Part shown: positions 1 to 64,000 of the stretch, one piece after another
Layout of the letters: each line of letters starts with the position of its first letter
Numbering within the stretch: position 1 is the first letter of the stretch
IMG/VR virus record: IMGVR_UViG_3300010316_000005
Coordinates: 62,001-126,000 of that record
Strand: one strand, 5' to 3'
DNA: 64,000 nucleotides
Source of the DNA: a virus
Position numbers and translations under genes: made by a program
The notes under the pieces: generated by a model
The model's input: only the letters and a program-made list of their open reading frames with translations
Told to the model about the DNA's origin: nothing
Databases searched by the model: none

Positions 1-1
1 A

Positions 2-478
2 CTACAGGACGCCGACGAGAAAAGTGTACTAGACAGAATTACTAAGTTCCGTAATGAGTTTGAAAGTATGCCGGGGTGGGAAAAAGGTACACCCAAGCGA
101 GTAAACAAACTCAGTCATTATCGTAGGCTAGAAGAAAAACAAGGCAAGGCAAATATGCCAGGTCACGTTAGAGCTGCCCTTAACTGGAACACATTGAAGC
201 GTATGAACAGTGACAAGTATTCACAAGAAATTGTTGACGGCATGAAGGTTATTGTTTGTAAGCTAAAGGGTAATCCACTGGGATACACATCTGTGGCATA
301 TCCCACAGACGAACTACGTATTCCGGATTGGTTCAAGGAGATGCCATTTGACACAAATGCAATGAGCGAAACTATCATTGATAACAAGATTGGCAACCTC
401 ATTGGTGTTCTAGACTATGACTTAGAGTCAACTAAGCAGTACACTACATTTAACAACTTGTTTGACTTTGGAGATTGA
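2..478 (+). CDS. 43: DNA polymerase, family B, C-terminal part (T4 gp43-like; 5' end outside window)
   Basis: The reading frame is open from base 2, so the gene enters from the left; an internal ATG at 68 is not the real start. The 158 visible residues match the thumb/C-terminal tail of T4-type replicative polymerase gp43: a MPGWEKGTPKR stretch, an NMPGHVRAALNWN segment, a MKVIVCKLK beta strand, and a final FNNLFDFGD. In T4 the extreme C-terminus of gp43 binds the sliding clamp, and the aromatic/hydrophobic end here fits that role. The exonuclease and polymerase active sites lie upstream and are not visible. The next gene starts 1 nt after the stop and the clamp follows about 660 bp downstream, consistent with a replication module. 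Confidence 0.9.
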   Translation, partial: LQDADEKSVLDRITKFRNEFESMPGWEKGTPKRVNKLSHYRRLEEKQGKANMPGHVRAALNWNTLKRMNSDKYSQEIVDGMKVIVCKLKGNPLGYTSVAYPTDELRIPDWFKEMPFDTNAMSETIIDNKIGNLIGVLDYDLESTKQYTTFNNLFDFGD

Positions 479-479
479 T

Positions 480-893
480 ATGATTGCAGGATTCACTTGT
501 AGTGCTTGGGATCTACTTCACGCGGGACATGTTCAAATGTTGCGCGAAGCAAAGGATCAATGCGAATATTTAATCTGCGGATTGCAAGTAGATCCTACTA
601 TCGATCGGCCGTCTAAGAATTCGCCAGTGCAAACCATTGTTGAAAGGTATACCCAACTAAAGGGTGTGAGGTATGTAGACGAAATAATACCTTACACTAC
701 CGAAGCTGACCTTGAAGATATACTTTCTATGTATCATATTGATGTCAGAATACTAGGCGATGAATATCGTGAGATGGATTTTACTGGCAAAGACATCTGC
801 AAGAAGCGAGGGATACAACTCTACTTTAATAAACGCGAGCACCGGTTTAGCAGCAGTGACCTTAGACAAAGAGTGACGGAGAGTAACAAATGA
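480..893 (+). CDS. Cytidylyltransferase-like nucleotidyltransferase (TagD/RfaE type)
   Basis: A small protein of 137 residues carrying the HxGH signature of the nucleotidyltransferase alpha/beta-phosphodiesterase superfamily (LLHAGHVQMLREAK near residues 13-26) and a C-terminal RFSSSDLRQR segment matching the S-S-T/S-x-[IL]-R motif of glycerol-3-phosphate and heptose-phosphate cytidylyl/adenylyltransferases. Such enzymes activate a phosphorylated sugar or polyol with CTP or ATP. The start at 480, 1 nt after the polymerase stop, is preferred over an upstream ATG at 462 that would overlap the polymerase. It could feed activated sugars or polyols to the glycosyltransferases elsewhere in the window. 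The substrate cannot be told from sequence. Confidence 0.8.
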   Translation: MIAGFTCSAWDLLHAGHVQMLREAKDQCEYLICGLQVDPTIDRPSKNSPVQTIVERYTQLKGVRYVDEIIPYTTEADLEDILSMYHIDVRILGDEYREMDFTGKDICKKRGIQLYFNKREHRFSSSDLRQRVTESNK

Positions 894-1054
894 CCAACGA
901 AACCCTCGAGTACCAAGTGACTCAACTAACTAAGCAAGTTGAACAGCTAGAACAAGAACTAGCACTTCTAAAAAATGAACTCAGCACAATTAGATTTGAA
1001 GGATGTTGGAAGTATCACGAAGATCCGCATCATAGACATACACCAAAGGAATGA
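890..1054 (+). CDS. Small coiled-coil protein, unknown function
   Basis: Its 54 residues start at an ATG that overlaps the stop of the nucleotidyltransferase (ATGA), so it is translationally coupled. The first half is a leucine/glutamine heptad pattern (LTKQVEQLEQELALLKNEL) that should form a short coiled coil. The end is rich in histidine (KYHEDPHHRH) and could bind a metal. No family recognised. Confidence 0.6.
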   Translation: MTNETLEYQVTQLTKQVEQLEQELALLKNELSTIRFEGCWKYHEDPHHRHTPKE

Positions 1055-1087
1055 TCTAAATAATCAAGAGAACCTTCGAAAAAACGC

Positions 1088-1116
1088 TTGACTTTCAAGT
1101 ACTTAGATATTACAAT
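1088..1116 (+). promoter_or_regulatory. sigma70-type promoter for the clamp gene
   Basis: TTGACT (1088-1093), 17-nt spacer, TACAAT (1111-1116), ending 21 nt before the clamp start codon at 1138. The 83-bp gap holds no gene. Confidence 0.75.
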
Positions 1117-1137
1117 AAAACAAATGGAGAAACATAT

Positions 1138-1866
1138 ATGAAAGATATACTACAAGACATCGTCGCTCACACGCACAGCTTGGGCTTCTTAACCTTAGTC
1201 AAAGTTACGTCAGAGTCTGACACTCTAATTGACTCAATGGCAGAAGACCGTTCTGTTATTATGAGCGCAACTACACACAAGCCAATCGACGAGTTTGACG
1301 GTGTGTTTGGTATGCCCAACCTAGATAAATTGAATTTGCACTTGAAGAACCCAGAGTACAAAGAAAATGCTAATATTGAAGTTGTCGTTGTTGAGAAGAA
1401 CGGCGAACAAGTGCCGACGCACATTCACTTTGAAAACCAAGCAGGCGACTTCCAGAACGACTATCGCTTTATGAGCCGCGCTGTCATTGACGAGAAACTA
1501 AAGAGCGTTAAGTTCAAGGGCGCAGCATGGAATGTAGAATTTCAGCCAAGTATGGCTTCAATTCAAAGAATGAAGCTAATGTCAGCAGCACACTCCGAAG
1601 AGCCTAACTTTAACGTAAGCACCAAAGACGGCGACCTAGTGTTTAGCTTCGGTGACCTTAGTACACACGCAGGCGAATTTGTTTTCGAAGCAGGCGTTGA
1701 AGGTAAGCTATCGCACACTTGGAGTTGGCCGGTTTCTGCGGTGCAGTCTGTGTTAAACTTAGACGGCGACGTTACTATGAGTATTTCGGACCAAGGCGCA
1801 ATGATGATCAGCGTAGACTCTGGTTTGGCCAAGTATGACTACATACTACCAGCACAAAGCAAATAA
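1138..1866 (+). CDS. 45: Sliding clamp, DNA polymerase processivity factor (T4 gp45-like)
   Basis: This 242-residue protein has the length and pattern of T4-type gp45, the trimeric ring that tethers gp43 to DNA and, in T4, also activates late transcription. The segment FGMPNLDKLNLHLKN (about residues 61-75), followed by a strand/turn and a THIHFENQAGDFQNDYRFM region, matches the mid-part of marine T4-like clamps. The alternation of short beta strands through to the C-terminus fits the PCNA fold. It lies just downstream of gp43 and has its own strong promoter. In T4, gp45 is needed for sigma gp55/gp33 late transcription, which fits the T4-like late boxes seen here. A clamp loader (gp44/62) is not in the window. 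Confidence 0.85.
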   Translation: MKDILQDIVAHTHSLGFLTLVKVTSESDTLIDSMAEDRSVIMSATTHKPIDEFDGVFGMPNLDKLNLHLKNPEYKENANIEVVVVEKNGEQVPTHIHFENQAGDFQNDYRFMSRAVIDEKLKSVKFKGAAWNVEFQPSMASIQRMKLMSAAHSEEPNFNVSTKDGDLVFSFGDLSTHAGEFVFEAGVEGKLSHTWSWPVSAVQSVLNLDGDVTMSISDQGAMMISVDSGLAKYDYILPAQSK

Positions 1867-1876
1867 GGAGACTGTA

Positions 1877-2326
1877 ATGTCTGAAGAATTTAATATCTAC
1901 GAATTTGGAAAAATGTTTGATGCCGCAATGTCGTCGGACAATCCAAGTGTTAAAAAAGCACTAAGAAACTTTATGATGATCTGCGCAATGGTTCATGCAG
2001 AAGACGACGCTACTTCTAAAGATGCCGGTCCATTCCAGCAAGTATTTCATCGTCTTGACGAATTAGAACGAAGAATAAACAACATTGATTACAGTAAGAC
2101 TTCTGACTACGGTCAGTACAAGAAGTCTTATGACAGCACTTGGGCAACAGGAAGTCCGTATACTACCGGGACTGGCGCTAGTAGTATTCCATACTCTGGG
2201 ACAATGACTCAGTATAATGGAGTAAATATTAGTTCTGACACTGTTACTTGGAACCGCTCTGTAAAAGAGATAGAAGATGAATTAGGCCGGCAATTACTTA
2301 CCTTGATGAACAAAGGACAAGTATGA
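1877..2326 (+). CDS. Hypothetical protein between clamp and dpdA
   Basis: A 149-residue protein. The ATG at 1877 follows a good AAGGAG box (1865-1870) and is preferred over an in-frame ATG at 1835 that lies inside the clamp gene. The N-terminal ~75 residues look helical (FGKMFDAAM, KKALRNFMMICAMVHAED), followed by a short helix (FHRLDELERRINNID) and then a Ser/Thr/Gly/Tyr-rich linker of about 45 residues. A final acidic helix (VKEIEDELGRQLLTLM) ends in an overlap with the dpdA start. No family recognised. Confidence 0.65.
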   Translation: MSEEFNIYEFGKMFDAAMSSDNPSVKKALRNFMMICAMVHAEDDATSKDAGPFQQVFHRLDELERRINNIDYSKTSDYGQYKKSYDSTWATGSPYTTGTGASSIPYSGTMTQYNGVNISSDTVTWNRSVKEIEDELGRQLLTLMNKGQV

Positions 2327-3894
2327 CCAGAGACTTAACTTCTACTCAAAAAGATTATGCGACTTTTCTTCCAGCACTTAGTGGGTTTTACGCAACGTAT
2401 GTAGGTAAACAACGATTTGACGAGTATGTTAAGCTTTCTAGAATACCAAGCAACTTTAAGCACGGTATAGAAAGCTTAAACTATCTTAACGCAGACGAAG
2501 GCCAATTTACTTACAAGTGGAGTCTTTATTCTGCAGGACACGCTGACTTGGACACAACAAAAATTGTGCCCAAGGAAGATATGGTTCGAAATAGAGATCG
2601 CGAAAATACTTGGCTGTTGGGCGACAGCGGCGGGTTCCAAATTGGTAAAGGTGTTTGGGAAGGCGACTGGAAAGATCCAAACTGTCCTAAAGCACAAAAG
2701 AAACGAGACGGCGTACTACGCTGGATGGATGCATATATGGACTATGGAATGATTCTTGATATTCCAGCGTGGGTTGCTCGTAGCCCAGCGGGTGCGAAAG
2801 CAACTGGCATCAACAACTATACTGACGCTGTAAACGCAACACGCATTAACAATGACTACTGGATGAAGCATCGTACTGGTGCCTGTAAGTTCTTAAACGT
2901 TCTACAGGGTGAGAATCACGCAGATGCAGACGACTGGTACAATCAGATGAAAGACTATTGCGATCCAAAGAAGTATCCTAACGATCACTTCAATGGGTGG
3001 TCCATGGGTGGTCAAAATATGTGCGATGTACATCTTGTACTAAAGCGACTTGTAGAACTACGCTTCGACGGATTGATAGAAAAAGGCGTGCAGGATGTAA
3101 TGCACTTTCTCGGAACATCAAAACTAGAGTGGGCAGTGTTACTTACTGACATTCAGAGAGCTATACGCAAGCACCATAATGAAAACTTTATGATCACATT
3201 CGACTGTGCTAGCCCGTTCCTCGCAACAGCTAACGGACAGATATATATTCAAAACGAAACACCTGCTAACGGCAAGTGGACATACCGAATGGTTCCTAGC
3301 GTAGACGACAAAAAGTATGCGCCGGATCAAAGGGGCTTTAGAGACACAGTGCTACAAGATGGTATTTTCAAAAACTTCGAAGATAGCCCACTTACTACTG
3401 GTCTTAAAATTAGTGACATCTGTCACTATGCTCCTGGTGATTTAAACAAGATCGGTAAAGAAGGCAAGACCAGCTGGGATAGCTTTTCATACGCTATACA
3501 AATGGGGCACAATGTCTGGAGTCACATCAACGCTGTACAAGAAGCTAACAGACAGTATGACAACAGCATACGTCCAACTATGCTAGTTGCTAGTAAGATG
3601 AAGGGCAAGCAATTTGCTCAACATAGACTAGACTACTTTAGAGATATCGTAAACGAGATCTTTGCTACAGACGACAAAGAAAAAGCGTTGGCTATTATCG
3701 AAGAGTTCAATCGTTATTGGATGGACATTCCGGGGACACGCGGTGCTATTGGCAAGAAGACAGTAAACTCTAGCACCTACTTTGGATCATTGTTTGAAGA
3801 AACTGCTCCAGTAGCAGAAGTAATTGCTGATGATGAATTTGACGAAGAAGCAGTTCATAAACTTGAATTACTCGAAGACGAAGATAACGATTGA
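2323..3894 (+). CDS. dpdA: DpdA-like DNA guanine transglycosylase (TGT superfamily)
   Basis: This is a 523-residue protein of the tRNA-guanine transglycosylase superfamily in its DNA-acting DpdA form, which exchanges guanine in DNA for a 7-deazaguanine such as preQ0. The TGT hallmark DSGGFQ is at residues 101-106. FNGWSMGG (about 223-230) and HFLGTS stand where TGTs bind the base, and ITFDCASPF (about 291-299) holds D294, the likely nucleophile aspartate seen in TGT as a DCV/DxxxPT motif. The C-terminus is acidic. The start overlaps the previous stop (ATGA). folE, queD and queE, which make preQ0 precursors, are all within 8.5 kb. Assignment as a DNA rather than tRNA enzyme is inferred from phage context and divergence from cellular TGT. 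Confidence 0.85.
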   Translation: MTRDLTSTQKDYATFLPALSGFYATYVGKQRFDEYVKLSRIPSNFKHGIESLNYLNADEGQFTYKWSLYSAGHADLDTTKIVPKEDMVRNRDRENTWLLGDSGGFQIGKGVWEGDWKDPNCPKAQKKRDGVLRWMDAYMDYGMILDIPAWVARSPAGAKATGINNYTDAVNATRINNDYWMKHRTGACKFLNVLQGENHADADDWYNQMKDYCDPKKYPNDHFNGWSMGGQNMCDVHLVLKRLVELRFDGLIEKGVQDVMHFLGTSKLEWAVLLTDIQRAIRKHHNENFMITFDCASPFLATANGQIYIQNETPANGKWTYRMVPSVDDKKYAPDQRGFRDTVLQDGIFKNFEDSPLTTGLKISDICHYAPGDLNKIGKEGKTSWDSFSYAIQMGHNVWSHINAVQEANRQYDNSIRPTMLVASKMKGKQFAQHRLDYFRDIVNEIFATDDKEKALAIIEEFNRYWMDIPGTRGAIGKKTVNSSTYFGSLFEETAPVAEVIADDEFDEEAVHKLELLEDEDND

Positions 3895-3919
3895 CATCTA
3901 GTCAAGATAGTTATATAGT
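3891..3919 (+). promoter_or_regulatory. sigma70-type promoter for the 174-aa gene and queD
   Basis: TTGACA (3891-3896), 17-nt spacer, TATAGT (3914-3919). The -35 box overlaps the dpdA stop codon. It would drive the unknown gene at 3947 and queD. Confidence 0.75.
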
Positions 3920-3946
3920 AAACTTACACATTAAACAGGATTAACA

Positions 3947-4471
3947 ATGAATAGAGATTACGATAGCGGCGAAAGTAACACTGCTACCTTCTTCATAGGT
4001 ACAGAAGTAGAACATACTCCTGCTTACGGACTAAAGACATTATTTGTAGTAGGCGTACAAGACTTCCAGAAGGTGTTCGACTATTATCATGGACAAAGTT
4101 GTGAGCATATTTTCTTTGGAGCAAATCATAGTTTTACTCCGACACTAGGAGACTATGAAGGCTGGAAGCAGTGGGAAGATATGATTATGCCTCTACTAGA
4201 GGACGGTATGCTTTGTAGTCTAGACATTCCATTAAGCCATGTTGAAGAATTTAATGATAGCGGGTTTAATTCGTATGACAATTTTATTCCGCAAATCCGT
4301 GTTCCTATTCCATATATAAAGCTATGGAACTACAACACTATGATTAAAATCGACGATATTGGATTTCAGAAAACAAACCCTGGTGTTTGGTCTCACAGCT
4401 TACACGATCTTATGGATCGTGAAAAGTTTACTGACTGGTCCAAGTACGGCGCAGATAAAATTATCAAATAA
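3947..4471 (+). CDS. Unknown protein linked to the deazaguanine genes
   Basis: This gene encodes 174 residues with an AGGA box upstream. It sits between dpdA and queD and shares the queD transcript; the gap to queD is 10 nt. The sequence looks globular and alpha/beta with many aromatic residues: a strand LKTLFVVGV near residue 27, then CEHIFFGANHSF near residue 50. A CSLDIPLSHVEEFNDSG stretch is followed by IRVPIPYIKLWNYNTMIKIDD. Conserved-looking His, Asp and Trp residues suggest an enzyme, but I do not recognise the family. Its place in the operon suggests a role in making, inserting or altering the modified base; that is inference only. Confidence 0.7.
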   Translation: MNRDYDSGESNTATFFIGTEVEHTPAYGLKTLFVVGVQDFQKVFDYYHGQSCEHIFFGANHSFTPTLGDYEGWKQWEDMIMPLLEDGMLCSLDIPLSHVEEFNDSGFNSYDNFIPQIRVPIPYIKLWNYNTMIKIDDIGFQKTNPGVWSHSLHDLMDREKFTDWSKYGADKIIK

Positions 4472-4481
4472 GGAGTAACAA

Positions 4482-4841
4482 ATGACCAAAAAAGTAATGA
4501 CGTTCATTAAAATTAGAACAGAGTTTGAAGGATACCATTTTTATCCCGGGGCTGGAAAAATTGATGAAAGAATTAAATTTTTAGAAAACTGTCACCGACA
4601 CACTTTTAAAGTAGAGGTAAAGATATCAGTTACACATTTAGACAGAGAATTAGAGTTTTTTCTTGTAAAATGGAATTTGCAAGATTTTATTAAATCAGGA
4701 AATTATAATCATAAATCATGTGAGATGATTGCTACTGATATATTAGAAAATCACCTACTGCCTGCCTATGGTGAAAGATATTATGAAATTACTGTGTCAG
4801 AGGACGGCGAATCCGATGGTATTATCGAGTATACTCCTTAA
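4482..4841 (+). CDS. queD: QueD-like 6-carboxytetrahydropterin synthase
   Basis: A 119-residue member of the 6-pyruvoyl-tetrahydropterin synthase family. QueD turns 7,8-dihydroneopterin triphosphate (from FolE) into 6-carboxy-tetrahydropterin, the second step to preQ0. The zinc-binding pattern is visible: a histidine in GYHFYPGA (about residue 18) and the HxH of NCHRHTFKVEV (about 36-46), whose preceding Cys corresponds to the catalytic cysteine. HKSCEMIATDIL matches the partner-strand/helix motif, and VSEDGESDGIIEY stands where the pterin-anchoring glutamate lies. It has a strong AAGGAG box. The 3' end overlaps a convergent HNH gene by 20 nt. Confidence 0.85.
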   Translation: MTKKVMTFIKIRTEFEGYHFYPGAGKIDERIKFLENCHRHTFKVEVKISVTHLDRELEFFLVKWNLQDFIKSGNYNHKSCEMIATDILENHLLPAYGERYYEITVSEDGESDGIIEYTP

Positions 4842-5553
4842 TTAATTCTTCTATAGTTATAGAACATCGAGTCCTCTTAGATCTATTAACTGATTTAGGC
4901 AATAATTCAAGATTAGAAAAATGTCCAATAATGGCAGGATCTATCTTTTGCCTAAATCCTTCTGTAATACTAAATTTATGATCTAGTTCGTAATCATTTC
5001 CTCTCTTTAAATTTAGAGGATTAATGATATGCTGGTAATGTTTCCAACTCTTATTAGTGTAATTAAGGACTTGTTCTCTATATAACATCCAATCATTTTT
5101 TTGTTCTTTGGGTACAGCTAGGCCTCTAGATATCTTAGTTTTTGTTGCATTTGCATAACACGCCGTATCCCTCATTTTTGCCTTTTTAGACAATCTTTGT
5201 TTAGATTTTTCGCTATGACTCTTTCCGTACATAGGGTTATTATTCCCAGAGTGTCCGCCGCGATTGCTGACCGCATTAGAAATCTTGTTGCCTTTCTCTG
5301 CAATCCAGGCACTATCTAAGTGCAAGTCTTTGAGTGCTGAATTGCCACGGCGACTCATCATTTTCATATGATTTGTTCGATCTTCCTTAGTCATGCTCTT
5401 CTGCCTAGACGCTTCTGCTTTTTTAATAAATCCGGGACATTGTGTAATCTTTTCGACACAACGCATCTTTTTAGAATTATAACTGATGAAGAATGCTTGT
5501 TCACTACACAAGTGGCACAAGTTGTTAGGATTATGATCGTTAAGTTTTGGCAC
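4822..5553 (-). CDS. HNH homing endonuclease with NUMOD3-type repeats
   Basis: This 243-residue gene is on the opposite strand to all its neighbours, a common sign of an inserted free-standing homing endonuclease. An N-terminal zinc-finger-like pair (CHLC, then a CxxxxxxC spacing) is followed by basic NUMOD3-like DNA-binding motifs (NNPMYGKSHSEKSKQRLS, about residues 104-121). A C-terminal HNH domain has YELDHKFSI as the first H strand, then HFSNLELLPKSVNRSK carrying the N and distal residues. It probably recognises a site in an allele lacking the insertion between queD and the 63-codon gene. A late box (5576-5585) sits just upstream. Confidence 0.85.
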   Translation of the reverse strand: MPKLNDHNPNNLCHLCSEQAFFISYNSKKMRCVEKITQCPGFIKKAEASRQKSMTKEDRTNHMKMMSRRGNSALKDLHLDSAWIAEKGNKISNAVSNRGGHSGNNNPMYGKSHSEKSKQRLSKKAKMRDTACYANATKTKISRGLAVPKEQKNDWMLYREQVLNYTNKSWKHYQHIINPLNLKRGNDYELDHKFSITEGFRQKIDPAIIGHFSNLELLPKSVNRSKRTRCSITIEELIKEYTR

Positions 5554-5575
5554 GGTTCTATCTCGCTATCGTTAT

Positions 5576-5585
5576 GTTATTTATC
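5576..5585 (-). promoter_or_regulatory. T4-type late promoter box for the HNH gene
   Basis: GATAAATAAC on the minus strand, 22 nt upstream of the HNH start codon. It matches the NATAAATA core of T4-like late promoters. Confidence 0.5.
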
Positions 5586-5592
5586 TTTTCAG

Positions 5593-5621
5593 TTGACTAC
5601 GTCTAGCATATATGCTATTAT
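5593..5621 (+). promoter_or_regulatory. sigma70-type promoter with overlapping palindrome
   Basis: TTGACT (5593-5598), 17-nt spacer, TATTAT (5616-5621); a TATAAT at 5619-5624 gives a 20-nt spacer. A perfect 14-bp palindrome, TAGCATATATGCTA (5604-5617), fills the spacer and touches the -10, so it could be an operator. It drives the 63-codon gene at 5685. Confidence 0.6.
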
Positions 5622-5684
5622 AATAGCGTAAGTAAAAATAAGTTTCTTACATATGTTAATTTTTTATCCAAGAGAGCTAAACCA

Positions 5685-5876
5685 ATGACTATCAAAAATA
5701 CCCTTGTTGAAAAAATCTTCAACGATCTTGACGCATACCGCGACTGGTGCCGGTTTGAAGGCAAAGTGTACGACGAAAAAGCACTTTACAACCGCAAGGA
5801 TTCAAACTGGCAGGGCTACGAGAAGTATAAAAACTATCTCAGAGCCAAGGCAAGGTCAGAAAACAAGCAACGCTAA
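5685..5876 (+). CDS. Small hypothetical protein in its own transcription unit
   Basis: Sixty-three residues, highly charged and aromatic (YRDWCRFEGKVYDEKALYNRKDSNWQGYEKYKNYL). It has a private promoter (5593) and a strong terminator (5896-5926), so it forms a monocistronic unit of the kind often used for early takeover proteins. No family recognised. An overlapping +2-frame ORF (5704-5901) is a shadow. Confidence 0.65.
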   Translation: MTIKNTLVEKIFNDLDAYRDWCRFEGKVYDEKALYNRKDSNWQGYEKYKNYLRAKARSENKQR

Positions 5877-5895
5877 TTCTTGCCAGCTACCTGGA

Positions 5896-5926
5896 AAATG
5901 ACGCCTTCTTAGGCGTCATTTTTCTT
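5896..5926 (+). terminator. Rho-independent terminator
   Basis: An 11-bp perfect stem (5896-5906 with 5911-5921), TCTT loop, followed by a T-rich run. It closes the 63-codon gene unit. Confidence 0.9.
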
Positions 5927-5935
5927 ATTTAATTA

Positions 5936-5964
5936 TTGACACACTATTCACTTTATGTTATCAT
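5936..5964 (+). promoter_or_regulatory. sigma70-type promoter for the GT-B operon
   Basis: TTGACA (5936-5941), 17-nt spacer, TATCAT (5959-5964), directly after the terminator. Confidence 0.75.
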
Positions 5965-5985
5965 ATGCTTATAAGGATTTAAACG

Positions 5986-6015
5986 ATGACCATTTATATT
6001 ATAGAAAAAATATAA
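5986..6015 (+). other. Nine-codon upstream ORF, duplicate of the GT start region
   Basis: An ATG at 5986, preceded by ATAAGGAT, reads MTIYIIEKI then stops. The real gene, 10 nt further on, is preceded by ATAAGGATA and begins MTIYVIDLE. Either the start region was duplicated and one copy decayed, or it is a short leader peptide. Confidence 0.5.
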
Positions 6016-6024
6016 GGATAAAAT

Positions 6025-7116
6025 ATGACTATATATGTTATAGATTTAGAAAGCGTTCAGTCAAGGTACACTGCTCAATGGAAAGAGCATTTGCCTAAGC
6101 AATTGATGCTTGCTACAAATAAAACTGTCGAAGTTATCAGTGGTGGAGAAACTCCGCAAGCAACTACTCCGGGTGCGTTTCTCAACTTCGGCGGCACGAA
6201 CGTGTACAAGTCTAAGCAGTTAGAAATAATCGGCGAAAAGTTTTGCAATGGCGAAATCAATGACGGCGATTACTTTTTATACACTGATGCGTGGAACCCT
6301 ACAGTTATTCAGTTAAAGTATATGAGTGAACTACTAGGCGTTGACATTAAGATAGGCGGCATGTGGCACGCCGGTTCGTATGACCCGCAAGACTTTCTTG
6401 GACGACTAATAGGCGATGCTCCCTGGGTGCGTTCAGCAGAACACAGTATGTTTAGCTGTTACGATGACAACTTTTTTGCAACGCAGTTTCATATCAATAT
6501 GTTTGCTAATGAGACATTTGCATGGAACGATGGCAATGGCTGGCACTGCGATACACCACAAGAAGCTAATACTTCAATTAAGTTAGTTGGCTGGCCTATG
6601 GAGTATCTTCATGATAGCCTAGCAGAATATAAAAACATGCCTAAAGAAAACCTTATATTGTTTCCACATCGCATTGCGCCAGAGAAGCAAGTTGATATCT
6701 TTAAGGATCTAGCAAAGCAGCTTCCCGAGTATGAATTTGTAATATGTCAAGAACAGCAACTTTCTAAAGAGGAATACCACAGCTTGCTCGGACGTGCTAA
6801 GGTAGTGTTTAGCGCAAACCTACAAGAAACACTGGGCATTAGCTGGTACGAAGGCGCGTTGGTTGATGCTATTCCTATGGTGCCCGATCGCCTAAGTTAT
6901 AGCGAAATGGCAATACAAGAATTTAAATACCCAAGTGCGTGGACCCAAGACTGGGATTCATATCAAGCTAATAAAGAAGCACTTGTCGGACGTCTGAAAT
7001 ATTATATCGAGCATTACGAAGAATTTGATGACGTATTGGACTATCAAGTATCAAAGCTAAACAAAGAATTCTTTAGCGGTGATGCTCTTTACAAAGGAAT
7101 TAAAGATGGAAGATGA
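6025..7116 (+). CDS. GT-B fold glycosyltransferase
   Basis: The 363 residues end in a clear GT4-like GT-B C-terminal domain. ENLILFPHRIAPEKQVDIF (about residues 210-228) is the sugar-nucleotide side strand-helix. EFVICQEQ is followed by YHSLLGRAKVVFSANLQETLGISWYEGALVDAIPMVPDR (about 252-290), where the E of QETLGIS and the E of YEGAL stand at the nucleotide-binding E-x7-E. The N-terminal domain is divergent. Phage GTs of this type may glucosylate DNA or surface glycans. Its place among DNA-modification genes makes DNA a plausible acceptor, but there is no direct proof. The start at 6025 follows an AAGGA box. Confidence 0.8.
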   Translation: MTIYVIDLESVQSRYTAQWKEHLPKQLMLATNKTVEVISGGETPQATTPGAFLNFGGTNVYKSKQLEIIGEKFCNGEINDGDYFLYTDAWNPTVIQLKYMSELLGVDIKIGGMWHAGSYDPQDFLGRLIGDAPWVRSAEHSMFSCYDDNFFATQFHINMFANETFAWNDGNGWHCDTPQEANTSIKLVGWPMEYLHDSLAEYKNMPKENLILFPHRIAPEKQVDIFKDLAKQLPEYEFVICQEQQLSKEEYHSLLGRAKVVFSANLQETLGISWYEGALVDAIPMVPDRLSYSEMAIQEFKYPSAWTQDWDSYQANKEALVGRLKYYIEHYEEFDDVLDYQVSKLNKEFFSGDALYKGIKDGR

Positions 7117-7426
7117 TAACGAATACAGCACTATAGATGCTAGCACTATGCACGATCAGGCATATATTTACGACATTAACAGTAATATAACTATATCGTC
7201 GTCGACGTTTATGGACTCTCCGTCCAAGACAATTATCAATACTCCGCTAGAAGTTAACGGACGTGATATTCTAGCAGAGCTAGACGAACTGCGTGAGGCT
7301 CTTGTTTTGATTTGTAGAGACATTGACATGGAAGAGAAGTATCCAGAGCTCACAAAAATCAAAGAGCAATACGACGCAGCCCTAGCAAAATACAAAACAT
7401 TCGACACAATAAAGGAATCAAAATGA
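7106..7426 (+). CDS. Hypothetical protein, virion-associated type, coiled-coil C-terminus
   Basis: It has 106 residues. The ATG at 7106 overlaps the GT end by 11 nt and follows AAAGGAAT; an in-frame ATG at 7079 lies deeper in the GT gene. The N-terminal half is Ser/Thr/Ile-rich with beta-repeat character. The C-terminal half, after LEVNGRDILAELDELRE, is a helix ending in YPELTKIKEQYDAALAKY. The next gene has a similar C-terminal pattern (FPALATAKKNYDTILALV), so the two are probably distant relatives. The beta-plus-helix layout resembles small marine-phage virion proteins; function unknown. Confidence 0.6.
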   Translation: MEDDNEYSTIDASTMHDQAYIYDINSNITISSSTFMDSPSKTIINTPLEVNGRDILAELDELREALVLICRDIDMEEKYPELTKIKEQYDAALAKYKTFDTIKESK

Positions 7427-7770
7427 TTAATATATCCAGTTTAGACGGGTCATTGATAGTAAACGGAAATTCTGCAGTGCCATATCATACCATCGACACT
7501 TACAATAGTAAACCGATGCAAGGACACATTAGACTAAACGGTAGTAGCCTCGAATACTGGGACGGAAATATGTGGTGTTACATGCCAACTCCTGACTATA
7601 CAGTACAGCTAGATCCAACTATTAGAGACTGGATTACTAAAAAGATGGTCGAGGAACAGAGAGTCGAAAGGCTTGCTGAAGCGTTTCCTGCTCTTGCTAC
7701 CGCAAAAAAGAACTACGATACAATTTTAGCACTAGTAGAAAGCGAAGACAATGGCACTACCACCTCGTAG
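7423..7770 (+). CDS. Hypothetical protein, virion-associated type
   Basis: The 115 residues start in an ATGA overlap with the previous gene. A SLDGSLIVNG turn and a GHIRLNGSSLEYWDGNMW strand pair (about residues 35-52) resemble the short beta hairpins of phage fibre and decoration proteins. A C-terminal helix (TIRDWITKKMVEEQRVERLAE) follows, with a tail like that of the preceding protein. It is probably a structural or assembly protein. Exact role unknown. Confidence 0.6.
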   Translation: MINISSLDGSLIVNGNSAVPYHTIDTYNSKPMQGHIRLNGSSLEYWDGNMWCYMPTPDYTVQLDPTIRDWITKKMVEEQRVERLAEAFPALATAKKNYDTILALVESEDNGTTTS

Positions 7771-8083
7771 AACACCAGTACACGACGAAGGCAGTCGCAA
7801 GGCATTTAGCTATTATGCCGACTTGCTACGCAGTAAAGGCGTTAAGCCAAAGAATCATACACTGATTACAGACGGTGATCCAACTAGCTTAGAACACCTA
7901 TTATGGATGTGCTTAGAATGCGAACCACAGGTTAGAGACGATGGCCACGGAATGAGCGTAGACAAGTATTCAAGATGGCTTGGATTTATTCAAGGGTGTA
8001 TTATTATGCACGGACTAACAACTGTTAAAGAAGAACGAAACCGAACCCGGCCGTGGTTCACTGATCCAAAAAGGAAAGTATGA
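7751..8083 (+). CDS. Conserved-type hypothetical protein
   Basis: This 110-residue protein starts inside the previous gene (20-nt overlap). Features are a basic N-terminus, LEHLLWMCLECEPQVRDDGHGMSVDK (residues ~48-73), then a Trp-rich helix RWLGFIQGCIIMHGL and an Arg-rich end. It resembles small unknown proteins of marine T4-like phages, from memory only. ATGA-coupled to the phosphoribosyltransferase gene. Confidence 0.6.
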   Translation: MALPPRRTPVHDEGSRKAFSYYADLLRSKGVKPKNHTLITDGDPTSLEHLLWMCLECEPQVRDDGHGMSVDKYSRWLGFIQGCIIMHGLTTVKEERNRTRPWFTDPKRKV

Positions 8084-8610
8084 TGAACAAGAAATATTAT
8101 AACTGGAAAGATGTAACGTCAGCAGCAACTTCAATTGCTATGCAGATGTATAAAGACAATTATCGTCCTGATTACATTGTAGGTATTACCCGCGGTGGCC
8201 TGCCACTAGCTACTATACTCAGTCATATGACTAACATTCCGATGGAGACATTAAAAGTACAATTACGAGCCAGTGAACAATGTGAAACAAATTGCTGGAT
8301 GTCCGAAGATGCGTTCGGGTATGTATCCGACCAAGCGACTTACAAAAGCCGATGGGATGTTAGTCAACGAAAAAAGATACTCATCGTCGACGACATCAAC
8401 GACACGGGTGCAACATTTGACTGGATCAAAGAAGATTGGCGCAGCGGGTGTCTGCCTGGCGAGGATACTTGGGATACAGTATGGCACAATACAGTTAAGT
8501 TTGCAGTAATGACTGACAATCTAAGTAGCTCGTTCAAAACAGATTATGCATGGGACGAAGTAAACAAAGCCGAGAACGATGTCTGGCTAGTATACCCTTG
8601 GGAGGCTTAA
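8080..8610 (+). CDS. Phosphoribosyltransferase (purine PRTase type)
   Basis: A type I phosphoribosyltransferase of 176 residues. The PRPP-binding loop is KKILIVDDINDTGATF (about residues 103-118), and an upstream DYIVGITRGGLPLA (about 30-43) provides the pyrophosphate-loop region, typical of xanthine/hypoxanthine-guanine PRTases. It transfers a base to PRPP, so it is a salvage enzyme. In a phage that makes deazaguanine it might act on guanine or a deazapurine, but that is inference. ATGA overlap upstream; a second Met at 8083 is equally possible as start. Confidence 0.85.
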   Translation: MMNKKYYNWKDVTSAATSIAMQMYKDNYRPDYIVGITRGGLPLATILSHMTNIPMETLKVQLRASEQCETNCWMSEDAFGYVSDQATYKSRWDVSQRKKILIVDDINDTGATFDWIKEDWRSGCLPGEDTWDTVWHNTVKFAVMTDNLSSSFKTDYAWDEVNKAENDVWLVYPWEA

Positions 8611-9039
8611 TTGCCACAACTAATATATCTAGATGCCACGAAGTTTGAGATATATGAATATTTTCCCAACGCTAGCCGAGGTTATAACCAGCAATGGGAT
8701 CTCAGATTGGAAGAAGAATATCCATATCACGTATACGCACACACCGAAGATGATGCTAGAATATTAAAGAACGTCCGAAAGTATATAGAGAAGCGTGGCA
8801 TTGATGATGTATTTTACGGAAAGATAGACAAGAGTTATAGCTATTGTTATAACATAGAAAAAGCAAACTCGTGGGATCAAAATTGGGATCGGGTAACAAA
8901 TCACTGGTGGAAATTTTCCTTTGGTAGCGATGTAGACCTAAATATGCTTGTACTACAGCACCAATGTTTAAAATCGGAAATGACTGACTTTCATCCCGAA
9001 TATGAATGGCACAACGAAACTAACACTAGAAAATGGTAA
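8611..9039 (+). CDS. Hypothetical protein (TTG start)
   Basis: The 142-residue frame begins at TTG 8611, directly after the PRTase stop. A GGGAGG box lies 5 nt upstream and no suitable ATG is near, so TTG is the best start. The protein is rich in Tyr, Trp and acidic residues (WDQNWDRVTNHWWKFSFGSDVDLN) and looks globular. No family recognised. Confidence 0.6.
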   Translation: MPQLIYLDATKFEIYEYFPNASRGYNQQWDLRLEEEYPYHVYAHTEDDARILKNVRKYIEKRGIDDVFYGKIDKSYSYCYNIEKANSWDQNWDRVTNHWWKFSFGSDVDLNMLVLQHQCLKSEMTDFHPEYEWHNETNTRKW

Positions 9040-9052
9040 AAAGGAGAATACT

Positions 9053-9253
9053 ATGAGAGAAGAAATGATAAAAGTAGCAATAGCCCATGCAAAGGCACAT
9101 ATCGGTAAGCATAAGATGAACGTAGAAGTTTATCTTAAGAACCCTGTAGGCATTGGAGAGCACTCCGATATTATGGAGGCTATTGAGATTGAAATTGAAC
9201 AAATGGCAAAGTACCACGATCAGCTTGAAATGCTTGAGAAATATTTCAAGTAA
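9053..9253 (+). CDS. Small conserved-type helical protein
   Basis: A 66-residue protein with a strong AAGGAG box. The middle has a short motif, VYLKNPVGIGEHSDIMEAI, flanked by two helices, the second a coiled-coil-like EIEQMAKYHDQLEMLEKYF. Similar short proteins occur in T4-like marine phages as far as I recall; function unknown. The in-frame upstream ATG at 9002 lies in the previous gene and is not used. Confidence 0.65.
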   Translation: MREEMIKVAIAHAKAHIGKHKMNVEVYLKNPVGIGEHSDIMEAIEIEIEQMAKYHDQLEMLEKYFK

Positions 9254-9256
9254 TGC

Positions 9257-9285
9257 TTGACAAAAATCTAAATACAAGGTATAAT
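9257..9285 (+). promoter_or_regulatory. Consensus sigma70 promoter for folE
   Basis: TTGACA (9257-9262), 17-nt spacer, TATAAT (9280-9285). It is a perfect match to the sigma70 consensus, starting 4 nt after the preceding stop codon. Confidence 0.9.
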
Positions 9286-9307
9286 AGTTACAAGGACTAT
9301 TATACCT
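9277..9307 (+). repeat. Inverted repeat over the folE -10 box and start site
   Basis: An 11-bp perfect inverted repeat, AGGTATAATAG (9277-9287) and CTATTATACCT (9297-9307), with a 9-nt spacer. The left arm contains the -10 box, so it could be an operator, or a cruciform or 5'-end RNA hairpin. There is no T-run, so it is not a terminator. Confidence 0.75.
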
Positions 9308-9338
9308 AGTCATCCACGACAAAAACTCGGAGAATTTA

Positions 9339-10022
9339 ATGAAGAAATATGAAGAAATTATCGCACGTTGCAAAAACGCTGACAAGCGATATTGGGCAGG
9401 CGATAATGTCCACCGCCTTATTTATGAAGGTGAAAAAGAACAACTAATCGACGAGGCAACACAAGCATTTGAAACTGTACTCGATACTCTAATTATTGAC
9501 AGACATAATGATCCTAACAGTCAAGGCACAGCAAGAAGACTTGCTAAGATGTACTTTAACGAGATCATGGCAGGACGATACGACGGGCGACCGTCGGCAA
9601 CAGCGTTTCCGAATGATACTGAAGATCGTTATGAAGGTATGTTAGTAGTGCGTAGTGAACTTAAATCAATGTGTTCGCATCATCACCAGCCTGTTACGGG
9701 CGTAGCATACATTGGCATCATTGCTGCTGACAAGCTTATTGGATTGAGTAAGTATACCCGACTGGCTCAGTGGTGCGCAAGGCGCGGCACATTACAGGAA
9801 GAACTTGCTAACGATATTGCTAGAGAAATTAGCAATGCGACCGGCGCAGAAAATCTTGGTGTTTACATTCAGGCAACACACGGCTGTTGTGAGAATCGAG
9901 GCATTATGGCAACTAGCAGTCTTACGCAAACCACAGTACTTAAAGGCAGCTTCAAGGATGATGCAGGAACAAAGAAAGAATTCTTTGATAATATTAAACT
10001 GCAACAGGAGTTTTCAAAATGA
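9339..10022 (+). CDS. folE: GTP cyclohydrolase I
   Basis: A 227-residue FolE type I enzyme that converts GTP to 7,8-dihydroneopterin triphosphate, the entry step to preQ0 (and to folate). The zinc site is visible: C112 and the His run CSHHH (residues 112-116), plus HGCCENRG (181-188) providing the distal Cys. The substrate region ARRGTLQEELANDIA and the N-terminal DPNSQGTARRLAKMY also match FolE. Length is normal. With queD, queE and dpdA it supports a deazaguanine DNA modification. It has its own consensus promoter with an operator-like inverted repeat. Confidence 0.93.
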   Translation: MKKYEEIIARCKNADKRYWAGDNVHRLIYEGEKEQLIDEATQAFETVLDTLIIDRHNDPNSQGTARRLAKMYFNEIMAGRYDGRPSATAFPNDTEDRYEGMLVVRSELKSMCSHHHQPVTGVAYIGIIAADKLIGLSKYTRLAQWCARRGTLQEELANDIAREISNATGAENLGVYIQATHGCCENRGIMATSSLTQTTVLKGSFKDDAGTKKEFFDNIKLQQEFSK

Positions 10023-10312
10023 AGTGGGCCAAGAGAAAAGTAAAACGGATGTTAGAAAGATTGCTGTTCGAAGAGCCTACATGCGACTCTGGAGAAAATA
10101 CAGTCTCTTGTAAACCATCTATAAATTCAAGGATTGATACTGACCCTGCTATAACTTTTAAAATCTACAGCGCAGTGAACGGAAAAGTTATAGAGTTTTA
10201 TAAGTATGACCGAGTTACTGACAAAAGTCATACTAGTGTGTATATTGTTGGAAAAGACGAAGACGTAGCAGAGCGAGTTGGAAGATGTCTTAGTTTAGAG
10301 TTGTTAAAATGA
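10019..10312 (+). CDS. Hypothetical protein between folE and queE
   Basis: It has 97 residues and is ATGA-coupled to folE. There is a basic N-terminus (KWAKRKVKRMLERLLF), then a beta-rich part (TFKIYSAVNGKVIEFYKYDR, about residues 42-61) and a short C-terminal helix. The strand pattern resembles small phage proteins with a single beta sheet. Co-transcription with the deazaguanine genes is clear, but no function is recognised. Confidence 0.6.
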   Translation: MKWAKRKVKRMLERLLFEEPTCDSGENTVSCKPSINSRIDTDPAITFKIYSAVNGKVIEFYKYDRVTDKSHTSVYIVGKDEDVAERVGRCLSLELLK

Positions 10313-10383
10313 AGAACAAGGGCATCGGCGGCACACACAAAGCATTTGCTAATCAACTATATAATACATTGGAGATAAAATGA
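10309..10383 (+). CDS. Possible 24-residue peptide coupling to queE
   Basis: A 24-codon frame starts in an ATGA overlap with the preceding gene and ends in an ATGA overlap with queE. It encodes a basic, Gly-rich start (MKNKGIGGTHKAFANQLYN). The double overlap suggests it is translated, if only to couple queE translation. Confidence 0.35.
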   Translation: MKNKGIGGTHKAFANQLYNTLEIK

Positions 10384-11252
10384 AATTAAGATATTCAGAA
10401 GCGTTTTATAGCGTACAAGGCGAAGGTATGTTTGTAGGAGTGCCTAGCGTATTTCTACGTACCTTCGGATGCAACTTCCGTTGCATGAACTTCGGGTTGC
10501 CGCGCGGTACTCCAAAAGGTAAATACAATCCAGAGGTGAAGGCATTAATCGATCAAGGCGTGCATAAGACAACTAAGGAGTTTACAGATCTGCCAATCGT
10601 CCATACAGGATGCGATACATACGCAAGTATCTATCCCGAGTTTAAAGATCTCGTAATGGACAGAACAATTGACGAAGTTGTAGAGCATCTTCTTAGTCTA
10701 ACGCCAGAAGGCAAGTGGACTATGGATAACGGACAAGACATCCATCTTATCCTAACTGGCGGTGAACCTTTGCTTGCTTGGCAGCGTTTATACGTAGAGC
10801 TGTTTGAGCATCCAAGAATGAAGGACTTACGCAATGTTACAATTGAAACAAATACTACACAATATTTACACCAAGAGTTCAGAGACTACATCAAGAATAA
10901 CGCAGGATTTAAAACTACATTTTCATGTAGCCCGAAGCTCTCTGTTTCAGGAGAATCTTGGGAGGACGCTATCAAGCCTGATGTTGCTGCTAACTATGCT
11001 AGCATTATTAACGCTAACATCTATTTTAAGTTTGTGGTCGCTGACGAAGTTGATGTCGAGGAAGTTGCTAAGGCTGTTGAAGAATACAGAAACTTCGGAG
11101 TGGATTGTCCTGTCTACCTCATGCCGCTCGGCGGGCGTTCCGAGGGTTATGCACTTACAGAAAGAAAAGTCGCAGAACTCGCAATGGAACTCGGATGGAG
11201 ATTTACTCCAAGATTGCATATTGGATTATTCGGAAATGCCTGGGGGACTTGA
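10380..11252 (+). CDS. queE: QueE-like 7-carboxy-7-deazaguanine synthase (radical SAM) with expanded cluster loop
   Basis: A radical SAM enzyme of 290 residues. QueE rearranges 6-carboxy-tetrahydropterin into 7-carboxy-7-deazaguanine. The N-terminal SVQGEGMFVGVPSVFLRTFGCNFRC is typical QueE. The iron-sulfur motif is altered: C31 and C35 have normal spacing, but the third cysteine appears to be C78 in VHTGCDTYAS, giving CX3CX42C instead of CX3CX2C. The usual G-C-D-T after the third Cys is kept. LTGGEPLL (about 122-129) is the SAM-binding GGEP motif. The C-terminus has the FKFVVADEVD and GLFGNAWGT segments of QueE. It is coupled by ATGA to a tiny upstream frame. Confidence 0.88.
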   Translation: MKLRYSEAFYSVQGEGMFVGVPSVFLRTFGCNFRCMNFGLPRGTPKGKYNPEVKALIDQGVHKTTKEFTDLPIVHTGCDTYASIYPEFKDLVMDRTIDEVVEHLLSLTPEGKWTMDNGQDIHLILTGGEPLLAWQRLYVELFEHPRMKDLRNVTIETNTTQYLHQEFRDYIKNNAGFKTTFSCSPKLSVSGESWEDAIKPDVAANYASIINANIYFKFVVADEVDVEEVAKAVEEYRNFGVDCPVYLMPLGGRSEGYALTERKVAELAMELGWRFTPRLHIGLFGNAWGT

Positions 11253-11296
11253 CAGTCTCCCAGCTTCAAGAAACAGTATTGTAAAAGGAAAGAATA

Positions 11297-11464
11297 ATGA
11301 AGGAACCAAGAATAGTTAAACTAACTACTGAACTTAAAGAAACAGTAGATCGTCTTAATCGAATTACAACAATTTTAGATAAAGCAGGAGTTGCATACAA
11401 GCTTCCTCGTAACAATGACGGGACACACGAAGTTACTTATGTAATACAAAGGGTAGAATACTAA
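11297..11464 (+). CDS. Small hypothetical protein
   Basis: Fifty-five residues, start after an AAAGGAAAG box. An N-terminal helix (LTTELKETVDRLNRITTILDKAG) leads into a short beta hairpin (YKLPRNNDGTHEVTYVIQRVEY). Stop and next start overlap (TAATG). No family recognised. Confidence 0.55.
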   Translation: MKEPRIVKLTTELKETVDRLNRITTILDKAGVAYKLPRNNDGTHEVTYVIQRVEY

Positions 11465-11934
11465 TGAAACAATGGATTAAAAAGATAACAGGAATAGCTG
11501 ATTTAGAAGCGGCGGCGCAAGCAGCAACTGACAAACGTATTGCCGAAGAAGAACGAATCATCGAATTAGCAAAAAAGAAGGTTGACGCTGAAGAGACTAC
11601 AAAGCAAGCTGAAGACGCTGCCGAACTTGCAAAGATGTCTCCCAAAGAGCGGGCAACTGCTAAAGGTGAGCCTTGGATCAACGTCCTCGGCGTGAAGGTT
11701 AACGAGGACAATATCCGCAATGGGTTCTTTGAACTTGATTGGAACGAGTTGTTTCTTGATGAGTTGCGCTTGGCTGGTTACGGTCTAGAAGGCGATCCTG
11801 AAGAAGAGATTGTAGATCGTTGGTTCAGAGATATCGTATCCCAGATGCTTGAAGCAGAAGGAATGGATACAAACAGAGGTTCTGGTTATATCAGTGTAGT
11901 TCCATTGGACAAAGGCAAATCAGAAGTATCATGA
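11464..11934 (+). CDS. Conserved-type hypothetical protein, coiled coil plus acidic C-terminus
   Basis: This 156-residue protein has an N-terminal alanine/glutamate-rich helix (about residues 12-65) that should form a coiled coil. A distinct domain follows: GEPWINVLGVKVNEDN, then FELDWNELFLDELRLAGYGLEGDPEEEIVDRWFRDIV, which is strongly acidic and aromatic. This type occurs in T4-like marine phages as far as I recall; no function known. Confidence 0.6.
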   Translation: MKQWIKKITGIADLEAAAQAATDKRIAEEERIIELAKKKVDAEETTKQAEDAAELAKMSPKERATAKGEPWINVLGVKVNEDNIRNGFFELDWNELFLDELRLAGYGLEGDPEEEIVDRWFRDIVSQMLEAEGMDTNRGSGYISVVPLDKGKSEVS

Positions 11935-11950
11935 ACACATACATCCTAGT

Positions 11951-12612
11951 TTAAGAAACTTCATAGGCTGTATAATTCTTATATGGCCTATTTTTTTTAA
12001 TATATCTATGAAATACTTGATAATTTAAGTTTTGTGTGTTACACCATTCCCTAAGACTAAACACAGAAAATTCTTGGTTAGTTTCTAAATTACAAATTAT
12101 CCATTTTTAGCAGTCGTTTTATACTTTATGTCAGACAACGTCTTTCCAGTATTCCACGGTTTACGTCTCTTAGTAGCATTACTAATTTTGTTAGCATGAT
12201 CTTTAGATATAGTCCGGCCCTTTTGTGCTAAACTCATTCGTGCCTTTTGTTCTAGTGATCGTTTCTTTCCGGTATTATATTCGTGTAAATCAAATTCGAC
12301 CATAGCATATGTTTTGTTTAACCATTTATCAGAAGTTGCTGCCTTTAGCCTTAACAAAACTTTATGCTCCTATATTTTAGCAGACTTGGCATCAGAAAAG
12401 GTGTTTCTAACTTGTATTATATCAGGCTCTCCGTATTTTTCTCTATATTTAGAGACTTCTTTACTCGAAGTAAAATAGGTTGTCCAAAGATCATTAGGGT
12501 GACAACCTGTCTCATAAAGACAATATTTTTGTTTAGCATACCTCATTCCATAATAGTACTTGTTTAGATCAGACTATCCGATTAGATATGTGTAAGGTGT
12601 ATAAATATTCAT
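11951..12612 (-). pseudogene. Decayed GIY-YIG homing endonuclease (two amber codons and a frameshift)
   Basis: On the minus strand, reading from ATG 12612, the frame begins MNIYTPYTYLIG, then TAG (12574-12576), then SDLNKYYYGMRYAKQ (GIY-YIG core) and ETGCHPNDLWTTYFTSSKEV. A second TAG (12370-12372) follows SAKI. After EHKVLLRLKAATS comes a NUMOD3-like basic part with two SLEQKARMSLAQKG-type repeats. A 1-nt loss in an A run (12104-12108) then shifts the frame, and the tail (IICNLETNQEFSVFSLREWC) continues to a stop at 11951. In intact relatives both amber positions are expected to be Trp (TGG). So this is a once complete free-standing GIY-YIG/NUMOD3 endonuclease of about 220 residues, now broken three times. 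It fills most of the 814-bp gap before rnh. Confidence 0.85.
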
Positions 12613-12678
12613 GCTGGAACTTCCTTTCTTGTTCTAGAGTAGTTAGGGAGACTACCACATATCCCGTGAACTACACTA

Positions 12679-12687
12679 CTATTTATC
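12679..12687 (-). promoter_or_regulatory. T4-type late box upstream of the GIY-YIG pseudogene
   Basis: GATAAATAG on the minus strand, about 67 nt upstream of the pseudogene start. It is probably the remaining late promoter of the dead endonuclease. Other intron-less phage homing genes in this window (HNH, VSR-like) carry the same box. Confidence 0.4.
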
Positions 12688-12695
12688 TTTATCTC

Positions 12696-12724
12696 TTGAC
12701 ATACTTAAATAATCCTGCTATAAT
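12696..12724 (+). promoter_or_regulatory. Consensus sigma70 promoter for rnh operon
   Basis: TTGACA (12696-12701), 17-nt spacer, TATAAT (12719-12724); perfect consensus. Confidence 0.9.
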
Positions 12725-12748
12725 GTATTAAACAAGTTGGGATACGTT

Positions 12749-13738
12749 ATGAATAAAACTTATATAATAATCGATACGGCTAATGTGTTTTTTCGAGCGC
12801 GACACGTTGTACGGGGAGATATCGACACTAAGGTCGGCATGGCGCTACATATTACACTAGCAGGCGTTAGAAAGGCATGGCGTGACTTCGACGCAGACCA
12901 CGTTGTCTTTTGTCTAGAAGGCCGCAGCTGGCGTAAAGACTTTTACGAGCCTTACAAGCGCAACCGCAAAGAATCTCGCGACGCTATGACAGAATCGCAG
13001 CAAGAAGAAGATCAGATCTTCTGGGAGATCTTTGACGAGTTTAAGGATTTTATTACAACTAAGACTAACTGCACAGTATTACAGAATCCTGTACTAGAAG
13101 CAGATGATTTGATTGCAGGCTGGGTACAGAATCATCCCAACGACAATCACGTCATTATCAGCACAGACGGCGACTTTGCGCAGTTGATTGCTCCTAACGT
13201 CAAGCAGTACAACGGCGTAAGCAACGTAACTATAACGCACGAAGGCTACTTTGACGAGAAAGGCAAGCATGTAATTGATCGAAAGACCAAGCAAGCCAAG
13301 CCTGCGCCGGATCCCGAATGGCTGTTGTTTGAAAAGTGTATGCGAGGCGACACTAGCGATAACGTGTTTAGCGCATATCCAGGTGTTCGTAAGAAGGGCA
13401 CTAAGAATAAAGTAGGTCTAACTGAAGCGTTTGAAGATAAACATAACAAAGGCTTTACTTGGAATAACCTTATGTTACAGCGTTGGGTTGATCACAATGG
13501 CGAAGAGCACCGTGTAATAGACGACTATACACGTAACGTTACGCTATGCGACTTAACCGCACAACCTGCAAATATACGCTTAGAAATTCTTCAATCAATA
13601 AGTGAAGTTGAAACTAAACAAGTTAAACAAGTCGGTATGAGACTTATGAAGTTCTGCGCCAAATGGAGTCTTGTAAGCATTGCTGATCAAGCGGCGCAGT
13701 TCGCAGAGCCGCTTTCAGCGAGGTATAATGATGATTAA
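12749..13738 (+). CDS. rnh: 5'-3' exonuclease / RNase H (T4 Rnh, FEN-1 family)
   Basis: A flap-endonuclease family protein of 329 residues. T4 RNase H removes RNA primers and adjacent DNA on the lagging strand. The metal-binding acids are visible: D9 in YIIIDTANVFF; the R/K-rich helical arch region SWRKDFYEPYKRNRKESR; EADDLI (about 115-120); STDGDFAQLI (about 138-147); and GDTSDNVF further on, typical of the second metal site. The ATG at 12749 is preferred to an in-frame TTG at 12737 because it gives a normal FEN start (MNKTYIIID). A basic and acidic C-terminal domain follows. Confidence 0.88.
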   Translation: MNKTYIIIDTANVFFRARHVVRGDIDTKVGMALHITLAGVRKAWRDFDADHVVFCLEGRSWRKDFYEPYKRNRKESRDAMTESQQEEDQIFWEIFDEFKDFITTKTNCTVLQNPVLEADDLIAGWVQNHPNDNHVIISTDGDFAQLIAPNVKQYNGVSNVTITHEGYFDEKGKHVIDRKTKQAKPAPDPEWLLFEKCMRGDTSDNVFSAYPGVRKKGTKNKVGLTEAFEDKHNKGFTWNNLMLQRWVDHNGEEHRVIDDYTRNVTLCDLTAQPANIRLEILQSISEVETKQVKQVGMRLMKFCAKWSLVSIADQAAQFAEPLSARYNDD

Positions 13739-14192
13739 AGCGAAACCACTACTTAAAGATAAATTTTGGATTGTAGAGAATAACGGAGAGCGCATTGGCA
13801 CTATCGCGTTAAGCGAAGAGCGTTATATGCTAACTAAGTTAAACAAAACAGTCGAATTCTTCGACACTGAGCGACAGCTCAAAGACAAGCTTGGCACCAT
13901 ACACTGGGACAGTGCTGCCGACAACGAGCCGGTAGTAGACAAAATCATACACGGATTTCCATGTGCTGTAACTCCGTTTAATACAGTGTACGACATTCAA
14001 CGAAAGCTTCCATTGTTCACTAAAAGCGAACAGTCGAAGAGCTTGTATTGCGCAGGATACTACATCATCAAGTTTGACAAGGGATGGGTAAAGAGCTTTT
14101 GTCCTAAACTTATTACGGTGGAACGATATGAGTGCAAAGGTCCATTTAAGACAGAATTTGAAATGAAACAGGAGTTAAGCCGTGTCAACTGA
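13728..14192 (+). CDS. Conserved-type hypothetical protein
   Basis: The 154-residue protein starts at ATG 13728 (or 13731), overlapping rnh by 11 nt. The longer in-frame ATG at 13680 lies deep in rnh. It is a mixed alpha/beta protein: KFWIVENNGERIGTIAL (strand-turn-strand), FFDTERQLKDKLG, then GFPCAVTPFNTVYDIQRKLPLFTKS and AGYYIIKFDKGWVKSFCPKL. It resembles a conserved unknown of marine T4-like phages that often lies near replication genes. No catalytic motif seen. Confidence 0.65.
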   Translation: MMIKAKPLLKDKFWIVENNGERIGTIALSEERYMLTKLNKTVEFFDTERQLKDKLGTIHWDSAADNEPVVDKIIHGFPCAVTPFNTVYDIQRKLPLFTKSEQSKSLYCAGYYIIKFDKGWVKSFCPKLITVERYECKGPFKTEFEMKQELSRVN

Positions 14193-14433
14193 TCCACTAA
14201 ACACACTACCAATTCAGCAGTTTATCCAACAAGTAAAAAGTGCCGACAACAGCAAGGCAAGAGACTTCAAGATGTCAATCGAGCAAGCCAAGAACCTTGC
14301 ATTTACACTAGGTATTGTAATGGGGCGACTAAACGGAGATCTCGAAAAGCTGGTAGCATCTAGCGGAGACAGCGGTATAAGTGATGACACCGAAATTGAA
14401 GTCAGGCTAGACGGCGGTGTTGGATGGAAATAA
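14182..14433 (+). CDS. Small hypothetical protein (GTG start)
   Basis: An 83-residue frame with a GTG start at 14182 behind a GGAG box. Three parts: a PIQQFIQQVKSADNSKARDFKM helix, an EQAKNLAFTLGIVMGRLNGDLEKLV helix, and an acidic glycine-rich tail ending VRLDGGVGWK. It overlaps the preceding gene by 11 nt. Unknown function. Confidence 0.6.
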   Translation: MSTDPLNTLPIQQFIQQVKSADNSKARDFKMSIEQAKNLAFTLGIVMGRLNGDLEKLVASSGDSGISDDTEIEVRLDGGVGWK

Positions 14434-14455
14434 TGAATTAACACCTTGGGCTTTG

Positions 14456-14463
14456 GATAAATA
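14456..14463 (+). promoter_or_regulatory. T4-type late promoter box
   Basis: GATAAATA, 27 nt before the start codon at 14491, in a 57-bp intergenic gap. Confidence 0.5.
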
Positions 14464-14490
14464 TATACGTAGTTAAAAGGATGTACGTAC

Positions 14491-14781
14491 ATGTCGAGGC
14501 CCAAGCCCACCGTTATATTAGAACATATAGATAACAAAACATACAAGTGTGATCAAATACTTGATGCTGAAGCAATATGGGCAGTCTTTTACCAAGATAA
14601 GCCGTTTAACCTAAAGAGCTTTAACGCTCTTACAAATTATCCAGGGCCGAAGTACAAGAAAACAAGCTTTTCAAACCCGGGTCACGCTATCAACTTAGCT
14701 AAAAAGTTAAACGAAGAGTTCAAGAGCGATAAGTTTCGTGTGTTTAAACTAAGTCAGGGCGAGGAACTTGACTTAGAATGA
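14491..14781 (+). CDS. Hypothetical protein behind a late box
   Basis: Ninety-six residues. KTYKCDQILDAEAIWAVFYQDKPFNLKSF begins a compact domain, followed by a basic YPGPKYKKTSFSNPGHAINLAKKLNEEF segment that looks like a strand and helix, with an acidic tail. Its SNPGHAxNLAxxLNExF pattern is known to me only from unknown marine phage proteins. ATGA-coupled to the next gene. Confidence 0.6.
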   Translation: MSRPKPTVILEHIDNKTYKCDQILDAEAIWAVFYQDKPFNLKSFNALTNYPGPKYKKTSFSNPGHAINLAKKLNEEFKSDKFRVFKLSQGEELDLE

Positions 14782-15173
14782 ACTGGAGAGACGTTTACAC
14801 TAAGATATTTTTAAAAGAACTAGGTGAGACCGTCAACGATCAAAACGTTGCACAGCATATGCCGCTATGGTGGATGAACTATCGTAAGCAGACAGCAGGC
14901 GGTCTTCGATTAACTGACGAAGGGTTTGAGTTAATCGAACAAATCGGACTCACCGTTCATACTATACCATATCCTAAAGAGATGAAGATGACTGCTCAGA
15001 TCCTAGTCTTCCTTGACAACTTCATCGACTGTCCGTACTACTTAGACAAAAAGGCTATCGTGGTAACAAACGAACGAAAGGCAGTCGAGCTCTGCTTGTT
15101 CGCAGGTGACCTGCGCAAGTACGGTCTAGTCAAAGCTCTAAAAAGACAAGAAAAAGATCCAGAAAGTGGTTGA
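14778..15173 (+). CDS. Hypothetical protein
   Basis: It has 131 residues, ATGA-coupled upstream. The layout is MPLWWMNYRKQTAGGLRLTDEGFELI (residues ~29-54, a winged-helix-like stretch), then YPKEMKMTAQILVFLDNFIDCPYYLDKKAIVV and a final basic helix. The TAGGLRLTDEGFE turn resembles a DNA-binding wing, so DNA binding is possible. Function unknown. Confidence 0.6.
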   Translation: MNWRDVYTKIFLKELGETVNDQNVAQHMPLWWMNYRKQTAGGLRLTDEGFELIEQIGLTVHTIPYPKEMKMTAQILVFLDNFIDCPYYLDKKAIVVTNERKAVELCLFAGDLRKYGLVKALKRQEKDPESG

Positions 15174-15198
15174 CCATCCATTGTGTTGGTGCTATATT
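15170..15198 (+). promoter_or_regulatory. sigma70-type promoter for the MoxR gene
   Basis: TTGACC (15170-15175), 17-nt spacer, TATATT (15193-15198). The -35 overlaps the preceding stop codon. The 5' leader is about 60 nt. Confidence 0.75.
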
Positions 15199-15262
15199 GT
15201 ATAAGTAGACAGTAAGAAACACACTAGCAACAACGCTACAACACACAGACAAGGATTAAAAT

Positions 15263-16345
15263 ATGTCAGATCACGCCCGTACAGTAACACCAAACAAAGC
15301 AAAAAATGCACTTCGTCACGCGATGCTCAAGAAGCGTCCAGTTTTCCTTTGGGGCCCTCCAGGTATCGGCAAGTCCGATGTAGTTCAGCAAATTGCTGAT
15401 GGCCTTGATGCAAAGATGATCGATGTTCGTTTGTCACTCTGGGAACCAACAGACATCAAAGGTATTCCATACTTCGACAGCAACATCGGTAAGATGGTAT
15501 GGGGTGAGCCAAGCGAACTTCCAGATCAGGCACTTGCTGATCAGTACGAAAACATTGTTCTTTTCCTAGACGAAATGAACTCAGCTGCTCCGAGCGTACA
15601 GGCTGCGGCATATCAGCTGATCCTTAACCGCAAGGTTGGTGAATACACGCTGCCAGATAACGTTATGATTGTTGCTGCTGGTAACCGTGAAGCTGACAAA
15701 GGTGTAACATATCGTATGCCGGCTCCGCTTGCTAACCGTTTTGTACACCTTGAAATGGCTGTTCACTTTGATGACTGGTTCCAGTGGGCAGTTGAAAACA
15801 AGGTACACCAAGACGTTGTTGGTTACTTGCAGTTTGCCAAGCAGGATATTTACACTTTTGATCCTAAGAGCCCGAGCCGCTCGTTTGCTACTCCGCGTTC
15901 GTGGACTTTCGTAAGCGAATTGCTCGAAGATGCACTGGACGCAGGTACTACAACTGACTTGGTTGCTGGTGCAATCGGCGAAGGTCTTGCTGTAAAGTTC
16001 ATGGCACACCGCAAAGTTGCTGCTAACATGCCAATGCCCGGCGATATCTTGGCAGGCAAGGTAAAAGAGCTCAAGACTAAAGAGGTTAGTGCTATGTACT
16101 CATTGACTATCTCTTTGTGCTACGAGCTGAAAGAGGCAAGCGACGCAGGCGACAAGAAGTTCGACTTTATGGTTAACAACTTCTTCCGCTTTGCAATGGA
16201 CAACTTCGAAACTGAGATGGTTGTTATGGGCATCAAGCTTGCGCTGACACAGTACGGGCTGCCAATTGATCCGGACGCAATCGACTGCTTTGATGAGTTC
16301 CACGACCGTTACGGTAAGTACATCAGCGCAGCACAAGGCGCTTAA
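15263..16345 (+). CDS. MoxR-type AAA+ ATPase
   Basis: A 360-residue MoxR-family AAA+ ATPase. The Walker A motif GPPGIGKS is at residues 31-38, Walker B IVLFLDEMN near 98-106, followed by sensor/arginine elements (GNREADKGVTYRMPAPLANRF, about 138-158). MoxR ATPases work with VWA-domain partners to remodel proteins or insert metal cofactors. The partner, a peptidase/VWA protein, is the next gene at 16469. A strong terminator and a second promoter separate the two, so their levels may be set independently. A similar pair exists in T4-like marine phages to my memory; the target is unknown. Confidence 0.88.
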   Translation: MSDHARTVTPNKAKNALRHAMLKKRPVFLWGPPGIGKSDVVQQIADGLDAKMIDVRLSLWEPTDIKGIPYFDSNIGKMVWGEPSELPDQALADQYENIVLFLDEMNSAAPSVQAAAYQLILNRKVGEYTLPDNVMIVAAGNREADKGVTYRMPAPLANRFVHLEMAVHFDDWFQWAVENKVHQDVVGYLQFAKQDIYTFDPKSPSRSFATPRSWTFVSELLEDALDAGTTTDLVAGAIGEGLAVKFMAHRKVAANMPMPGDILAGKVKELKTKEVSAMYSLTISLCYELKEASDAGDKKFDFMVNNFFRFAMDNFETEMVVMGIKLALTQYGLPIDPDAIDCFDEFHDRYGKYISAAQGA

Positions 16346-16351
16346 TCATAT

Positions 16352-16388
16352 AGAGTGGGCAAGGTCAAACTTGCCCACTCTTCTTATT
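16352..16388 (+). terminator. Rho-independent terminator after the MoxR gene
   Basis: An 11-bp stem (16353-16363 with 16370-16380), GC-rich, 6-nt loop, followed by TTCTTATT. Confidence 0.88.
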
Positions 16389-16406
16389 CAACAGATGCTT
16401 TTTGAC

Positions 16407-16435
16407 TTGACACAGACTTCGATTGCTGTTATAGT
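16407..16435 (+). promoter_or_regulatory. sigma70-type promoter for the VWA/peptidase gene
   Basis: TTGACA (16407-16412), 17-nt spacer, TATAGT (16430-16435). A second TTGACT at 16402 overlaps the -35. Confidence 0.8.
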
Positions 16436-16468
16436 TATAGCATAAACAGAGAAACAAAGAGGTTTACT

Positions 16469-17779
16469 ATGTCAATCAAAGGCACTTCAAGCAAAACTAA
16501 AAAGAACTGGCAGGAAGATCCAAATCTTACGCCAGAAGAACTCAAGGTTATGGGCGCCGCAGTCCTTGATCGTATTATTACTGCTCGTATCGGCTTGCTC
16601 CTAAAGCACCCGTTCTTTGGTAACCTTGCTACTCGGTTGAAGATCCAGGCGTGTGACGGTTGGTGCCCGACTGCGGCAACAGATGGCCGCAGCTTGTATT
16701 ACAACACTCAGTTCTTCAATGCAATGTCAAACAAAGAGATCGAGTTTGTTATTGCACACGAAATCCTTCACTGCGTGTACGATCACTTGTCGCGTCGTGA
16801 TAGCCGTGATCCTCAGCTTTATAACATTGCCGCTGACTACATTGTTAACAACATCCTTGTTGACGAGCGCATTGGTATTAAGCCAAAGATTGTTGATTGT
16901 TTCCAAGACTTTAAGTACCGCGGTTGGGCTTCTGAAGAAGTATACGATGCACTTCACGAAGAAGCCCAAAAGAATGGCGGCGACAAGAGCTTCCTTGATA
17001 AGCTTGGCGAAATGCTCGACGAACACTATGACTGGAGCAAAGACCCGAACGACGATGAACAGAAAGACGGCGAAGGCAACCCACAAGGCGGTGGCGGACG
17101 TCCTCAATATTCTGAGGAAGAACTGCGTCAGATTGCCGACGAAGTTAAAGAAGCTATGATTAACGCGGCTCAAAGTGCTGGTGCAGGTAATGTTCCTGCA
17201 GGCGTAGCGCGGATGATCAAAGAATTGACTGAGCCTAAGATGAACTGGCGTGAATTGCTGCGTCAGCAAATCCAAAGCATGATTCGCAGCGACTTTACTT
17301 TCCAGCGTCCAAACCGTAAGAGCCAGATGTCCGGCGCTATTCTTCCAGGACAGGACTTCCAAGACACTATTGACATTTGTGTTAGCTTGGACATGTCGGG
17401 TTCGATTGGTAACGAACAAGCTCAAGATTTCCTTTCAGAGATCAAAGGCATTATGGACGAGTACCAGGACTATAAGATCACTGTATGGTGTTTTGACACT
17501 AAGGTCTACAACGAGCAAGAGTTCACTTCAGACGGTGGCGACGACTTGCTAGACTATGAGATCATGGGCGGTGGCGGCACCGACTTTGACGCTAACTGGG
17601 AATACATGAAAGAACAGGACATTGTGCCTAAGAAGTTCATCATGTTTACAGATGGTTATGCTTGGAACAACTGGGGTGATCCAGACTACTGTGATACAAT
17701 CTTCCTTATTCACGGTAACCACGATCGTTCACTTGAAGGTCCGTTTGGCATGACAGTCCACTACGAGGACGCGCAATGA
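16469..17779 (+). CDS. Metallopeptidase-like plus VWA domain protein (MoxR partner)
   Basis: A 436-residue protein with two parts. The N-terminal half carries a zinc-peptidase HExxH (HEILH at residues 97-101, in IEFVIAHEILHCVYDH), and AADYIVNNIL follows as in peptidase-like domains fused to VWA. After an acidic, glycine-rich linker (about 190-215), the C-terminal half is a VWA domain with an intact MIDAS start D308-x-S310-x-S312 (DMSGS) and GGGGTDF later supplying the metal-binding Thr/Asp. This architecture is the usual partner of MoxR ATPases. Whether the peptidase half cuts or only binds is unknown. It is ATGA-coupled to the following small gene. Confidence 0.85.
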   Translation: MSIKGTSSKTKKNWQEDPNLTPEELKVMGAAVLDRIITARIGLLLKHPFFGNLATRLKIQACDGWCPTAATDGRSLYYNTQFFNAMSNKEIEFVIAHEILHCVYDHLSRRDSRDPQLYNIAADYIVNNILVDERIGIKPKIVDCFQDFKYRGWASEEVYDALHEEAQKNGGDKSFLDKLGEMLDEHYDWSKDPNDDEQKDGEGNPQGGGGRPQYSEEELRQIADEVKEAMINAAQSAGAGNVPAGVARMIKELTEPKMNWRELLRQQIQSMIRSDFTFQRPNRKSQMSGAILPGQDFQDTIDICVSLDMSGSIGNEQAQDFLSEIKGIMDEYQDYKITVWCFDTKVYNEQEFTSDGGDDLLDYEIMGGGGTDFDANWEYMKEQDIVPKKFIMFTDGYAWNNWGDPDYCDTIFLIHGNHDRSLEGPFGMTVHYEDAQ

Positions 17780-18051
17780 CAAAGAAGGTTAGGCCCTTTA
17801 ATGTTCACAAGGTCCGGAAGGTAACTTTCCTTCCGGATCATTTCGAATCTGTAGCAATTGCAGCGTCGCCTCGAAATCAAAGTAAAATTGCTCAATGGAT
17901 CGACGATAATCTCTCAAACCGATATTTCGTTAACAGAGTAACAGACGTTGACCAAACTAATAAAATTACCTACAAAATTAAAGTAGGTTTTGAAGAGGCA
18001 AAAGAGATGTCATTTTTCATGATAGCATGTCCACTTTTGACCGATAACTAA
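17776..18051 (+). CDS. Small hypothetical protein after the VWA gene
   Basis: Ninety-one residues, ATGA overlap with the VWA gene. A basic N-terminus (MTKKVRPFNVHKVRKV) leads into a beta-alpha-beta pattern (ESVAIAASPRNQSKIAQWIDDNL; RYFVNRVTDV; KITYKIKVGFEEAKEMSFFMIAC). The size suggests a small ferredoxin-like fold, but no family is recognised. Confidence 0.6.
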   Translation: MTKKVRPFNVHKVRKVTFLPDHFESVAIAASPRNQSKIAQWIDDNLSNRYFVNRVTDVDQTNKITYKIKVGFEEAKEMSFFMIACPLLTDN

Positions 18052-18055
18052 ATAA
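18048..18055 (+). promoter_or_regulatory. T4-type late promoter box
   Basis: CTAAATAA, about 41 nt before the start at 18097. It matches the late core with C at the first position and overlaps the preceding stop codon. Confidence 0.4.
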
Positions 18056-18096
18056 TATACGCATATATACTAGTAACAATTAAGGAGTAATATTGT

Positions 18097-18330
18097 ATGG
18101 CTAAAGATACTACAGCTAAAGAAGAAAAAGAAACTTCGCCAGCAGCAGAAGAAAATGAAGTTGAATTAACTCTTCAGGATCTAGCAGGGCTAAAACAAAT
18201 CATTGACGTAGCAAGTGCCCGTGGAGCATTTAAGCCTAACGAAATGGTTTCAGTCGGACAAATCTATACAAAGCTTGAGACTTTCCTTACTTCAGTGGAA
18301 GCTCAACAGAAGGCAGCACAAGGAGCATAA
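18097..18330 (+). CDS. Small hypothetical protein, late-type
   Basis: Seventy-seven residues. A charged, disordered start (KDTTAKEEKETSPAAEENE) is followed by a compact helical part: LTLQDLAGLKQIIDVASARGAFKPNEM, then SVGQIYTKLETFLTSVEAQ. This helical motif with Asp-Leu-xx-Leu and a GAFKPNE loop is known to me from conserved short proteins of marine T4-like phages. The late box upstream suggests a virion or assembly role. Confidence 0.65.
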   Translation: MAKDTTAKEEKETSPAAEENEVELTLQDLAGLKQIIDVASARGAFKPNEMVSVGQIYTKLETFLTSVEAQQKAAQGA

Positions 18331-18331
18331 T

Positions 18332-18976
18332 ATGTCTAATCACAAACACGTTGGCAGAATCGCTAGAACTAAAGCGTCAGTAGTTGTTGCGTATCGAGTA
18401 GTACCGGGCGAGCCTGATAACTGTCTTGTAGTTACTACTTCAAATTTATCCGCTGACGAACACGATGCACTAATTCGAACAGTAGAATCAACAGCCGGGC
18501 AACAATCAGAAGAATTTGCTACCGTAATGGCACGAACAAAACTTCCAGACGGCAGAACCATGCTTCCTTGGTTCCACGCATCAGGAAAGTTAGTAAAGGT
18601 TCCCACTAACACTGTCGAAATGATGCCTAACAGAAATACTTCTATTATGCTCAATGAGCTGAACAACCTTATCGCGGCGCAGCGCGGCGTAACAGTAGCA
18701 GATCTTGCTATTGGCGGTTCAAGGCCCGCTCCTGTTGCAGAGAAGCCTGTTAGCGCAGAAGAAGCAGTAGCAGCATACACTACAGGGGCGCAGGCTCCTC
18801 TTGTAGCTGCTGATGACGGAGTGCTAGACGATGCTGCTATTGCAGCTAAGTTACGCAGTGATGCTGACAGAATGTACAAAGAGGCAAAGTCTCTACGTGA
18901 TCAAGCTGAAGCGTTGGTTCCTACAAAAAAGACTGTTAGAAAAACTACTAAGAAAGTAGATGACAAAGTCTCCTAA
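18332..18976 (+). CDS. Hypothetical late protein, two-part with Ala-rich C-terminus
   Basis: The protein has 214 residues. The ATG at 18332 follows AAGGAG; an in-frame ATG at 18215 overlaps the previous gene by over 100 nt and is rejected. Residues 1-110 look globular: KASVVVAYRVVPGEPDNCLVV, then DEHDALIRTVESTAGQQSEEF and MARTKLPDGRTMLPWFHASGKLVKV. From about 125 on it is alanine/proline-rich and ends in a basic coiled-coil-like tail (MYKEAKSLRDQAEALVPTKK). It is probably a virion or assembly protein, given its neighbours. Confidence 0.65.
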   Translation: MSNHKHVGRIARTKASVVVAYRVVPGEPDNCLVVTTSNLSADEHDALIRTVESTAGQQSEEFATVMARTKLPDGRTMLPWFHASGKLVKVPTNTVEMMPNRNTSIMLNELNNLIAAQRGVTVADLAIGGSRPAPVAEKPVSAEEAVAAYTTGAQAPLVAADDGVLDDAAIAAKLRSDADRMYKEAKSLRDQAEALVPTKKTVRKTTKKVDDKVS

Positions 18977-19274
18977 GAAGAAACAACCCCCCCAGGAAGC
19001 AGACGCTTGGGAAGACGATATCCTTAAAGATGTTGAAATCAAGGCTATACCATTTGAGTATATCAAAGATATCAATATTGTTTTTAGCAGTGGCGAAGAG
19101 TTGAACATTAAGATTGATCAATCAGAGCCATATGAGGACATTGAAGACTATCTCGAACAAATAATGGAAGAACGTGAAGACGAGATAGACGGGGTTGATT
19201 TCAATTTAAATACAACTAAAGTAAAAAAAGATATGGCCAAGCTAACTAAAAGATTTCTCAAAAAAAGAAAATGA
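18960..19274 (+). CDS. Hypothetical acidic protein
   Basis: It has 104 residues and overlaps the preceding gene by 17 nt. A basic tip is followed by an acidic core (AWEDDILKDVEIKAIPFEYIKDINIVFSSGEELNIKI) with beta strands. Next come an acidic helix and a lysine-rich end (AKLTKRFLKKRK). This pattern of SGEELNIKI strand then YEDIEDYLEQI helix is familiar from unknown T4-like phage proteins. Function unknown. Confidence 0.6.
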   Translation: MTKSPKKKQPPQEADAWEDDILKDVEIKAIPFEYIKDINIVFSSGEELNIKIDQSEPYEDIEDYLEQIMEEREDEIDGVDFNLNTTKVKKDMAKLTKRFLKKRK

Positions 19275-19290
19275 GATATCTTTTAAAAGG

Positions 19291-19299
19291 CATAAATAC
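19291..19299 (+). promoter_or_regulatory. T4-type late promoter for the fibre gene
   Basis: CATAAATAC, 30 nt before the fibre start codon at 19330; a strong match to the late consensus. Confidence 0.65.
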
Positions 19300-19329
19300 T
19301 TATAACAACGAATTCTAGGAGTTATAAGT

Positions 19330-20463
19330 ATGCCATTACGTCTGAGACGCGGAACCGATGCAGTTCGTCAAACGATTACCCCAGCTGAGGGCGAATTAAT
19401 TTATGTTACCGATACCGTAGAAGTATGGGTAGGTGATGGTGCTACGCCGGGTGGGATATTTGTAACCGGCGAAGTACCTCGATTCATTGACGATTTAAAC
19501 GATGTTGATACCTCAATTGGTGTTAGTGTAAACGATTTTCTTGCATGGGACGGCGTAAACTTTATACCAATCAACATCTTTGGTGTAGCGAACAATGAAA
19601 CATTTCAACTCAACATCGAAGATAATAATAACAACTTAGTAGTTGATTTTGCCAGTTCGAGCCACTACGGTACATTTATAGGTGTCCTACAAGGTGACGT
19701 AGTAGGATCAGTCTTTTCAGATAATTCAACAAGAATTATCAACGGAGAAACAGGATCAATCGAAGCATCGATTATTGAGCCGCCAGGTAACCTTAACATC
19801 AACAGTTCGCTAGGCGGACAAACTCGAGTAGAAATTAACAGCCAAGACAACCGCTCTATTCTTAAATTAACTAGAAACACTGCGTCTGATCTAACCGGTG
19901 ACCTTGTGTCACAGTACGGTGCTATTCACTTTGAAAGAGATGATATAAATGGACCATTGGTTACTGGAGTAATTTTTGGTAGAGAAGATTCGATTGTATT
20001 CGGAAACAGCGCAGATGGAGTATTAGCGACTGAAGACAAATATTTTGTCTGGAAGAATAACAAGTTTGGCATCGGCGTTGGTGCACCAACAGAAGCACTA
20101 GATGTAGCAGGTAACGCAAATATTTCAGGTACGTTAGTAGCGGCGGCATTACAAGGCACACTAACACTAGACGATTCAACTATTGTTATTGACGGAATTA
20201 CTGGTAATATTACATCGCCGGGAATTGTATCAGGTGCATCATTGCAAGGTACGCTAACACTAGACGATTCAACTATTGTTATTGACGGTATTGACGGTAG
20301 CATTATTGCTCCGAGTTATGTACAGTTTGGTAGCTTTACAACAACCGAACGTAACTTGCTAGTAGCAGCAAATGGCATGGTAGTTTACAACACTACAACT
20401 AATAAGTTTAACGGTTATCAGAATGGTGCGTGGATCAATATAGACGACGGTTCGGCGGCATAA
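19330..20463 (+). CDS. Tail-fibre-type virion protein with internal repeats
   Basis: A 377-residue protein. The N-terminus LRLRRGTDAVRQTITPAEGELIYVTDT (residues 3-29), then VWVGDGATPGGI, is the widely found phage fibre head motif. The body is beta-rich and includes a GVGAPTEALDVAGNANISG motif (about residues 252-270), the collagen-free beta-helix repeat of fibres. Two 31-residue repeats carry the core GTLTLDDSTIVIDGI. The C-terminus (VYNTTTNKFNGYQNGAWINI) resembles a fibre tip element. It is likely to be a fibre that contacts the host, with a late box in front. Confidence 0.85.
   Translation: MPLRLRRGTDAVRQTITPAEGELIYVTDTVEVWVGDGATPGGIFVTGEVPRFIDDLNDVDTSIGVSVNDFLAWDGVNFIPINIFGVANNETFQLNIEDNNNNLVVDFASSSHYGTFIGVLQGDVVGSVFSDNSTRIINGETGSIEASIIEPPGNLNINSSLGGQTRVEINSQDNRSILKLTRNTASDLTGDLVSQYGAIHFERDDINGPLVTGVIFGREDSIVFGNSADGVLATEDKYFVWKNNKFGIGVGAPTEALDVAGNANISGTLVAAALQGTLTLDDSTIVIDGITGNITSPGIVSGASLQGTLTLDDSTIVIDGIDGSIIAPSYVQFGSFTTTERNLLVAANGMVVYNTTTNKFNGYQNGAWINIDDGSAA
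20152..20288 (+). repeat. Direct repeat inside the fibre gene
   Basis: Two 44-bp copies (20152-20195 and 20245-20288), 93 bp apart and differing at two bases. They encode the core of a 31-residue protein repeat. The near identity suggests a recent duplication of a beta-helix rung. Confidence 0.85.
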
Positions 20464-20484
20464 TAAAATAAAGGAAATATTCTT

Positions 20485-20970
20485 CTGTCACTTATAATTA
20501 AAAAAATTGGTGAGGTTGATTTAGACTTATTAAAGTCAGAACTTTCAGTATTATTAGAAAGCACTGACTCTAGTCCTCAACAAACTAGTTTTCAAGGATT
20601 TGCCGAAGGCGACTTTAACGGCGCAAATGGAAAAACAACAGAGCTTGCTGGCAGCGAGACTGACTGTACAGCAATACTATTTCCAGACAGCTATGATTAT
20701 TTGTATTCATTAATAGATGAATACAAAATGTATCGTACTAGATTAATGCTATTGCCAGATAAAAGAAACTATAGCTGGCATTTAGATTACTCTGCCAGAC
20801 TACATATTCCCCTTATCACTAACGAAAGTTGTTTCTTCATTATAGAAGAACAGAAGTATTATCTGCCCGCAGACGGAAGTGTGTATTGGGTAGATACTAC
20901 TAAGTGGCATACGTTTGTTAATGCTAATAGAAATGAATTTATGCGTTCTCACATTGTAGGATGTATATAA
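20485..20970 (+). CDS. 2OG-Fe(II) oxygenase-like protein (Asp/Asn hydroxylase type), likely CTG start
   Basis: This 161-codon frame has no ATG until 20701, but homology to the next gene begins upstream. The N-terminus here (LIIKKIGEVDLDLL) aligns with MWPIKRIGEIDLDRL of the neighbour. An AAAGGA box (20470-20475) stands 9 nt before a CTG at 20485, the best start. The double-stranded beta-helix shows HxD in WHLDYSARLHIPLIT, then IEEQKYYLPADGSVYWVDTTKWHTF with the second His, then RSHIVG with the likely 2OG-binding Arg. The family usually hydroxylates Asp/Asn/Pro in proteins or small molecules. It directly follows the fibre gene and overlaps its paralogue by 1 nt. Confidence 0.7.
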   Translation: MSLIIKKIGEVDLDLLKSELSVLLESTDSSPQQTSFQGFAEGDFNGANGKTTELAGSETDCTAILFPDSYDYLYSLIDEYKMYRTRLMLLPDKRNYSWHLDYSARLHIPLITNESCFFIIEEQKYYLPADGSVYWVDTTKWHTFVNANRNEFMRSHIVGCI

Positions 20971-21476
20971 TGTGGCCAATAAAAAGAATAGGCGAAATTG
21001 ATTTAGATCGATTAATGGACGAGATCGGTCATATTGAAAAGCCTAAAGAAGGACCTAGACAATACCCCTTTCAAAAAAAGGAAGGCATAGAAGCAGAAGC
21101 TGCCAAAGGCACAAACTTTGTACTAAGAACAGACGAGTTTGATTTTAACACCCTAATACATCCAAAATTTAAATACATAAATTCAATTATCAACAAGTAC
21201 GATATGTTCAGAACTCGTAAAATGTGGATGCACGAAAAGTTCGTGTATGCGTGGCACGTTGATAATAGTCCAAGAATCCATATACCGTTATACACTAACG
21301 AGAATTGTATGTGGATTATTGAAGAGTGTGTTTATAGAATCCCAGCAGATGGCGGAGTATATCTTGTAGATACTACTGTGCCTCATACGTTTTTAAATGC
21401 TAACGCTGATCCGTTTTTGAGAACTCACATAGTAGGAGCAACTACTATACCGATATCACAGGATCGTTCTTCATAG
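20970..21476 (+). CDS. 2OG-Fe(II) oxygenase-like protein, paralogue of preceding
   Basis: A 168-residue protein, start at ATG 20970 in a TAATG overlap (an ATG at 20961 also exists). It has the same fold and motifs as its neighbour: WHVDNSPRIHIPLYT (HxD), then IEECVYRIPADGGVYLVDTTVPHTF (distal His), and FLRTHIVG with the Arg. Both are likely Fe/2OG enzymes. Tandem duplication is apparent at the protein level (many identical positions from the GE-x-DLD start to the R-[ST]-HIVG end). The 3' end overlaps the convergent 21445 gene by 32 nt. Confidence 0.8.
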   Translation: MWPIKRIGEIDLDRLMDEIGHIEKPKEGPRQYPFQKKEGIEAEAAKGTNFVLRTDEFDFNTLIHPKFKYINSIINKYDMFRTRKMWMHEKFVYAWHVDNSPRIHIPLYTNENCMWIIEECVYRIPADGGVYLVDTTVPHTFLNANADPFLRTHIVGATTIPISQDRSS

Positions 21477-21897
21477 GATCACCGACTGTCATTCCGGGCC
21501 TTCGGTGATCGTTTCTGACTACTTGTAATATCACATTGCTCGATAAAATGTATTCAAATAGCTCTGCTTTTTCTTGTTCAGATAATGTTTGTTCTTTGCG
21601 CGTGTATGGTTTGTCAAAGTTGCTTAAAAAATACGTTTCGTCTACTTTAGAATCAAATTCTTGTCGTGCTGCTTTTGAATCCCATATTTGATATAGCGTA
21701 AATTTGTTGCCGTCGATTACTTTAGCACGGATAATAAGTTTGCCGGTGTCTCTTGCGTGTCTGTACGCAGTACCGTAATTTTTCCAAAAGTTTTCGTCGG
21801 GCAATAAGCTTTGAAACCTTTTAGATTTGTTTGTTAAATAATCCTGGAAGAAATCGCCGTGTTCAGTTTCAAACGTCGTTAGCCAATATTCTTTCAT
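21445..21897 (-). CDS. Unknown protein at the end of the oxygenase operon
   Basis: The 150-residue protein overlaps the radical SAM gene at 21869 by 29 nt. Trp/Phe-rich N-terminus (MKEYWLTTFETEHGDFFQDYL), then a central AKVIDGNKFTLYQIWDSKAARQEFDSKVD and a C-terminal helical part. The strand-turn-helix TLYQIWDSKAARQEF is reminiscent of a ferredoxin-like (dimeric alpha/beta barrel) element. No family assigned. It is the last gene of the minus-strand chain. Confidence 0.6.
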   Translation of the reverse strand: MKEYWLTTFETEHGDFFQDYLTNKSKRFQSLLPDENFWKNYGTAYRHARDTGKLIIRAKVIDGNKFTLYQIWDSKAARQEFDSKVDETYFLSNFDKPYTRKEQTLSEQEKAELFEYILSSNVILQVVRNDHRRPGMTVGDPMKNDPVISV

Positions 21898-23233
21898 TTT
21901 CTTTTTCCAATTTACGGAGTATGAGCGTCTCTTGCTGTGCTATACGCTTATCTCCTTTTAACCCGATTTCTTGCGACAGTTCAGTAACTTGCTTCCAACG
22001 TTCGTACCGCTTTGCGTATGTTAGTTCTCCGTCTTTTGTCCAACTGCGCCATAATTGAACATCTCCATGCCAACGTTCTTTATCTTCGTATATTTCTGTG
22101 TCGGGCATTAGCATCGCTATATTAGTACGAACCTCAACATAATTTTTGTAAGGCTCAGACTTACGCAACAGCTCTAGTGTATCTTCAAAGTCTTCTTCTG
22201 TTTCTGTAGGATATCCTACAATAAGCAAATACAACATATCGATCTTGCGCTTTCCTAATGCTTCGATGCTAGTATACATATCAGTGTTATTAAACTTTTT
22301 CTTCATATGCCAGCGGACGTTTTCACTGCCACTTTCAATTCCAATCCACAAGCCTTTACAACCGCTTGCTGCTACGTTATCCCAATCTTCATCAGTCATT
22401 CCGCTACGGAAAATAAACTGGCCTCTCCATTCAATTGGCAGATTTGCCTTAGCAAGTGCTTTACAGAATACCCTAAACTCTTTCATTGACCCGTTAACTA
22501 AGCTATCACTGAAGTGAAATTTGTTAACTCCGTAGGTGTGATACTGGTGTATCATTTCGTTAGCAACATCAGTGCCTGGCCTAAATTTGTACTTCTTCCA
22601 ATTAGCGTGTACGTCACAGAACGTACACTGTCTTACACAGCCTCTTGACCCTGTAACAATAAGCGTAGGTTTGCTGTATAAGCTAAAGTCAATGTCGCTA
22701 TAATCAGGTATTGGCATATTTGATAAATCATCCATTTGAGGGAATCGATGTGGCTCGCCTCGTATCAGCGCAGGTAATGATCTATCTCCTTCTCCAGATA
22801 GTGCGTGGTCTGCTAATCCATCATTAATCATTTGTTGACCAAAGTTTATTTGGAGTACCTTCAAGTCACTATGATTATTAGTAAGTCCTGACCCGCCTAA
22901 TACAATTTTAGCGTCTGACATTTCTCGAATGACACTAAGAAACAACTTAGTAAATATTTGACTGTTGAGCGTAAACACACTACATCCGATCCATTCATAA
23001 TCAACTAACTGCTTACAGTATTCTTTGATAAACTCACCGTATGCCGGAAGATAGTTGTCTCCCGTTTCGCACCATGCCACTGCGTCATCGCCAAACTCTG
23101 TAAGAAATGCATGATTTAAATCATAGCAAGTACTATCAATACCTTCACGATTTAGTACTCCTTTTAGGAATACAATGCTAGGGGCAGGATGCCAATAGTT
23201 TTGACTCGGCATTGAAAGTAATGCTATACTCAT
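21869..23233 (-). CDS. B12-binding-type radical SAM enzyme
   Basis: A protein of 454 residues when started at ATG 23233, which overlaps the previous stop by ATGA; an upstream in-frame start at 23269 is less likely. The N-terminal ~150 residues form a cobalamin-binding-like Rossmann part (IALLSMPSQNYWHPAPSIVFLKG; AKIVLGGSGLTNN). A radical SAM core has CVRQCTFC (C199, C203, C206), and WIGIESGSENV is the SAM-binding strand typical of this class. Such enzymes methylate unactivated carbons or perform rearrangements. The usual histidine of the B12 motif (DxHxxG) is not obvious, so cobalamin binding is uncertain. Substrate unknown. Confidence 0.82.
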   Translation of the reverse strand: MSIALLSMPSQNYWHPAPSIVFLKGVLNREGIDSTCYDLNHAFLTEFGDDAVAWCETGDNYLPAYGEFIKEYCKQLVDYEWIGCSVFTLNSQIFTKLFLSVIREMSDAKIVLGGSGLTNNHSDLKVLQINFGQQMINDGLADHALSGEGDRSLPALIRGEPHRFPQMDDLSNMPIPDYSDIDFSLYSKPTLIVTGSRGCVRQCTFCDVHANWKKYKFRPGTDVANEMIHQYHTYGVNKFHFSDSLVNGSMKEFRVFCKALAKANLPIEWRGQFIFRSGMTDEDWDNVAASGCKGLWIGIESGSENVRWHMKKKFNNTDMYTSIEALGKRKIDMLYLLIVGYPTETEEDFEDTLELLRKSEPYKNYVEVRTNIAMLMPDTEIYEDKERWHGDVQLWRSWTKDGELTYAKRYERWKQVTELSQEIGLKGDKRIAQQETLILRKLEKENERILANDV

Positions 23234-24018
23234 ATTGTCTGCCAAGGTTGCAACAAAGTTTTTCTCCACAATAGTCGTTCTCTGGAATCTTTAATTGTGC
23301 CGCGATAATGTAAGTTAACCCAGTTATCTAGTATTAGCAAATCACCGTTGTTCCAGTTATGCCGATGTAAGTATTTATACGTCATCATAGAGTTAAACCA
23401 ACTAGAAATTTCATCGTCTAATACCAAATCTCTGTTAGGCTTTTGTATTGCCATAGTAAAACTAAATCTAGGAGCAGGTACACCTTCGTCTGGCGCTAGA
23501 CCAAACACCTTGCTATCTACTCTCATTGCGCCCCAATAAAAGCTTTCTTTTCCTGTTATAGGATGTGTTTTAATAAAACTGCTCCAGAATGGTTGACATC
23601 CGTTCTTATAATCTTGTGTTAGAACTTGCAAGCTACGCAAGTACTCTTTAGTATCGTCGGGCTGATCTTCAAACCATTTTGTTATATTAAGAAAGTATAT
23701 CTCACCATCATTAGGATCTGGTATATCTACTGCGTAGAAAGCTCTTAACGGAAATCTGTATTTTTCGTGCCACGGGTTATCGGCGTGCCAGGGTATACTC
23801 ATACTGCCAAATCTTGTCTTGCTAGACCAGTCGACTACTTGGTCTTCGTTTAAAGTTTCGGTGTGAATCTTGTGAATTTCAGCCGACCAAGGTGTTGTTA
23901 CACTAGAGCAGAATTCAAAAAACTCTTGCTTGGTTAGATTAACGTTAGCCTGGTGCCAGAACCCTTTTTCGCGGGCAATATCAACTATTTCTTGTGGTGT
24001 ATTTAAAATATGGGTCAA
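23230..24018 (-). CDS. TauD/TfdA-type 2OG-Fe(II) dioxygenase
   Basis: Encodes a 262-residue TauD-family enzyme. The facial-triad pair is visible in SIPWHADNPWHEKYRF (HxD around residue 99), with the distal His in WVNLHYRGTIKDSRERLLWRKT near the C-terminus, and the Arg that binds 2OG's carboxylate following. ATGA-coupled to the radical SAM enzyme downstream; its start overlaps the upstream gene by 38 nt. The reaction is probably hydroxylation or desaturation of a small molecule or side chain. Substrate unknown. Confidence 0.82.
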   Translation of the reverse strand: MTHILNTPQEIVDIAREKGFWHQANVNLTKQEFFEFCSSVTTPWSAEIHKIHTETLNEDQVVDWSSKTRFGSMSIPWHADNPWHEKYRFPLRAFYAVDIPDPNDGEIYFLNITKWFEDQPDDTKEYLRSLQVLTQDYKNGCQPFWSSFIKTHPITGKESFYWGAMRVDSKVFGLAPDEGVPAPRFSFTMAIQKPNRDLVLDDEISSWFNSMMTYKYLHRHNWNNGDLLILDNWVNLHYRGTIKDSRERLLWRKTLLQPWQTI

Positions 24019-24655
24019 CCCATTCCTCCTCGATCCAGTCTGGCCTGCTTACTTTCATTTCGAATAAACTTTCTTCGATTAATTTTTTATATGCGTTAGT
24101 ATCTTCGCCATGCCACGGGGCTCCTACGCATAGTGTAATCTTTTCTTCTTTGCCGGGATCTAAGCTATGTGGATGACTGCCATCTAATACATAGCTGTTA
24201 TACAAACTAGGCACATATACCTTTTTACCGTTGCGGTCTAGGAAGTACAGCTTGTCTATTTCTCCTGCTAGCGCAATCCTAAATTTGTGCTGTCTAGTGC
24301 CTACTTCGTTAGCGTTAGTATCAAGATGCGTGTTCAGCCCATGACCAGCTTGTGTGCGCAGTACATTAAGTCTCCCGGCTGGCATCATCCAGCTGAATAT
24401 CTTCTCTTCAAATATCTTTATGCTGTTAGTTAGGTACGGCTCGGCATCAGTGTACTTAAATTTACCCGAGGTAGTATCACCTGTTTCTTCGCGTTGCCCT
24501 CTAACGCCGCCACCGTTATAGATAGGCAATATTCGGCAACCTCTGAAACTGTTGTCTTGGTAAAGTTCAAAAGGGACAGATAATACTTCATTTAATATAG
24601 TATCTTTATCTTGCTGAGTTAGACCTATATCAATTGCGCAAAATGTAAAGTCCAT
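23981..24655 (-). CDS. Asp/Asn hydroxylase-type 2OG oxygenase
   Basis: A 224-residue protein of the double-stranded beta-helix type. GHGLNTHLDTNAN carries HxD near residue 117, RQHKFRIALAG a central strand, and DGSHPHSLDPGKEEKITLCVGAPW the distal His with a basic residue for 2OG. The N-terminal part (SVPFELYQDNSFRGCRILPIYNGGGVRG) resembles other phage Asp-hydroxylase-like proteins. It begins right next to the stop of the upstream gene. Confidence 0.78.
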   Translation of the reverse strand: MDFTFCAIDIGLTQQDKDTILNEVLSVPFELYQDNSFRGCRILPIYNGGGVRGQREETGDTTSGKFKYTDAEPYLTNSIKIFEEKIFSWMMPAGRLNVLRTQAGHGLNTHLDTNANEVGTRQHKFRIALAGEIDKLYFLDRNGKKVYVPSLYNSYVLDGSHPHSLDPGKEEKITLCVGAPWHGEDTNAYKKLIEESLFEMKVSRPDWIEEEWVDPYFKYTTRNS

Positions 24656-25288
24656 CTACCATTTCCTTTCAACTGATTCCCACGGAACTGGGTCATCAAA
24701 TAGCTGAAATCTATTTCCGCTCTGATAAGTTTCTACTAATTTATGCCAAGGAACAACTGTCATATGTGTTTTTAGTATAAGTCTCTCTGTGGGCTCATCA
24801 TTAAAAACAGCATGTGGTCTGTTTACATTCAAGAAACAAGGATTGATGTATTCGTGTCTTGTAATTTCTGTTTTGTTATCTTGGAATAGTGCTATTTCAG
24901 TTTTTCCCTTTAAAGGAATGTTAAACGCCGATAGAGCAAGCAAGTTGTAGTTTACGTGTGGCATAAAGTATCCACCCGGTGGTTGACCTAAAAATGTAAA
25001 TTTGATAACATGTTTTATTTGTTCCCAATTAATATAAACATCACTTTTTTCGGCAATGTTTTTTACTCTAGCATATACTTCACGCCAAAGATTCATATTA
25101 CAATCGTAACATAAATGGTGTACTATTTGATCGTCTTGATCTCTTTTTAGAACATCGTGAGAATTATCAAATTTAGATCGTACCTTTGTTTCGTAAAATT
25201 CTAACAGTTCAGCTTTATCTGCTTCAAAACCATTATATCCCTGTGTTTCAGCAAAACGATCTTCAAATCTATAACGTAATTGCTTCAT
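24656..25288 (-). CDS. 2OG oxygenase-like protein with HxN in place of HxD
   Basis: A 210-residue protein of the same fold family. The metal motif stands as FMPHVNYNLLALSAFNIPLKG (H-V-N, about residues 110-130) and RPHAVFNDEPTERLILKTHM has the distal His and a later Arg. The usual aspartate is replaced by asparagine. Asp/Asn hydroxylases such as AspH work without the carboxylate ligand, so it may still be active, or do other chemistry. Neighbouring genes directly abut on both sides. Confidence 0.7.
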   Translation of the reverse strand: MKQLRYRFEDRFAETQGYNGFEADKAELLEFYETKVRSKFDNSHDVLKRDQDDQIVHHLCYDCNMNLWREVYARVKNIAEKSDVYINWEQIKHVIKFTFLGQPPGGYFMPHVNYNLLALSAFNIPLKGKTEIALFQDNKTEITRHEYINPCFLNVNRPHAVFNDEPTERLILKTHMTVVPWHKLVETYQSGNRFQLFDDPVPWESVERKW

Positions 25289-26134
25289 TTAAAATATCCT
25301 TCTATAATCAAAAGAAAGTCTGTATAACAACCTGTCTCCTTCGACGGCATTGCGCTTATGAATACTATGAAACTGATCCATGAATACAAAGTCACCAGTT
25401 TGCCAATCGTTGTGATGATATATATATTTTTCCTGAAATACGTGTTTCATCAAATAGTCACGCAACCAAGTTTCATCTAATAATACTCCATCTCGCCTTG
25501 ACATTTGCTGGATGTAATGAAAAACAAAATACAAGCCTCTTTCCTTAGTCCAAGGATGCGTATACACCAACGGCTTTGTTACGCCGTCTACAAAAGCAGG
25601 ATGCTGTTCGAAAATTTGCAGTTCTCTGTCATCTTCATCTAAATCATAGAAGGATCCGTTTTTGAACTTAAACAAGCACTCAACTTGATCTACTATCTCC
25701 TTTATATCAGTAGGAAGATCAGTGTATGCGCGGCGAGTATCACAGAAGCTAGTTATGCTGCCTGTACCCGGCTTTACACAATACAGTGCTACACAGGCTT
25801 CTTTGCCACTAGGGCGACCGTTTCCGTTAGAGTGCCAGTCTAACTCTTTGTCAGCAAACAATCCTGTCTTTTCACCATCCTTGCGCTCATTGGTTACCCT
25901 AAACAATCCGGGATATTCCGGATGCATAAAGAATTGATCCGGCTTCATACAATGCCCAATAGCTTCGCAAACTTCTAGCACTTTGCTTTCATGAAGCTTC
26001 TGGTTACGTACTAATATTACATTATCAACTGGAATATGTCTACCAAATTCTTGTAGTTCATCTGTTGACATTGCATTAAAATCAACATCGTATTCTACGC
26101 CAACGCCTGGCAAATCTCTAACTTTTTTCATCAT
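25289..26134 (-). CDS. TauD/TfdA-type 2OG oxygenase with HxN
   Basis: A 281-residue TauD-type protein. The first metal motif, expected as WHxD, reads LDWHSNGNGRPSGKE (residues ~98-112; H-S-N), and the distal His lies in FMDQFHSIHKRNAVEGDRLLYRLSFDYRR with the 2OG-binding Arg. Residues 1-40 follow the usual TauD start (ILVRNQKLHESKVLEVCEAIG). It is possible that the alignment is off by one and another Asp serves as ligand. Full length for the family. ATGA overlap with upstream gene. Confidence 0.75.
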   Translation of the reverse strand: MMKKVRDLPGVGVEYDVDFNAMSTDELQEFGRHIPVDNVILVRNQKLHESKVLEVCEAIGHCMKPDQFFMHPEYPGLFRVTNERKDGEKTGLFADKELDWHSNGNGRPSGKEACVALYCVKPGTGSITSFCDTRRAYTDLPTDIKEIVDQVECLFKFKNGSFYDLDEDDRELQIFEQHPAFVDGVTKPLVYTHPWTKERGLYFVFHYIQQMSRRDGVLLDETWLRDYLMKHVFQEKYIYHHNDWQTGDFVFMDQFHSIHKRNAVEGDRLLYRLSFDYRRIF

Positions 26135-26793
26135 AGCTTAATCTGATCCTGTAAATCTGTTCTTAAATTGTCAAAGTGAAATCCAAGTATAGCAACGCGG
26201 CGGATTGCTTTGTCGTCGTTAACTACTGTATGATTCCAGCCCGTATTAACAAACCAAAGTTCTTTTGGTTTCATTTTAAACTCGTGTACACCTTCTTTAT
26301 CTCTAAAAAGAAAGGTACTGTTATTTTCATTTAAGCAAATTTGTGCTCTGCATATAACACTAGTGTCAGCGTCGATGTGCCAGTTAAGTTTATGATCTGG
26401 TTGCATTTCACTTAGTCTAAATCTGTACACATCGCTAAAGAAGCTTTTCATTTCTTCTTGTACTATTTCGGAGTTTGCTGCCCACTTTGAATACAAATAC
26501 TCATCCATATTATTTTGATTTATCGCAGGGTTAGTTTGCATAATTACTTGTCTATACGATTGACCTACGTTAAATACCTTTTCGTAATCGCAGCCTCGAC
26601 TGATAGCGTAATCGTCGCCACCTATATCGCTTTGTTGATTGTTATCTAAAAACTTGTTTAGGTAATCAAACACTTCGTCTGACACTTCTCCGAGCTTAGA
26701 AAAGACCTGTAGCTTGTTGCGCCTCGGGCCAGTGCCTCCGACTCTTGTTCTTTTTGTTTGCTCTACTAAACATACTTTGTCTTCATTACTCAT
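26131..26793 (-). CDS. Asp/Asn hydroxylase-type 2OG oxygenase
   Basis: This 220-residue protein starts at ATG 26793 (ATGA overlap with upstream stop; an in-frame ATG at 26805 overlaps by more). LNWHIDADTSVICRAQICLN holds an intact HxD, followed by FLFRDKEGVHEFKMKPKELWFVNTGWNHTVVNDDKAIRRVAILGFHF with the distal His and an Arg-Arg pair. It closely follows the Asp/Asn beta-hydroxylase pattern. The N-terminus is basic (KRTRVGGTGPRRNK). Confidence 0.8.
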   Translation of the reverse strand: MSNEDKVCLVEQTKRTRVGGTGPRRNKLQVFSKLGEVSDEVFDYLNKFLDNNQQSDIGGDDYAISRGCDYEKVFNVGQSYRQVIMQTNPAINQNNMDEYLYSKWAANSEIVQEEMKSFFSDVYRFRLSEMQPDHKLNWHIDADTSVICRAQICLNENNSTFLFRDKEGVHEFKMKPKELWFVNTGWNHTVVNDDKAIRRVAILGFHFDNLRTDLQDQIKL

Positions 26794-27341
26794 AATTTCT
26801 TCCAATCGCTTATGGGCATACTGTTTAACTCTAATTCTTTACCATTGTAGATTACATTCTGCCAGCAATTTTTATCCCCAGGGGTCGCGCAAGTCTGTAT
26901 CATTTCTGGATGAAGAATCCATTCGCCTTCTAATTTTTGTGCATATCTTGCTAACGAATTGCGTCTCTTTAAGTCTTGCATAGATATAAAAACTGTCTTG
27001 TACTGTTGTATATATTCTAACTGTCGTGGCAGAATATACAAACTTGGACTGAACCTTTTGTCGTGTGCCGGTAACGTAAATCTTCTATAGTCGGGATATA
27101 TGTAAGTTCGCGTTAGCAGTCTATAACAACCTTCGTAAAATTCCTGTATAGTAGCAAACGCTGCTAATTTATCGTTGTCAAGTAAAAAGAACCATTCAGC
27201 AAACTTTGTATTGTAGCACTTTTCTAAATGCGCAAACCAATCACTGTTTCGTGCATCGCCCGCGTGCTGCGCGGCATCGAGCAACTTTAATTCATTTAAA
27301 AAACGTTCCTCACCAAATTCTGATAGCGTGACTACTTTCAT
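26790..27341 (-). CDS. Acyltransferase-like protein (GNAT type, tentative)
   Basis: The protein has 183 residues. The central EWFFLLDNDKLAAFATIQEFYEGCYRLLTRTYIYPDYRRF (about residues 49-88) has the strand-strand-loop look of a GNAT fold (beta2-beta4 with a YPDYRR motif in place of the acetyl-CoA R/Q-x-x-G/A loop). The C-terminus is less regular. Tentative; it could also be an unrelated protein. ATGA-coupled on both sides. Confidence 0.5.
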   Translation of the reverse strand: MKVVTLSEFGEERFLNELKLLDAAQHAGDARNSDWFAHLEKCYNTKFAEWFFLLDNDKLAAFATIQEFYEGCYRLLTRTYIYPDYRRFTLPAHDKRFSPSLYILPRQLEYIQQYKTVFISMQDLKRRNSLARYAQKLEGEWILHPEMIQTCATPGDKNCWQNVIYNGKELELNSMPISDWKKL

Positions 27342-28051
27342 TGCTTGATTATTCCTATAAACCTAGCAGTAGGATCAAACTCGTACCACTTGCGTCCAAT
27401 GCGATAATCGCCGCCTCTATCGTGGTGATTAGCGTGCCAACCTTCTCCGGCGGTTAACATATTAGCAACCCAAGAATTGCTAGGCTTGCCATTTTTATGC
27501 CCAAGAACATTTAACAAGCTGTATCCGTGAAACGCAAACACAACAGGAACAGCGTACCCGAATATCAAAAGCAATGGATTAATCGCAGCAAGAATTAGAA
27601 TGATTGCAATATTCAGCTTAAAGTAATGCTGATAGAACCAACGAAGTAATTTGTCTCTTAATAAGCTCTTTATAAATTTACGTTCTATGTGGGCAGTATA
27701 TCCCCAAGTGTTAAAATAGACTGTTAACAGTCCTTTTATAGCAAACGAGTGAGGGTCTTTATCAGTATCGCTATATGCGTGATGCTGTAGATGGGTTCCT
27801 GCCCAGGTTAACACGGGGCCAGCGCCGCTGAACATTCCTAGAATGTTAACAACGTAGGGATACCATCTTCCTGTTTTAAAACTTCTATGACTATAGTATC
27901 TGTGATAGCCGCCGCTTATTGATACAATGGCAATTACATACCACCATAACAGAGCAGCAATAAACATCCACCATTCTCCGTACATAAAAGCAGGGATCAA
28001 CATTAGATGACAAAATATGTGATTTAGCAGTAGTTTAGAGGTATTGTTCAT
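27338..28051 (-). CDS. Fatty acid desaturase (acyl-CoA/lipid delta-9 type)
   Basis: A 237-residue membrane-bound di-iron desaturase. All three His boxes are present: HRYYSH (50-55), HLQHH (87-91) and HANHH (206-210), with four hydrophobic segments (10-30, 31-50, 66-83, 147-180). The spacing matches stearoyl-CoA desaturase-like proteins, which insert a cis double bond in an acyl chain. It would act in the host membrane and may adjust host lipid or an acyl chain on a phage-made product. Overlaps the SDR gene by 17 nt. Confidence 0.92.
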   Translation of the reverse strand: MNNTSKLLLNHIFCHLMLIPAFMYGEWWMFIAALLWWYVIAIVSISGGYHRYYSHRSFKTGRWYPYVVNILGMFSGAGPVLTWAGTHLQHHAYSDTDKDPHSFAIKGLLTVYFNTWGYTAHIERKFIKSLLRDKLLRWFYQHYFKLNIAIILILAAINPLLLIFGYAVPVVFAFHGYSLLNVLGHKNGKPSNSWVANMLTAGEGWHANHHDRGGDYRIGRKWYEFDPTARFIGIIKQ

Positions 28052-28535
28052 TTACTAATCCTAAGATTTGGTCTACTGCGTTTTCTACAGCGATATAATC
28101 TTCAAGGTTTGGATATTTCTGTAATATTTTGTCAGTACCTACATATCCAAAGCTTATGTACTTTATGCGTACTGTCTTATTTAGTTTAGCTAAGTCATCG
28201 GAGAGCATCTTCAAGGTTTTCTTATACATTTGGTATTCTAGCAGGTGTTGATAATCATCAGGAAGATTTTCAGTACGCTCTGCTATCCTGCTTCCTATAT
28301 TGATTATAGTTTTATTTGTATTTTGATATTTTTTAAAAAAGTCCAGCAGCAATAATGTTTGGCCAATACTGCAATATGCGTTATTAATCAAAATATCAGG
28401 TTCAGTTGAAAGTAACTTTTTTCGGTCAAGGCGGTGTTGAATATTATACCCGTTGGCTCTACTAAACCCGTTGCACTTGATGCGGTCGTAAATGCATTTT
28501 CCAATTCCGCTAGTATGGCCTGTGACTGCAATCAT
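28035..28535 (-). CDS. Short-chain dehydrogenase/reductase
   Basis: An SDR of 166 residues, shorter than the usual 230-270. TGHTSGIGKCIYD (residues 5-17) is the nucleotide-binding TGxxxGIG, DILINNAYCSIG the NNAG-equivalent, and NIGSRIAER plus EYQMYKKTLKML give the catalytic Ser and YxxxK. FGYVGTD corresponds to PG-x-V-x-T. The shortness comes from missing helices rather than a lost active site. A reductase acting on a sugar or acyl intermediate is likely. Confidence 0.85.
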   Translation of the reverse strand: MIAVTGHTSGIGKCIYDRIKCNGFSRANGYNIQHRLDRKKLLSTEPDILINNAYCSIGQTLLLLDFFKKYQNTNKTIINIGSRIAERTENLPDDYQHLLEYQMYKKTLKMLSDDLAKLNKTVRIKYISFGYVGTDKILQKYPNLEDYIAVENAVDQILGLVNEQYL

Positions 28536-29737
28536 TTGTAGTATTCCTTGAATTCTGGAAAAACGTCGAGTAAGTTTGTATTTCTGATTTCGTCAAGCTT
28601 TTTTGTAAATTTAATAAATCTTTCAAATTCCATAGCCGAGCTTTGCGGCTTAGTTAGTATTTCCATAGTATTGTCTAACCCCGGAAGATTTCCGTATTCA
28701 AAATTTGAATACTTCTCTATATACTCTTGCTTGATCTTGTCTGGTAAATTTAATGCGTTGTAAATTTTAGGATTAGTAACTAGATTATTCCAGCCTGCAC
28801 TCGAGGTATACGTTACCAAGGACTTAATGTAATCGTGTATTTCGTCTAAGTATCCAATGTTTAAGCACTGTACTGCAATAGTAAACACTACTTTAACATC
28901 AGACGCGATTGCACGTCTAAGATTTTCATCAAATGTTTCCCACACTAATCCACTTCTGATATATTCGGCTCTTTTGCCAACGCCGTCTATGCTGAAATTT
29001 AATATAACTTTTCTAAACTTGTGCGCGTTGTCTAGCACCTTTTGTGGTAGTACCGTTCCGTTTGTTATTACAAACAATTCAAGATTGTTTACGTTCTTAC
29101 TAGATAGCAGCATATCAAATATCTCATCAAAGTCTGGGTGAACAAATGCTTCGCCGCCGATGAGACTAAACCTATCAATGCTTTCTAAAATAACAGAAAC
29201 ATCATTGAAATAGTTTTCTTTGGAATTACTAGTATACGCTGTTTTGATAGATTTGTCAACCTCGGCTATGCCGTGCTTCTTATATTCTGCTGCTATCTTC
29301 GACGACGAGTTTGGGTTACACATTATGCATTTGAGATTACATATATTTCCCAATATTTTTAAATTAACATACTGTAGATCCTCGGCTGCTATCTCGTTGC
29401 TATCAGCGTTTAAGAATTTTTCTAAAGTCTTAAACGTGCTTTCATTTTGATATTTGACGTTTTGATTTTGGCGGCGCGACTGAATACCGTTCTCTTCAGT
29501 GAATATGCAAGACTTACAGGTACGACGAATATCTTCAGAAATGTTTCCATCTATCATATCCCGCCGCATTGTCTTCATATAATCAGAATTCATATATTCT
29601 AACGGAGACATAAAGTCAGTTGATCGATTAGATGCTTTATCAGGTAATGCAATACAGCACGGAGTATAATACCCGTCAGTAGTATGAGATAGATTTATAA
29701 AAGGCTCAACACACCACGGCATTTTTTTATTAGTCAA
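28532..29737 (-). CDS. Radical SAM/twitch-type enzyme
   Basis: A 401-residue protein. An N-terminal Cys-rich part (YTPCCIAL at 24-31; RRTCKSCIF at 71-79) comes before the radical SAM motif CNLKCIMC (C133, C137, C140). SLIGGEAFVHPDF (about 191-203) holds the GGE motif. This order, with Cys pairs ahead of the core, is typical of phage-encoded SPASM/twitch-like proteins with auxiliary iron-sulfur clusters, as in the protein at 42446. Such enzymes often modify peptides or carbohydrates. Overlap of 8 nt with the next upstream gene. Confidence 0.85.
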   Translation of the reverse strand: MTNKKMPWCVEPFINLSHTTDGYYTPCCIALPDKASNRSTDFMSPLEYMNSDYMKTMRRDMIDGNISEDIRRTCKSCIFTEENGIQSRRQNQNVKYQNESTFKTLEKFLNADSNEIAAEDLQYVNLKILGNICNLKCIMCNPNSSSKIAAEYKKHGIAEVDKSIKTAYTSNSKENYFNDVSVILESIDRFSLIGGEAFVHPDFDEIFDMLLSSKNVNNLELFVITNGTVLPQKVLDNAHKFRKVILNFSIDGVGKRAEYIRSGLVWETFDENLRRAIASDVKVVFTIAVQCLNIGYLDEIHDYIKSLVTYTSSAGWNNLVTNPKIYNALNLPDKIKQEYIEKYSNFEYGNLPGLDNTMEILTKPQSSAMEFERFIKFTKKLDEIRNTNLLDVFPEFKEYYK

Positions 29738-30620
29738 TTTCTACTCTTTCCATAGTGCTGTATTCACATAATGCATCGATGATCTCAGTAGGTGTCATTT
29801 CGTTGTTGACTAGCATTGCTACTGGAATATTTCCCATTGCGTTCTTAGGATCATCTTTAACAAATCCTAGCGCACCTAGATAGTTGTGATTTTGAATCCA
29901 CCATTCGTCCATTCCATCTAAAAATCGTCGAACGCTTTCGTTTCCTCTAGAATGAAAATATGCAGTAAAGTCCGAGCTGTAATATCTAAGTGGACGTATG
30001 TTATCTTCCCCGACTACATCGTCGCCGTCCTTGTATACATCATATAGTGGCTTCCCGACTTCGCAATAATTGATATAAACTTCGCCAAACTTTCTCAACA
30101 ATGTAAAATGTTCATAGTCAGCGTCAATCATATCATATCTCTTCCTATTAGCAAATCTACAAACAATCCTAGGAAAATGCTTTTCTTGGGTAGTGTTATG
30201 ATAGAAGTTTTCAGCTCTGTGTATAATTACGTTGTATCTTTCCAACGCATCCCTAACTTGTAAATTTGACCTATGCCAAAAGTCAGTAGGCGACAATACG
30301 CCGCCACGCAAGTTTTCAAAGTAGTGATGAAGATGATTAAGCTGCTCTTGCGGCATTCCTACAAACGCCCTATGATATACAACTTCTTCTTGCGAGTTAA
30401 GAACATCAATACAATCATTTAGTTCTTGTACTAATCTTTCTTCAGTCCACACTCCATTAGGAAAGTTATACAAGCGGTCCTTTTCAGCAATCTCATTATT
30501 ATTATTGCATTGTTCTACTAACGCCCGGTGCCAACGAGTTGCTATATCAGTTCCGTAGACTTGATACTGTAACTTAAATTCTTCTTTACTAGAGTTTGAA
30601 AACACTATCGAAAATATCAT
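29730..30620 (-). CDS. Unknown protein between two radical SAM genes
   Basis: The protein has 296 residues. No family recognised. It has helical segments rich in His (HRAFVGMPQEQLNHLHHYFENLR, about residues 83-105) and a stretch of basic and aromatic residues (RIVCRFANRKRYDMIDADYEHFTLL), then DFTAYFHSRGNESVRRFLDGMDEWW. The many His/Asp/Glu suggest a metal enzyme, but this is inference only. It is coupled to radical SAM genes on both sides and may be a substrate carrier or partner enzyme. Confidence 0.6.
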   Translation of the reverse strand: MIFSIVFSNSSKEEFKLQYQVYGTDIATRWHRALVEQCNNNNEIAEKDRLYNFPNGVWTEERLVQELNDCIDVLNSQEEVVYHRAFVGMPQEQLNHLHHYFENLRGGVLSPTDFWHRSNLQVRDALERYNVIIHRAENFYHNTTQEKHFPRIVCRFANRKRYDMIDADYEHFTLLRKFGEVYINYCEVGKPLYDVYKDGDDVVGEDNIRPLRYYSSDFTAYFHSRGNESVRRFLDGMDEWWIQNHNYLGALGFVKDDPKNAMGNIPVAMLVNNEMTPTEIIDALCEYSTMERVEID

Positions 30621-31741
30621 TAATTGCTGTTCCTTAGAACTTTTGTATTACCCAGTTGCGTGTTCCAATTACTATGTTTTGTACACTGAGTCGCACAGCT
30701 ATCAAACGGATTTTTTGTCGTCCATGATTTTTCTATTTCTAAAAACAAGTCAGACTCAATAACATCCTTGATTTCATTCTTAATTATATTGTTAAAGTCT
30801 AATGGATAGTTTTTCTGTTTATAGAATTGAGAAGAAAAGGATCCAGGAACCATATTTAACAGACTGTTCTGAGCATCAAATGACACCCAGCAGCAAGGCC
30901 AAAGTCTGCCATCAGCTGACAAATAAACAGAACTTTGTTTCGTTACCTGACAACTAACTTTGCTCGGTGCTGTAACAATTTTATCATCAGGCAACAGTGA
31001 TACTTCGGACTTACTAACGCAGTTAGCATCATATGATTCTTTCTGGTATCTCTGCTTAGGCAAATGACTAAAGCGATCTGCTATCTTTGAAGATGGTTCC
31101 AGTCGATATGATTCTTGTTTATTTTTATCCACTATTATGTAATCTCGGTTCCCATTCCACCGAACTGACGGACGTTCTTTAAATTTTTTAAATCCGTATT
31201 CTAAAGACAAAGCTTTGCATTCGTCAACTTGATGTTCATTATGCTTAAATACTGTCATTGCCCAACTTGCATTGCCGCCTGTGTCAATGAATGACTTTGC
31301 GTTTTTCATAACAGTATCAAATCTAGTATTTCTTCGATACAAGTGATGTGTGTCAGCAAGTCCGTCTATGCCAAATTCTACTTCAACGTTTTTAAAAGAG
31401 CCAAGCCATTTCCAAAATTCAACACCGAGTGCGCCACCATTGGTTCGAATTTCTACTTTAACCTTAAACTTTAAAATAGCGTCAATCAAGGCTTTAGGAT
31501 TTGAGTGCATAACTATGTCGCCGAAATTTCCGTTAATTAAAACGTTCTCTAAGTTTTTAAAGTATTCATTTTTTAAGATCCTCTTAATTTGCTTCGGCGT
31601 CCATTCTTTGATTTCTAAATTAGGATGAGTCTCTAATGTAGCAGTAAGAGTTCGGGGGCATTGCGGGCAGCGGGCATTACAGTCACTAGTTGGTTCTAAG
31701 TGAAGGTGGCGCGGAGTATCTTTATAGATTCCATTAATCAT
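30620..31741 (-). CDS. Radical SAM/SPASM-type enzyme
   Basis: A 373-residue protein that starts with the radical SAM motif close to its N-terminus: LHLEPTSDCNARCPQCPR (C21, C25, C28). The core has NGNFGDIVMHSNPKALIDAI and VEIRTNGGAL. A SPASM-like C-terminal Cys set is present: GRLWPCCWV (about 285-293) and DSCATQCTKHSNW near the end. SPASM enzymes usually mature peptides or act on nucleoside/sugar substrates. There is no N-terminal Cys extension here; a separate 47-residue gene upstream encodes something like it. Confidence 0.87.
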   Translation of the reverse strand: MINGIYKDTPRHLHLEPTSDCNARCPQCPRTLTATLETHPNLEIKEWTPKQIKRILKNEYFKNLENVLINGNFGDIVMHSNPKALIDAILKFKVKVEIRTNGGALGVEFWKWLGSFKNVEVEFGIDGLADTHHLYRRNTRFDTVMKNAKSFIDTGGNASWAMTVFKHNEHQVDECKALSLEYGFKKFKERPSVRWNGNRDYIIVDKNKQESYRLEPSSKIADRFSHLPKQRYQKESYDANCVSKSEVSLLPDDKIVTAPSKVSCQVTKQSSVYLSADGRLWPCCWVSFDAQNSLLNMVPGSFSSQFYKQKNYPLDFNNIIKNEIKDVIESDLFLEIEKSWTTKNPFDSCATQCTKHSNWNTQLGNTKVLRNSN

Positions 31742-31877
31742 CTTTTATCTGCTCTATGTCAATTCTTTGAGGAGTACAGTGATGGCAAGAGTAACTCAAT
31801 CCTGTATCAAGTCTGAGATTAGTACGATACCATTTTGCCAAGCAAAAAGATGGGCTTACGTGATTTAGTTTCTTCAT
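31734..31877 (-). CDS. 47-residue mini-protein resembling a radical SAM N-terminal motif
   Basis: A short ATG frame that starts by ATGA overlap with the methyltransferase-like gene and ends overlapping the start of the SPASM gene. It reads HVSPSFCLAKWYRTNLRLDTG, then SYSCHHCTP. It matches the N-terminal region of the radical SAM protein at 42446 (HISPSMCLAKF, then VHSCHHPVP). The double coupling argues it is a real gene, giving an iron-sulfur-cluster ligand or substrate-recognition module as a separate chain. Confidence 0.7.
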   Translation of the reverse strand: MKKLNHVSPSFCLAKWYRTNLRLDTGLSYSCHHCTPQRIDIEQIKDD

Positions 31878-32791
31878 TTAATTCCTATTTTCATGTATCT
31901 AGTATATTTATCAAGCGGTAGTTCGCCTAGATATAAACATTCACTCATAGTAACTTGTTTATCAAATTGTTCTTTACTACTAACACAGTTTACGTGTTCT
32001 TCAACTTCGTAATAGTTGTTTGATTGAAGAACAACCGTTGTACCTGTTGGTATTTTATTATACCATTCATCAAAGTTTTCGATGTGTTCGCAACTGGTGT
32101 TAATAACAGTATCTGGACAATCTGTTACAGGATAACTCATCCTATTGTTAGTCTTACTCCATTCTTGCCAAGTATGTCTACTATAATCAATATTCATAAT
32201 GTCTTCTGTAATACTCTTAAATTTCCAATCATCAATGAACCAGGGTTTATTAAATATTTCTGCAATCTTCGCGCACGACGGATCGATGTCAAAGCTACGA
32301 ATATTTCCTACTTTTATTCCGGACTCAAAAATCATAGTTGCTAGAGTACCGTACCATCCTGCACACAAAAACACTGTGCCGAGGTCTAAATTTAACTTTT
32401 TCAACTCACTAACTAACCAAAGCTTACTGTATAACTGGCCACGACTAAAACAGTCGTTATCAAACTCAACCTCATTCACAAATAAGCTCTTAAGAGCAGC
32501 AACAAACTGAGTGTTAGTATAGCTTGTCAACACAGGCCATAATTTCCAAACGTTATCTTCCATTACTAGCTTGCGCAAGTCATCGTCATCAAATAACCTA
32601 AAAATGCTGTGTAAGTTTTGATCCATTACTGCTTTGCGTAAGTCTTCGGCATTGCCCTGTACTGTGCTAGGCATCAGTCTAAAAATACTAGAAAGGTCTT
32701 TGTCTATGTATGCGCGTCTTAGATCAGACAACTTGCTGTTAGTTGGATACAGTAATTCAAATCTATCTAAGATTTCATAAGTCTCTAGCAT
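31874..32791 (-). CDS. SAM-dependent methyltransferase-like protein
   Basis: This 305-residue protein has an N-terminal helical repeat region (DLRRAYIDKDLSSIFRLM; DLRKAVMDQNLHSIFRLF; DLRKLVMEDNVWKLWPVL, about residues 23-90), each repeat about 35 residues. A class I methyltransferase-like core follows: LGTVFLCAGWYGTLATMIFESG (glycine loop, residues ~137-158) and NIRSFDIDPSCAKIAEIF (the acidic residue at the end of beta2). TVINTSCEHIENFDEW lies at the motif IV position. The N-terminal repeats may bind a partner. Substrate unknown. Confidence 0.72.
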   Translation of the reverse strand: MLETYEILDRFELLYPTNSKLSDLRRAYIDKDLSSIFRLMPSTVQGNAEDLRKAVMDQNLHSIFRLFDDDDLRKLVMEDNVWKLWPVLTSYTNTQFVAALKSLFVNEVEFDNDCFSRGQLYSKLWLVSELKKLNLDLGTVFLCAGWYGTLATMIFESGIKVGNIRSFDIDPSCAKIAEIFNKPWFIDDWKFKSITEDIMNIDYSRHTWQEWSKTNNRMSYPVTDCPDTVINTSCEHIENFDEWYNKIPTGTTVVLQSNNYYEVEEHVNCVSSKEQFDKQVTMSECLYLGELPLDKYTRYMKIGIK

Positions 32792-33800
32792 TAAATTTTT
32801 CCTTTAACCAAGCAAAGTCGTTTATCTTTACTAATTCAGATGTGTTACCTCTAAATGTTGCCCCAAAATGTGCGCCTTGCTTCGCTCCATCAATCGCATA
32901 CTTTCCGAATTGTCCTCGATTTACAGTACACCAAGTACGAAGTCTATGATTTGTTTCGTCATCATTTTGCCGGTCGATAACCTTTGAGCTGAGTTTACAA
33001 CACTCTCTAAAGGCGCTGCGCCAAGTACTGTACGGGTCTGTATTAAAAGCTGTGATGTTTGATATTTCATTTACTGCAATAAATTTACTAGAAACGCTAG
33101 TGGTCATATCAGGCTTCGATGTATCCATATTAATAGTCATTAGACGCGGAAACAGCTTGATTCCACCGTACCCATATACCAAACCATTAATAGGGTTCTG
33201 GCTGCGCCAAACGTGAACATGGTCTTGTTGATGAGACGGCACTATATAGTCAAAGTTGAAATCATCAACAATTACTGCGTCAGCATCAATAACCCAGAAC
33301 ATGTTAGTATTGGCCATTTCAGCAGCTTTGATATGAGCTTGATGAATCCCTGTAACGCCGTGTACACGTAACACCTTTGTAAATCTGTCTACTAATGCCT
33401 GATAATTTTCATCAGCGTTAGGCTCATCGTATGATATAAACACCTTGTCATACGGAGGGGTTATTGATGCAGTTATGTCAATTTGTTTTTGATCAACAAA
33501 GTTCTTCTTTTTCCATTCTTCTTCTGTAATAGGATAGGACTTACTTATTAAGCACACGCCGTCGTAAGAAGTGTCATTGTGTAAGAATTGATGAACATAC
33601 TTTTGGTCGTACGTTTCAACTTGGTACGAGAAATCAAAGCTATCTAATATTTCTAGGTCAGGTGGTATTGCCCAAAACATTTTAGTAAATGATTTTCTTT
33701 TTGCTTCCGTAATTGTAGCTGCATGTTTAGCAGCTACAAATCTTTGTTTAATCTGTTCCCAAGACTTATTTTTTTCACCAATAAAAATGATATCATACAT
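32775..33800 (-). CDS. Glycosyltransferase-like protein (GT-A type), paralogue of 43894
   Basis: The protein has 341 residues. YDKVFISYDEPNADENYQALVDRF (about residues 115-138) and ANTNMFWVIDADAVIVDDFNF (DxD at ~172-174), then WRSQNPINGLVYGYGGIKLFPR, are shared with the protein at 43894 (IYLSYDEPNAEKNY; TVDGDNIV; VNQINGLVYGNGGLKCWP). The DxD and the INGLVYG-GG-K motif suggest a nucleotide-sugar-dependent transferase. The first 110 residues are an extra domain not found in the paralogue. Confidence 0.7.
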   Translation of the reverse strand: MYDIIFIGEKNKSWEQIKQRFVAAKHAATITEAKRKSFTKMFWAIPPDLEILDSFDFSYQVETYDQKYVHQFLHNDTSYDGVCLISKSYPITEEEWKKKNFVDQKQIDITASITPPYDKVFISYDEPNADENYQALVDRFTKVLRVHGVTGIHQAHIKAAEMANTNMFWVIDADAVIVDDFNFDYIVPSHQQDHVHVWRSQNPINGLVYGYGGIKLFPRLMTINMDTSKPDMTTSVSSKFIAVNEISNITAFNTDPYSTWRSAFRECCKLSSKVIDRQNDDETNHRLRTWCTVNRGQFGKYAIDGAKQGAHFGATFRGNTSELVKINDFAWLKEKFNARDL

Positions 33801-33820
33801 ACTTTATTATAACACCTATT

Positions 33821-34438
33821 TTATTGTTGTCTAGTATTTCCGTAGTGAATTACTTCGCATTTATCGTTGACGTAGTTTCTCCAAGGATCGATCACTACAC
33901 TGCCGTCGGGGATATTACAGTACAATGTATCAACATCACTTTGTCCAGTATACTTGTAGGTTGTGCTAGCACTATGAGCAAGCAAGAAGATTGCTGGCTT
34001 ATAAGGGCGATAATCGTCGCCCGTTAATGGATCTACGTAAATTGGCCTGTAACCAAGCTTTTCTACATAACTACCAATCAACAAACTATAACTCCCATCT
34101 AGATATTCAACACCTGGTTTGTACGCTTTGCCATGAATAACAATATCGCTCATGCGAGGATTTTGCTGTGCTGCAAAGACCAAACGGTCAGCAATGTTTT
34201 TTGCCTGAATCTCTCTTGCGTTCATTATAGCATCAAATAAATCGTAGCCTAGATCTAATTCACTTGCCATGTATCTTAATGCAATATTATCACGCGGATG
34301 ACAATTGTGAACAACTACTCCGGTATTACTTTGTAGAAAGAATTGATCATCTTTTACTAGATGGCTTGGTTCAACTTCTACATTATAAACAGGACCGTTG
34401 TAGTCGAAAGTTTCTATTTTTTTAATTTTTGTTTTCAT
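33821..34438 (-). CDS. ugd: C-half of fractured UDP-glucose/GDP-mannose dehydrogenase, with C-intein
   Basis: The 205-residue protein begins with a 45-residue C-intein and continues with the 160-residue C-terminal extein of the dehydrogenase started at 37421. The extein begins with C46 in CHPRDNIALRYMASELDLG, the catalytic Cys-x-P-[KR]-D motif, followed by the C-terminal domain (IHGKAYKPGVEYLDGSYS) that closes on NAD and UDP. Trans-splicing with the upstream half would give a 409-residue enzyme (195 + 54 + 160). The start ATG overlaps the stop of the homing endonuclease (ATGA) and has an AGGA box. Confidence 0.9.
   Translation of the reverse strand: MKTKIKKIETFDYNGPVYNVEVEPSHLVKDDQFFLQSNTGVVVHNCHPRDNIALRYMASELDLGYDLFDAIMNAREIQAKNIADRLVFAAQQNPRMSDIVIHGKAYKPGVEYLDGSYSLLIGSYVEKLGYRPIYVDPLTGDDYRPYKPAIFLLAHSASTTYKYTGQSDVDTLYCNIPDGSVVIDPWRNYVNDKCEVIHYGNTRQQ
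34304..34438 (-). other. C-intein of a split intein
   Basis: Residues 1-45 of the C-half. GPVYNVEVEPSHLVKDDQFF (block F) and GVVVHN (block G, ending His-Asn), then Cys+1. This is a standard class 1 C-terminal splice junction. Confidence 0.9.
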
Positions 34439-35244
34439 AATTTAATTCCTAGATTTTTTAAATCACTTTCTAACATTATTTTTAATTTTAAGTCTGGATG
34501 TTGTTCGTTAAGTAACTCAAATTTTCTTTTTTGTATTCTATACCAATGACTTGCTTTTGGATCAACGTATGACCCCCATGCGTACACATAGAAATCGGGA
34601 AAATAATGATGAGTTAGCCCGTCGTCACCTATATAAGGAATTTTACCTTTATGACATTCAAAGGATAAATTGTTATCGTCTAAATATTCTATAAACTTTA
34701 ATTCGTATCTTCCTTGTACTTTATATGTAGCACCGTTACTATGTTTATATTCGTGCCAGTGCGCTTGTCCAGAGGTATTAGCATTATCATAACATCCTCG
34801 CTCCCATGCATCAAGTGATCCTCGTTTAAACTTAGCACGAAATTCCGGGTCTTCCATAAGCTTAGATCTTGTAGCAGAAACCTTAGCTCTTATTTCCAGA
34901 CGTTTCATTCCATTCTTGTCTCCGGCATTTACACCTTTTAGTTTTTTAGATATCTTATCTTTTATTTCAGTGCCGCGAGAAGTGTATGCATTTCTTACCC
35001 CTTGCGATACTTTCTCTCTAATTTCCGGTCTTGCTGCTAATATAGGACGCCAACATTTGTTACAATAATCTTTATCAAAATATTCATTTTTTTTCATTTT
35101 ACAATAATGACCTTTTAATCTGTTGTGCAAGTTCCCGCAAGAATCACATAACAGTTCAATATATTGAAGATTAACTTCTCGATATCCTGTTTTATTTTGC
35201 TTAGATTTTTCTTTTTTTCTTATAATGTATTCATTTACAATCAT
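34435..35244 (-). CDS. Free-standing VSR-like homing endonuclease in the fracture of ugd
   Basis: The protein has 269 residues. Two zinc-finger-like Cys pairs near the N-terminus (CDSCG at ~33-37, CNKCW at ~61-65) are followed by basic NUMOD-like DNA-binding repeats (EIRAKVSATRSKLMEDPEFRAKF). A C-terminal nuclease domain has YELKFIEYLDDNNLSFE, then HHYFPDFYVYAWGSYVDPKAS (PD/D-x-K-like pattern) of the VSR/EDxHD fold described for endonucleases in fractured phage genes (Dassa et al. 2009; I-Bth0305I type). It lies in the break of the host gene and is coupled to the C-half by ATGA. Confidence 0.85.
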   Translation of the reverse strand: MIVNEYIIRKKEKSKQNKTGYREVNLQYIELLCDSCGNLHNRLKGHYCKMKKNEYFDKDYCNKCWRPILAARPEIREKVSQGVRNAYTSRGTEIKDKISKKLKGVNAGDKNGMKRLEIRAKVSATRSKLMEDPEFRAKFKRGSLDAWERGCYDNANTSGQAHWHEYKHSNGATYKVQGRYELKFIEYLDDNNLSFECHKGKIPYIGDDGLTHHYFPDFYVYAWGSYVDPKASHWYRIQKRKFELLNEQHPDLKLKIMLESDLKNLGIKL

Positions 35245-35248
35245 AATA

Positions 35249-35257
35249 TTATTTATC
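35249..35257 (-). promoter_or_regulatory. T4-type late box directly before the VSR-like gene
   Basis: GATAAATAA on the minus strand, only 4 nt from the ATG at 35244. If used, the transcript would start near or inside the start codon, so it may be leaderless or feed a later start. Confidence 0.35.
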
Positions 35258-35288
35258 TAAGCAGAATAAAACGAGCATGACAAGCGGT

Positions 35289-35609
35289 TCAGTCATCCAA
35301 TACATACAATTTGTCAGTTTTTAATACATTGTCTGCTCTTACTACAATTCTCAAATTATTGCGCCAAACTGGAATTAAGTGGTCAGCAGTTGTTATTAAC
35401 TCTGCGTCATCTATTATAAACTTATACATTTTTCCTGTATAATGCCTAGACGTTACTTGATCTATTTTTTTATAATCAATTTTAGAACAAGCATAGTTGG
35501 CTGATTTAATAATTCGAGTTTGATCAGTATCATTTATATAACAATCATACAACTCGGCAATACAAATTTCTTTATCGTCTACATTCACAAGAAAATCACC
35601 TAACACACA
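35289..35609 (-). other. N-intein of the split intein (residues 605-710)
   Basis: Starts with C605 in CVLGDFLVNVDDKEI (block A) and contains TTADHLIPVW (block B, T-x-x-H). It stops at codon 710 after 106 residues without an endonuclease domain. It pairs with the 45-residue C-intein at 34304. Confidence 0.88.
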
Positions 35610-37421
35610 GCCGCCTCCGTCGCCCATGCCTGCCTTCATGTACTGTGGGCCCATAATTCGCATCGTAGACTGCGCTAGAGCGTCTGTAACAACGTCTACG
35701 TTAATGTTGCCCTGTTGCTCTGCTACGTCCTGCACCATGTTTACAAGACCGATTTTGGCACTGATGAATGTGTTTCCTTGCCACGTACATTTGCCGTTTC
35801 TCCGTGTAAGAAAAATATGATTCTTTGGAAGCATAGCACAGTATACTTTTCCGGTATAATCAACTGAATTAAATTTGAGGCCGACACTAGAAGAACTTTG
35901 ATATAATGATGTTTTATTAACTAACTCGTATATTAAATGACAATCTTTATTTGATAATTCAGTCCTTGTAGTTCTATATGACGGGGATCTGCCAACTTTA
36001 ATAATTAGTTCACCGAGATCTGCTGCCATTTGATCTGAACTAGAAGCATAATATTTATAACGTTGGTCGTCTGGTGATTTTGTACCATTAAAATGTGTAG
36101 TATGTAGAGCAGCGCCATCAGCAAGGTTATATGTATCTAGAAATAAACGAATCATGTCTTTTCCTAAATCTTTAATAATGCCAGGAATAAATTTATCAAA
36201 CGATTTTCCAAATTGGCTCAAGTATGTTGACAATTCGGGCCATAACACTGATATGCCTGTTCTTCCTGTTAATAGTCGGTATCTATCTTTTTCAGGATGA
36301 TTATTATATATATTAGAGAACACTTCATTAATCATTTCGTATTTGTCGGGATTCACATCCGAGCATTGCGAAATAATAATTCTTCCTGATTGATTACAAA
36401 TACATCCTTCTGATAAAAACCAAGCCATAAATTGTACATAATCTTCAGTTGCAAATGTCATTTCATTTACTGTAACCGTCTTTGGTGAATTGTTGTGCCA
36501 TTCAGTTGATCGTTGAAACACAAATCCTTTGCGCTTGATCACATCATGCGCTGGTTCTAACTTCCAATTATATCCATAATTTTTTCCAGGCAATTTGTTT
36601 TTTGTTGACATGCTACCAACAAACATATTATGCCCAGAAGTAACTAATACATCATCTTTGCTACTGTGAAAATGTATCATACTTCCATTGTAATCTCTTG
36701 AAACCCATTTATCAGGTGTTAACCATTCAGGGAGCATAGTAGCAGGATCCAATGACAATACTTGATCGGTATCGATTGCGTCTTTAAATAATTTCCACCC
36801 AGTTGAGGTTAACACCTCGGTATCATCTGAGTAGCAATTATAAAAAACCTTGATACATTCGCACTCGTCCCATGTTCCTACTACATAGCGCGGTTCATTT
36901 TCCATAATAGTTTTGTAAAAATCCACAAGCTGTTTTGCGTCGCCGGTTTCTGATCCGTCATTAGTTCCAATCATTATCATTTCTGGATTGACCATGTCCC
37001 AAGCCACACTTCCCATTGCAATTAGGTACGGATTATACACGAAACGGGTATTAGTTACTAGTGGTTCTAGTTCTCGTCTAACTGTGCCCGGCAGCACTGT
37101 TGAAATAAGGACCAGCAACTGATTTTCATTCATATGCTCGTTGGCTTGCGTCAGCACTTGCTTCACAATATCGTAGTCAAAGTCTTTTGGCGGTAAGTGA
37201 GCAGTAGGCTCTCTTCCGTCATATGACGGATCATGCGGCGTTGGTACTGCAACAAATACAATGTCTCTGCCTGCTATTGCACCTTTAACTGTTGGAAACA
37301 TAGTAACCAACTGGCTCTTGCGACGTTCTGTATCATATCCCGATACTTCATGTCCTTTTTGCGCCATTACTTCGGCACAAGGCATTCCAAGTTTTCCGAC
37401 GCCTATAAATCCTATTCTCAT
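35289..37421 (-). CDS. ugd: N-half of fractured UDP-glucose/GDP-mannose dehydrogenase with two inteins
   Basis: A 710-residue protein. Extein 1 (residues 1-195) is the NAD-binding domain: GFIGVGKLGMPCAE, ISTVLPGTVRREL, VYNPYLIAMGS, and KVFYN just before the junction (K191 and N195). Intein 1 spans 196-550. Extein 2 (551-604) is TFISAKIGLVNMVQDVAEQQ through GMGDGGG. The N-intein of a split intein is 605-710. After both splices the two halves join as GGG-CHPRD, so the catalytic Cys is the +1 residue. The enzyme oxidises UDP-glucose or GDP-mannose to the uronic acid for glycan synthesis. AAGGAG box (37429-37434) before the ATG. Confidence 0.92.
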   Translation of the reverse strand: MRIGFIGVGKLGMPCAEVMAQKGHEVSGYDTERRKSQLVTMFPTVKGAIAGRDIVFVAVPTPHDPSYDGREPTAHLPPKDFDYDIVKQVLTQANEHMNENQLLVLISTVLPGTVRRELEPLVTNTRFVYNPYLIAMGSVAWDMVNPEMIMIGTNDGSETGDAKQLVDFYKTIMENEPRYVVGTWDECECIKVFYNCYSDDTEVLTSTGWKLFKDAIDTDQVLSLDPATMLPEWLTPDKWVSRDYNGSMIHFHSSKDDVLVTSGHNMFVGSMSTKNKLPGKNYGYNWKLEPAHDVIKRKGFVFQRSTEWHNNSPKTVTVNEMTFATEDYVQFMAWFLSEGCICNQSGRIIISQCSDVNPDKYEMINEVFSNIYNNHPEKDRYRLLTGRTGISVLWPELSTYLSQFGKSFDKFIPGIIKDLGKDMIRLFLDTYNLADGAALHTTHFNGTKSPDDQRYKYYASSSDQMAADLGELIIKVGRSPSYRTTRTELSNKDCHLIYELVNKTSLYQSSSSVGLKFNSVDYTGKVYCAMLPKNHIFLTRRNGKCTWQGNTFISAKIGLVNMVQDVAEQQGNINVDVVTDALAQSTMRIMGPQYMKAGMGDGGGCVLGDFLVNVDDKEICIAELYDCYINDTDQTRIIKSANYACSKIDYKKIDQVTSRHYTGKMYKFIIDDAELITTADHLIPVWRNNLRIVVRADNVLKTDKLYVLDD
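35772..36836 (-). other. Cis-splicing intein with LAGLIDADG-like domain (residues 196-550)
   Basis: The 355 residues start CYSDDTEVLTSTGW (block A, Cys1) with block B VLVTSGHNMF (T-x-x-H). The insert has two LAGLIDADG-like helices, FMAWFLSEGCI (~331-341) and MIRLFLDTYNLADGAAL (~423-439). The C-terminus, GKVYCAMLPKNHIFLTRRNG, ends in Trp-Gln-Gly-Asn; the usual penultimate His is Gly. The +1 extein residue is Thr. Confidence 0.88.
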
Positions 37422-37436
37422 AAAGAATCTCCTTCT

Positions 37437-37464
37437 ATCATACTTATCTATGTAGTTAATGCAA
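37437..37464 (-). promoter_or_regulatory. sigma70-like promoter for the minus-strand island
   Basis: TTGCAT (37459-37464), 16-nt spacer, TATGAT (37437-37442), read on the minus strand; 15 nt before the ugd start. It is divergent from the late box at 37469. It may drive the whole chain down to 21445. Confidence 0.55.
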
Positions 37465-37468
37465 GTTT

Positions 37469-37477
37469 AATAAATAT
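37469..37477 (+). promoter_or_regulatory. T4-type late promoter for the DegT-amidinotransferase operon
   Basis: AATAAATAT, 21 nt before the start at 37499. Confidence 0.55.
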
Positions 37478-37498
37478 GACTACGAAGGAATTTTATCA

Positions 37499-38086
37499 AT
37501 GTTTCACAAAATAAAAGAATTTGAAGAGCAGATTGCAGAATTTACCGGAGCGACTTACGCAGTAACTACAGACTGTTGCACTCACGCTATTGAATTGTGC
37601 TTGATACTTGACAAGATCAAGCAGTGCCATTTTAGTGCATACACATATCTGAGCGTAATACAAACTATGCACAAACTAGGAATTGAGTACACACTGATTG
37701 AAGAACCGTGGAAAGGTGAATATCAGTATTACCAAACACGTATTTGGGATAGCGCAAGGCGTTTAGAGCCGAATATGTATAGACATGGACAATTACAGTG
37801 TTTAAGCTTTGGTTTTGGAAAACCGGTTGACATTGGTAGAGGTGGTGCTATACTTTGTGATAACTATGATGATTATAAATTGCTGTCAATGATGAAATAC
37901 GATGGCAGAGATTTAGATATCAGTCCTTGGATTGATCAAACTTATTTTGTCCAAGGTTATCACTATAAACTAAATCCCGAGGAATGTATACGAGGTATGG
38001 AAGCACTAAAACAATACAAGCTAACCGGAGAGTATACTCCTAAAGAAGTATCATACCCAGACTGCCGGAGTGTAAAGATACAATGA
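37499..38086 (+). CDS. Short DegT/DnrJ/EryC1-type aminotransferase
   Basis: The 195 residues compare with about 370 in full-length sugar aminotransferases. The N-terminus EFEEQIAEFTGATYAVTTDCCTHAIEL matches the start of DegT (GxxxAV-x-[VST]-[SD]-[CS]-T-x-AL). IWDSARRL stands for the PLP-binding Asp, and SFGFGKPVDIGRGGAIL holds the likely Schiff-base lysine with the GGAI motif. YFVQGYHYKLNPEECIRGMEAL matches the GyNyRMte/d-aA region. The C-terminal small domain is absent. It may be a minimal enzyme or one that needs a partner. ATGA-coupled to the SGNH gene. Confidence 0.78.
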   Translation: MFHKIKEFEEQIAEFTGATYAVTTDCCTHAIELCLILDKIKQCHFSAYTYLSVIQTMHKLGIEYTLIEEPWKGEYQYYQTRIWDSARRLEPNMYRHGQLQCLSFGFGKPVDIGRGGAILCDNYDDYKLLSMMKYDGRDLDISPWIDQTYFVQGYHYKLNPEECIRGMEALKQYKLTGEYTPKEVSYPDCRSVKIQ

Positions 38087-38742
38087 AGATACTTTGCTTA
38101 GGAGATAGTTGGACCAAAGGTTACGGAGTTATGCGTGACTGGACAAGATATTTACCTTTTGACGTTAAGAATGGCGCAGGAGACGGTGCAGGCTATGTAG
38201 AAATACTTAAACAATTCAAAAGATCTTATAACGATAGCTACGACTTAGTGATTGTAGGCTGGAGTGGTGCAACTCGTGACGACTATCTTGAATTTAGTAT
38301 AACTACTGACGAATCTATTGAACACTTTAAAGATAAAAGCTTAGACGATATACTCAATCGGTGGCACGAACACATTGATGAAATTGTGAATACTGCTAAA
38401 TGTCCAGTTATTCACTTTTCTGTATTTGGCGACGTGCCCGGAAAGCATTATGATAACTTTCTTGAGACTAGCTTTTTAGAATATCTAGCAAATCAAGACG
38501 GCATATATTTTAAGTACAACATTCCCTTATTTGAATTTGATTGGCTTAACGAAAACAATTTCAAAGTTACTGGCCCGTTTGGTAAAAAATATTTTCCAAA
38601 GAATTGGAAACGTGCTTGTGTAGAACGAGAAGCTGTGCGAGACCAAGGGTCATTCTTATACTGCGGACATCCTAATCAGCGCGGACACAAGCTATGGGCA
38701 AAATTTATGGAGATGGAAATTGACTGTTTATTCGCAAAATGA
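38083..38742 (+). CDS. SGNH/GDSL-type hydrolase
   Basis: A 219-residue protein. Block I is MKILCLGDSWTKGYG (GDS with catalytic Ser at residue 9), then GAGDGAGYVEIL as block II-like glycine. IVGWSGATRDDYLEF supplies the third block, and CGHPNQRGHKLWAKFM (about residues 193-208) is block V with the catalytic His (HPNxxGH; Asp replaced or upstream). These esterases remove or add acyl groups on sugars or lipids. It is followed by the amidinotransferase with a 23-nt overlap. Confidence 0.82.
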   Translation: MKILCLGDSWTKGYGVMRDWTRYLPFDVKNGAGDGAGYVEILKQFKRSYNDSYDLVIVGWSGATRDDYLEFSITTDESIEHFKDKSLDDILNRWHEHIDEIVNTAKCPVIHFSVFGDVPGKHYDNFLETSFLEYLANQDGIYFKYNIPLFEFDWLNENNFKVTGPFGKKYFPKNWKRACVEREAVRDQGSFLYCGHPNQRGHKLWAKFMEMEIDCLFAK

Positions 38743-39637
38743 GTGGAGCCAACTAAAACGAATCGTAGTAGGTTCCGCAGTAAACGCACACTGGCCTGCC
38801 GAGTGTCCTGTGTACCGAGCGCAAGAAAAAACCACCAAGTGGACAGAGACTCCTGTACCCAGTGGCCCAGTTAATCCGTTTGTTATAGATCAGGCCAACG
38901 AAGACTTAAACAACTTTTGTAACAAACTACTCGACGCAGGTGTTACTGTATTGCGACCTACAATAATGGACTTTGCTAGCTTCGATGGTATGTACAATTA
39001 TTGCCCAAGAGATCGTGTACTCATTGTAGGCGATAAGATTATCAATGCTCCGATGTTGTATCCGACTCGTACTAGAGAAATCGAAGCACTTGAACATATG
39101 TTTGATACCGATATAATAACGTGCGACGATGAAGACGCTACGTTTGACGCAGCTAACGTATGTCGCCTAGGAAATGATTTACTGTACCTAGTTAGTGAGA
39201 GTGGCAACCTGGCAGGTGCACGGTGGTTACAGCGCGTCTTAGGCACCGACTACCGCGTACACATCCTCGACAACATCTATGCAGGAGTACACATCGACAG
39301 TACTATCACACCTGTACAAGAGGGACTAGTTGTGCTCAACGGTGACAGAATAAACGACGGCAATCTGCCTGAGGTATTTAAAACGTGGGATAAGATTTAT
39401 GTCACCGGCGATGACATTGCTGCACAGTCATTTATTGAATATCCTTACGCAAGTAAATACATTGCGCTAAACTTTTTAACTGTTAATCCAAATCTTGTAA
39501 TGTGCGATCCGTATCAAGAATTTTTAATACACGAACTATCAAAGCGCAACGTAGAAGCAGTAGGTGTACCGCTAAGGCAAAGCAGAACATTAGGCGGCGG
39601 ACATCATTGCGTTACACTAGACTTGGAGAGAGAATAA
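38720..39637 (+). CDS. Amidinotransferase, inosamine-phosphate (StrB-like) type
   Basis: A 305-residue member of the arginine:glycine/inosamine amidinotransferase family, which moves the amidino group of arginine to an amine. TFDAANVCRLGNDLLYLVSESGNLAG (about 141-166) has the catalytic Asp region and the FDAAN form found in StrB-like enzymes. GVHIDSTITPV holds H191, and LGGGHHCVTLDL holds C297, the nucleophile. The N-terminus (QNEWSQLKRIVVGSA) also fits. The acceptor may be an amino-sugar made by the DegT-like protein; that is inference. Confidence 0.88.
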   Translation: MTVYSQNEWSQLKRIVVGSAVNAHWPAECPVYRAQEKTTKWTETPVPSGPVNPFVIDQANEDLNNFCNKLLDAGVTVLRPTIMDFASFDGMYNYCPRDRVLIVGDKIINAPMLYPTRTREIEALEHMFDTDIITCDDEDATFDAANVCRLGNDLLYLVSESGNLAGARWLQRVLGTDYRVHILDNIYAGVHIDSTITPVQEGLVVLNGDRINDGNLPEVFKTWDKIYVTGDDIAAQSFIEYPYASKYIALNFLTVNPNLVMCDPYQEFLIHELSKRNVEAVGVPLRQSRTLGGGHHCVTLDLERE

Positions 39638-40134
39638 TGTGGTCAATAGGACAAATTCCAGAAGGAATTATTACAGACGAGTTTAAAGAACTTGATTACA
39701 TCAACGAACCATTTAATGATCCTAAGATAGCCGAAGAATGGGACAAAACATATGGTCCGATATATAGCACAGGCGAGATGGTTGACTACCGACATTACCA
39801 GCCTGCTTGGTATAACAATATTGTTGATTACCTTAAGTTGGGAATAGCAGGAGCCAGTTTTTACAAAATGGGACCTGGTAAGATACTTCCTTATCACAGT
39901 GATGCATATGTGCGCTACATTGAGTACCACAAGATTAAAGACACTCGGTGCATTCATCGAGCAGTTGTATTTTTAGAAGATTGGCAACCCGGGCATATTT
40001 TTGAAGTAGATGGAGTTCCGCTGTATAATTACAAAGCAGGCACATATGTTCTATGGCAGTACAACACTCCGCATATGGCTGCTAATCTAGGGCCGACCAA
40101 TAGATACACTTTACAAATTACAGGTATAAAATGA
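39637..40134 (+). CDS. 2OG-Fe(II) oxygenase-like protein
   Basis: A 165-residue protein; the ATG at 39637 overlaps the preceding stop (TAATG). The longer frame from 39502 is a shadow. The Fe site is KILPYHSDAYVRYIEYHKI (HxD around residues 89-91), and the distal His is in LWQYNTPHMAANLGPTNRYTLQITG with the Arg. The N-terminus MWSIGQIPEGI resembles that of the proteins at 20485/20970 (MWPIKRIGEI). Hydroxylase of unknown substrate. Confidence 0.8.
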   Translation: MWSIGQIPEGIITDEFKELDYINEPFNDPKIAEEWDKTYGPIYSTGEMVDYRHYQPAWYNNIVDYLKLGIAGASFYKMGPGKILPYHSDAYVRYIEYHKIKDTRCIHRAVVFLEDWQPGHIFEVDGVPLYNYKAGTYVLWQYNTPHMAANLGPTNRYTLQITGIK

Positions 40135-41240
40135 TATTTCCAAATTTAGAAATTATAGATAAAGACGATGCCGTTTACTTTCATAACGATGGAGATGAGG
40201 GAGTTCGGCGTTATTTTTATATACGTAATATCTATCAGCCAGACGAAACTACTGCGTATCTTTTTCTTTCTCAAGAATTTACAAATATTACTAACGCATC
40301 AAACTATATTATCAAAAAGGGCTACACTAAGCTGTTTATCTTTATTGACGATATATTTAGAGATCACTTGATGTTCACCAACGCGCAAGCCGAAATTAAA
40401 GCAGTTAAGGAAATCTTAGAAAAAACTAATATCAAAGACTACCGGATATTCCATTGCGAAATGTTAAATAAAGGCAATTACGAAAATCCATTTGACGTCG
40501 ACATTGAATATTACGACATGTTCCTTACGCACTGGATCAAAAAAAATCCTTACGATCACGAACTAAATATTAACTTCGAAAACAAGATTAGCTTTTACAA
40601 TAATAGAGATGACTATCATCGGCAGTATATGGCAGCAATGCTAATCAACAACAATGACATCGATCTCACATTGAATCAAAAACATCGTTACACATATATA
40701 GCCAACCAATCCAAATTTCCTATCAATCAATTTAGTAAAGGTTTCCAGCGTAGATTAAAGTCAAACTTAATACAGCTGGATAAAGTACATCGCAACTATG
40801 TCGACGGCAATAATTCTGAACTTAAGATGATAGACAACTACAAAGAACAACACGACGACAAAGTTGTTCGTTGGATAGAAAATAGCTTTGTTAATCTCGT
40901 AGGCGAAACAACCTATTATCTTCCCTATCCATATATCAGTGAAAAGTCACTAAAGCCCATGCTCGCACATCGTCCATTTATTATGCTTGGGCCACATAAG
41001 AGTTTAGAAGTATTACGCGAGCTAGGATTCAAAACGTTTGATAAGTGGGTTGACGAGGACTACGACAAGGAGCCGGATCCCCATAAGCGACTTGAAATGG
41101 TTTACAAACTTACACAGGATGTACTACGCAAGGACCCCGACGAGTTAAAAGAAATGTTGCTCGCTATGGGAGGGGTACTGCGGCATAATAAAAAAGTCGT
41201 AGACAGATTACCGCACGATATTTGGGAAAGCCTTTTGTAG
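40131..41240 (+). CDS. Putative glycosyltransferase (exostosin-like C-terminal motif)
   Basis: The 369-residue protein is ATGA-coupled. The C-terminal third has YISEKSLKPMLAHRPFIMLG, PHKSLEVLRELGFKTFDKW and DEDYDKEPDPHKRLEMVYKL. This matches a motif of phage and bacterial GT-like proteins (SEK-x-x-KP ... [PF]-[IV]-G ... L-x-x-LG[FY]-x-[TS]), resembling exostosin-family glycosyltransferases. The same motif occurs in the protein at 41208. The N-terminal part is divergent. Confidence 0.6.
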   Translation: MIFPNLEIIDKDDAVYFHNDGDEGVRRYFYIRNIYQPDETTAYLFLSQEFTNITNASNYIIKKGYTKLFIFIDDIFRDHLMFTNAQAEIKAVKEILEKTNIKDYRIFHCEMLNKGNYENPFDVDIEYYDMFLTHWIKKNPYDHELNINFENKISFYNNRDDYHRQYMAAMLINNNDIDLTLNQKHRYTYIANQSKFPINQFSKGFQRRLKSNLIQLDKVHRNYVDGNNSELKMIDNYKEQHDDKVVRWIENSFVNLVGETTYYLPYPYISEKSLKPMLAHRPFIMLGPHKSLEVLRELGFKTFDKWVDEDYDKEPDPHKRLEMVYKLTQDVLRKDPDELKEMLLAMGGVLRHNKKVVDRLPHDIWESLL

Positions 41241-42449
41241 ATCTGGCATTAAGTTAGGATGCTCTTTAGCACTCTTACTTAGAGTAAAATAATTGTGTAT
41301 AAAGATTGGTAGCATATCTTTCATTATTTGATGCATCTCTTCTTTGTCTTTCTTAATAAACTTTTTTACAGACTTTAACGCAGCATACAATCTGTCTTGA
41401 TCATTTTCTATTGCGTCATACGACTCGTCTATAAATTCACCGCAGGTCTGATACCCTAATTCTTGTAAACGCGTTAAGCTATGTGCTTCGCCAAACAGCA
41501 CAAACGGCTGCAAGAACACAAACGGCTTAATAATCTTTTCACTAAAGAAAATTCGCCCTTCTTCGTTTTGGTGAAAGGTTTCGCTTACGATGTGAAGGTA
41601 ACTATCTAAATACTTTTCAACATTGTCGTCACTTGTTGGATTTTCAGTAGCAAGATTTACATCATATTCCCGAGGAATTGTATGTAAAAGGTTCTTAAAT
41701 TTTTCCACTACCTTCGGATAAAATAAGTTTAAATTGTATAAAGAACCCTGTAGCGCATCACCTTCAAAGTAATTATCACTAAAATCGCCATTTCCCATAG
41801 TAAGAATACCATCGTCTCTATATTTGTACATTTCAGCATATATAGCCATCCTGTGCTCATGCGGACGACGTTGTAAGCATAAAAATTTATGCGGGAGTAG
41901 TTTGTCATTATGAATTCGTTCAACACATTCTCTGAATAGATGCGGCGCTGAACCTTCGTGGTGAATAATAATGTTTTCCCATTCATTGTAGTACACGTTA
42001 GGAATACCGTTAATGTACGGCTCTGTATTTCCAGAAATAAATACAACATGACTTAATTTCAAATTATGAGGGACTATTATCTTTTTCATTAAAAAATGTT
42101 CGAATTGTTTCCAGCCGTGACCTTCGTAAATATTAATAAGTAGCAGCTTGGCTCTATTATTTCTAAGATCTGTTTTTACTTTAGATGGAATTTTTATATA
42201 CACTGAATCATTCATAAAATAGTCAGCTGGACCCGATGCCGCGACGTGTACATAAATTGGATAATAGTAATATCCTTTGTATGTTGAATTTACTCGTTTC
42301 ATTGTATCTTTTAATGGCCACGGGATGAACGACTCTGCGTCATCATCATCATATGCAATGTGATGACAATAGTCTAAATCCCAGCCATTGAACTTCTTAA
42401 TATTTTTTGTATTTGTATCAAGGTAATCGAAGTACATTGGTATTGTCAT
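41208..42449 (-). CDS. Putative glycosyltransferase (exostosin-like C-terminal motif)
   Basis: A 413-residue relative of the protein at 40131. Its C-terminal part reads FFSEKIIKPFVFLQPFVLFG, EAHSLTRLQELGYQTCGEF and DESYDAIENDQDRLYAALKS. The N-terminal half has LLINIYEGHGWKQFEHFL and NVYYNEWENIIIHHEGSAPHLF, and HKFLCLQRRPHEHRMAIYAEMY in the middle, likely the sugar-nucleotide side. Overlaps its convergent relative by 33 nt. Likely a GT for a surface glycan. Confidence 0.62.
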   Translation of the reverse strand: MTIPMYFDYLDTNTKNIKKFNGWDLDYCHHIAYDDDDAESFIPWPLKDTMKRVNSTYKGYYYYPIYVHVAASGPADYFMNDSVYIKIPSKVKTDLRNNRAKLLLINIYEGHGWKQFEHFLMKKIIVPHNLKLSHVVFISGNTEPYINGIPNVYYNEWENIIIHHEGSAPHLFRECVERIHNDKLLPHKFLCLQRRPHEHRMAIYAEMYKYRDDGILTMGNGDFSDNYFEGDALQGSLYNLNLFYPKVVEKFKNLLHTIPREYDVNLATENPTSDDNVEKYLDSYLHIVSETFHQNEEGRIFFSEKIIKPFVFLQPFVLFGEAHSLTRLQELGYQTCGEFIDESYDAIENDQDRLYAALKSVKKFIKKDKEEMHQIMKDMLPIFIHNYFTLSKSAKEHPNLMPDLQKAFPNIVR

Positions 42450-43894
42450 TGTATGTTCCTTTTCTGCTGGGCGCAGACATTATAAAAATCAGCCATCTCC
42501 GGAAATGTTTCCAGAAAGTTTACGTTTCGTCTTTTGTCAAGTGCGTTAACAAAATCATAAAATTTAGCTCTCATTTTATTTATTTCAAGGACCGACTCTT
42601 CGGTGTACTTAAAGTTAACTCGATTCATTAAAATTCTTTCAAGCTTCTTAACTTCATATGGTTCAAACTTCCAGCCACAGTTATCATCATTGACATTAGC
42701 TTCCATAAACTCTAAACATTCTTTAATGTATGCTAGCAAGCCGTCGTCGCAATACTGTGCATCTAATAACTGAGGATGGCGTACATACGGAATATCTATT
42801 CCTATTCTCGACCGGCGCGTATTATGTTTGTTTTTAAGTTTAAGTACATGTTCTAGAACTTGCTTAAAGCTAGTAATTGCAAATAAGTTGTACGCAGCCA
42901 TTACTGTTACTCTAACAGACGTTTCGTCAAGTAACTGATTTATGCGTTTAAGAACATTGTCAAATTCAATTCCTGTCCTTGCGTACTCTGCCCGAGATCC
43001 CCAGCTTTCGAAGCTAGTAAAAATAGTAATCTTTTTGAAGTTTACGTCTTTTTCTAATATCTTAATTTTTTCTAGAAAATTATCCCATATCTGGTCCGGC
43101 ACAGAAAGATTAGTATTAATGCTAATTTCTAATTTATCAGACGGATGTACTACAACATAGTCAAGGCTGCGCAATGTGTTTTTATTTAACAATGGCTCGC
43201 CTCCTGTTATCCTAAAATGTCGTAACTTAGGATATATTTCCGGAAACCATTCCCAAAATGCATCAATATAAGGATTGTGTTCCCTGTTAGGAATGACTAA
43301 ATTGTCAAGATCCTGCCATCCTTGCACCCATTGATCTTCTGTATCCTTGCCATCAGTTACTTTAATTGGTCCGTGCTGCTTGAGTTCTTCTGCCCACTTT
43401 GAACTAAATTCAGGACCACAGTACGCACACTTCATATTACACGTATTACCGAAGCTTACTTCTAAATAAGTAGGCTTGAATATGTCGTCACCTTTAGATT
43501 TAGCAATGTTATCGTATTCTAATATTGCCCAGTCTTCGGTGCTCTTTAAATGACGATCACTTAAATTTTTGTTGTCCTCAATTCTCCAACAATAGTCACA
43601 CTCACCAGGACGCTTTCCGTTAAGCATTTCAGTTCTAGCAGCTTTTAATATTGTAGTATTAAAAAGTGCTGCTGGATTTTCTTTAAGTTCGTCGAGTGGT
43701 ATTTTATGTGGTACGGGATGATGACAACTATGCACCTGACCGGTACCTAAGTGCATAGTTACCTGAGTGAACTTTGCTAAACACATACTTGGACTAATAT
43801 GCGCCAACGCTTCTGTTACTTTATTAAGATTGTAATTGCTTTGATTAACTCTTCCGTGCTCGTCAAAGTCTATATTTAAGTCGTCAAGGTTCAT
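42446..43894 (-). CDS. Radical SAM/twitch-type enzyme with N-terminal CHHP motif
   Basis: A 482-residue protein. The N-terminal region has HISPSMCLAKFTQVTMHLG, then GQVHSCHHPVP (about residues 32-62) and ECDYCWRIE (98-106), probably ligands for an auxiliary cluster. The radical SAM core has CNMKCAYC (C152, C156, C159) and RITGGEPLLNKNT (GGEP near 224-236). The C-terminal region is helical. The family is common in T4-like marine phages; substrate unknown. ATGA overlaps link it to the GT genes either side. Confidence 0.87.
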   Translation of the reverse strand: MNLDDLNIDFDEHGRVNQSNYNLNKVTEALAHISPSMCLAKFTQVTMHLGTGQVHSCHHPVPHKIPLDELKENPAALFNTTILKAARTEMLNGKRPGECDYCWRIEDNKNLSDRHLKSTEDWAILEYDNIAKSKGDDIFKPTYLEVSFGNTCNMKCAYCGPEFSSKWAEELKQHGPIKVTDGKDTEDQWVQGWQDLDNLVIPNREHNPYIDAFWEWFPEIYPKLRHFRITGGEPLLNKNTLRSLDYVVVHPSDKLEISINTNLSVPDQIWDNFLEKIKILEKDVNFKKITIFTSFESWGSRAEYARTGIEFDNVLKRINQLLDETSVRVTVMAAYNLFAITSFKQVLEHVLKLKNKHNTRRSRIGIDIPYVRHPQLLDAQYCDDGLLAYIKECLEFMEANVNDDNCGWKFEPYEVKKLERILMNRVNFKYTEESVLEINKMRAKFYDFVNALDKRRNVNFLETFPEMADFYNVCAQQKRNIQ

Positions 43895-44829
43895 TATTTT
43901 TCAATCTCAATTAATCTATTAGATATTCTTTCAGGGTTTTTATAAACTTCTTTGAAAAACTTACTTTGCTGAACGTCAAACGGATTTTCAGCAATTGGCA
44001 GGTCTAATTCCTTAATAAGCTTCTTGCCTAAATCGGCAGTTTCGTCAAGGACCTCGTGGGCGCTATCAAATAGTGTCGACACTTCTGTTTCCCAGTAAGC
44101 GTTGAGCCATTTAAAGTCTCGTACATTTACATAATCCCAATCTGTACACATTGTTTTATACAGTCCTTCGCGGGCTCCAAATATCGCATACATACCGTTC
44201 TCTACATCAGCACCTGCCATAGTCCAAATATACAACCTATGCATATTCTTCCAGTGATTTTTAAGCAGTTGCTCTTTAGAAGTAGGACGAACTCCTTGAT
44301 CTAGACACATTTTTACACCTTCTCTAAATCCTGCTCTCCAAGCCTGTTGTGGAGAAGCATTATTGTGTATAGTGCTAAAGTTGCCTTCCATTTGAATATA
44401 TCGCACGTCCCAGCAGAATTCTACTTGCGCTGCTTTATTTCTTGGATCTGCTGCTTCGTGAGTTTTCATCGTTAATACGTGATTTTTAGGCCAACATTTT
44501 AAGCCGCCGTTGCCATACACTAATCCGTTAATTTGATTAACTGCGGCCCAACTAATAACACAGTTTTCTAGATCTTCATTTTGACTAAAATCTATTTCTT
44601 GTTCAAGGAATTTTCCATCAACAATGTTGTCGCCGTCAACTGTAATAAATCTATCAGTTTCACTTAGTCTTGCGCAAGCTTTGTGAGCAGCGTCGCTTCC
44701 TTCTACTCCGTGAACTCGTTTAGCCCAAGGAACTTTCTGGCACAAGTCGGCATAATTCTTCTCTGCGTTAGGTTCGTCGTATGACAAGTATATAATGTCA
44801 TAGTCTAGTACTCGAAATTTTTTGGTCAT
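43894..44829 (-). CDS. Glycosyltransferase-like protein, paralogue of 32775
   Basis: The protein has 311 residues. DIIYLSYDEPNAEKNYADLCQ (about residues 12-32), ITVDGDNIVDGKFL (DxD), and VNQINGLVYGNGGLKCWPKNHVL are shared with the protein at 32775. The C-terminal part (ANGMYAIFGAREGLY-like) is similar too. Proposed as a nucleotide-sugar transferase on DxD plus context. TAATG overlap with the radical SAM gene. Confidence 0.68.
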   Translation of the reverse strand: MTKKFRVLDYDIIYLSYDEPNAEKNYADLCQKVPWAKRVHGVEGSDAAHKACARLSETDRFITVDGDNIVDGKFLEQEIDFSQNEDLENCVISWAAVNQINGLVYGNGGLKCWPKNHVLTMKTHEAADPRNKAAQVEFCWDVRYIQMEGNFSTIHNNASPQQAWRAGFREGVKMCLDQGVRPTSKEQLLKNHWKNMHRLYIWTMAGADVENGMYAIFGAREGLYKTMCTDWDYVNVRDFKWLNAYWETEVSTLFDSAHEVLDETADLGKKLIKELDLPIAENPFDVQQSKFFKEVYKNPERISNRLIEIEK

Positions 44830-45449
44830 AGTTTAACCTCGTGTTTATAATTATCAAAATATTTGTTAGTGTAGATGCTCACTTCTAGATGATTAGATTC
44901 CCATTCGTTTTCGTAAGGAAATTCGATAACATTTTTATAAATTAGTTCTAATACTGCAACTTCAAACCTTCTAATAAGTACGTTTGGATCGTTTTTCTTA
45001 GTTATAGTAAAAGTTAGTTGCTTATGCTGATTGTATCCAGTTTTTTCAAGGAGCGACTGTATCTTCTTGTTTAATGAAACAGCCCATACTTTGTCCTGAA
45101 CGCGCTGTACTATTTTTAATTCGTAATCAGAAGTTTTGGAAACTTTTATCTCAAACAATCTATCATTGATTGACAGATTGTTGACGTTGTTATCTTTTTC
45201 AACTACTGCAAAATCCTTCATTGACGGAATATATGACACTACATAATCTTCCAGCCGTTTATAGCCGTGTAGTACCGGCAAGACGTCTTGCCGAGGCGAT
45301 AGTACCAATTCACTATTTGCTAACTCCGGCACAAGCTTATTAGCAATTCGAATAATTGCGCCTGTTTCTTTAGTATAGTACACAAAAACTTTGCCGCCAG
45401 TTTCAACTTGTTTTGCAATAGTATTAATTAAATCGTTAAGATCCGACAT
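44826..45449 (-). CDS. Unknown protein in the glycan operon
   Basis: It encodes 207 residues. An N-terminal helix (DLNDLINTIAKQVETGGKVFVYYTKETGAIIRIANK) leads into a mostly beta region with regularly spaced charged strands (DYELKIVQRVQDKVWAVSLNKK; QLTFTITKKNDPNVLIRRFEV). The protein at 47122 has a similar strand/turn start (CQFLVSKDLITFVGYLV). It may serve as an adaptor or structural factor; no family recognised. ATGA overlap downstream. Confidence 0.6.
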   Translation of the reverse strand: MSDLNDLINTIAKQVETGGKVFVYYTKETGAIIRIANKLVPELANSELVLSPRQDVLPVLHGYKRLEDYVVSYIPSMKDFAVVEKDNNVNNLSINDRLFEIKVSKTSDYELKIVQRVQDKVWAVSLNKKIQSLLEKTGYNQHKQLTFTITKKNDPNVLIRRFEVAVLELIYKNVIEFPYENEWESNHLEVSIYTNKYFDNYKHEVKL

Positions 45450-46281
45450 TTAGTTCTCCCCTATATAGATCTTCTAACTTTTCAGTTAAAAAATCTTCTT
45501 CTGTATAGTGAAAGATTCCTTGCTGTAAATAGTTGCCAATCTTAATTTCAATGTTTTCGTTGATGTACAGCGCAGCTGAGTCAATCCAAGATGTATTAGA
45601 TGTTTGCCAATTTTGTATCTTCGATTTCATATGTGTAAATGTTACAAAATCCATTGACCCATTTGTAATCTCATGAGAAACATCTAAGATTTTAGCAACT
45701 AACGCAGCATTTACATCTACGCTGTTGCGAGACGGTGTTTCATTAGGAAGATATAGCTGGTAAAAATTCTGCCAGTTGTTGTTAACTACCTCGAGCCATG
45801 TGTAGAATTCGTGAGCTTTGTCGCACTTCTTAAAATAATGCATTCCTGAATATAGATTTGGAAGATTGTTGGCTACAAATGTCTTTCTATAAAAGTCCGA
45901 TGTAACTTTTTCGCCGCGATATGTATATACATCCGAAGCAAAAAACAATTCATAGTTTGACATAATATCAAATATGTGACTAATATCGCTTAGTATTAAC
46001 ATGTCGGCATCTAGAACCATAGTTTCATCATACGGAGTGGCATGATATATTTTCCAACGATTCTCGATCTTCCATAATGCATCTTCTGCGTCATCTTGAA
46101 AGGGGATTAAAATTATCTTATCAAAAAATTCCTGGTATTCTTTAGGAACTCTGTCATTAGTAATGATGCTAATTTTTTCTGTTGGATTCGTTTTACGTAA
46201 ACTCATTGCTAATACGCACGCCTGGCGAACGTAATCAGAGCCAATTGTGTTTTGCGCTAGTACAACTATACCTCTACTCAT
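45436..46281 (-). CDS. GT-A (GT8-like) glycosyltransferase
   Basis: A 281-residue protein: GIVVLAQNTIGSDYVRQACVLAMSL (residues 4-28) is the GT8-like start, and ISIITNDRVPKEY follows. YDETMVLDADMLILSDI has the DxD metal site (about residues 90-96), and the NLYSGMHYFKKCDKAHEFY region is the acceptor-side helix. ATGA-coupled to the next GT gene. Donor unknown. Confidence 0.8.
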   Translation of the reverse strand: MSRGIVVLAQNTIGSDYVRQACVLAMSLRKTNPTEKISIITNDRVPKEYQEFFDKIILIPFQDDAEDALWKIENRWKIYHATPYDETMVLDADMLILSDISHIFDIMSNYELFFASDVYTYRGEKVTSDFYRKTFVANNLPNLYSGMHYFKKCDKAHEFYTWLEVVNNNWQNFYQLYLPNETPSRNSVDVNAALVAKILDVSHEITNGSMDFVTFTHMKSKIQNWQTSNTSWIDSAALYINENIEIKIGNYLQQGIFHYTEEDFLTEKLEDLYRGELNVGS

Positions 46282-47135
46282 TTTGCTTGCTCCTGATCGA
46301 TAATTCTTCCTAAGCTAAACTTATTCATTACATGAAGGTCAACGCCTTGCGTAGTTATTGCAGTATATTGACCAAGATAATTCTCTTTTTCGACTAGAAT
46401 TGTCAATGTATCATCGTTAAGTTCTTCTAGTACATCTCGGTCAAGAGTATAATGATGACGACCTGGAAGAGGCTGGACAATGTCGCCTTTACTAAAACCA
46501 TTAATTATATGAATTGCAATACTAAAGGCGTAGTCGTTTCTAAACAAAGGATTATTGATTTGATAAACATCCCTGTAATGATCCCACTGTTGCTCAATGA
46601 AGCAAATTAGATTAAAAAATATTTCAGTAAGTAAGGTCTTTCTAAAGAACACAACAGTTGCCCACCAAAAATCAATGCCCTGGTCACTAGTTCTTGTAAA
46701 TTCAAATTTGTCTCTAAATTCTGCTAGATCTTGCGATTTATCAAATGCCATTATATCACTGACACTACCAAAACAGTTCTTAAGAATATCACTGCAAATA
46801 ATGTAGTCCGTGTCCATTAATAATGTTTCTTTATAAGGGGACAATTGATATGCTGAAGCGCGGTCACTGTTCTTAAATGGCAGTTGTCTTTTAGACATTG
46901 TGCCGTCAAAGTAATTACGAATGTTTGTTGCACTGGCTGTATAGTCAACTGCAATAATTTTATCAAATAGATCAGGGCCTGCTTCAGTTAATAAATAATC
47001 GTGCGAGTCTGTTATTACTGATACAGGCACATCTAAATATTGCTTAATACGTTTAGCAGAAAAGATAGCTTGTTTTACATAGTCAACTGTTCCGTTATTT
47101 TTTGCTATTAGCAGTGCGCCTTTACTTTCTGTCAT
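46278..47135 (-). CDS. GT-A (GT8-like) glycosyltransferase
   Basis: A 285-residue relative of the protein at 45436. It opens with GALLIAKNNGTVDYVKQAIFSAKRI, then VSVITDSHDYLL; the DxD is in KETLLMDTDYIICSDI (residues ~104-112). WWATVVFFRKTLLTEIFFN matches the SGMHYFKK region of the paralogue. Probably adds a sugar in the same pathway. Confidence 0.78.
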   Translation of the reverse strand: MTESKGALLIAKNNGTVDYVKQAIFSAKRIKQYLDVPVSVITDSHDYLLTEAGPDLFDKIIAVDYTASATNIRNYFDGTMSKRQLPFKNSDRASAYQLSPYKETLLMDTDYIICSDILKNCFGSVSDIMAFDKSQDLAEFRDKFEFTRTSDQGIDFWWATVVFFRKTLLTEIFFNLICFIEQQWDHYRDVYQINNPLFRNDYAFSIAIHIINGFSKGDIVQPLPGRHHYTLDRDVLEELNDDTLTILVEKENYLGQYTAITTQGVDLHVMNKFSLGRIIDQEQAK

Positions 47136-47481
47136 GATCGATTAACGCTTCTACAGTTCTCTTGCTTTTTATTTCGGTAAATTTATTATAGTAGTCGTTT
47201 GATGCTGAGAAATAAACGTCGAGAATATCGTCATAAAATTTACTCAAGTCCTCGATTTTAATCGGAGTGCTATTGTCGTCTAATAGTACAACATCTTGAT
47301 CTGTTCCGTGGTCTACTAAGTAGCCAACAAATGTAATCAAATCTTTAGATACTAAAAACTGACATCCGCCGTGATAAAATAATAGGTCTTCAAAATACTT
47401 TTCTTTAATCATTCTTTTTTGGTTATTAAGTGTAACCATATAGTTAGAAATGTCTAACGCTTGCTTTAATCTTTCATCCAT
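47122..47481 (-). CDS. Unknown small protein, first gene of the glycan operon
   Basis: The 119-residue protein is helical at the start (MDERLKQALDISNYMVTLNNQKRMIKEKYFEDLLF), then a short strand part (CQFLVSKDLITFVGYLVDHG), an acidic turn and a final helix. A 14-nt overlap with the GT gene downstream. The sigma70 promoter at 47503 is 21 nt upstream. Confidence 0.6.
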   Translation of the reverse strand: MDERLKQALDISNYMVTLNNQKRMIKEKYFEDLLFYHGGCQFLVSKDLITFVGYLVDHGTDQDVVLLDDNSTPIKIEDLSKFYDDILDVYFSASNDYYNKFTEIKSKRTVEALIDHDRK

Positions 47482-47502
47482 TAAGAGTCCTCACTTTACT
47501 CG

Positions 47503-47531
47503 ATTATATACTAATTTATCAAGAAAGTCAA
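47503..47531 (-). promoter_or_regulatory. Strong sigma70 promoter for the minus-strand glycan operon
   Basis: On the minus strand: TTGACT (47526-47531), 17-nt spacer, TATAAT (47503-47508). A late-like GATAAATTAG (47511-47520) lies within the spacer, so the operon may be read both early and late. Confidence 0.85.
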
Positions 47532-47538
47532 GTGGTTA

Positions 47539-48465
47539 TTATAAAATTGATATGTTTGCCGATGCCGGGGCAGTCAGTGATACAGTGTCGTATGGAGAAC
47601 CGTCAATGTTTACTGTTCCGTCTGGAAGCGCAATAGAAGCACTGCTAGTTAATGTTCCTTGTACTAGATCGTCTACTGTTCCAGTAGCATCATCGTTAAA
47701 TTCTACTAATACACGTATTCTCAAATCGCTGTCTTCTCTAATTCTTATACGATAGTCATTTCCTGAATAGCTAGATGCAAAACGCTGATAACAAGTTTGA
47801 TATGATCCTGTTAAATCATAGTTACCAATTGACGATCCTGTTCCTATTCCATTGTTACTAAAAGTAGCATCGTAATCAAAGCTAATAACTCCAGCAGTAC
47901 TTAACATATTCTGCCATTCTAAAGTCTTTGAGTCCGACCCATTATAAGCAATATTAGCACTTATTCGTAATTCACCGCCTGCGTTAAAAAAGTGGCGTCT
48001 TGCTACTATAGACGGCCACGTTACTGTAAACTGGTGGGTTAATTGTGTATTCCAACCCGTCGATCTAGAGCTCGACACTAATCCTTGTATAGTAGCCTGC
48101 GTCGAAATATCCATTGTGAATTTATTATTTTCAATGTCCGTCATCAACGATTCGAGTGTAATTATGAGACTTTCTAATGGTTTATCAGTCGATCCCCCAT
48201 TGGTTAAAAAGTCTCCAATTGGCAATGCGTCAACACTAAACGCTGATCCAATTTGGTGCGTTCTAGCACGAGCAAGATCAATATATAAATTGCCCCACTG
48301 CGCTGCGGTTATTTTACTTGTACCTGAAACTACAGGCGAAGTCGCTGCACTTTCAAGACTTTGGCCATAGCCTGTTGTAGGGGCTCCGCTAGTCGACGTC
48401 CCCATAATAGCTGCTATTCTGTCTTGTAAATTATTAAATCTAGTGCTAGTGACTAATGTGGGCAA
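47539..48465 (-). CDS. Virion structural protein (tail/fibre type)
   Basis: A 308-residue protein. FNNLQDRIAAIMGT (N-terminus) and WGNLYIDLARARTHQIG (about 55-71) are followed by a beta domain with HQFTVTWPSIVARRHFFNAGGELRIS. The same sequence plan occurs in the neighbour at 48493 (HNNLQARIDNIFG; LNSLYTDMIKARAHQTG; RRFFFNSGGEIRIS). The type is familiar from structural proteins of T4-like cyanophages. It lacks the C-terminal VWA part of its neighbour. Confidence 0.72.
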   Translation of the reverse strand: MPTLVTSTRFNNLQDRIAAIMGTSTSGAPTTGYGQSLESAATSPVVSGTSKITAAQWGNLYIDLARARTHQIGSAFSVDALPIGDFLTNGGSTDKPLESLIITLESLMTDIENNKFTMDISTQATIQGLVSSSRSTGWNTQLTHQFTVTWPSIVARRHFFNAGGELRISANIAYNGSDSKTLEWQNMLSTAGVISFDYDATFSNNGIGTGSSIGNYDLTGSYQTCYQRFASSYSGNDYRIRIREDSDLRIRVLVEFNDDATGTVDDLVQGTLTSSASIALPDGTVNIDGSPYDTVSLTAPASANISIL

Positions 48466-48481
48466 ACTGATTCTCCTTAAA

Positions 48482-48491
48482 GTTATTTATT
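48482..48491 (-). promoter_or_regulatory. T4-type late promoter box
   Basis: AATAAATAAC on the minus strand, 16 nt before the start at 48465. Confidence 0.55.
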
Positions 48492-48492
48492 C

Positions 48493-49959
48493 TTAAGGAA
48501 CAATGTTAGTATTAAATACACTAATCCAGTCTTCTGCCGAGCCCATGTCTAATTCGTAAATAGTAATGCCTCTAGCATTGCACTTAGAAACTAGTAAGTC
48601 AATACTTGCTTGTACTGTACTTCTACGCATTGAGCCAGAATTATCAATCGCTAGCGCAATTTCTGCGCCCGCAGTAACTTGATCTACATTAGCTAATGAA
48701 TACCAATCAGATGCTTTATTTACATCGCTATCATCTCTTGCTACACCCCTATAAGTAAATAACGGATCATTTTGAGTAACTGTTGGAATATTTAGATCGT
48801 TGTCTGCATCTGAAAATGCTCCGTCTGGTCCTGGTTCAAATAGATAGAATGGACGATCTGGCCAAGTATTTCTAAATTGTATCCAATTACTCTCGTTTTG
48901 CTGAACTCCTGAATTTGACGCTTCGTCAATAATAGCAATTACCGGAATTAATTGATCTGCTGTTGCTGCTGGAGGAGGTGGAGGCTGAGCAGGAGTTGAG
49001 AATGAGCTTAATGTAGTGTCGTTTGCGTATACCGGACCTGTTACTCTAACAAAGTCTGTATCAGCCCTTAATTGCTGCACGGTGCTAGTTAGCGTGCCGT
49101 CGACGTCATTGTCAATTGTTCCGCCTACTACTACGTCGTTGAGTTCAATTCTAAATTGCAGCTGAGTCTGACTTATCTCTCTTGCTTTAACAATATAGAT
49201 GTTTCCTGCGTAGACGCCACTTACAGAACCTTGCCCTACTTTTTGATAAATTGTTTGATAATTAGTTGTTAATGAATAGTTACCAATCGCGGTTACTGTC
49301 ACTCCGCCTGAGTTTGGTAACGTACTAGTAGTTTCATTATAGTTAAACTTAATAACTCCAACTTCAGCTAACAATGCATTCCAGTCTTGTCCCTTTGTTC
49401 CAGCCGCTCCGCTATTATTTCCACTAATTCTTATTTCGCCGCCTGAGTTAAAAAAGAATCTACGCTGATCTGAACTGCTAAATGAAACTGTAAATTCATG
49501 TACAATCAATCCGTTCCAAGGCTGACTTCTTGTGCTGCTAATTCCTGTCTGCAATGTGCCACTAAAGATTTCAAACTTATCTGCTTCAATTTTTGACATT
49601 AATATTTCATAATCAGTAATACCCTTTGCCGTTCCAAACGGGTCAGTAGTAACATTTCCTGTTCCGTCGTCGATATTACTAGTATCCTCGCCGGCAATAT
49701 TTCGTGATGCACCTTCTGCTAACACTTTCATAATTTCAGCAGTTTCTACACCCGTTTGGTGCGCTCTTGCTTTAATCATATCAGTGTATAGTGAATTTAA
49801 ATCAGTAGCACTAATTGTTGAATTGTTTGCTGTAGGTTGACTGCTAACTGGATAACTTGCTACAGTTTGTCCATATCCCGACTGACCTGATCCGACGCCA
49901 AATATATTATCAATTCTAGCTTGTAAATTATTATGTCTTGTTGCTGTAATGTCAGCCAT
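48493..49959 (-). CDS. Virion structural protein with C-terminal VWA-like domain
   Basis: A 488-residue protein. Residues 1-310 are a paralogue of the protein at 47539. A proline-rich hinge (PAQPPPPPAA, near residue 330) follows, then a domain beginning LIPVIAIIDEASNSGVQ. Its QVTAGAEIALAIDNSGSMRRSTVQAS segment has a complete MIDAS start D439-x-S441-x-S443. The VWA-like part seems short and ends shortly after. Such domains bind a metal and often proteins. No usual role in phage fibres is known to me. Confidence 0.78.
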   Translation of the reverse strand: MADITATRHNNLQARIDNIFGVGSGQSGYGQTVASYPVSSQPTANNSTISATDLNSLYTDMIKARAHQTGVETAEIMKVLAEGASRNIAGEDTSNIDDGTGNVTTDPFGTAKGITDYEILMSKIEADKFEIFSGTLQTGISSTRSQPWNGLIVHEFTVSFSSSDQRRFFFNSGGEIRISGNNSGAAGTKGQDWNALLAEVGVIKFNYNETTSTLPNSGGVTVTAIGNYSLTTNYQTIYQKVGQGSVSGVYAGNIYIVKAREISQTQLQFRIELNDVVVGGTIDNDVDGTLTSTVQQLRADTDFVRVTGPVYANDTTLSSFSTPAQPPPPPAATADQLIPVIAIIDEASNSGVQQNESNWIQFRNTWPDRPFYLFEPGPDGAFSDADNDLNIPTVTQNDPLFTYRGVARDDSDVNKASDWYSLANVDQVTAGAEIALAIDNSGSMRRSTVQASIDLLVSKCNARGITIYELDMGSAEDWISVFNTNIVP

Positions 49960-49968
49960 ATTGCTTCC

Positions 49969-51432
49969 TTAAACTTTTAGTACGCACTCAACTAGTTTCT
50001 CACCATCATCGAGATTTGTCTCTAATGCAATACCTACTAGCGCCTTAGTTGCTAAGGTAGTACTTACTCCGTCTGACATTGCGTAAACAGCTTGGCCTTT
50101 TTTAACAGCGCCTTTTACTCTTACTGGAAGACGTCCTTTTAGTCCAATGTACTGGCCGTCTGCTTCACTGTTCATCATATAAGCCGGATCGGTTGACACA
50201 ACTCCTACACAAAAATCACTTGCACTAGCTGGGCCAACTTCGTGATCACTGTGTGCGCAAACTGCTACTGCTGTCCCCGGTGCTAGATCATCGCCTGTAG
50301 TATATTTTTCCGCTAAGTCAGCGTATCTTGCTTGCGTAGCAATACCTTGGAAAAGGTTTGCTGTTAAGTTACCTGATGCGTCTCTTGCTGCAATTGTGTT
50401 AGCAGTTGATGCAACCGCTGCTGAGCGATACGAAGCACCGTCAACTCTTAGTGCGTTAGCTTGGGTTGCTGTGCCGCTGAGCGTAGTTGCATAAACAGTG
50501 TCCCACTTTAATGATGCTGTGCCTAAGTTGTATGTGTTGTCGCTTCCTGGAAGTAATCCAGATGATCTAATCTCAACTGATGTTGTAGCTGTGCCGCCTG
50601 CATCTCTTGCCTTAAATCTAATAACGTTAGATGATCCTAGTTGGTTTTCAATAACTGCATCGCTGCTGTTCTCGACATACAGTCTAAACGGTAAGCTATC
50701 ACCGATTGTAATACCAGCATCACCAAATACGTTGTTGCCGCCTGCTTGAACAAAATCGTTAGCAGTAAAGCCACCTAGTCTATCAGCGTTTGACGCAGTT
50801 CCCCACCAGCGATAATCAGTTGATGTTACTCCAGTAGCTGAATCTTTTAAAGTTAAGCCTTGTCTAATGTATGTAAAACCTGTATATGGCCCGGTATTAG
50901 CAAACGATATACCTAGTGTAAATGATGCGTTGTTGCTGATAACATAAACAGACTGATCGTCAAGGGTAGCACGAATAACTGTTTTTGTATTGCCTACATC
51001 ATCAAGTACATTTTCGCTAACTAGCTGCGTTACACCTGTACCTGCTGCCTGCGGGCCAATTAGTATGAAGATTGCTCCATTGAATACATAAAGCTGATCA
51101 TTAGCAGTATCCCACCAAAAGTCGCCTATTGATAAGCCGCCTGGTTCCGAGGCTGCTACTTCTGATCCGCCTGTAGTTCTCCACTGCGTTCCATCGTAAA
51201 ACTTTAGTTTACTATTTGCGCTGTCAAACCAAACCTGACCGCTTAGTGCTCTTGGCGGAGGGTTTGCTCCGGCAAAGTTTTCTAAAAGAAACAAGAAGTT
51301 TTCGTTTACTGTTTCTCCGTAGCCTGCGTAGTTCTTACCGATAAATTTAATATCAGTAGCAGTCGAATCTATAGTTCCATCTTCTACTATAGTTAGAACT
51401 GTGTTGTTATATCTGTCAATTTGATAAGCCAT
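49969..51432 (-). CDS. Tail-fibre-type structural protein, family of three
   Basis: A 487-residue protein. It has the N-terminal module shared with 51475 and 53362: a Tyr/Asn start, VEDGTIDSTATDIKFIGKNYAGYGE, then ENFLFLLENFAG, GQVWFDSANSKLKFYDGTQWR and GDFWWDTANDQLYVFNG. The middle is a beta-rich fibre. The C-terminus (PGTAVAVCAHSDHEVGPASASDFCVGVVS, then GLKGRLPVRVKGAVKKGQAVYAMSDG) resembles a peptidase-like or chaperone-free fibre tip with a Gly-rich sheet. It has its own late box upstream. Confidence 0.82.
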   Translation of the reverse strand: MAYQIDRYNNTVLTIVEDGTIDSTATDIKFIGKNYAGYGETVNENFLFLLENFAGANPPPRALSGQVWFDSANSKLKFYDGTQWRTTGGSEVAASEPGGLSIGDFWWDTANDQLYVFNGAIFILIGPQAAGTGVTQLVSENVLDDVGNTKTVIRATLDDQSVYVISNNASFTLGISFANTGPYTGFTYIRQGLTLKDSATGVTSTDYRWWGTASNADRLGGFTANDFVQAGGNNVFGDAGITIGDSLPFRLYVENSSDAVIENQLGSSNVIRFKARDAGGTATTSVEIRSSGLLPGSDNTYNLGTASLKWDTVYATTLSGTATQANALRVDGASYRSAAVASTANTIAARDASGNLTANLFQGIATQARYADLAEKYTTGDDLAPGTAVAVCAHSDHEVGPASASDFCVGVVSTDPAYMMNSEADGQYIGLKGRLPVRVKGAVKKGQAVYAMSDGVSTTLATKALVGIALETNLDDGEKLVECVLKV

Positions 51433-51460
51433 TATTTATGAACCCTTCGTGTGCTTTACT

Positions 51461-51470
51461 ATTATTTATC
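51461..51470 (-). promoter_or_regulatory. T4-type late promoter box
   Basis: GATAAATAAT on the minus strand, 28 nt before the start at 51432. Confidence 0.6.
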
Positions 51471-51474
51471 GTTT

Positions 51475-53358
51475 TTACGGATAAGTGAACGAGTCCCCAA
51501 CGGAGTAGTTCCATGATGATCCATCTGATATGTAAACCATTAACTGCCTTGTCGGAATAAGGGTTACTGTACCAGATGATGTGTTAGAATTTTGAATATC
51601 TTGTATTACAGATTCGTTCTGTGTGCCATTGCTATCAACAGCGATTCTTGATACTGTAAGAGACTCGCCTGCGTCAGCGTCAGTACTGTCTCGAATAGTT
51701 ACTTCAACTCCCGACACAGTTGCGTTTGTATAGCCCGCAGCGTGAATTCGTACTATCTTGGTACTGTTTGTAGGGTCGGGCGGTATAAGGTCGTCTAAGA
51801 AGCTCTCTACATTGTTTATCAGCGTTGCTCCTACACCTAATCCACTTATGTCCATTGTAAGAATAATTGGTGCTTGTATAACTTGATCGTCAACATACTG
51901 CTTAGTAGCAGCATCTTGCGGGCTTGTTGGATCTGCAACTCCTTGTATAGGAGCATCATCAAGAACAATAGCATTGTTGCTAGTATTGATGTTTAATGCC
52001 GTTCCGTTAGTAGAAATAGTATTTCCAACAAAATTCATACCATCTACGTTTAGTTCAGTTAATGTTCCTATTTCAGTTAAACCTGTAGCTCTAGTTATAG
52101 TTGGTCCAATTTCTGTAGGTGTAATTTTGTCAACGCCGTTGATTCTATAAACCTCTCCGTTTAATAGATCCATTCCAACGTTCGAAGTCCAGCTATTTGT
52201 AAGTATGCGCCAAGTAAGGGTCTTGTCACCGTTTAGCGATCTAAGAATGATGCCGCCGTCTTCTACTGCAAAGTCAGAAAGCAATGTATTGTCGCCCATT
52301 GTAGCAAGTTCAATCTGGTGATCCTCTACTCTAAGAGTAGTAATATCTAATGATACTGTTTCACCTTCAATTAACAAATCTCCAGTAACTCTTAAATCTC
52401 CCGAAACGTCTAGAGTGTATTCTGGTTCGCTGTTAAAGATACCTACTCGAGCTGTGCCTGCATCAATATACACCGCGTCCTCAATAGTTCCACCAAGTGC
52501 TGATGAATTTACCCTTAGAATTAAGTCTTGGTTGTTGATTTGGTTCTGCATAATAAAGTTATTAGTACCTGGTTCAACAAACTGTCTGTGGTTCTGAGAT
52601 AATCCGATAGAAATACCACCTTGGTTTTGAATAGTTAATGTACCAACTGTAATACCATTTCTATTAGCAGGAAGGAACTGGTCAACTGATACTGCGTTTC
52701 CGCTAGCATCTACTAACGCTCTTGCTCTAGCAGCCGTTCCTCTAAATTGGAAATTTGTTTGATCGAACACATTAAGCCCACTAAATACCTGCCCACTTAA
52801 ATTATCATCAGTTACTAATTCAGTAATCAGGTCTGCCGTCGACGGTACAAATTGACTGTCACTATACACAGCAACTCTATTGCCGCCGATGTATAAGCCA
52901 AGTACAGTAATAAGTCTACCGTTAATGTCTACTAAATTCTCAGCTTTGAATCCGCTTGTTCCCTGGTTGTTAGTATACTCTGGGCCAATTAATGTTAGGT
53001 CAGTGCCGTCAAATGTGTAAAGTTGATTGTTTACATTGTCAATCCAGAGGTCGCCTGCAACCATCTGTGGACGATCTGGCTGAACAAATGGACCGCCTGC
53101 TGCGTTCCATTGTGATCCGTTGTATACCTTTAATCTTTGTTCTGATTTATCCCACCACACTTGCCCAGTCAACGGGTTGCTTGGTGCGGCAGTATTAGCA
53201 AAACTTTCTAACAGTTTGATAAAGTTTTCATTAAAAGCTTCACCATAGCCATTGTAATTTCTACCAACTAATGTTAAATTAGTACTAGTATCATCAATTT
53301 GCCCATCGATTAACTCTGTTAGCAATGTACCGTCTGTTCTGTTTAGTTGATAACTCAT
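51475..53358 (-). CDS. Tail-fibre-type structural protein, family of three
   Basis: The 627-residue protein shares the N-terminal module (TELIDGQIDDTSTNLTLVGR; NYNGYGEAFNENFIKLLESF; GQVWWDKSEQRLKVYNGSQW; GDLWIDNVNNQLYTFDG). The middle is a fibre body with a VGIFNSEPEYTLDVSGDLRVTGDLLIEG motif typical of long fibres. The C-terminal ~110 residues (ILTMDISGLGVGATLINNVESFLDDLIPP) are unlike those of its two paralogues, suggesting tip swapping. Confidence 0.82.
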   Translation of the reverse strand: MSYQLNRTDGTLLTELIDGQIDDTSTNLTLVGRNYNGYGEAFNENFIKLLESFANTAAPSNPLTGQVWWDKSEQRLKVYNGSQWNAAGGPFVQPDRPQMVAGDLWIDNVNNQLYTFDGTDLTLIGPEYTNNQGTSGFKAENLVDINGRLITVLGLYIGGNRVAVYSDSQFVPSTADLITELVTDDNLSGQVFSGLNVFDQTNFQFRGTAARARALVDASGNAVSVDQFLPANRNGITVGTLTIQNQGGISIGLSQNHRQFVEPGTNNFIMQNQINNQDLILRVNSSALGGTIEDAVYIDAGTARVGIFNSEPEYTLDVSGDLRVTGDLLIEGETVSLDITTLRVEDHQIELATMGDNTLLSDFAVEDGGIILRSLNGDKTLTWRILTNSWTSNVGMDLLNGEVYRINGVDKITPTEIGPTITRATGLTEIGTLTELNVDGMNFVGNTISTNGTALNINTSNNAIVLDDAPIQGVADPTSPQDAATKQYVDDQVIQAPIILTMDISGLGVGATLINNVESFLDDLIPPDPTNSTKIVRIHAAGYTNATVSGVEVTIRDSTDADAGESLTVSRIAVDSNGTQNESVIQDIQNSNTSSGTVTLIPTRQLMVYISDGSSWNYSVGDSFTYP

Positions 53359-53361
53359 GTT

Positions 53362-55461
53362 TTAGATTCCAGTGTAAATAATGTAATTTAGTGCTACGTA
53401 TGGGTTCATAACATCTAGTGAGGCGCCTAGGCGCTCATCGCCTACTTCTCTGTAAACGTTGTCGCCTTCTGCTCCACCGCCTACTAATCCACCTGATGTC
53501 GGTAGACCTTGCGCACTCAGCGTACCTGTTTCAAATGTCAAGTCAGTAACGTCAGTGTCAGGTGTACCAGTAGTGGGGTTAACTGCATAATGTTGTGTTC
53601 CTGCATCACCCTTTAGATCATGTTCGTGATCTGGAAGATGTCTTTTCTCAATGTCCGACGTTTCAATACCGCCTGATGCACCGAGTATATCAGCTAGATC
53701 ACCTGTGACAGTATTGGCGCTGACGCCGCCCATATTATCAAGACCCAACGGAAATCTGCCGCGCATATCCGGAAGCGCAAAGCTGTTAACACCTAAGTCA
53801 GCTAACAAATCTGGATTTCTAAATGAATACTGAATAACATCAAACAATTCGTTAAACGATGAAATAGCAAGTACTGAACCGTTACATAATAGCCATCCAC
53901 TTGGGGCGTCGGCTCCACCGTATGGTAGAATAATGCCTACAGGGAAAATAGGCACTGATTTAAGAAAGTTTGTTTTAGTAATCTTAAATAAGCCAGTGTC
54001 ACGACTTAGCACTATTTCGTCTGTATTCGGTGAATCAAACGTTTCTGATTTAGTTGAAATAAATGAGTTTGATATTTGAATATTAAGTGTCTTATTTGTG
54101 CCGCCTGTTTGCCCATCAAATGCAAAACTAGCATTTGCTACGTCGCCCGTAACACCAATTGTAGTAGCAGTAGTTAATTTATCCGATGAACTCGATCTAC
54201 CAGTTAGAGTACCGATTACATTACCTTGAACATTTCCAAATATATTATTTGCATATAAGTTTAGATATCTGTTTCCAGTTGCGCCGATGCTATACACATT
54301 ATTTGATGTTGGCTCAATATTTTTTGTTTTTAGCAATCCCGAGTTAGTAGACGAATCGTCTACTCCAACTTGTAGTTCGCCGCCTACATACATGTTGCCG
54401 CCAATACCGGCTCCGCCTTCGACGATCAAAGCACCTTCGTCTACTGCGGTACTATTTGTTGTTCCATTAATTCTAAGGATGCCAGTATCTTCGTTGCCTA
54501 ATTCTGGAGAGATTTGGACGTTACCAACAACATCTAAGGTTTCTGCAGGAGCAACATTGTTAATCCCCACTCTTTTCGAAGCATCAATTCTCATTACAGT
54601 ATTGTTCGACACGCCAGAACGCAGTCTAAAGTCGATGCTCGCACCGCTTGATGCGTTTGTCATAACTGCTGCTTGACTTTCTACTTTAAGAACTAACTGG
54701 CCGTTTGAGCCTAGTGATATTCCTTTGTCGGTGTTAACTTTAACTTGGTCGAGGAAATTAGCAACCGTGTCATTTCTTACAAATTTGTCCGACGGTACTA
54801 TTTCACTACCGACAATAAGGTTTTCAGCTTTTTGTGATGTGCCGTTAAACTTGTAAATCGTAGTCAAGTCATCATACAAGTTTAATCCAATTTGAATTGG
54901 CTGTCTTGTAAAACCAAGTATAGCCGACTTAGGCGTAAATTTATCACTACTTAAAATTGCTACGGTTTTGTTTTGAATTTTTAGAGTTAATACAACATAT
55001 GTTAAATTATCAGTTCCGACAATTTGTTCACTAGCTATACCAGTCAACAAACCATCACTAAATTCCGGACCTACTAGAATCCAGTCAGTACCAGTAAATA
55101 AATATAACTGCTGAGTATCTGTGTTTGCCCAAAGATCTCCTGCAATTGAGTTTGATACTTCTGGTGCTATTGCGCCCTTTTTTAGGCCGCTGGCGGATAG
55201 CCATTGGACGCCGTCATATATTTTAAGCTGATCGATGCCTTGAGTATTATCATACCAAAGTTGCCCTTCAACTGGCCTTTCGGGAGCAGTTGTGTTAGCA
55301 AAGTTTTCTAATAGATGCAGAAAGTTTTCTGCAACAGTTTGTCCGTACCCTGGAAAACTGCGTCCCGGAAATCCTAGACTAGTGTCTTCATTTAGGGTAG
55401 CATCTTCAACGATAATATTACTTTTATTAATACTATCTGTATATCTTATTTCATATGCCAT
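53362..55461 (-). CDS. Tail-fibre-type structural protein with tail-collar domain
   Basis: The 699-residue protein shares the N-terminal module (VEDATLNEDTSLGFPGRSFPGYGQ; ENFLHLLENFAN; GQLWYDNTQGIDQLKIYDG). The C-terminal domain is a phage tail-collar-type tip: GIILPYGGADAPSGWLLCNG (about residues 526-545), ALPDMRGRFPLGLDNMGG, then HLPDHEHDLKG. That type is usually a distal receptor-binding or chaperone-associated part of short tail fibres. It is the longest of the three paralogues. Confidence 0.85.
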   Translation of the reverse strand: MAYEIRYTDSINKSNIIVEDATLNEDTSLGFPGRSFPGYGQTVAENFLHLLENFANTTAPERPVEGQLWYDNTQGIDQLKIYDGVQWLSASGLKKGAIAPEVSNSIAGDLWANTDTQQLYLFTGTDWILVGPEFSDGLLTGIASEQIVGTDNLTYVVLTLKIQNKTVAILSSDKFTPKSAILGFTRQPIQIGLNLYDDLTTIYKFNGTSQKAENLIVGSEIVPSDKFVRNDTVANFLDQVKVNTDKGISLGSNGQLVLKVESQAAVMTNASSGASIDFRLRSGVSNNTVMRIDASKRVGINNVAPAETLDVVGNVQISPELGNEDTGILRINGTTNSTAVDEGALIVEGGAGIGGNMYVGGELQVGVDDSSTNSGLLKTKNIEPTSNNVYSIGATGNRYLNLYANNIFGNVQGNVIGTLTGRSSSSDKLTTATTIGVTGDVANASFAFDGQTGGTNKTLNIQISNSFISTKSETFDSPNTDEIVLSRDTGLFKITKTNFLKSVPIFPVGIILPYGGADAPSGWLLCNGSVLAISSFNELFDVIQYSFRNPDLLADLGVNSFALPDMRGRFPLGLDNMGGVSANTVTGDLADILGASGGIETSDIEKRHLPDHEHDLKGDAGTQHYAVNPTTGTPDTDVTDLTFETGTLSAQGLPTSGGLVGGGAEGDNVYREVGDERLGASLDVMNPYVALNYIIYTGI

Positions 55462-56072
55462 TATGCGTTACCTCCGCTTAGGCTTTGAATTCTTACAGTG
55501 TAGTCAATTTGAATAAGTCTGTTTAATGACTTCTGTACAGGATGGAAAATAACATGAGTAATTAAACGTCCTGTTCCACTTGGTGAGTAGCTTCTTAACC
55601 CTAACTCATCAAACACGAATTCGTCATCTGCTGAAGTAGCAGTGTCAAATGCTTGCTGTCCATTTGGTTCACCGTAGTCTAACAAACATCTAACTAGCAT
55701 GTCAGTATAGTTTGTACCACTAACGTGTCTTGTTTCAATAAAGTTTCTAGCAGGATCTAAGTTGTTAGCCGAACGGGCGTCGACTACTTTTGAATATGTT
55801 TGATTATACAATGTAGCATTTGTGCCAGTTGAGTTAGGAGTCAAGTAAGTAATAATACCTGTAGGGTCAACACTAGTGCCGCCGTTACCAAAGCTCATTT
55901 CATACACAAAACCTTCGCCTGCGTTGCTCATGCTTTCTGCTAATGCAATGCTCATATTTTCATAATGGATCGCATTTCTTTTGTTTATAAACACTGTACC
56001 AGATTCTGGATCTGATATCTTAATGTGTCCTTGTACTGAAATTCCGCTAGTATCTTTCATATTGTCACTCAT
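55461..56072 (-). CDS. Virion structural protein (tail/baseplate type)
   Basis: A 203-residue protein of mainly beta character: GISVQGHIKISDPESG, then VFINKRNAIHYENMSIALAESM, GFVYEMSFGNGGTS, and LDYGEPNGQQAFDT near residue 132. It overlaps the fibre gene start by 1 nt and lies behind a late box. The type is known to me from structural proteins of marine T4-like phages that lie between the giant baseplate protein and fibres. Exact role unknown. Confidence 0.7.
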   Translation of the reverse strand: MSDNMKDTSGISVQGHIKISDPESGTVFINKRNAIHYENMSIALAESMSNAGEGFVYEMSFGNGGTSVDPTGIITYLTPNSTGTNATLYNQTYSKVVDARSANNLDPARNFIETRHVSGTNYTDMLVRCLLDYGEPNGQQAFDTATSADDEFVFDELGLRSYSPSGTGRLITHVIFHPVQKSLNRLIQIDYTVRIQSLSGGNA

Positions 56073-56088
56073 TTTTGTTTCCTACATT

Positions 56089-56097
56089 GTATTTATT
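56089..56097 (-). promoter_or_regulatory. T4-type late promoter for the structural operon
   Basis: AATAAATAC on the minus strand, 16 nt before the start at 56072. Confidence 0.6.
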
Positions 56098-56107
56098 CTG
56101 GTAGCTG

Positions 56108-59100
56108 TTAGTTTCCGGCACGTATAAACGACCCTATGTCAGTTTTTGTTTCACCTAAGGTTTCACCAGTTAATGTCCAAATTCTTCCTGTTTTTCTCAT
56201 CACAACAATCTTTTCATTGTTTAATGGTATACCGTCGGCATGTATATCGTCCTGAATGTCAAAGCTAATAATATCACCGTCGATTGTAAATTCTGCTTGC
56301 TGCACAAGATCACCATCTGGTGAGTCAAGCGCCACTACTTCACTAAACTTACTTATCTCATTCTTCCTTAGTCGGCGGCCACCTACGAAAACTTCAACTT
56401 CGTTAATACCATATGATGCCTGCAATGTAGAATCTTTGTAACCGATAGTTATGCTCTGGCTTCCATCTCCGATAAAGTTACGCAGAACTGTTCTATCATT
56501 GTAAGGAACAGTTTTTCTAGCGCCTTGATCAAACACTTCTTCTCCTGCTGAATATGTATCTTTAACTCCTGTACCAAGTGTACCTCTGCGAAGTTGCCTT
56601 AGTAGATTACCGTCTTTTACTAGGTATTCAATGCGCTCGCCATCAATCCAAACAATGCCCGGTTTATTAGACTTCTTGTCCGGTGCTGGTAGCAACGATG
56701 CGTCTTCTACTTCAACTCTTAAATCATAGTAATTTAGGTCCTTGCTAAGAACTGTTACAGCATCGTTAATTCTCTTGTAGTGAGTTCTATTAAGAACATC
56801 CTTAAAGATTCTGTAGGCAAATTTAGGCACCGAAACAGGAGTAGCAAACTGCACTACTTCTATAACATCGTTTGTTCCCGGAGGAGTTGTTAGCTGGACC
56901 TTTAATCTGTCGTCAGTAATATAATAGTCAACGCTCGGAGATAGTAAGATTCCATTTTTTGCAACCCATACGTATTGCGCATCTTCTGCCGGCTTTCTCA
57001 GTTTGATTTCACCGTATGATAGACGCTGATAAGTTTTTGCTTCCTTGCTTCCCGGAACAATAGCAAATCTTGACACAACATCATAGTTCTGTTTTTCAAT
57101 ACCAAGGATGTCGTGGTTTGAGAATTTAATAATTTCAATTCTTTCATTTACACCAGGTGCATATTTAAACGTAATATTGTTGTTGTCAAATGTATATTCA
57201 CTATCAGAAATTAGGTAAATTTCCAGTAAATCGCCTACGTCACCTGTACCGTCATTTAACCTAATCGAGTTGGTATTCGGATTCAGAAGCCACCTGTTAG
57301 GCGTCTCTATTATTGCGCCATTTAAAAATACGCGCAGATTAGTAGTGTCAATAGTCGTTGACGGAAACTGGAATGATTCAATTGCATATTCTCTAACATC
57401 AATGCTTTTGATTTCATACTGAATATTGTATCCAGAACTTAGAATCTTATTTCCGACTTTTACCAAGCAGTTGTGTTCGGTTGGCTCAACAAAGAATGGC
57501 GTTTCAGCAATCGGAAACACCGTAGATGCTCCGTCACCGATTAATACTTCTTTATTAACTTGACTATAATTTACTTCAGTGTTATTATCAAACACAATAT
57601 AGTTGATTGTCTGTCCAGTTTCTGGTGTTACTGTTAGGCTAATAGTTAAAGTATCTTTACCTTCTGTTTTAGTAGCACCGATCTCAACGTTTTCGCCATC
57701 AAGAGTTAAGAATACACCGTATCCATCTTTGAAATAAGTGTTAATTTCGTACTCATCAGTATCGGCAACAGTCATAGCCTTTCCAAAATCAATAACATTT
57801 TGTACACCCGCTTCCAGTGTTACTATCGATAGAGCGTGCCCTTCAGTTAAGTCAGGAATATTAATTGTTAAGTTGCTCCAATCAACGTCATAATCGCCTC
57901 GGGTTAATATTATGCCGTCTACTTTTACAACAATTGCGTCAAGACTCGACGGAGTTGCACCTAAGTCAAACGTTTCATTTACTCCGTCAGTAATGTGATA
58001 CTGGCTAACAATCTTACCTGGACCGGTCGAGTCTCTTGTATACACTCTTAAATCCAGTGTATCCATTACTTGACCTGGTACCATTTCTTCTGGTCCAGTT
58101 GACGTAGTAGCAGTAACAAAGCTGTCGCCGTCTACAATAATATCTTCTGCTTTTAACCCAGTCGCAGTTGTCTTGTCAAATGCTCCACCTGTTAATTGAG
58201 TATCATACGATGCCGGATCCGGTGCCACAGTACCATCTGATGTTATTTTTCTAATAATCATTATGTCGCCGTCTTCAGTGGCAATATCGTAATCACTCAG
58301 AATAAACACATCAGTTGTGCCGTCGCCTGTAATACTTTCTAGTTTAGCATCTTCGTTAAGTTGTTCTTCAGTGCCAAAATTAGGATCATCAATTCTGACT
58401 CCATTCAAATAAACATTGTACACAGTGCCGCTTTCAAACGGTTCGTCTAGACCTACTGCAACAGTTGAGCCGTCAAACGTAAACACATAGTCTTCATATG
58501 AATTATCAAATTCGTCCCATGTATCCGTATACCAATCATTTGTGTTCCAACCTTGCTCTTCACTAAATCCAAACGATGTAACTTCAACACCGCCATAGTC
58601 GACACCAGTCATTAACTGTGCTAAATCTTTACCGAGCATACCGCTCAGTGCTGTATAGCCAAATTGTATTCTGTCTTCTGCACTTAACATCGACAGTGGC
58701 TTCTGGTAGCTAATTACGATATTTGCGTCTAATGCAGGTGGATTAGTAAACGTAACTTGTCCTTGCTCTCTAATATATCCAGCATCTGTGTTTGTTACGT
58801 TACGGAAAGTAAACTGACTACGAAGCATTTCTTTTCCGTCTACTGTTACTGTCACAGTGTCTAACCGTAAGTTCATTGGCCATTCTAAGTTAAACGTTGT
58901 TTGAGAATTCGAACCAACGAACGTTTCAGTTTCTGCTAGCGAGTTAATGTAGTACTTGCCCGACGTTCTATCAAACTTGATAGTGATGCTCGGAGATCTC
59001 ACTACGCCGGAGCCAAGTATTGCTGATGCTCTAGCCACAACGCCGTTTTCTACTTGGGGAACAGCAATATTAATAGCAGGAGCACTTGTATAACCTTGGC

Positions 59101-62100
59101 CCGGGTTAGTAACTTTAATTGCTGTTACCTTTCCGTAGCCAATGTACGCTTTAGCAGTGGCGCCGGTTCCGCCGCCTCCTACTAATTCTACAGTTGGTGC
59201 AAACACATATCCGCTGCCTGCATCTCCAATCATAATATTAGTAATTTGTCTACCATAGTTGTCAAGCCAATTCTTCCTTGGGTATTGACTTACATTAGGA
59301 TCAACATTTAGCAATCCGCCATCTTGGAAGATTGCTCTATTTGGCACAATCTTCTTTTCAGTTTCACTGTAGAACGGTGGCAAGTCAAAATCTGTTATAA
59401 CACTATTTGTAGGCTCTAGTCTTTCTTTTACGCTTACAAATTCTCTAATAACAGTCTTGTACGGCTTCACTTCGTTTACATATGCTTCGTAGCTTGAGAG
59501 TGTATTGCCGTCGAAAGTAACATCTTGATCAAACTCACCAAGATTGTGATTAATTTTAACATAGCTTGTCTTGAATAGCCAGTCAACATATTGCTGCTCA
59601 GACATCACATAACGCAAGCTTGCGAAGAATAGTTGGTTATACTCTCTTCTCAAGTTGCTTGTAAATATACTGTCGCGGATTGCTTTAAATATAATTCTCA
59701 ATTCAACTTGAGCATCATTGTCATAAAACGTGCTATCATAACTACGGTTGTCAAAACCAACCTTATTCTTAGCTGTGTTATATAGAGATTCTTTAAACTG
59801 TATTGTACCGTCTTGACGTCCAATAGTTTTATAGTCTACTGTGTAATCTTCAGATCCAGTGTTGTCAACTTTTTCAAGTAGCAACCAGCCGCCTGTTCCG
59901 ACGTTTTGAATTTTAACAATATCACCTATGCTATCTGCCAACGCGGTTAATTCATATGACTCAGTTATAATAAAGTCACTTGATGTAAATTCATTATACC
60001 CAGTTGCATACCAATCAGCATAATCCCAATACAACGGAACATTGTAGTCTTGCACACTTCTTCTAAACCATTCTGATGCTTCTTCGTTCCAGGCCCATAT
60101 TGCCCATCTGCCATCAGCATCAGTGTCGGCATTAACAAGTACTGAGAATCTTCTTACTGTAATTCTAGTATTTTCGTCGTACCCTGTTCCTCTGCTTAGT
60201 ATCTTAACTGCGCTAATTCCACCTACGTTAGTAAGTGTAAGCTCTATTTCAGCATCTGTGCCTGCGCCGACAATTGCATACTTCGGAGCAGAACGATAAC
60301 CTCTACCTGCACTTAGAATGTTAACTTTAGCTAATTTACCATTTCTAATCACAGGCTCAAGTATTGCAGGAGTAACCTTGTTTGTACTAATGAATCGTAA
60401 TTCATCAACTGTGTCAACTGTTAAGTCAAACTCTTTCGAAGCCGACGTCGGCTTAGGTTCTGTTTCAAACAATGCCGATATATCATACTCGTCAACTACA
60501 ATGTTTTCGAGCAACACAAGGTTAACTCGTTCAATATATTGCTTTAGAGCTTCTTCGCGGTTTACAAATATACCCTGACGTGGCTTATTTTGAATTCCGT
60601 ACTTTTGTTTAGGTGACAGGTCTGGGTTAGGCACTGGGCGACCTTGTTCGTCATAACCAATTAAGCTATCAAACCACTTTCGTTCAATCTCACTATGCGG
60701 TACACTATTCTCGTCACCATCGCTAATAATCTGATATTGACTGTGCGTATTTTGCTCATCTCTTTCGTTTTCAGTATATCTGATATTTAGAACAATATCT
60801 TCGTTATAGATTAAGCTGCCTATGTTATTTAGAACAATTCTGTCCGCAGCAAGCAAGCTAGCAAATCTGTAGCCTTCTTTTCTCGGCTGCGCAATAAGTC
60901 TACTTACGTCAAACGCACTAACCTTTCTATCAATTACTGCATCAGTTGGAATTGTCTTCTTGTTAGCGACCCAGAAGTAGTACTTTGGAATAAACCGTTG
61001 GGCAACGCTGTCATAGTCAAATGTCTGACTGAAGAAATCATCACCATACAGAGATTTACCACTAATGCCTCTTTGAATGCCTAACTCTGAATCAGCAATC
61101 TGATCCCAGTTTGACGGAGGCACTGCGCTCTCAACCCATTCAAATACGTTAACAAAGGATCCTGGTTGTAGTTCATTCCAGTTTGCTTTTTGATACTGGA
61201 TGTCTCCCTGATAAGGATAAGTGAATCTTGTTGTTTTTGTATACCACCATAATTTACCAACATGCTCCGGGCCCCAGAATGTATCTTCTGTTACTTCTGG
61301 CCCTGCTCCTACGTTATATGTTGCCGGATCAATTCCCATTTCATAATGCAGTTCTTGCTTTGCAGGACCGGCAATCTTTCCTTGTATTGGATCAATGTAA
61401 TCCAGGTATTGAACAATGCTGTTTGTTCTCTTATTATAAAGGAACATGCCTTTAATCTTAGATACATCAACTGGCGGAATAAGTTCTCTTTTCTTATTCC
61501 ATGCAAATTTTTCATTTGGCTTTCTATATTCAATTAACTTGCCTTTCTTAGGCATTCCGATGTATACGTGGTTACCTTTGGCAAATATGTTTTCGCCAAA
61601 GTCAAAGTCTGCTAGGTCATAGCGGAATGACTCTGAGAATATTAACGCATTTTCTATTTCTTCGTATACGTAAACTGTACCCGAATCTAGTATGATATTA
61701 TTAAAGTCAGTATAACCTTTATCAAATGTAGTTATAACACCCGAGTCTGCGTCAAACGTAGTTGGTATTATCATGTCACCTCTGGCACTACTTACGATTA
61801 GGTTGTCGCTACTAAATGACATCTTATCGCCAAAACGTTCTGCTAACTCATTCTTAGGTGACTTTAATTCCTGCGACAATACAAATTGCTGATTTACTAA
61901 TGAATATATATAAATCTTGCCTTGGTTGTACTTTACATCATCGTTAAACTGATCTGATATAGCAATCTTTGTACCTGCTGGATTAATCACAACCGAAGAA
62001 CCAAATGTATCTCTGTCATCAGGTGGGTTAATTTCTTGTACTTTTTCATACTTATTATCACGTTGACGATATACCAGGACCTTACTAATAATAGAACTGT

Positions 62101-64000
62101 CAAACGCTGCTCGCTTTTCAGAAATTATAACATAGTTGCCTGATTCTGTAACAGCGAAGTCTGAGTCAACTACTGTTGGATCGTTTTCTGACATTGCCGA
62201 ATCAAAGTTTGTTGGAAAATACTCTGATTCTCCAAGTAACGCTTGGCCTTCGTTTACAGGCAATACGCCTAAGTAATCAACTCCTGACGAAATTGCTTCC
62301 CAATTAGTAGAGCCAGTATTAGGAGTTGCTGCGCCGATTGGTACGTTAGTAAGAGCTCTAAATAATCCCACGCCAGTGACATTTACAATCGAACCTTCTC
62401 CGTAGGCTGCATCGGTGCTGTTGAAAGTTCCCCTAAAGTTGTCATCGACTCCACGTCTCCAGCTTACTTTTCTCCACAATAGTTTATCGCCAATTGACAC
62501 TGACGTTTGGTTAAACACCGGCTGCAATGCTTTATAGTAATCACCTAGGAAATATACAATATCATTTGTTTCATAAACATTGTTTTCTCTCCAGTTACCT
62601 TTAAATGTGTCGTCTCTAGTGTACCCGTGCTTGAATATTTCAACGCTGCCTTGGGCATTTGACACATACAATGTATACTCGTTGTCTTTCTTGATAAGTT
62701 CAACTTTAGTACCAAAGTTTGTAGTATCTGAGTCGTAAGCATACTCTGAAACTAAGTTCAATAGCAATTGATAACTACCTGGTGCATCTTTATAGTAAAT
62801 TGCTACTGCACCTTCGTTAGTTTTTGACGAACTACCAAACTGGTCTGCTACAATGTTATAAATCTGAGTATAATTCTTGTTTAGTACTGTTGGATAAACG
62901 CTTCTAAAGCTGCCTGCATTATCATCCTCTTCGGTATAGATCCAATATTCTTCATTAATAATTGGATCAAACCCGTCAGCTGGATCAAAGTCAGTATCTT
63001 TTTCAAAAACTAAGAACTGTAAGTTGTTAGTGCTAGTGTTTACAACAAAGCTGTCTTCGACATCATTAACTTTTCCTATTACTCTGTTGACTGTATTGCC
63101 ATTTGCAACACTTGGGTTGAGAACAATCTCTGTAGTAGCTAGGTTGTTAATAGTTGCATAAGTTCCAGCAGTGTACTTAATGTACACTCTAACATTTGTT
63201 AAGCCTGTTTGATATGCGACTACTTCAGCAGTAAATGTTGATTGTGCATCAGCCGCCGACGGCTGGCCAAACTGATCAAATGGTGTCTGTCTATCTGTAA
63301 TAATATCAGATATGGATGGTTCAAACGTGTTGCCAAGGCCGTCGGCAACTAGTTGAATGTCAATAAATCCATCCCATTTGTCAACTAACGTCTGGGTTGC
63401 ATTTAAAATGCCATAATTTAGCCCTGTGTTAGCAAAGTCAATTGTTCTGTTACTTAGGTCATAAAGGTAAAAGTTTAATTCTTCAGTTAAAGAAAGCGTG
63501 TCAGCAAACGATTTGTTTACTCTAGAAATCCATCTGCTGTCTGCCACAGGAGTAATATCATTAAAATAACTTAGATTTTGAACATAGCTAGATGTGTTAA
63601 TCAAATCAGTTGTATTGTTTTCATCGTCATTTACATTATAGTACACAGCATTAGTCGTGCCGCCGTTGGCGTAAGCATCAACGTATACTAATCCTTTACC
63701 AGCATCAGTATAGTTTTCATTGTTTATGTAAGAAAAAGGACTAGTATCAATCTGCCACCAGCCGCCGAGGCTTTGATTTTCAGTTGGCTCAATTTCTACA
63801 TAATTACCAATTAATGGCCCCGAAGCTGTTTCGTATTGAATGAATATCGAACCACTTACTGCAAAGACGCCAGTTGTATCTGCAAGATAAATTATAAGGT
63901 TTACACCTGCAATCTTAGTATAAACAACAGTTGCACTAGCAGTCGACGTTGTTAATATATCGCCTACTTGCGGTGGGTTAATGTAGCTATCTACTCGAAC
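56108..64000 (-). CDS. Giant virion structural protein (at least 2,630 residues; 5' end outside window)
   Basis: The frame is open to the window edge. A GTG at 63646 is only the first possible internal start; 118 further codons lie upstream without a stop. It is mostly beta. Around 61,600-62,200 bp there is a region with FG-GAP-like beta-propeller repeats (DRDTFGSSVVINPAGTKIAI; ERFGDKMSFSSDNLIVSS). Near 60,150-60,350 and 59,000-59,250 are glycine-rich motifs of the type GYxxAPxxxxxGxGTxA, each found in many long phage fibre/baseplate proteins. From about 58,930 down to 56,400 there are about seven copies of an immunoglobulin-like or beta-sandwich repeat. It is probably a long baseplate or fibre component. 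Confidence 0.82.
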   Translation of the reverse strand, partial: VRVDSYINPPQVGDILTTSTASATVVYTKIAGVNLIIYLADTTGVFAVSGSIFIQYETASGPLIGNYVEIEPTENQSLGGWWQIDTSPFSYINNENYTDAGKGLVYVDAYANGGTTNAVYYNVNDDENNTTDLINTSSYVQNLSYFNDITPVADSRWISRVNKSFADTLSLTEELNFYLYDLSNRTIDFANTGLNYGILNATQTLVDKWDGFIDIQLVADGLGNTFEPSISDIITDRQTPFDQFGQPSAADAQSTFTAEVVAYQTGLTNVRVYIKYTAGTYATINNLATTEIVLNPSVANGNTVNRVIGKVNDVEDSFVVNTSTNNLQFLVFEKDTDFDPADGFDPIINEEYWIYTEEDDNAGSFRSVYPTVLNKNYTQIYNIVADQFGSSSKTNEGAVAIYYKDAPGSYQLLLNLVSEYAYDSDTTNFGTKVELIKKDNEYTLYVSNAQGSVEIFKHGYTRDDTFKGNWRENNVYETNDIVYFLGDYYKALQPVFNQTSVSIGDKLLWRKVSWRRGVDDNFRGTFNSTDAAYGEGSIVNVTGVGLFRALTNVPIGAATPNTGSTNWEAISSGVDYLGVLPVNEGQALLGESEYFPTNFDSAMSENDPTVVDSDFAVTESGNYVIISEKRAAFDSSIISKVLVYRQRDNKYEKVQEINPPDDRDTFGSSVVINPAGTKIAISDQFNDDVKYNQGKIYIYSLVNQQFVLSQELKSPKNELAERFGDKMSFSSDNLIVSSARGDMIIPTTFDADSGVITTFDKGYTDFNNIILDSGTVYVYEEIENALIFSESFRYDLADFDFGENIFAKGNHVYIGMPKKGKLIEYRKPNEKFAWNKKRELIPPVDVSKIKGMFLYNKRTNSIVQYLDYIDPIQGKIAGPAKQELHYEMGIDPATYNVGAGPEVTEDTFWGPEHVGKLWWYTKTTRFTYPYQGDIQYQKANWNELQPGSFVNVFEWVESAVPPSNWDQIADSELGIQRGISGKSLYGDDFFSQTFDYDSVAQRFIPKYYFWVANKKTIPTDAVIDRKVSAFDVSRLIAQPRKEGYRFASLLAADRIVLNNIGSLIYNEDIVLNIRYTENERDEQNTHSQYQIISDGDENSVPHSEIERKWFDSLIGYDEQGRPVPNPDLSPKQKYGIQNKPRQGIFVNREEALKQYIERVNLVLLENIVVDEYDISALFETEPKPTSASKEFDLTVDTVDELRFISTNKVTPAILEPVIRNGKLAKVNILSAGRGYRSAPKYAIVGAGTDAEIELTLTNVGGISAVKILSRGTGYDENTRITVRRFSVLVNADTDADGRWAIWAWNEEASEWFRRSVQDYNVPLYWDYADWYATGYNEFTSSDFIITESYELTALADSIGDIVKIQNVGTGGWLLLEKVDNTGSEDYTVDYKTIGRQDGTIQFKESLYNTAKNKVGFDNRSYDSTFYDNDAQVELRIIFKAIRDSIFTSNLRREYNQLFFASLRYVMSEQQYVDWLFKTSYVKINHNLGEFDQDVTFDGNTLSSYEAYVNEVKPYKTVIREFVSVKERLEPTNSVITDFDLPPFYSETEKKIVPNRAIFQDGGLLNVDPNVSQYPRKNWLDNYGRQITNIMIGDAGSGYVFAPTVELVGGGGTGATAKAYIGYGKVTAIKVTNPGQGYTSAPAINIAVPQVENGVVARASAILGSGVVRSPSITIKFDRTSGKYYINSLAETETFVGSNSQTTFNLEWPMNLRLDTVTVTVDGKEMLRSQFTFRNVTNTDAGYIREQGQVTFTNPPALDANIVISYQKPLSMLSAEDRIQFGYTALSGMLGKDLAQLMTGVDYGGVEVTSFGFSEEQGWNTNDWYTDTWDEFDNSYEDYVFTFDGSTVAVGLDEPFESGTVYNVYLNGVRIDDPNFGTEEQLNEDAKLESITGDGTTDVFILSDYDIATEDGDIMIIRKITSDGTVAPDPASYDTQLTGGAFDKTTATGLKAEDIIVDGDSFVTATTSTGPEEMVPGQVMDTLDLRVYTRDSTGPGKIVSQYHITDGVNETFDLGATPSSLDAIVVKVDGIILTRGDYDVDWSNLTINIPDLTEGHALSIVTLEAGVQNVIDFGKAMTVADTDEYEINTYFKDGYGVFLTLDGENVEIGATKTEGKDTLTISLTVTPETGQTINYIVFDNNTEVNYSQVNKEVLIGDGASTVFPIAETPFFVEPTEHNCLVKVGNKILSSGYNIQYEIKSIDVREYAIESFQFPSTTIDTTNLRVFLNGAIIETPNRWLLNPNTNSIRLNDGTGDVGDLLEIYLISDSEYTFDNNNITFKYAPGVNERIEIIKFSNHDILGIEKQNYDVVSRFAIVPGSKEAKTYQRLSYGEIKLRKPAEDAQYVWVAKNGILLSPSVDYYITDDRLKVQLTTPPGTNDVIEVVQFATPVSVPKFAYRIFKDVLNRTHYKRINDAVTVLSKDLNYYDLRVEVEDASLLPAPDKKSNKPGIVWIDGERIEYLVKDGNLLRQLRRGTLGTGVKDTYSAGEEVFDQGARKTVPYNDRTVLRNFIGDGSQSITIGYKDSTLQASYGINEVEVFVGGRRLRKNEISKFSEVVALDSPDGDLVQQAEFTIDGDIISFDIQDDIHADGIPLNNEKIVVMRKTGRIWTLTGETLGETKTDIGSFIRAGN

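Follow-up and report, generated by a model that had tools for sequence, protein, structure and literature searches.

A modular, fibre-adjacent locus with a predicted glycan-building core in a marine T4-superfamily phage

Next to the fibre genes of a marine T4-superfamily virus of bacteria lies an island of about 27 kb that, judged from sequence, combines four or more separable cassettes. It occupies positions 20485-47481 of the window (the whole 64,000-nucleotide stretch analysed), within a contig of 175,736 bases. The island holds about 29 enzyme-like ORFs, including four radical SAM enzymes (rSAM), seven 2OG oxygenases with an HxD motif and one without, a desaturase, a StrB1-like amidinotransferase, a half-size DegT aminotransferase, a UDP-glucose dehydrogenase (UGDH) and six glycosyltransferases (GTs) of the GT8, GT-A and GT-B types. 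The ORFs and coordinates of the original prediction match those recomputed here. Its impression of far more chemistry than normal was borne out, the collection being genuine, intact and composed of sugar and peptide enzymes at fibre genes; its proposal of one 27-kb system making one molecule was not supported, as the left third moves alone. We tentatively favour, at slightly less than even confidence, a modular, early, serotype-like glycan locus that would modify the infected cell's own surface glycan or glycolipid precursors. The predicted product stands as far as a sugar-building and decorating locus is concerned; its carrier may be the fibres, a host glycan or lipid, or a peptide.

Fibre genes flank the island on both sides, as predicted from the letters and now confirmed by Pfam.

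19330-20463, plus strand: left-flank fibre-like protein with an Mtd_N domain (Pfam, 31 bits) and late-type promoter CATAAATA
47539-55461, minus strand: right flank, five fibre/virion genes (Collar and tail-fibre families) with late-type promoters

Comparison with about 200 viral contigs revealed a fixed slot that has the fibre module on one side and, as its far border, an RNaseH-side module (RNaseH-family exonuclease, ATPase and HNH protein). In this slot, exchangeable cassettes accompany a GT core (u471-GT8b-GT8a-GTd). The shortest version, with four GTs, measures 5.3 kb and the longest 28 kb; the flanks are constant and the contents vary, as in a serotype locus. Because the gene order recurs across scores of independent contigs, the island is not a chance assembly. 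The genes are not unlinked in relatives: around GTd, GT8a was found at 77 of 77 loci, GT8b at 76, u471 at 75 and a fibre gene at 72. Nor are most of them broken; the testable genes are under purifying selection, with pN of 0.08-0.27 against pS of 0.64-0.85 (given as pN and pS, not dN/dS, because dS was saturated for many genes).

The conserved core and the other minus-strand GTs are arranged as follows.

32775-33800, minus strand: GTa, GT-A-type glycosyltransferase-like (fold match), with a sigma-70-like promoter
41208-42449, minus strand: GTc, GT-B-type glycosyltransferase-like (AF2 and Foldseek)
43894-44829, minus strand: GTd, GT-A-type glycosyltransferase of the conserved core (AF2 pLDDT 87, Foldseek)
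44826-45449, minus strand: u448, core protein without assignment, conserved among relatives
45436-46281, minus strand: GT8a, glycogenin-like GT8 (profile)
46278-47135, minus strand: GT8b, glycogenin-like GT8 (profile)
47122-47481, minus strand: u471, first gene of the core operon, conserved among relatives
47503-47531, minus strand: sigma-70-type promoter of the core operon, TTGACT-17-TATAAT

The expectation of about six GT-like proteins held, with two GT8 proteins (profile; glycogenin E 4e-7), two of GT-A fold and two of GT-B fold. In the mechanism that we propose, the soluble core GTs (GT8b, GT8a, GTd and often GTa) would start and extend a glycan, and the cassettes would supply and decorate unusual sugars through UGDH, the N_Twi and SPASM rSAM enzymes, the methyltransferase-like protein and the half-DegT/StrB1-type amidinotransferase/2OG set.

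Of 79 relatives, 54 have a near-consensus sigma-70 promoter ahead of u471, compared with 0.3% in shuffles. ATAAATA sits 39 nt upstream of the left-flank fibre-like gene, precedes many structural genes in this genome and is found on fibre-module genes of relatives (fib3, 48/58; a baseplate-side gene, 15/15). Sigma-70-type sites in this genome precede several DNA-metabolism genes (RNaseH/exonuclease, SbcD-like). Given the sigma-70 promoter on the core versus T4-type late promoters on the fibres, the glycan core enzymes are probably expressed early, and the promoter evidence leans away from their simple co-production with the fibres. Against an early role of the whole locus, late-type promoters precede the plus-strand cassette and, in 26 of 62 relatives, UGDH. 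Two or more predicted transmembrane segments were found in only 4 of 1,747 island proteins, two of these being desaturases; this near-absence of multi-spanning proteins argues that the chemistry is cytosolic. A lipid-carrier or export gene is likewise absent from the island, so a host target must be reachable by cytosolic enzymes. Core enzymes made early from host-type promoters would work in the cytosol on host surface glycan or glycolipid precursors, and the altered surface would change the receptor for the neighbouring fibres, thereby excluding competitors or stopping re-adsorption of progeny.

The same genes might instead serve the virion: the core GTs would add sugars to fibre or other virion proteins of the phage itself, rSAM and 2OG enzymes would introduce hydroxyl groups or cross-links into side chains before their glycosylation, and the cassettes would vary the coat glycan for antigenic or adsorption diversity. 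We consider this rather unlikely. In nearly every relative the core GTs immediately follow the fibre genes, a strict linkage that a fibre-modification system would equally show. The enzymes are all soluble, early enzymes could also modify late virion proteins, and rSAM enzymes of the SPASM type are often peptide-acting. The genome further encodes, at the contig end, a collagen-like Gly-X-Y fibre rich in Thr/Ser; however, collagen-like fibres are also common in phages without such islands, and the core operon is under its own conserved sigma-70-type promoter rather than the late promoter of the fibres. The favoured reading of a serotype-like glycan locus has on its side a slot and core order shared by almost every GTd-anchored contig, including a version of 5.3 kb with four GTs. 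Taken together, the host envelope appears more likely than the virion as the target of decoration.

The predicted sugar-acid dehydrogenase is a Pfam-supported UGDH whose gene is interrupted by one complete and one split intein.

33821-34438, minus strand: IntC (45 aa) and C-terminal UGDH extein
34435-35244, minus strand: free-standing endonuclease between the split-intein halves (Pfam Phage_endo_I, 29.6 bits, just above cut-off)
35289-37421, minus strand: N-terminal UGDH, complete 355-aa intein and IntN (106 aa)

Cys1, the terminal His-Asn and Cys+1 of the split intein are all present (junction VVVHN|C), and the predicted spliced extein is a complete UGDH of 409 aa, identical to the Bellamy UGDH at 256 of 397 aligned residues. 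An endonuclease homologue (46%) occupies the equivalent position in a relative, L034. Fractured genes with split inteins and a free-standing endonuclease, of a Vsr-like family, were reportedly described by Dassa in 2009. The present gene resembles them in having its extein over two ORFs, IntN and IntC, and an endonuclease gene in between, but differs in that the host gene is UGDH, split at the catalytic Cys; a literature search found no paper pairing a split intein with UGDH. Some T4-like phages use GTs and UGDH for DNA sugars, so the island's enzymes could build and glycosylate a modified base of the phage DNA. This is highly improbable, as fibre-tied hypervariability and such a quantity of rSAM chemistry would be atypical and the vicinity of the island showed no recognisable base-modifying gene of the hydroxymethylase type.

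All four predicted rSAM enzymes were recovered by Pfam (30.7-61.3 bits), each with an intact CxxxCxxC motif. Three of them, together with the central minus-strand cassette, are listed here.

28532-29737, minus strand: SAM2, N_Twi_rSAM radical SAM (NF033640, 310 bits)
29730-30620, minus strand: u297, 62-64% conserved in other islands (comparison with relatives)
30620-31741, minus strand: SAM3, radical SAM with SPASM (Pfam)
31741-31877, minus strand: remnant of 46-47 codons of a SAM4-type rSAM N-terminus (sequence comparison)
31874-32791, minus strand: MT, methyltransferase-like (motif)
42446-43894, minus strand: SAM4, N_Twi_rSAM radical SAM (NF033640, 313 bits)

The cut-off of N_Twi_rSAM (NCBIfam NF033640) is 170 bits. 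The methyltransferase label came from a motif, and searches of Pfam and PDB gave no match. Several rSAM families weakly match RiPP-maturase models, and glycocin S-glycosyltransferases are among the best structural matches of GTd in Foldseek. Both would suit a RiPP or natural-product cluster whose secreted peptide would be processed to its final form by rSAM/SPASM enzymes and GTs. We regard such a cluster as very improbable indeed: no precursor peptide was noticed, the single small intergenic ORF inspected being the rSAM remnant, and membrane or export genes are almost absent.

The plus-strand cassette contains five genes behind a late-type promoter.

37469-37476, plus strand: late-type promoter AATAAATA
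37499-38086, plus strand: half-size DegT aminotransferase (Pfam, conservation)
38083-38742, plus strand: SGNH/GDSL hydrolase-like, weak (Pfam, under cut-off)
38720-39637, plus strand: StrB1-like amidinotransferase (Asp/His/Cys aligned with StrB1 D108/H227/C332)
39634-40134, plus strand: OXf, 2OG oxygenase-like (motif, homologue comparison)
40131-41240, plus strand: GTb, GT-B-type glycosyltransferase-like (fold match)

The amidinotransferase call was strongly upheld: the protein resembles StrB1, the inosamine-phosphate amidinotransferase of the streptomycin pathway (E 4e-59), with the catalytic residues aligned. The predicted aminotransferase is indeed DegT but only about half-size (195 aa, Pfam match to the N-part only), and conserved as such; a half-size DegT partner sets the cassette apart from the streptomycin pathway. 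The SGNH label scored under its cut-off. Cyclitol synthesis or oxidation genes were absent from the island's Pfam matches, and a search of the phage's own genome found no sulfotransferase. A bolder version of the host-surface reading, which we think doubtful, is that the four-GT core and swappable rSAM, amidino-sugar and halogenation/oxidation cassettes would rebuild the host surface glycan with aminoglycoside-like sugars, early in infection, across a marine phage lineage and co-inherited with surface-reading fibres.

The left third (2OG oxygenases, desaturase and B12-type rSAM; module 1) is, by gene order among relatives, independent, mobile and found in other phage backgrounds.

20485-20970, plus strand: OXa, 2OG oxygenase-like (Asp_Arg_Hydrox), probable CTG start (Pfam, HxD check)
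20961-21476, plus strand: OXb, paralogue of OXa with HxD, conserved beside module 1
21445-21897, minus strand: u214, label without function, last gene of module 1 (orthologues at equivalent position)
21869-23269, minus strand: SAM1, B12-binding-type radical SAM (Pfam/NCBIfam profiles, CxxxCxxC)
23230-24018, minus strand: Tau1, TauD-type 2OG oxygenase (Pfam)
23981-24655, minus strand: OXc, 2OG oxygenase-like with HxD (motif, conserved position)
24656-25288, minus strand: OXd, 2OG oxygenase-like, HxN/HxA replacing HxD (family alignment)
25289-26134, minus strand: Tau2, TauD-type 2OG oxygenase (Pfam, 98 bits)
26131-26805, minus strand: OXe, Asp_Arg_Hydrox/proline-hydroxylase-like (profile matches)
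26790-27341, minus strand: AT, weakly GNAT-like (family profile search)
27338-28051, minus strand: DES, FA_desaturase family with intact His boxes (Pfam, motif)
28035-28535, minus strand: short SDR-like protein, weak (Pfam E 0.0065, under cut-off)

For OXa, the ORF is called at 20701, and the real start is very probably the non-standard CTG at 20485 that the original prediction had used. Seven of the eight predicted 2OG-like proteins carry HxD, and TauD is solid twice; the eighth, OXd, has HVN instead. Asp_Arg_Hydrox matched one protein above the Pfam cut-off and another marginally. In the OXd family HxA occurs in 7 of 10 members and HxN in 3, including that of the window, with H159/R169 conserved in the alignment; a PDB search returned no relative, and OXd may have a halogenase-like signature or be a pseudo-enzyme. 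Fe/2OG halogenases carry HxA/G at the HxD position and retain the distal His. Collagen-like repeats of the adjacent fibres, considered as a hydroxylase target, were rejected because they are absent from those fibres. The desaturase was confirmed by Pfam and histidine boxes, whereas the SDR and acyltransferase labels proved weak, with 3 of 17 AT family members reaching GNAT, and only at E<=0.1.

Independently of the glycan, module 1 (OXa/OXb to DES) could make or modify a small acyl or amino-acid-derived molecule, for example an aminolipid or an acyl amide bearing hydroxyl groups. This option is compatible with either a host or a virion target of the core, and we rate it as quite possible at low confidence. 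Ten of its genes keep an identical order in L191-193 and L196-198/L260-262, the DES-AT-OXe trio also occurs in phage contigs without a recognisable GT core, and a comparable set adjoins the fibres of the cultured Pelagibacter phage Mosig. However, the AT assignment is weak, the best proline-hydroxylase match of OXe reaches only E 0.01, and in L196-198 module 1 occupies one slot with the glycan modules and may have a product in common with them. Given those weak matches, an ornithine-lipid or lipid A role is retained as speculation. In our preferred host-surface mechanism, module 1 would be separate and share its slot with the glycan genes.

Coarse precedents are already known in pelagimyophages and Campylobacter phages. 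The host recognition cluster (HRC) of pelagimyophages and cyanomyophages is hypervariable, lies at the tail fibres between VrlC and the neck gene gp14, and contains mostly GT8-type GTs, UGDH and rSAM cassettes; its authors proposed a change of the host O-chain for comparable islands (PMC7029224). The window island is similarly fibre-adjacent and GT-rich, including GT8, with rSAM cassettes and UGDH, but its far border is the RNaseH/ATPase/HNH module and not gp14, and it has a fixed four-GT core with a separate sigma-70 promoter. Mosig carries a fibre-adjacent oxygenase/desaturase and MoaA-like/DegT/carbamoyltransferase island. Campylobacter phages CP220/CPt10 have several rSAM genes and an amidinotransferase in a block-swapped tail region (PMC2853527), resembling the four rSAM genes, amidinotransferase and varying blocks here; in contrast, their gene set is different with far fewer GTs, their amidinotransferase is 22% identical to that of the window and the rSAM module proteins only 22-29%. 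Synechococcus phage S-SCSM2R (PQ898602) combines a half-size DegT, a 2OG oxygenase and an inosamine-type amidinotransferase (39%, 31% and 37% identity) with GTs, but in another context and with the GTd/GT8 core not beside its island. The proposed effect, a phage altering the host glycan, is that of temperate-phage gtrABC seroconversion, although the present island has no membrane flippase/transferase and far more enzymes.

In viral metagenome surveys, UGDH, rSAM and GT genes are often recorded as auxiliary metabolic genes dispersed here and there. In hundreds of marine contigs they instead make up a single locus, fixed in place and exchangeable, whose core is conserved and whose promoter class is its own. 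The role of phage sugar genes becomes testable, with related cassettes in cultured S-SCSM2R, Mosig and Campylobacter F379/CP220. Related contigs carry 2-22 rSAM genes each, a reservoir of unexplored enzymes. The core GT and rSAM genes are unmatched in isolate records: no phage isolate matched the island in megablast, and GTd, SAM4 and GT8b had no tblastn match among 50,697 phage isolate records. Most GTd matches in 'bacterial' MAGs were rejected as bacterial genes, being phage contigs with the same fibre-GT core. In keeping with the host-surface reading, a KSB1 cluster contains a GTd homologue whose neighbours resemble, by sequence appearance, an O-antigen ABC transporter. In Bdellovibrionota, a handful of loci that combine GTd with MT and rSAM genes appear chromosomal.

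The island at window 20485-47481 had been read from its sequence as a 27-kb biosynthetic block for a complex molecule. Locus maps of related viral contigs do not bear out a single pathway and show a fixed slot that holds exchangeable cassettes. Viral contigs were scanned with the UDP-glucose dehydrogenase (UGDH) and the glycosyltransferase (GT) GTd as anchors; relatives were encoded in at least 592 stretches, and for each anchor the best 80 were mapped. Seventy-seven GTd loci had 5 kb of upstream sequence; GT8a was present in all 77 of them, GT8b in 76, the core gene u471 in 75, and 72 had a fibre gene. Because the contigs are related to each other, these counts reflect conserved synteny rather than independent events. 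The parts of the island considered here are:

20485-28051, module 1 (desaturase, weakly GNAT-like, radical SAM and 2OG oxygenase-like genes)
24656-25288 (-), OXd, a 2OG oxygenase-like protein of module 1
31741-31877 (-), a remnant of 46-47 codons similar to the N-terminus of a SAM4-type radical SAM (rSAM) enzyme, between SAM3 and the methyltransferase-like gene MT
33821-37421, the interrupted UGDH gene
47531-47503, TTGACT-17-TATAAT, the sigma-70-class promoter of the core operon

The slot differs widely in content. Measured from u471 to the RNaseH-side genes, it covers 5.3 kb and holds four GTs in L179, L186 and L188 versus about 28 kb in the window, and related contigs carry 2-22 rSAM domains each; in this phage all four fall within the island. 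Of 1,747 distinct island proteins, about 22% have a match in the rSAM families of the window and 28% in its GTs. Other islands add a carbamoyltransferase, full DegT, epimerase, hexapeptide transferase, AMP-ligase and nitroreductase, and one holds a tryptophan halogenase (L131:12028-13539; Pfam, 261 bits). In a comparison with L109, the closest relative, purifying selection was evident for module 3 and core genes (pN 0.08-0.27, pS 0.67-0.85), with a pS of 0.64-0.76 for the fibre genes. The rSAM remnant indicates that cassettes also decay and get lost.

Scans with Tau2, DES and OXc identified module 1 as a self-contained unit. The order DES-AT-OXe-Tau2-OXd-OXc-Tau1-SAM1-u214 is kept with OXb/OXa in L191-193, and the module's order with OXb in L196-198/L260-262. 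Other phage contigs with no recognisable core contain the DES-AT-OXe trio, and in the cultured Pelagibacter phage Mosig a similar gene set adjoins the fibres.

Pfam, NCBIfam and PDB profiles, catalytic-motif checks and two AlphaFold models upheld most of the originally predicted enzyme labels; those of the SDR, SGNH, acyltransferase and methyltransferase were weakly supported. All four rSAM enzymes have an intact CxxxCxxC, and seven of the eight 2OG-like proteins keep HxD. OXd has HVN at this position, and its family has HxA or HxN. A change of HxD to an HxA-type ligand set is seen in Fe/2OG halogenases, and OXd is possibly a halogenase or a pseudo-enzyme. The amidinotransferase scored 203 bits against StrB1 versus 108 bits against glycine amidinotransferase, and its Asp/His/Cys align with StrB1. 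GT8a and GT8b match glycogenin. The predicted models are GT-A for GTd (pLDDT 87) and GT-B for GTc (pLDDT 79); since the best Foldseek matches (probabilities 0.9-1.0) reach TM-scores of only 0.3-0.4, fold class can be assigned and function cannot.

The UGDH gene contains one complete intein (355 aa, inserted at FYN/TFISAK) and one split intein, whose IntN (106 aa) ends a long ORF and is followed by an endonuclease gene and then by IntC (45 aa) at the start of the next ORF. The junction of the split intein coincides exactly with the active-site Cys (GDGGG/CHPRDN). Joined in silico, the exteins give 409 aa that align full-length with the UGDH of Synechococcus phage Bellamy and match it at 256 of 397 aligned residues. 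Both inteins are presumably removed. L034/L148 share the split arrangement, with an endonuclease 46% identical.

Judged by consensus, the core operon and the fibre genes appear to belong to different promoter classes. No 7-mer is more enriched upstream of this genome's genes than the T4 late-type ATAAATA (13-fold). It lies ahead of many structural genes and was found at fib3 in 48 of 58 cases and at the baseplate-side gene in 15 of 15. The + strand cassette (37499-41240; half-size DegT to GTb) also matches the late-type consensus. Sigma-70 sites with at least 11/12 matches precede 16 of 197 genes, several of them for DNA metabolism, versus none in shuffles. The core operon has such a site in 54 of 79 relatives (0.3% in shuffles), mostly about 50 nt upstream among the cases listed. 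In T4 and its relatives sigma-70-type sites drive early expression, and the same probably holds here.

Only 4 of the 1,747 island proteins have at least two TM segments predicted by simple hydropathy, so the islands do not encode lipid-carrier synthesis, flipping or polymerisation, and the core therefore probably works in the cytosol. Two targets are compatible with this. One is host envelope precursors to which peripheral enzymes have access. We tentatively favour this target, at somewhat less than even confidence, given the promoter class and the serotype-like variation; in addition, a KSB1 cluster resembling O-antigen ABC export contains a GTd homologue, and a change of the host O-chain has been proposed for comparable islands (PMC7029224). 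The strict linkage of the core to fibre genes and the habits of rSAM/SPASM enzymes speak for the other target, virion proteins, which we rate as less probable.

Pelagimyophages have been described as having hypervariable islands next to the fibre genes, with GTs and rSAM cassettes (PMC7029224), and Campylobacter phages as having swapped rSAM/amidinotransferase blocks (PMC2853527); here the border genes, core, promoter class and gene families are different. Related rSAM/amidinotransferase/oxygenase clusters in cultured Campylobacter phage F379 (L190), Pelagibacter phage Mosig (L267) and Synechococcus phage S-SCSM2R (L189) could be used for tests. GTd, MT and rSAM genes also occur on three Bdellovibrionota MAG contigs that appear chromosomal (L099, L101, L102). 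Contigs of 'bacterial' or 'archaeal' MAGs bearing the same phage fibre-GT core (L092-L095, L097, L098, L103, L104, L106) are probably phage contamination.

The window (G000:C1:62001-126000) belongs to a virus record of 175,736 bases, with T4-type replication, baseplate, major-capsid-like and SbcCD-like genes in the neighbourhood. The closest relatives of the capsid protein and one baseplate-side protein are jumbo T4-superfamily phages of Erwinia, Salmonella, Pseudomonas and Rhizobiaceae. Several free-standing ORFs of the record look GIY-YIG endonuclease-like (L082-L084, L087-L088; e.g. 5356-6165, 16653-17333, 36221-36886, 157375-157923). A fibre protein at window 48493-49959 (-) has a DxSxS (vWA/MIDAS-like) motif in its C-terminus, and another fibre, truncated by the contig end (about 175240-175736 of the record; L088), carries a collagen-like Gly-X-Y repeat (GFTGSQG...).
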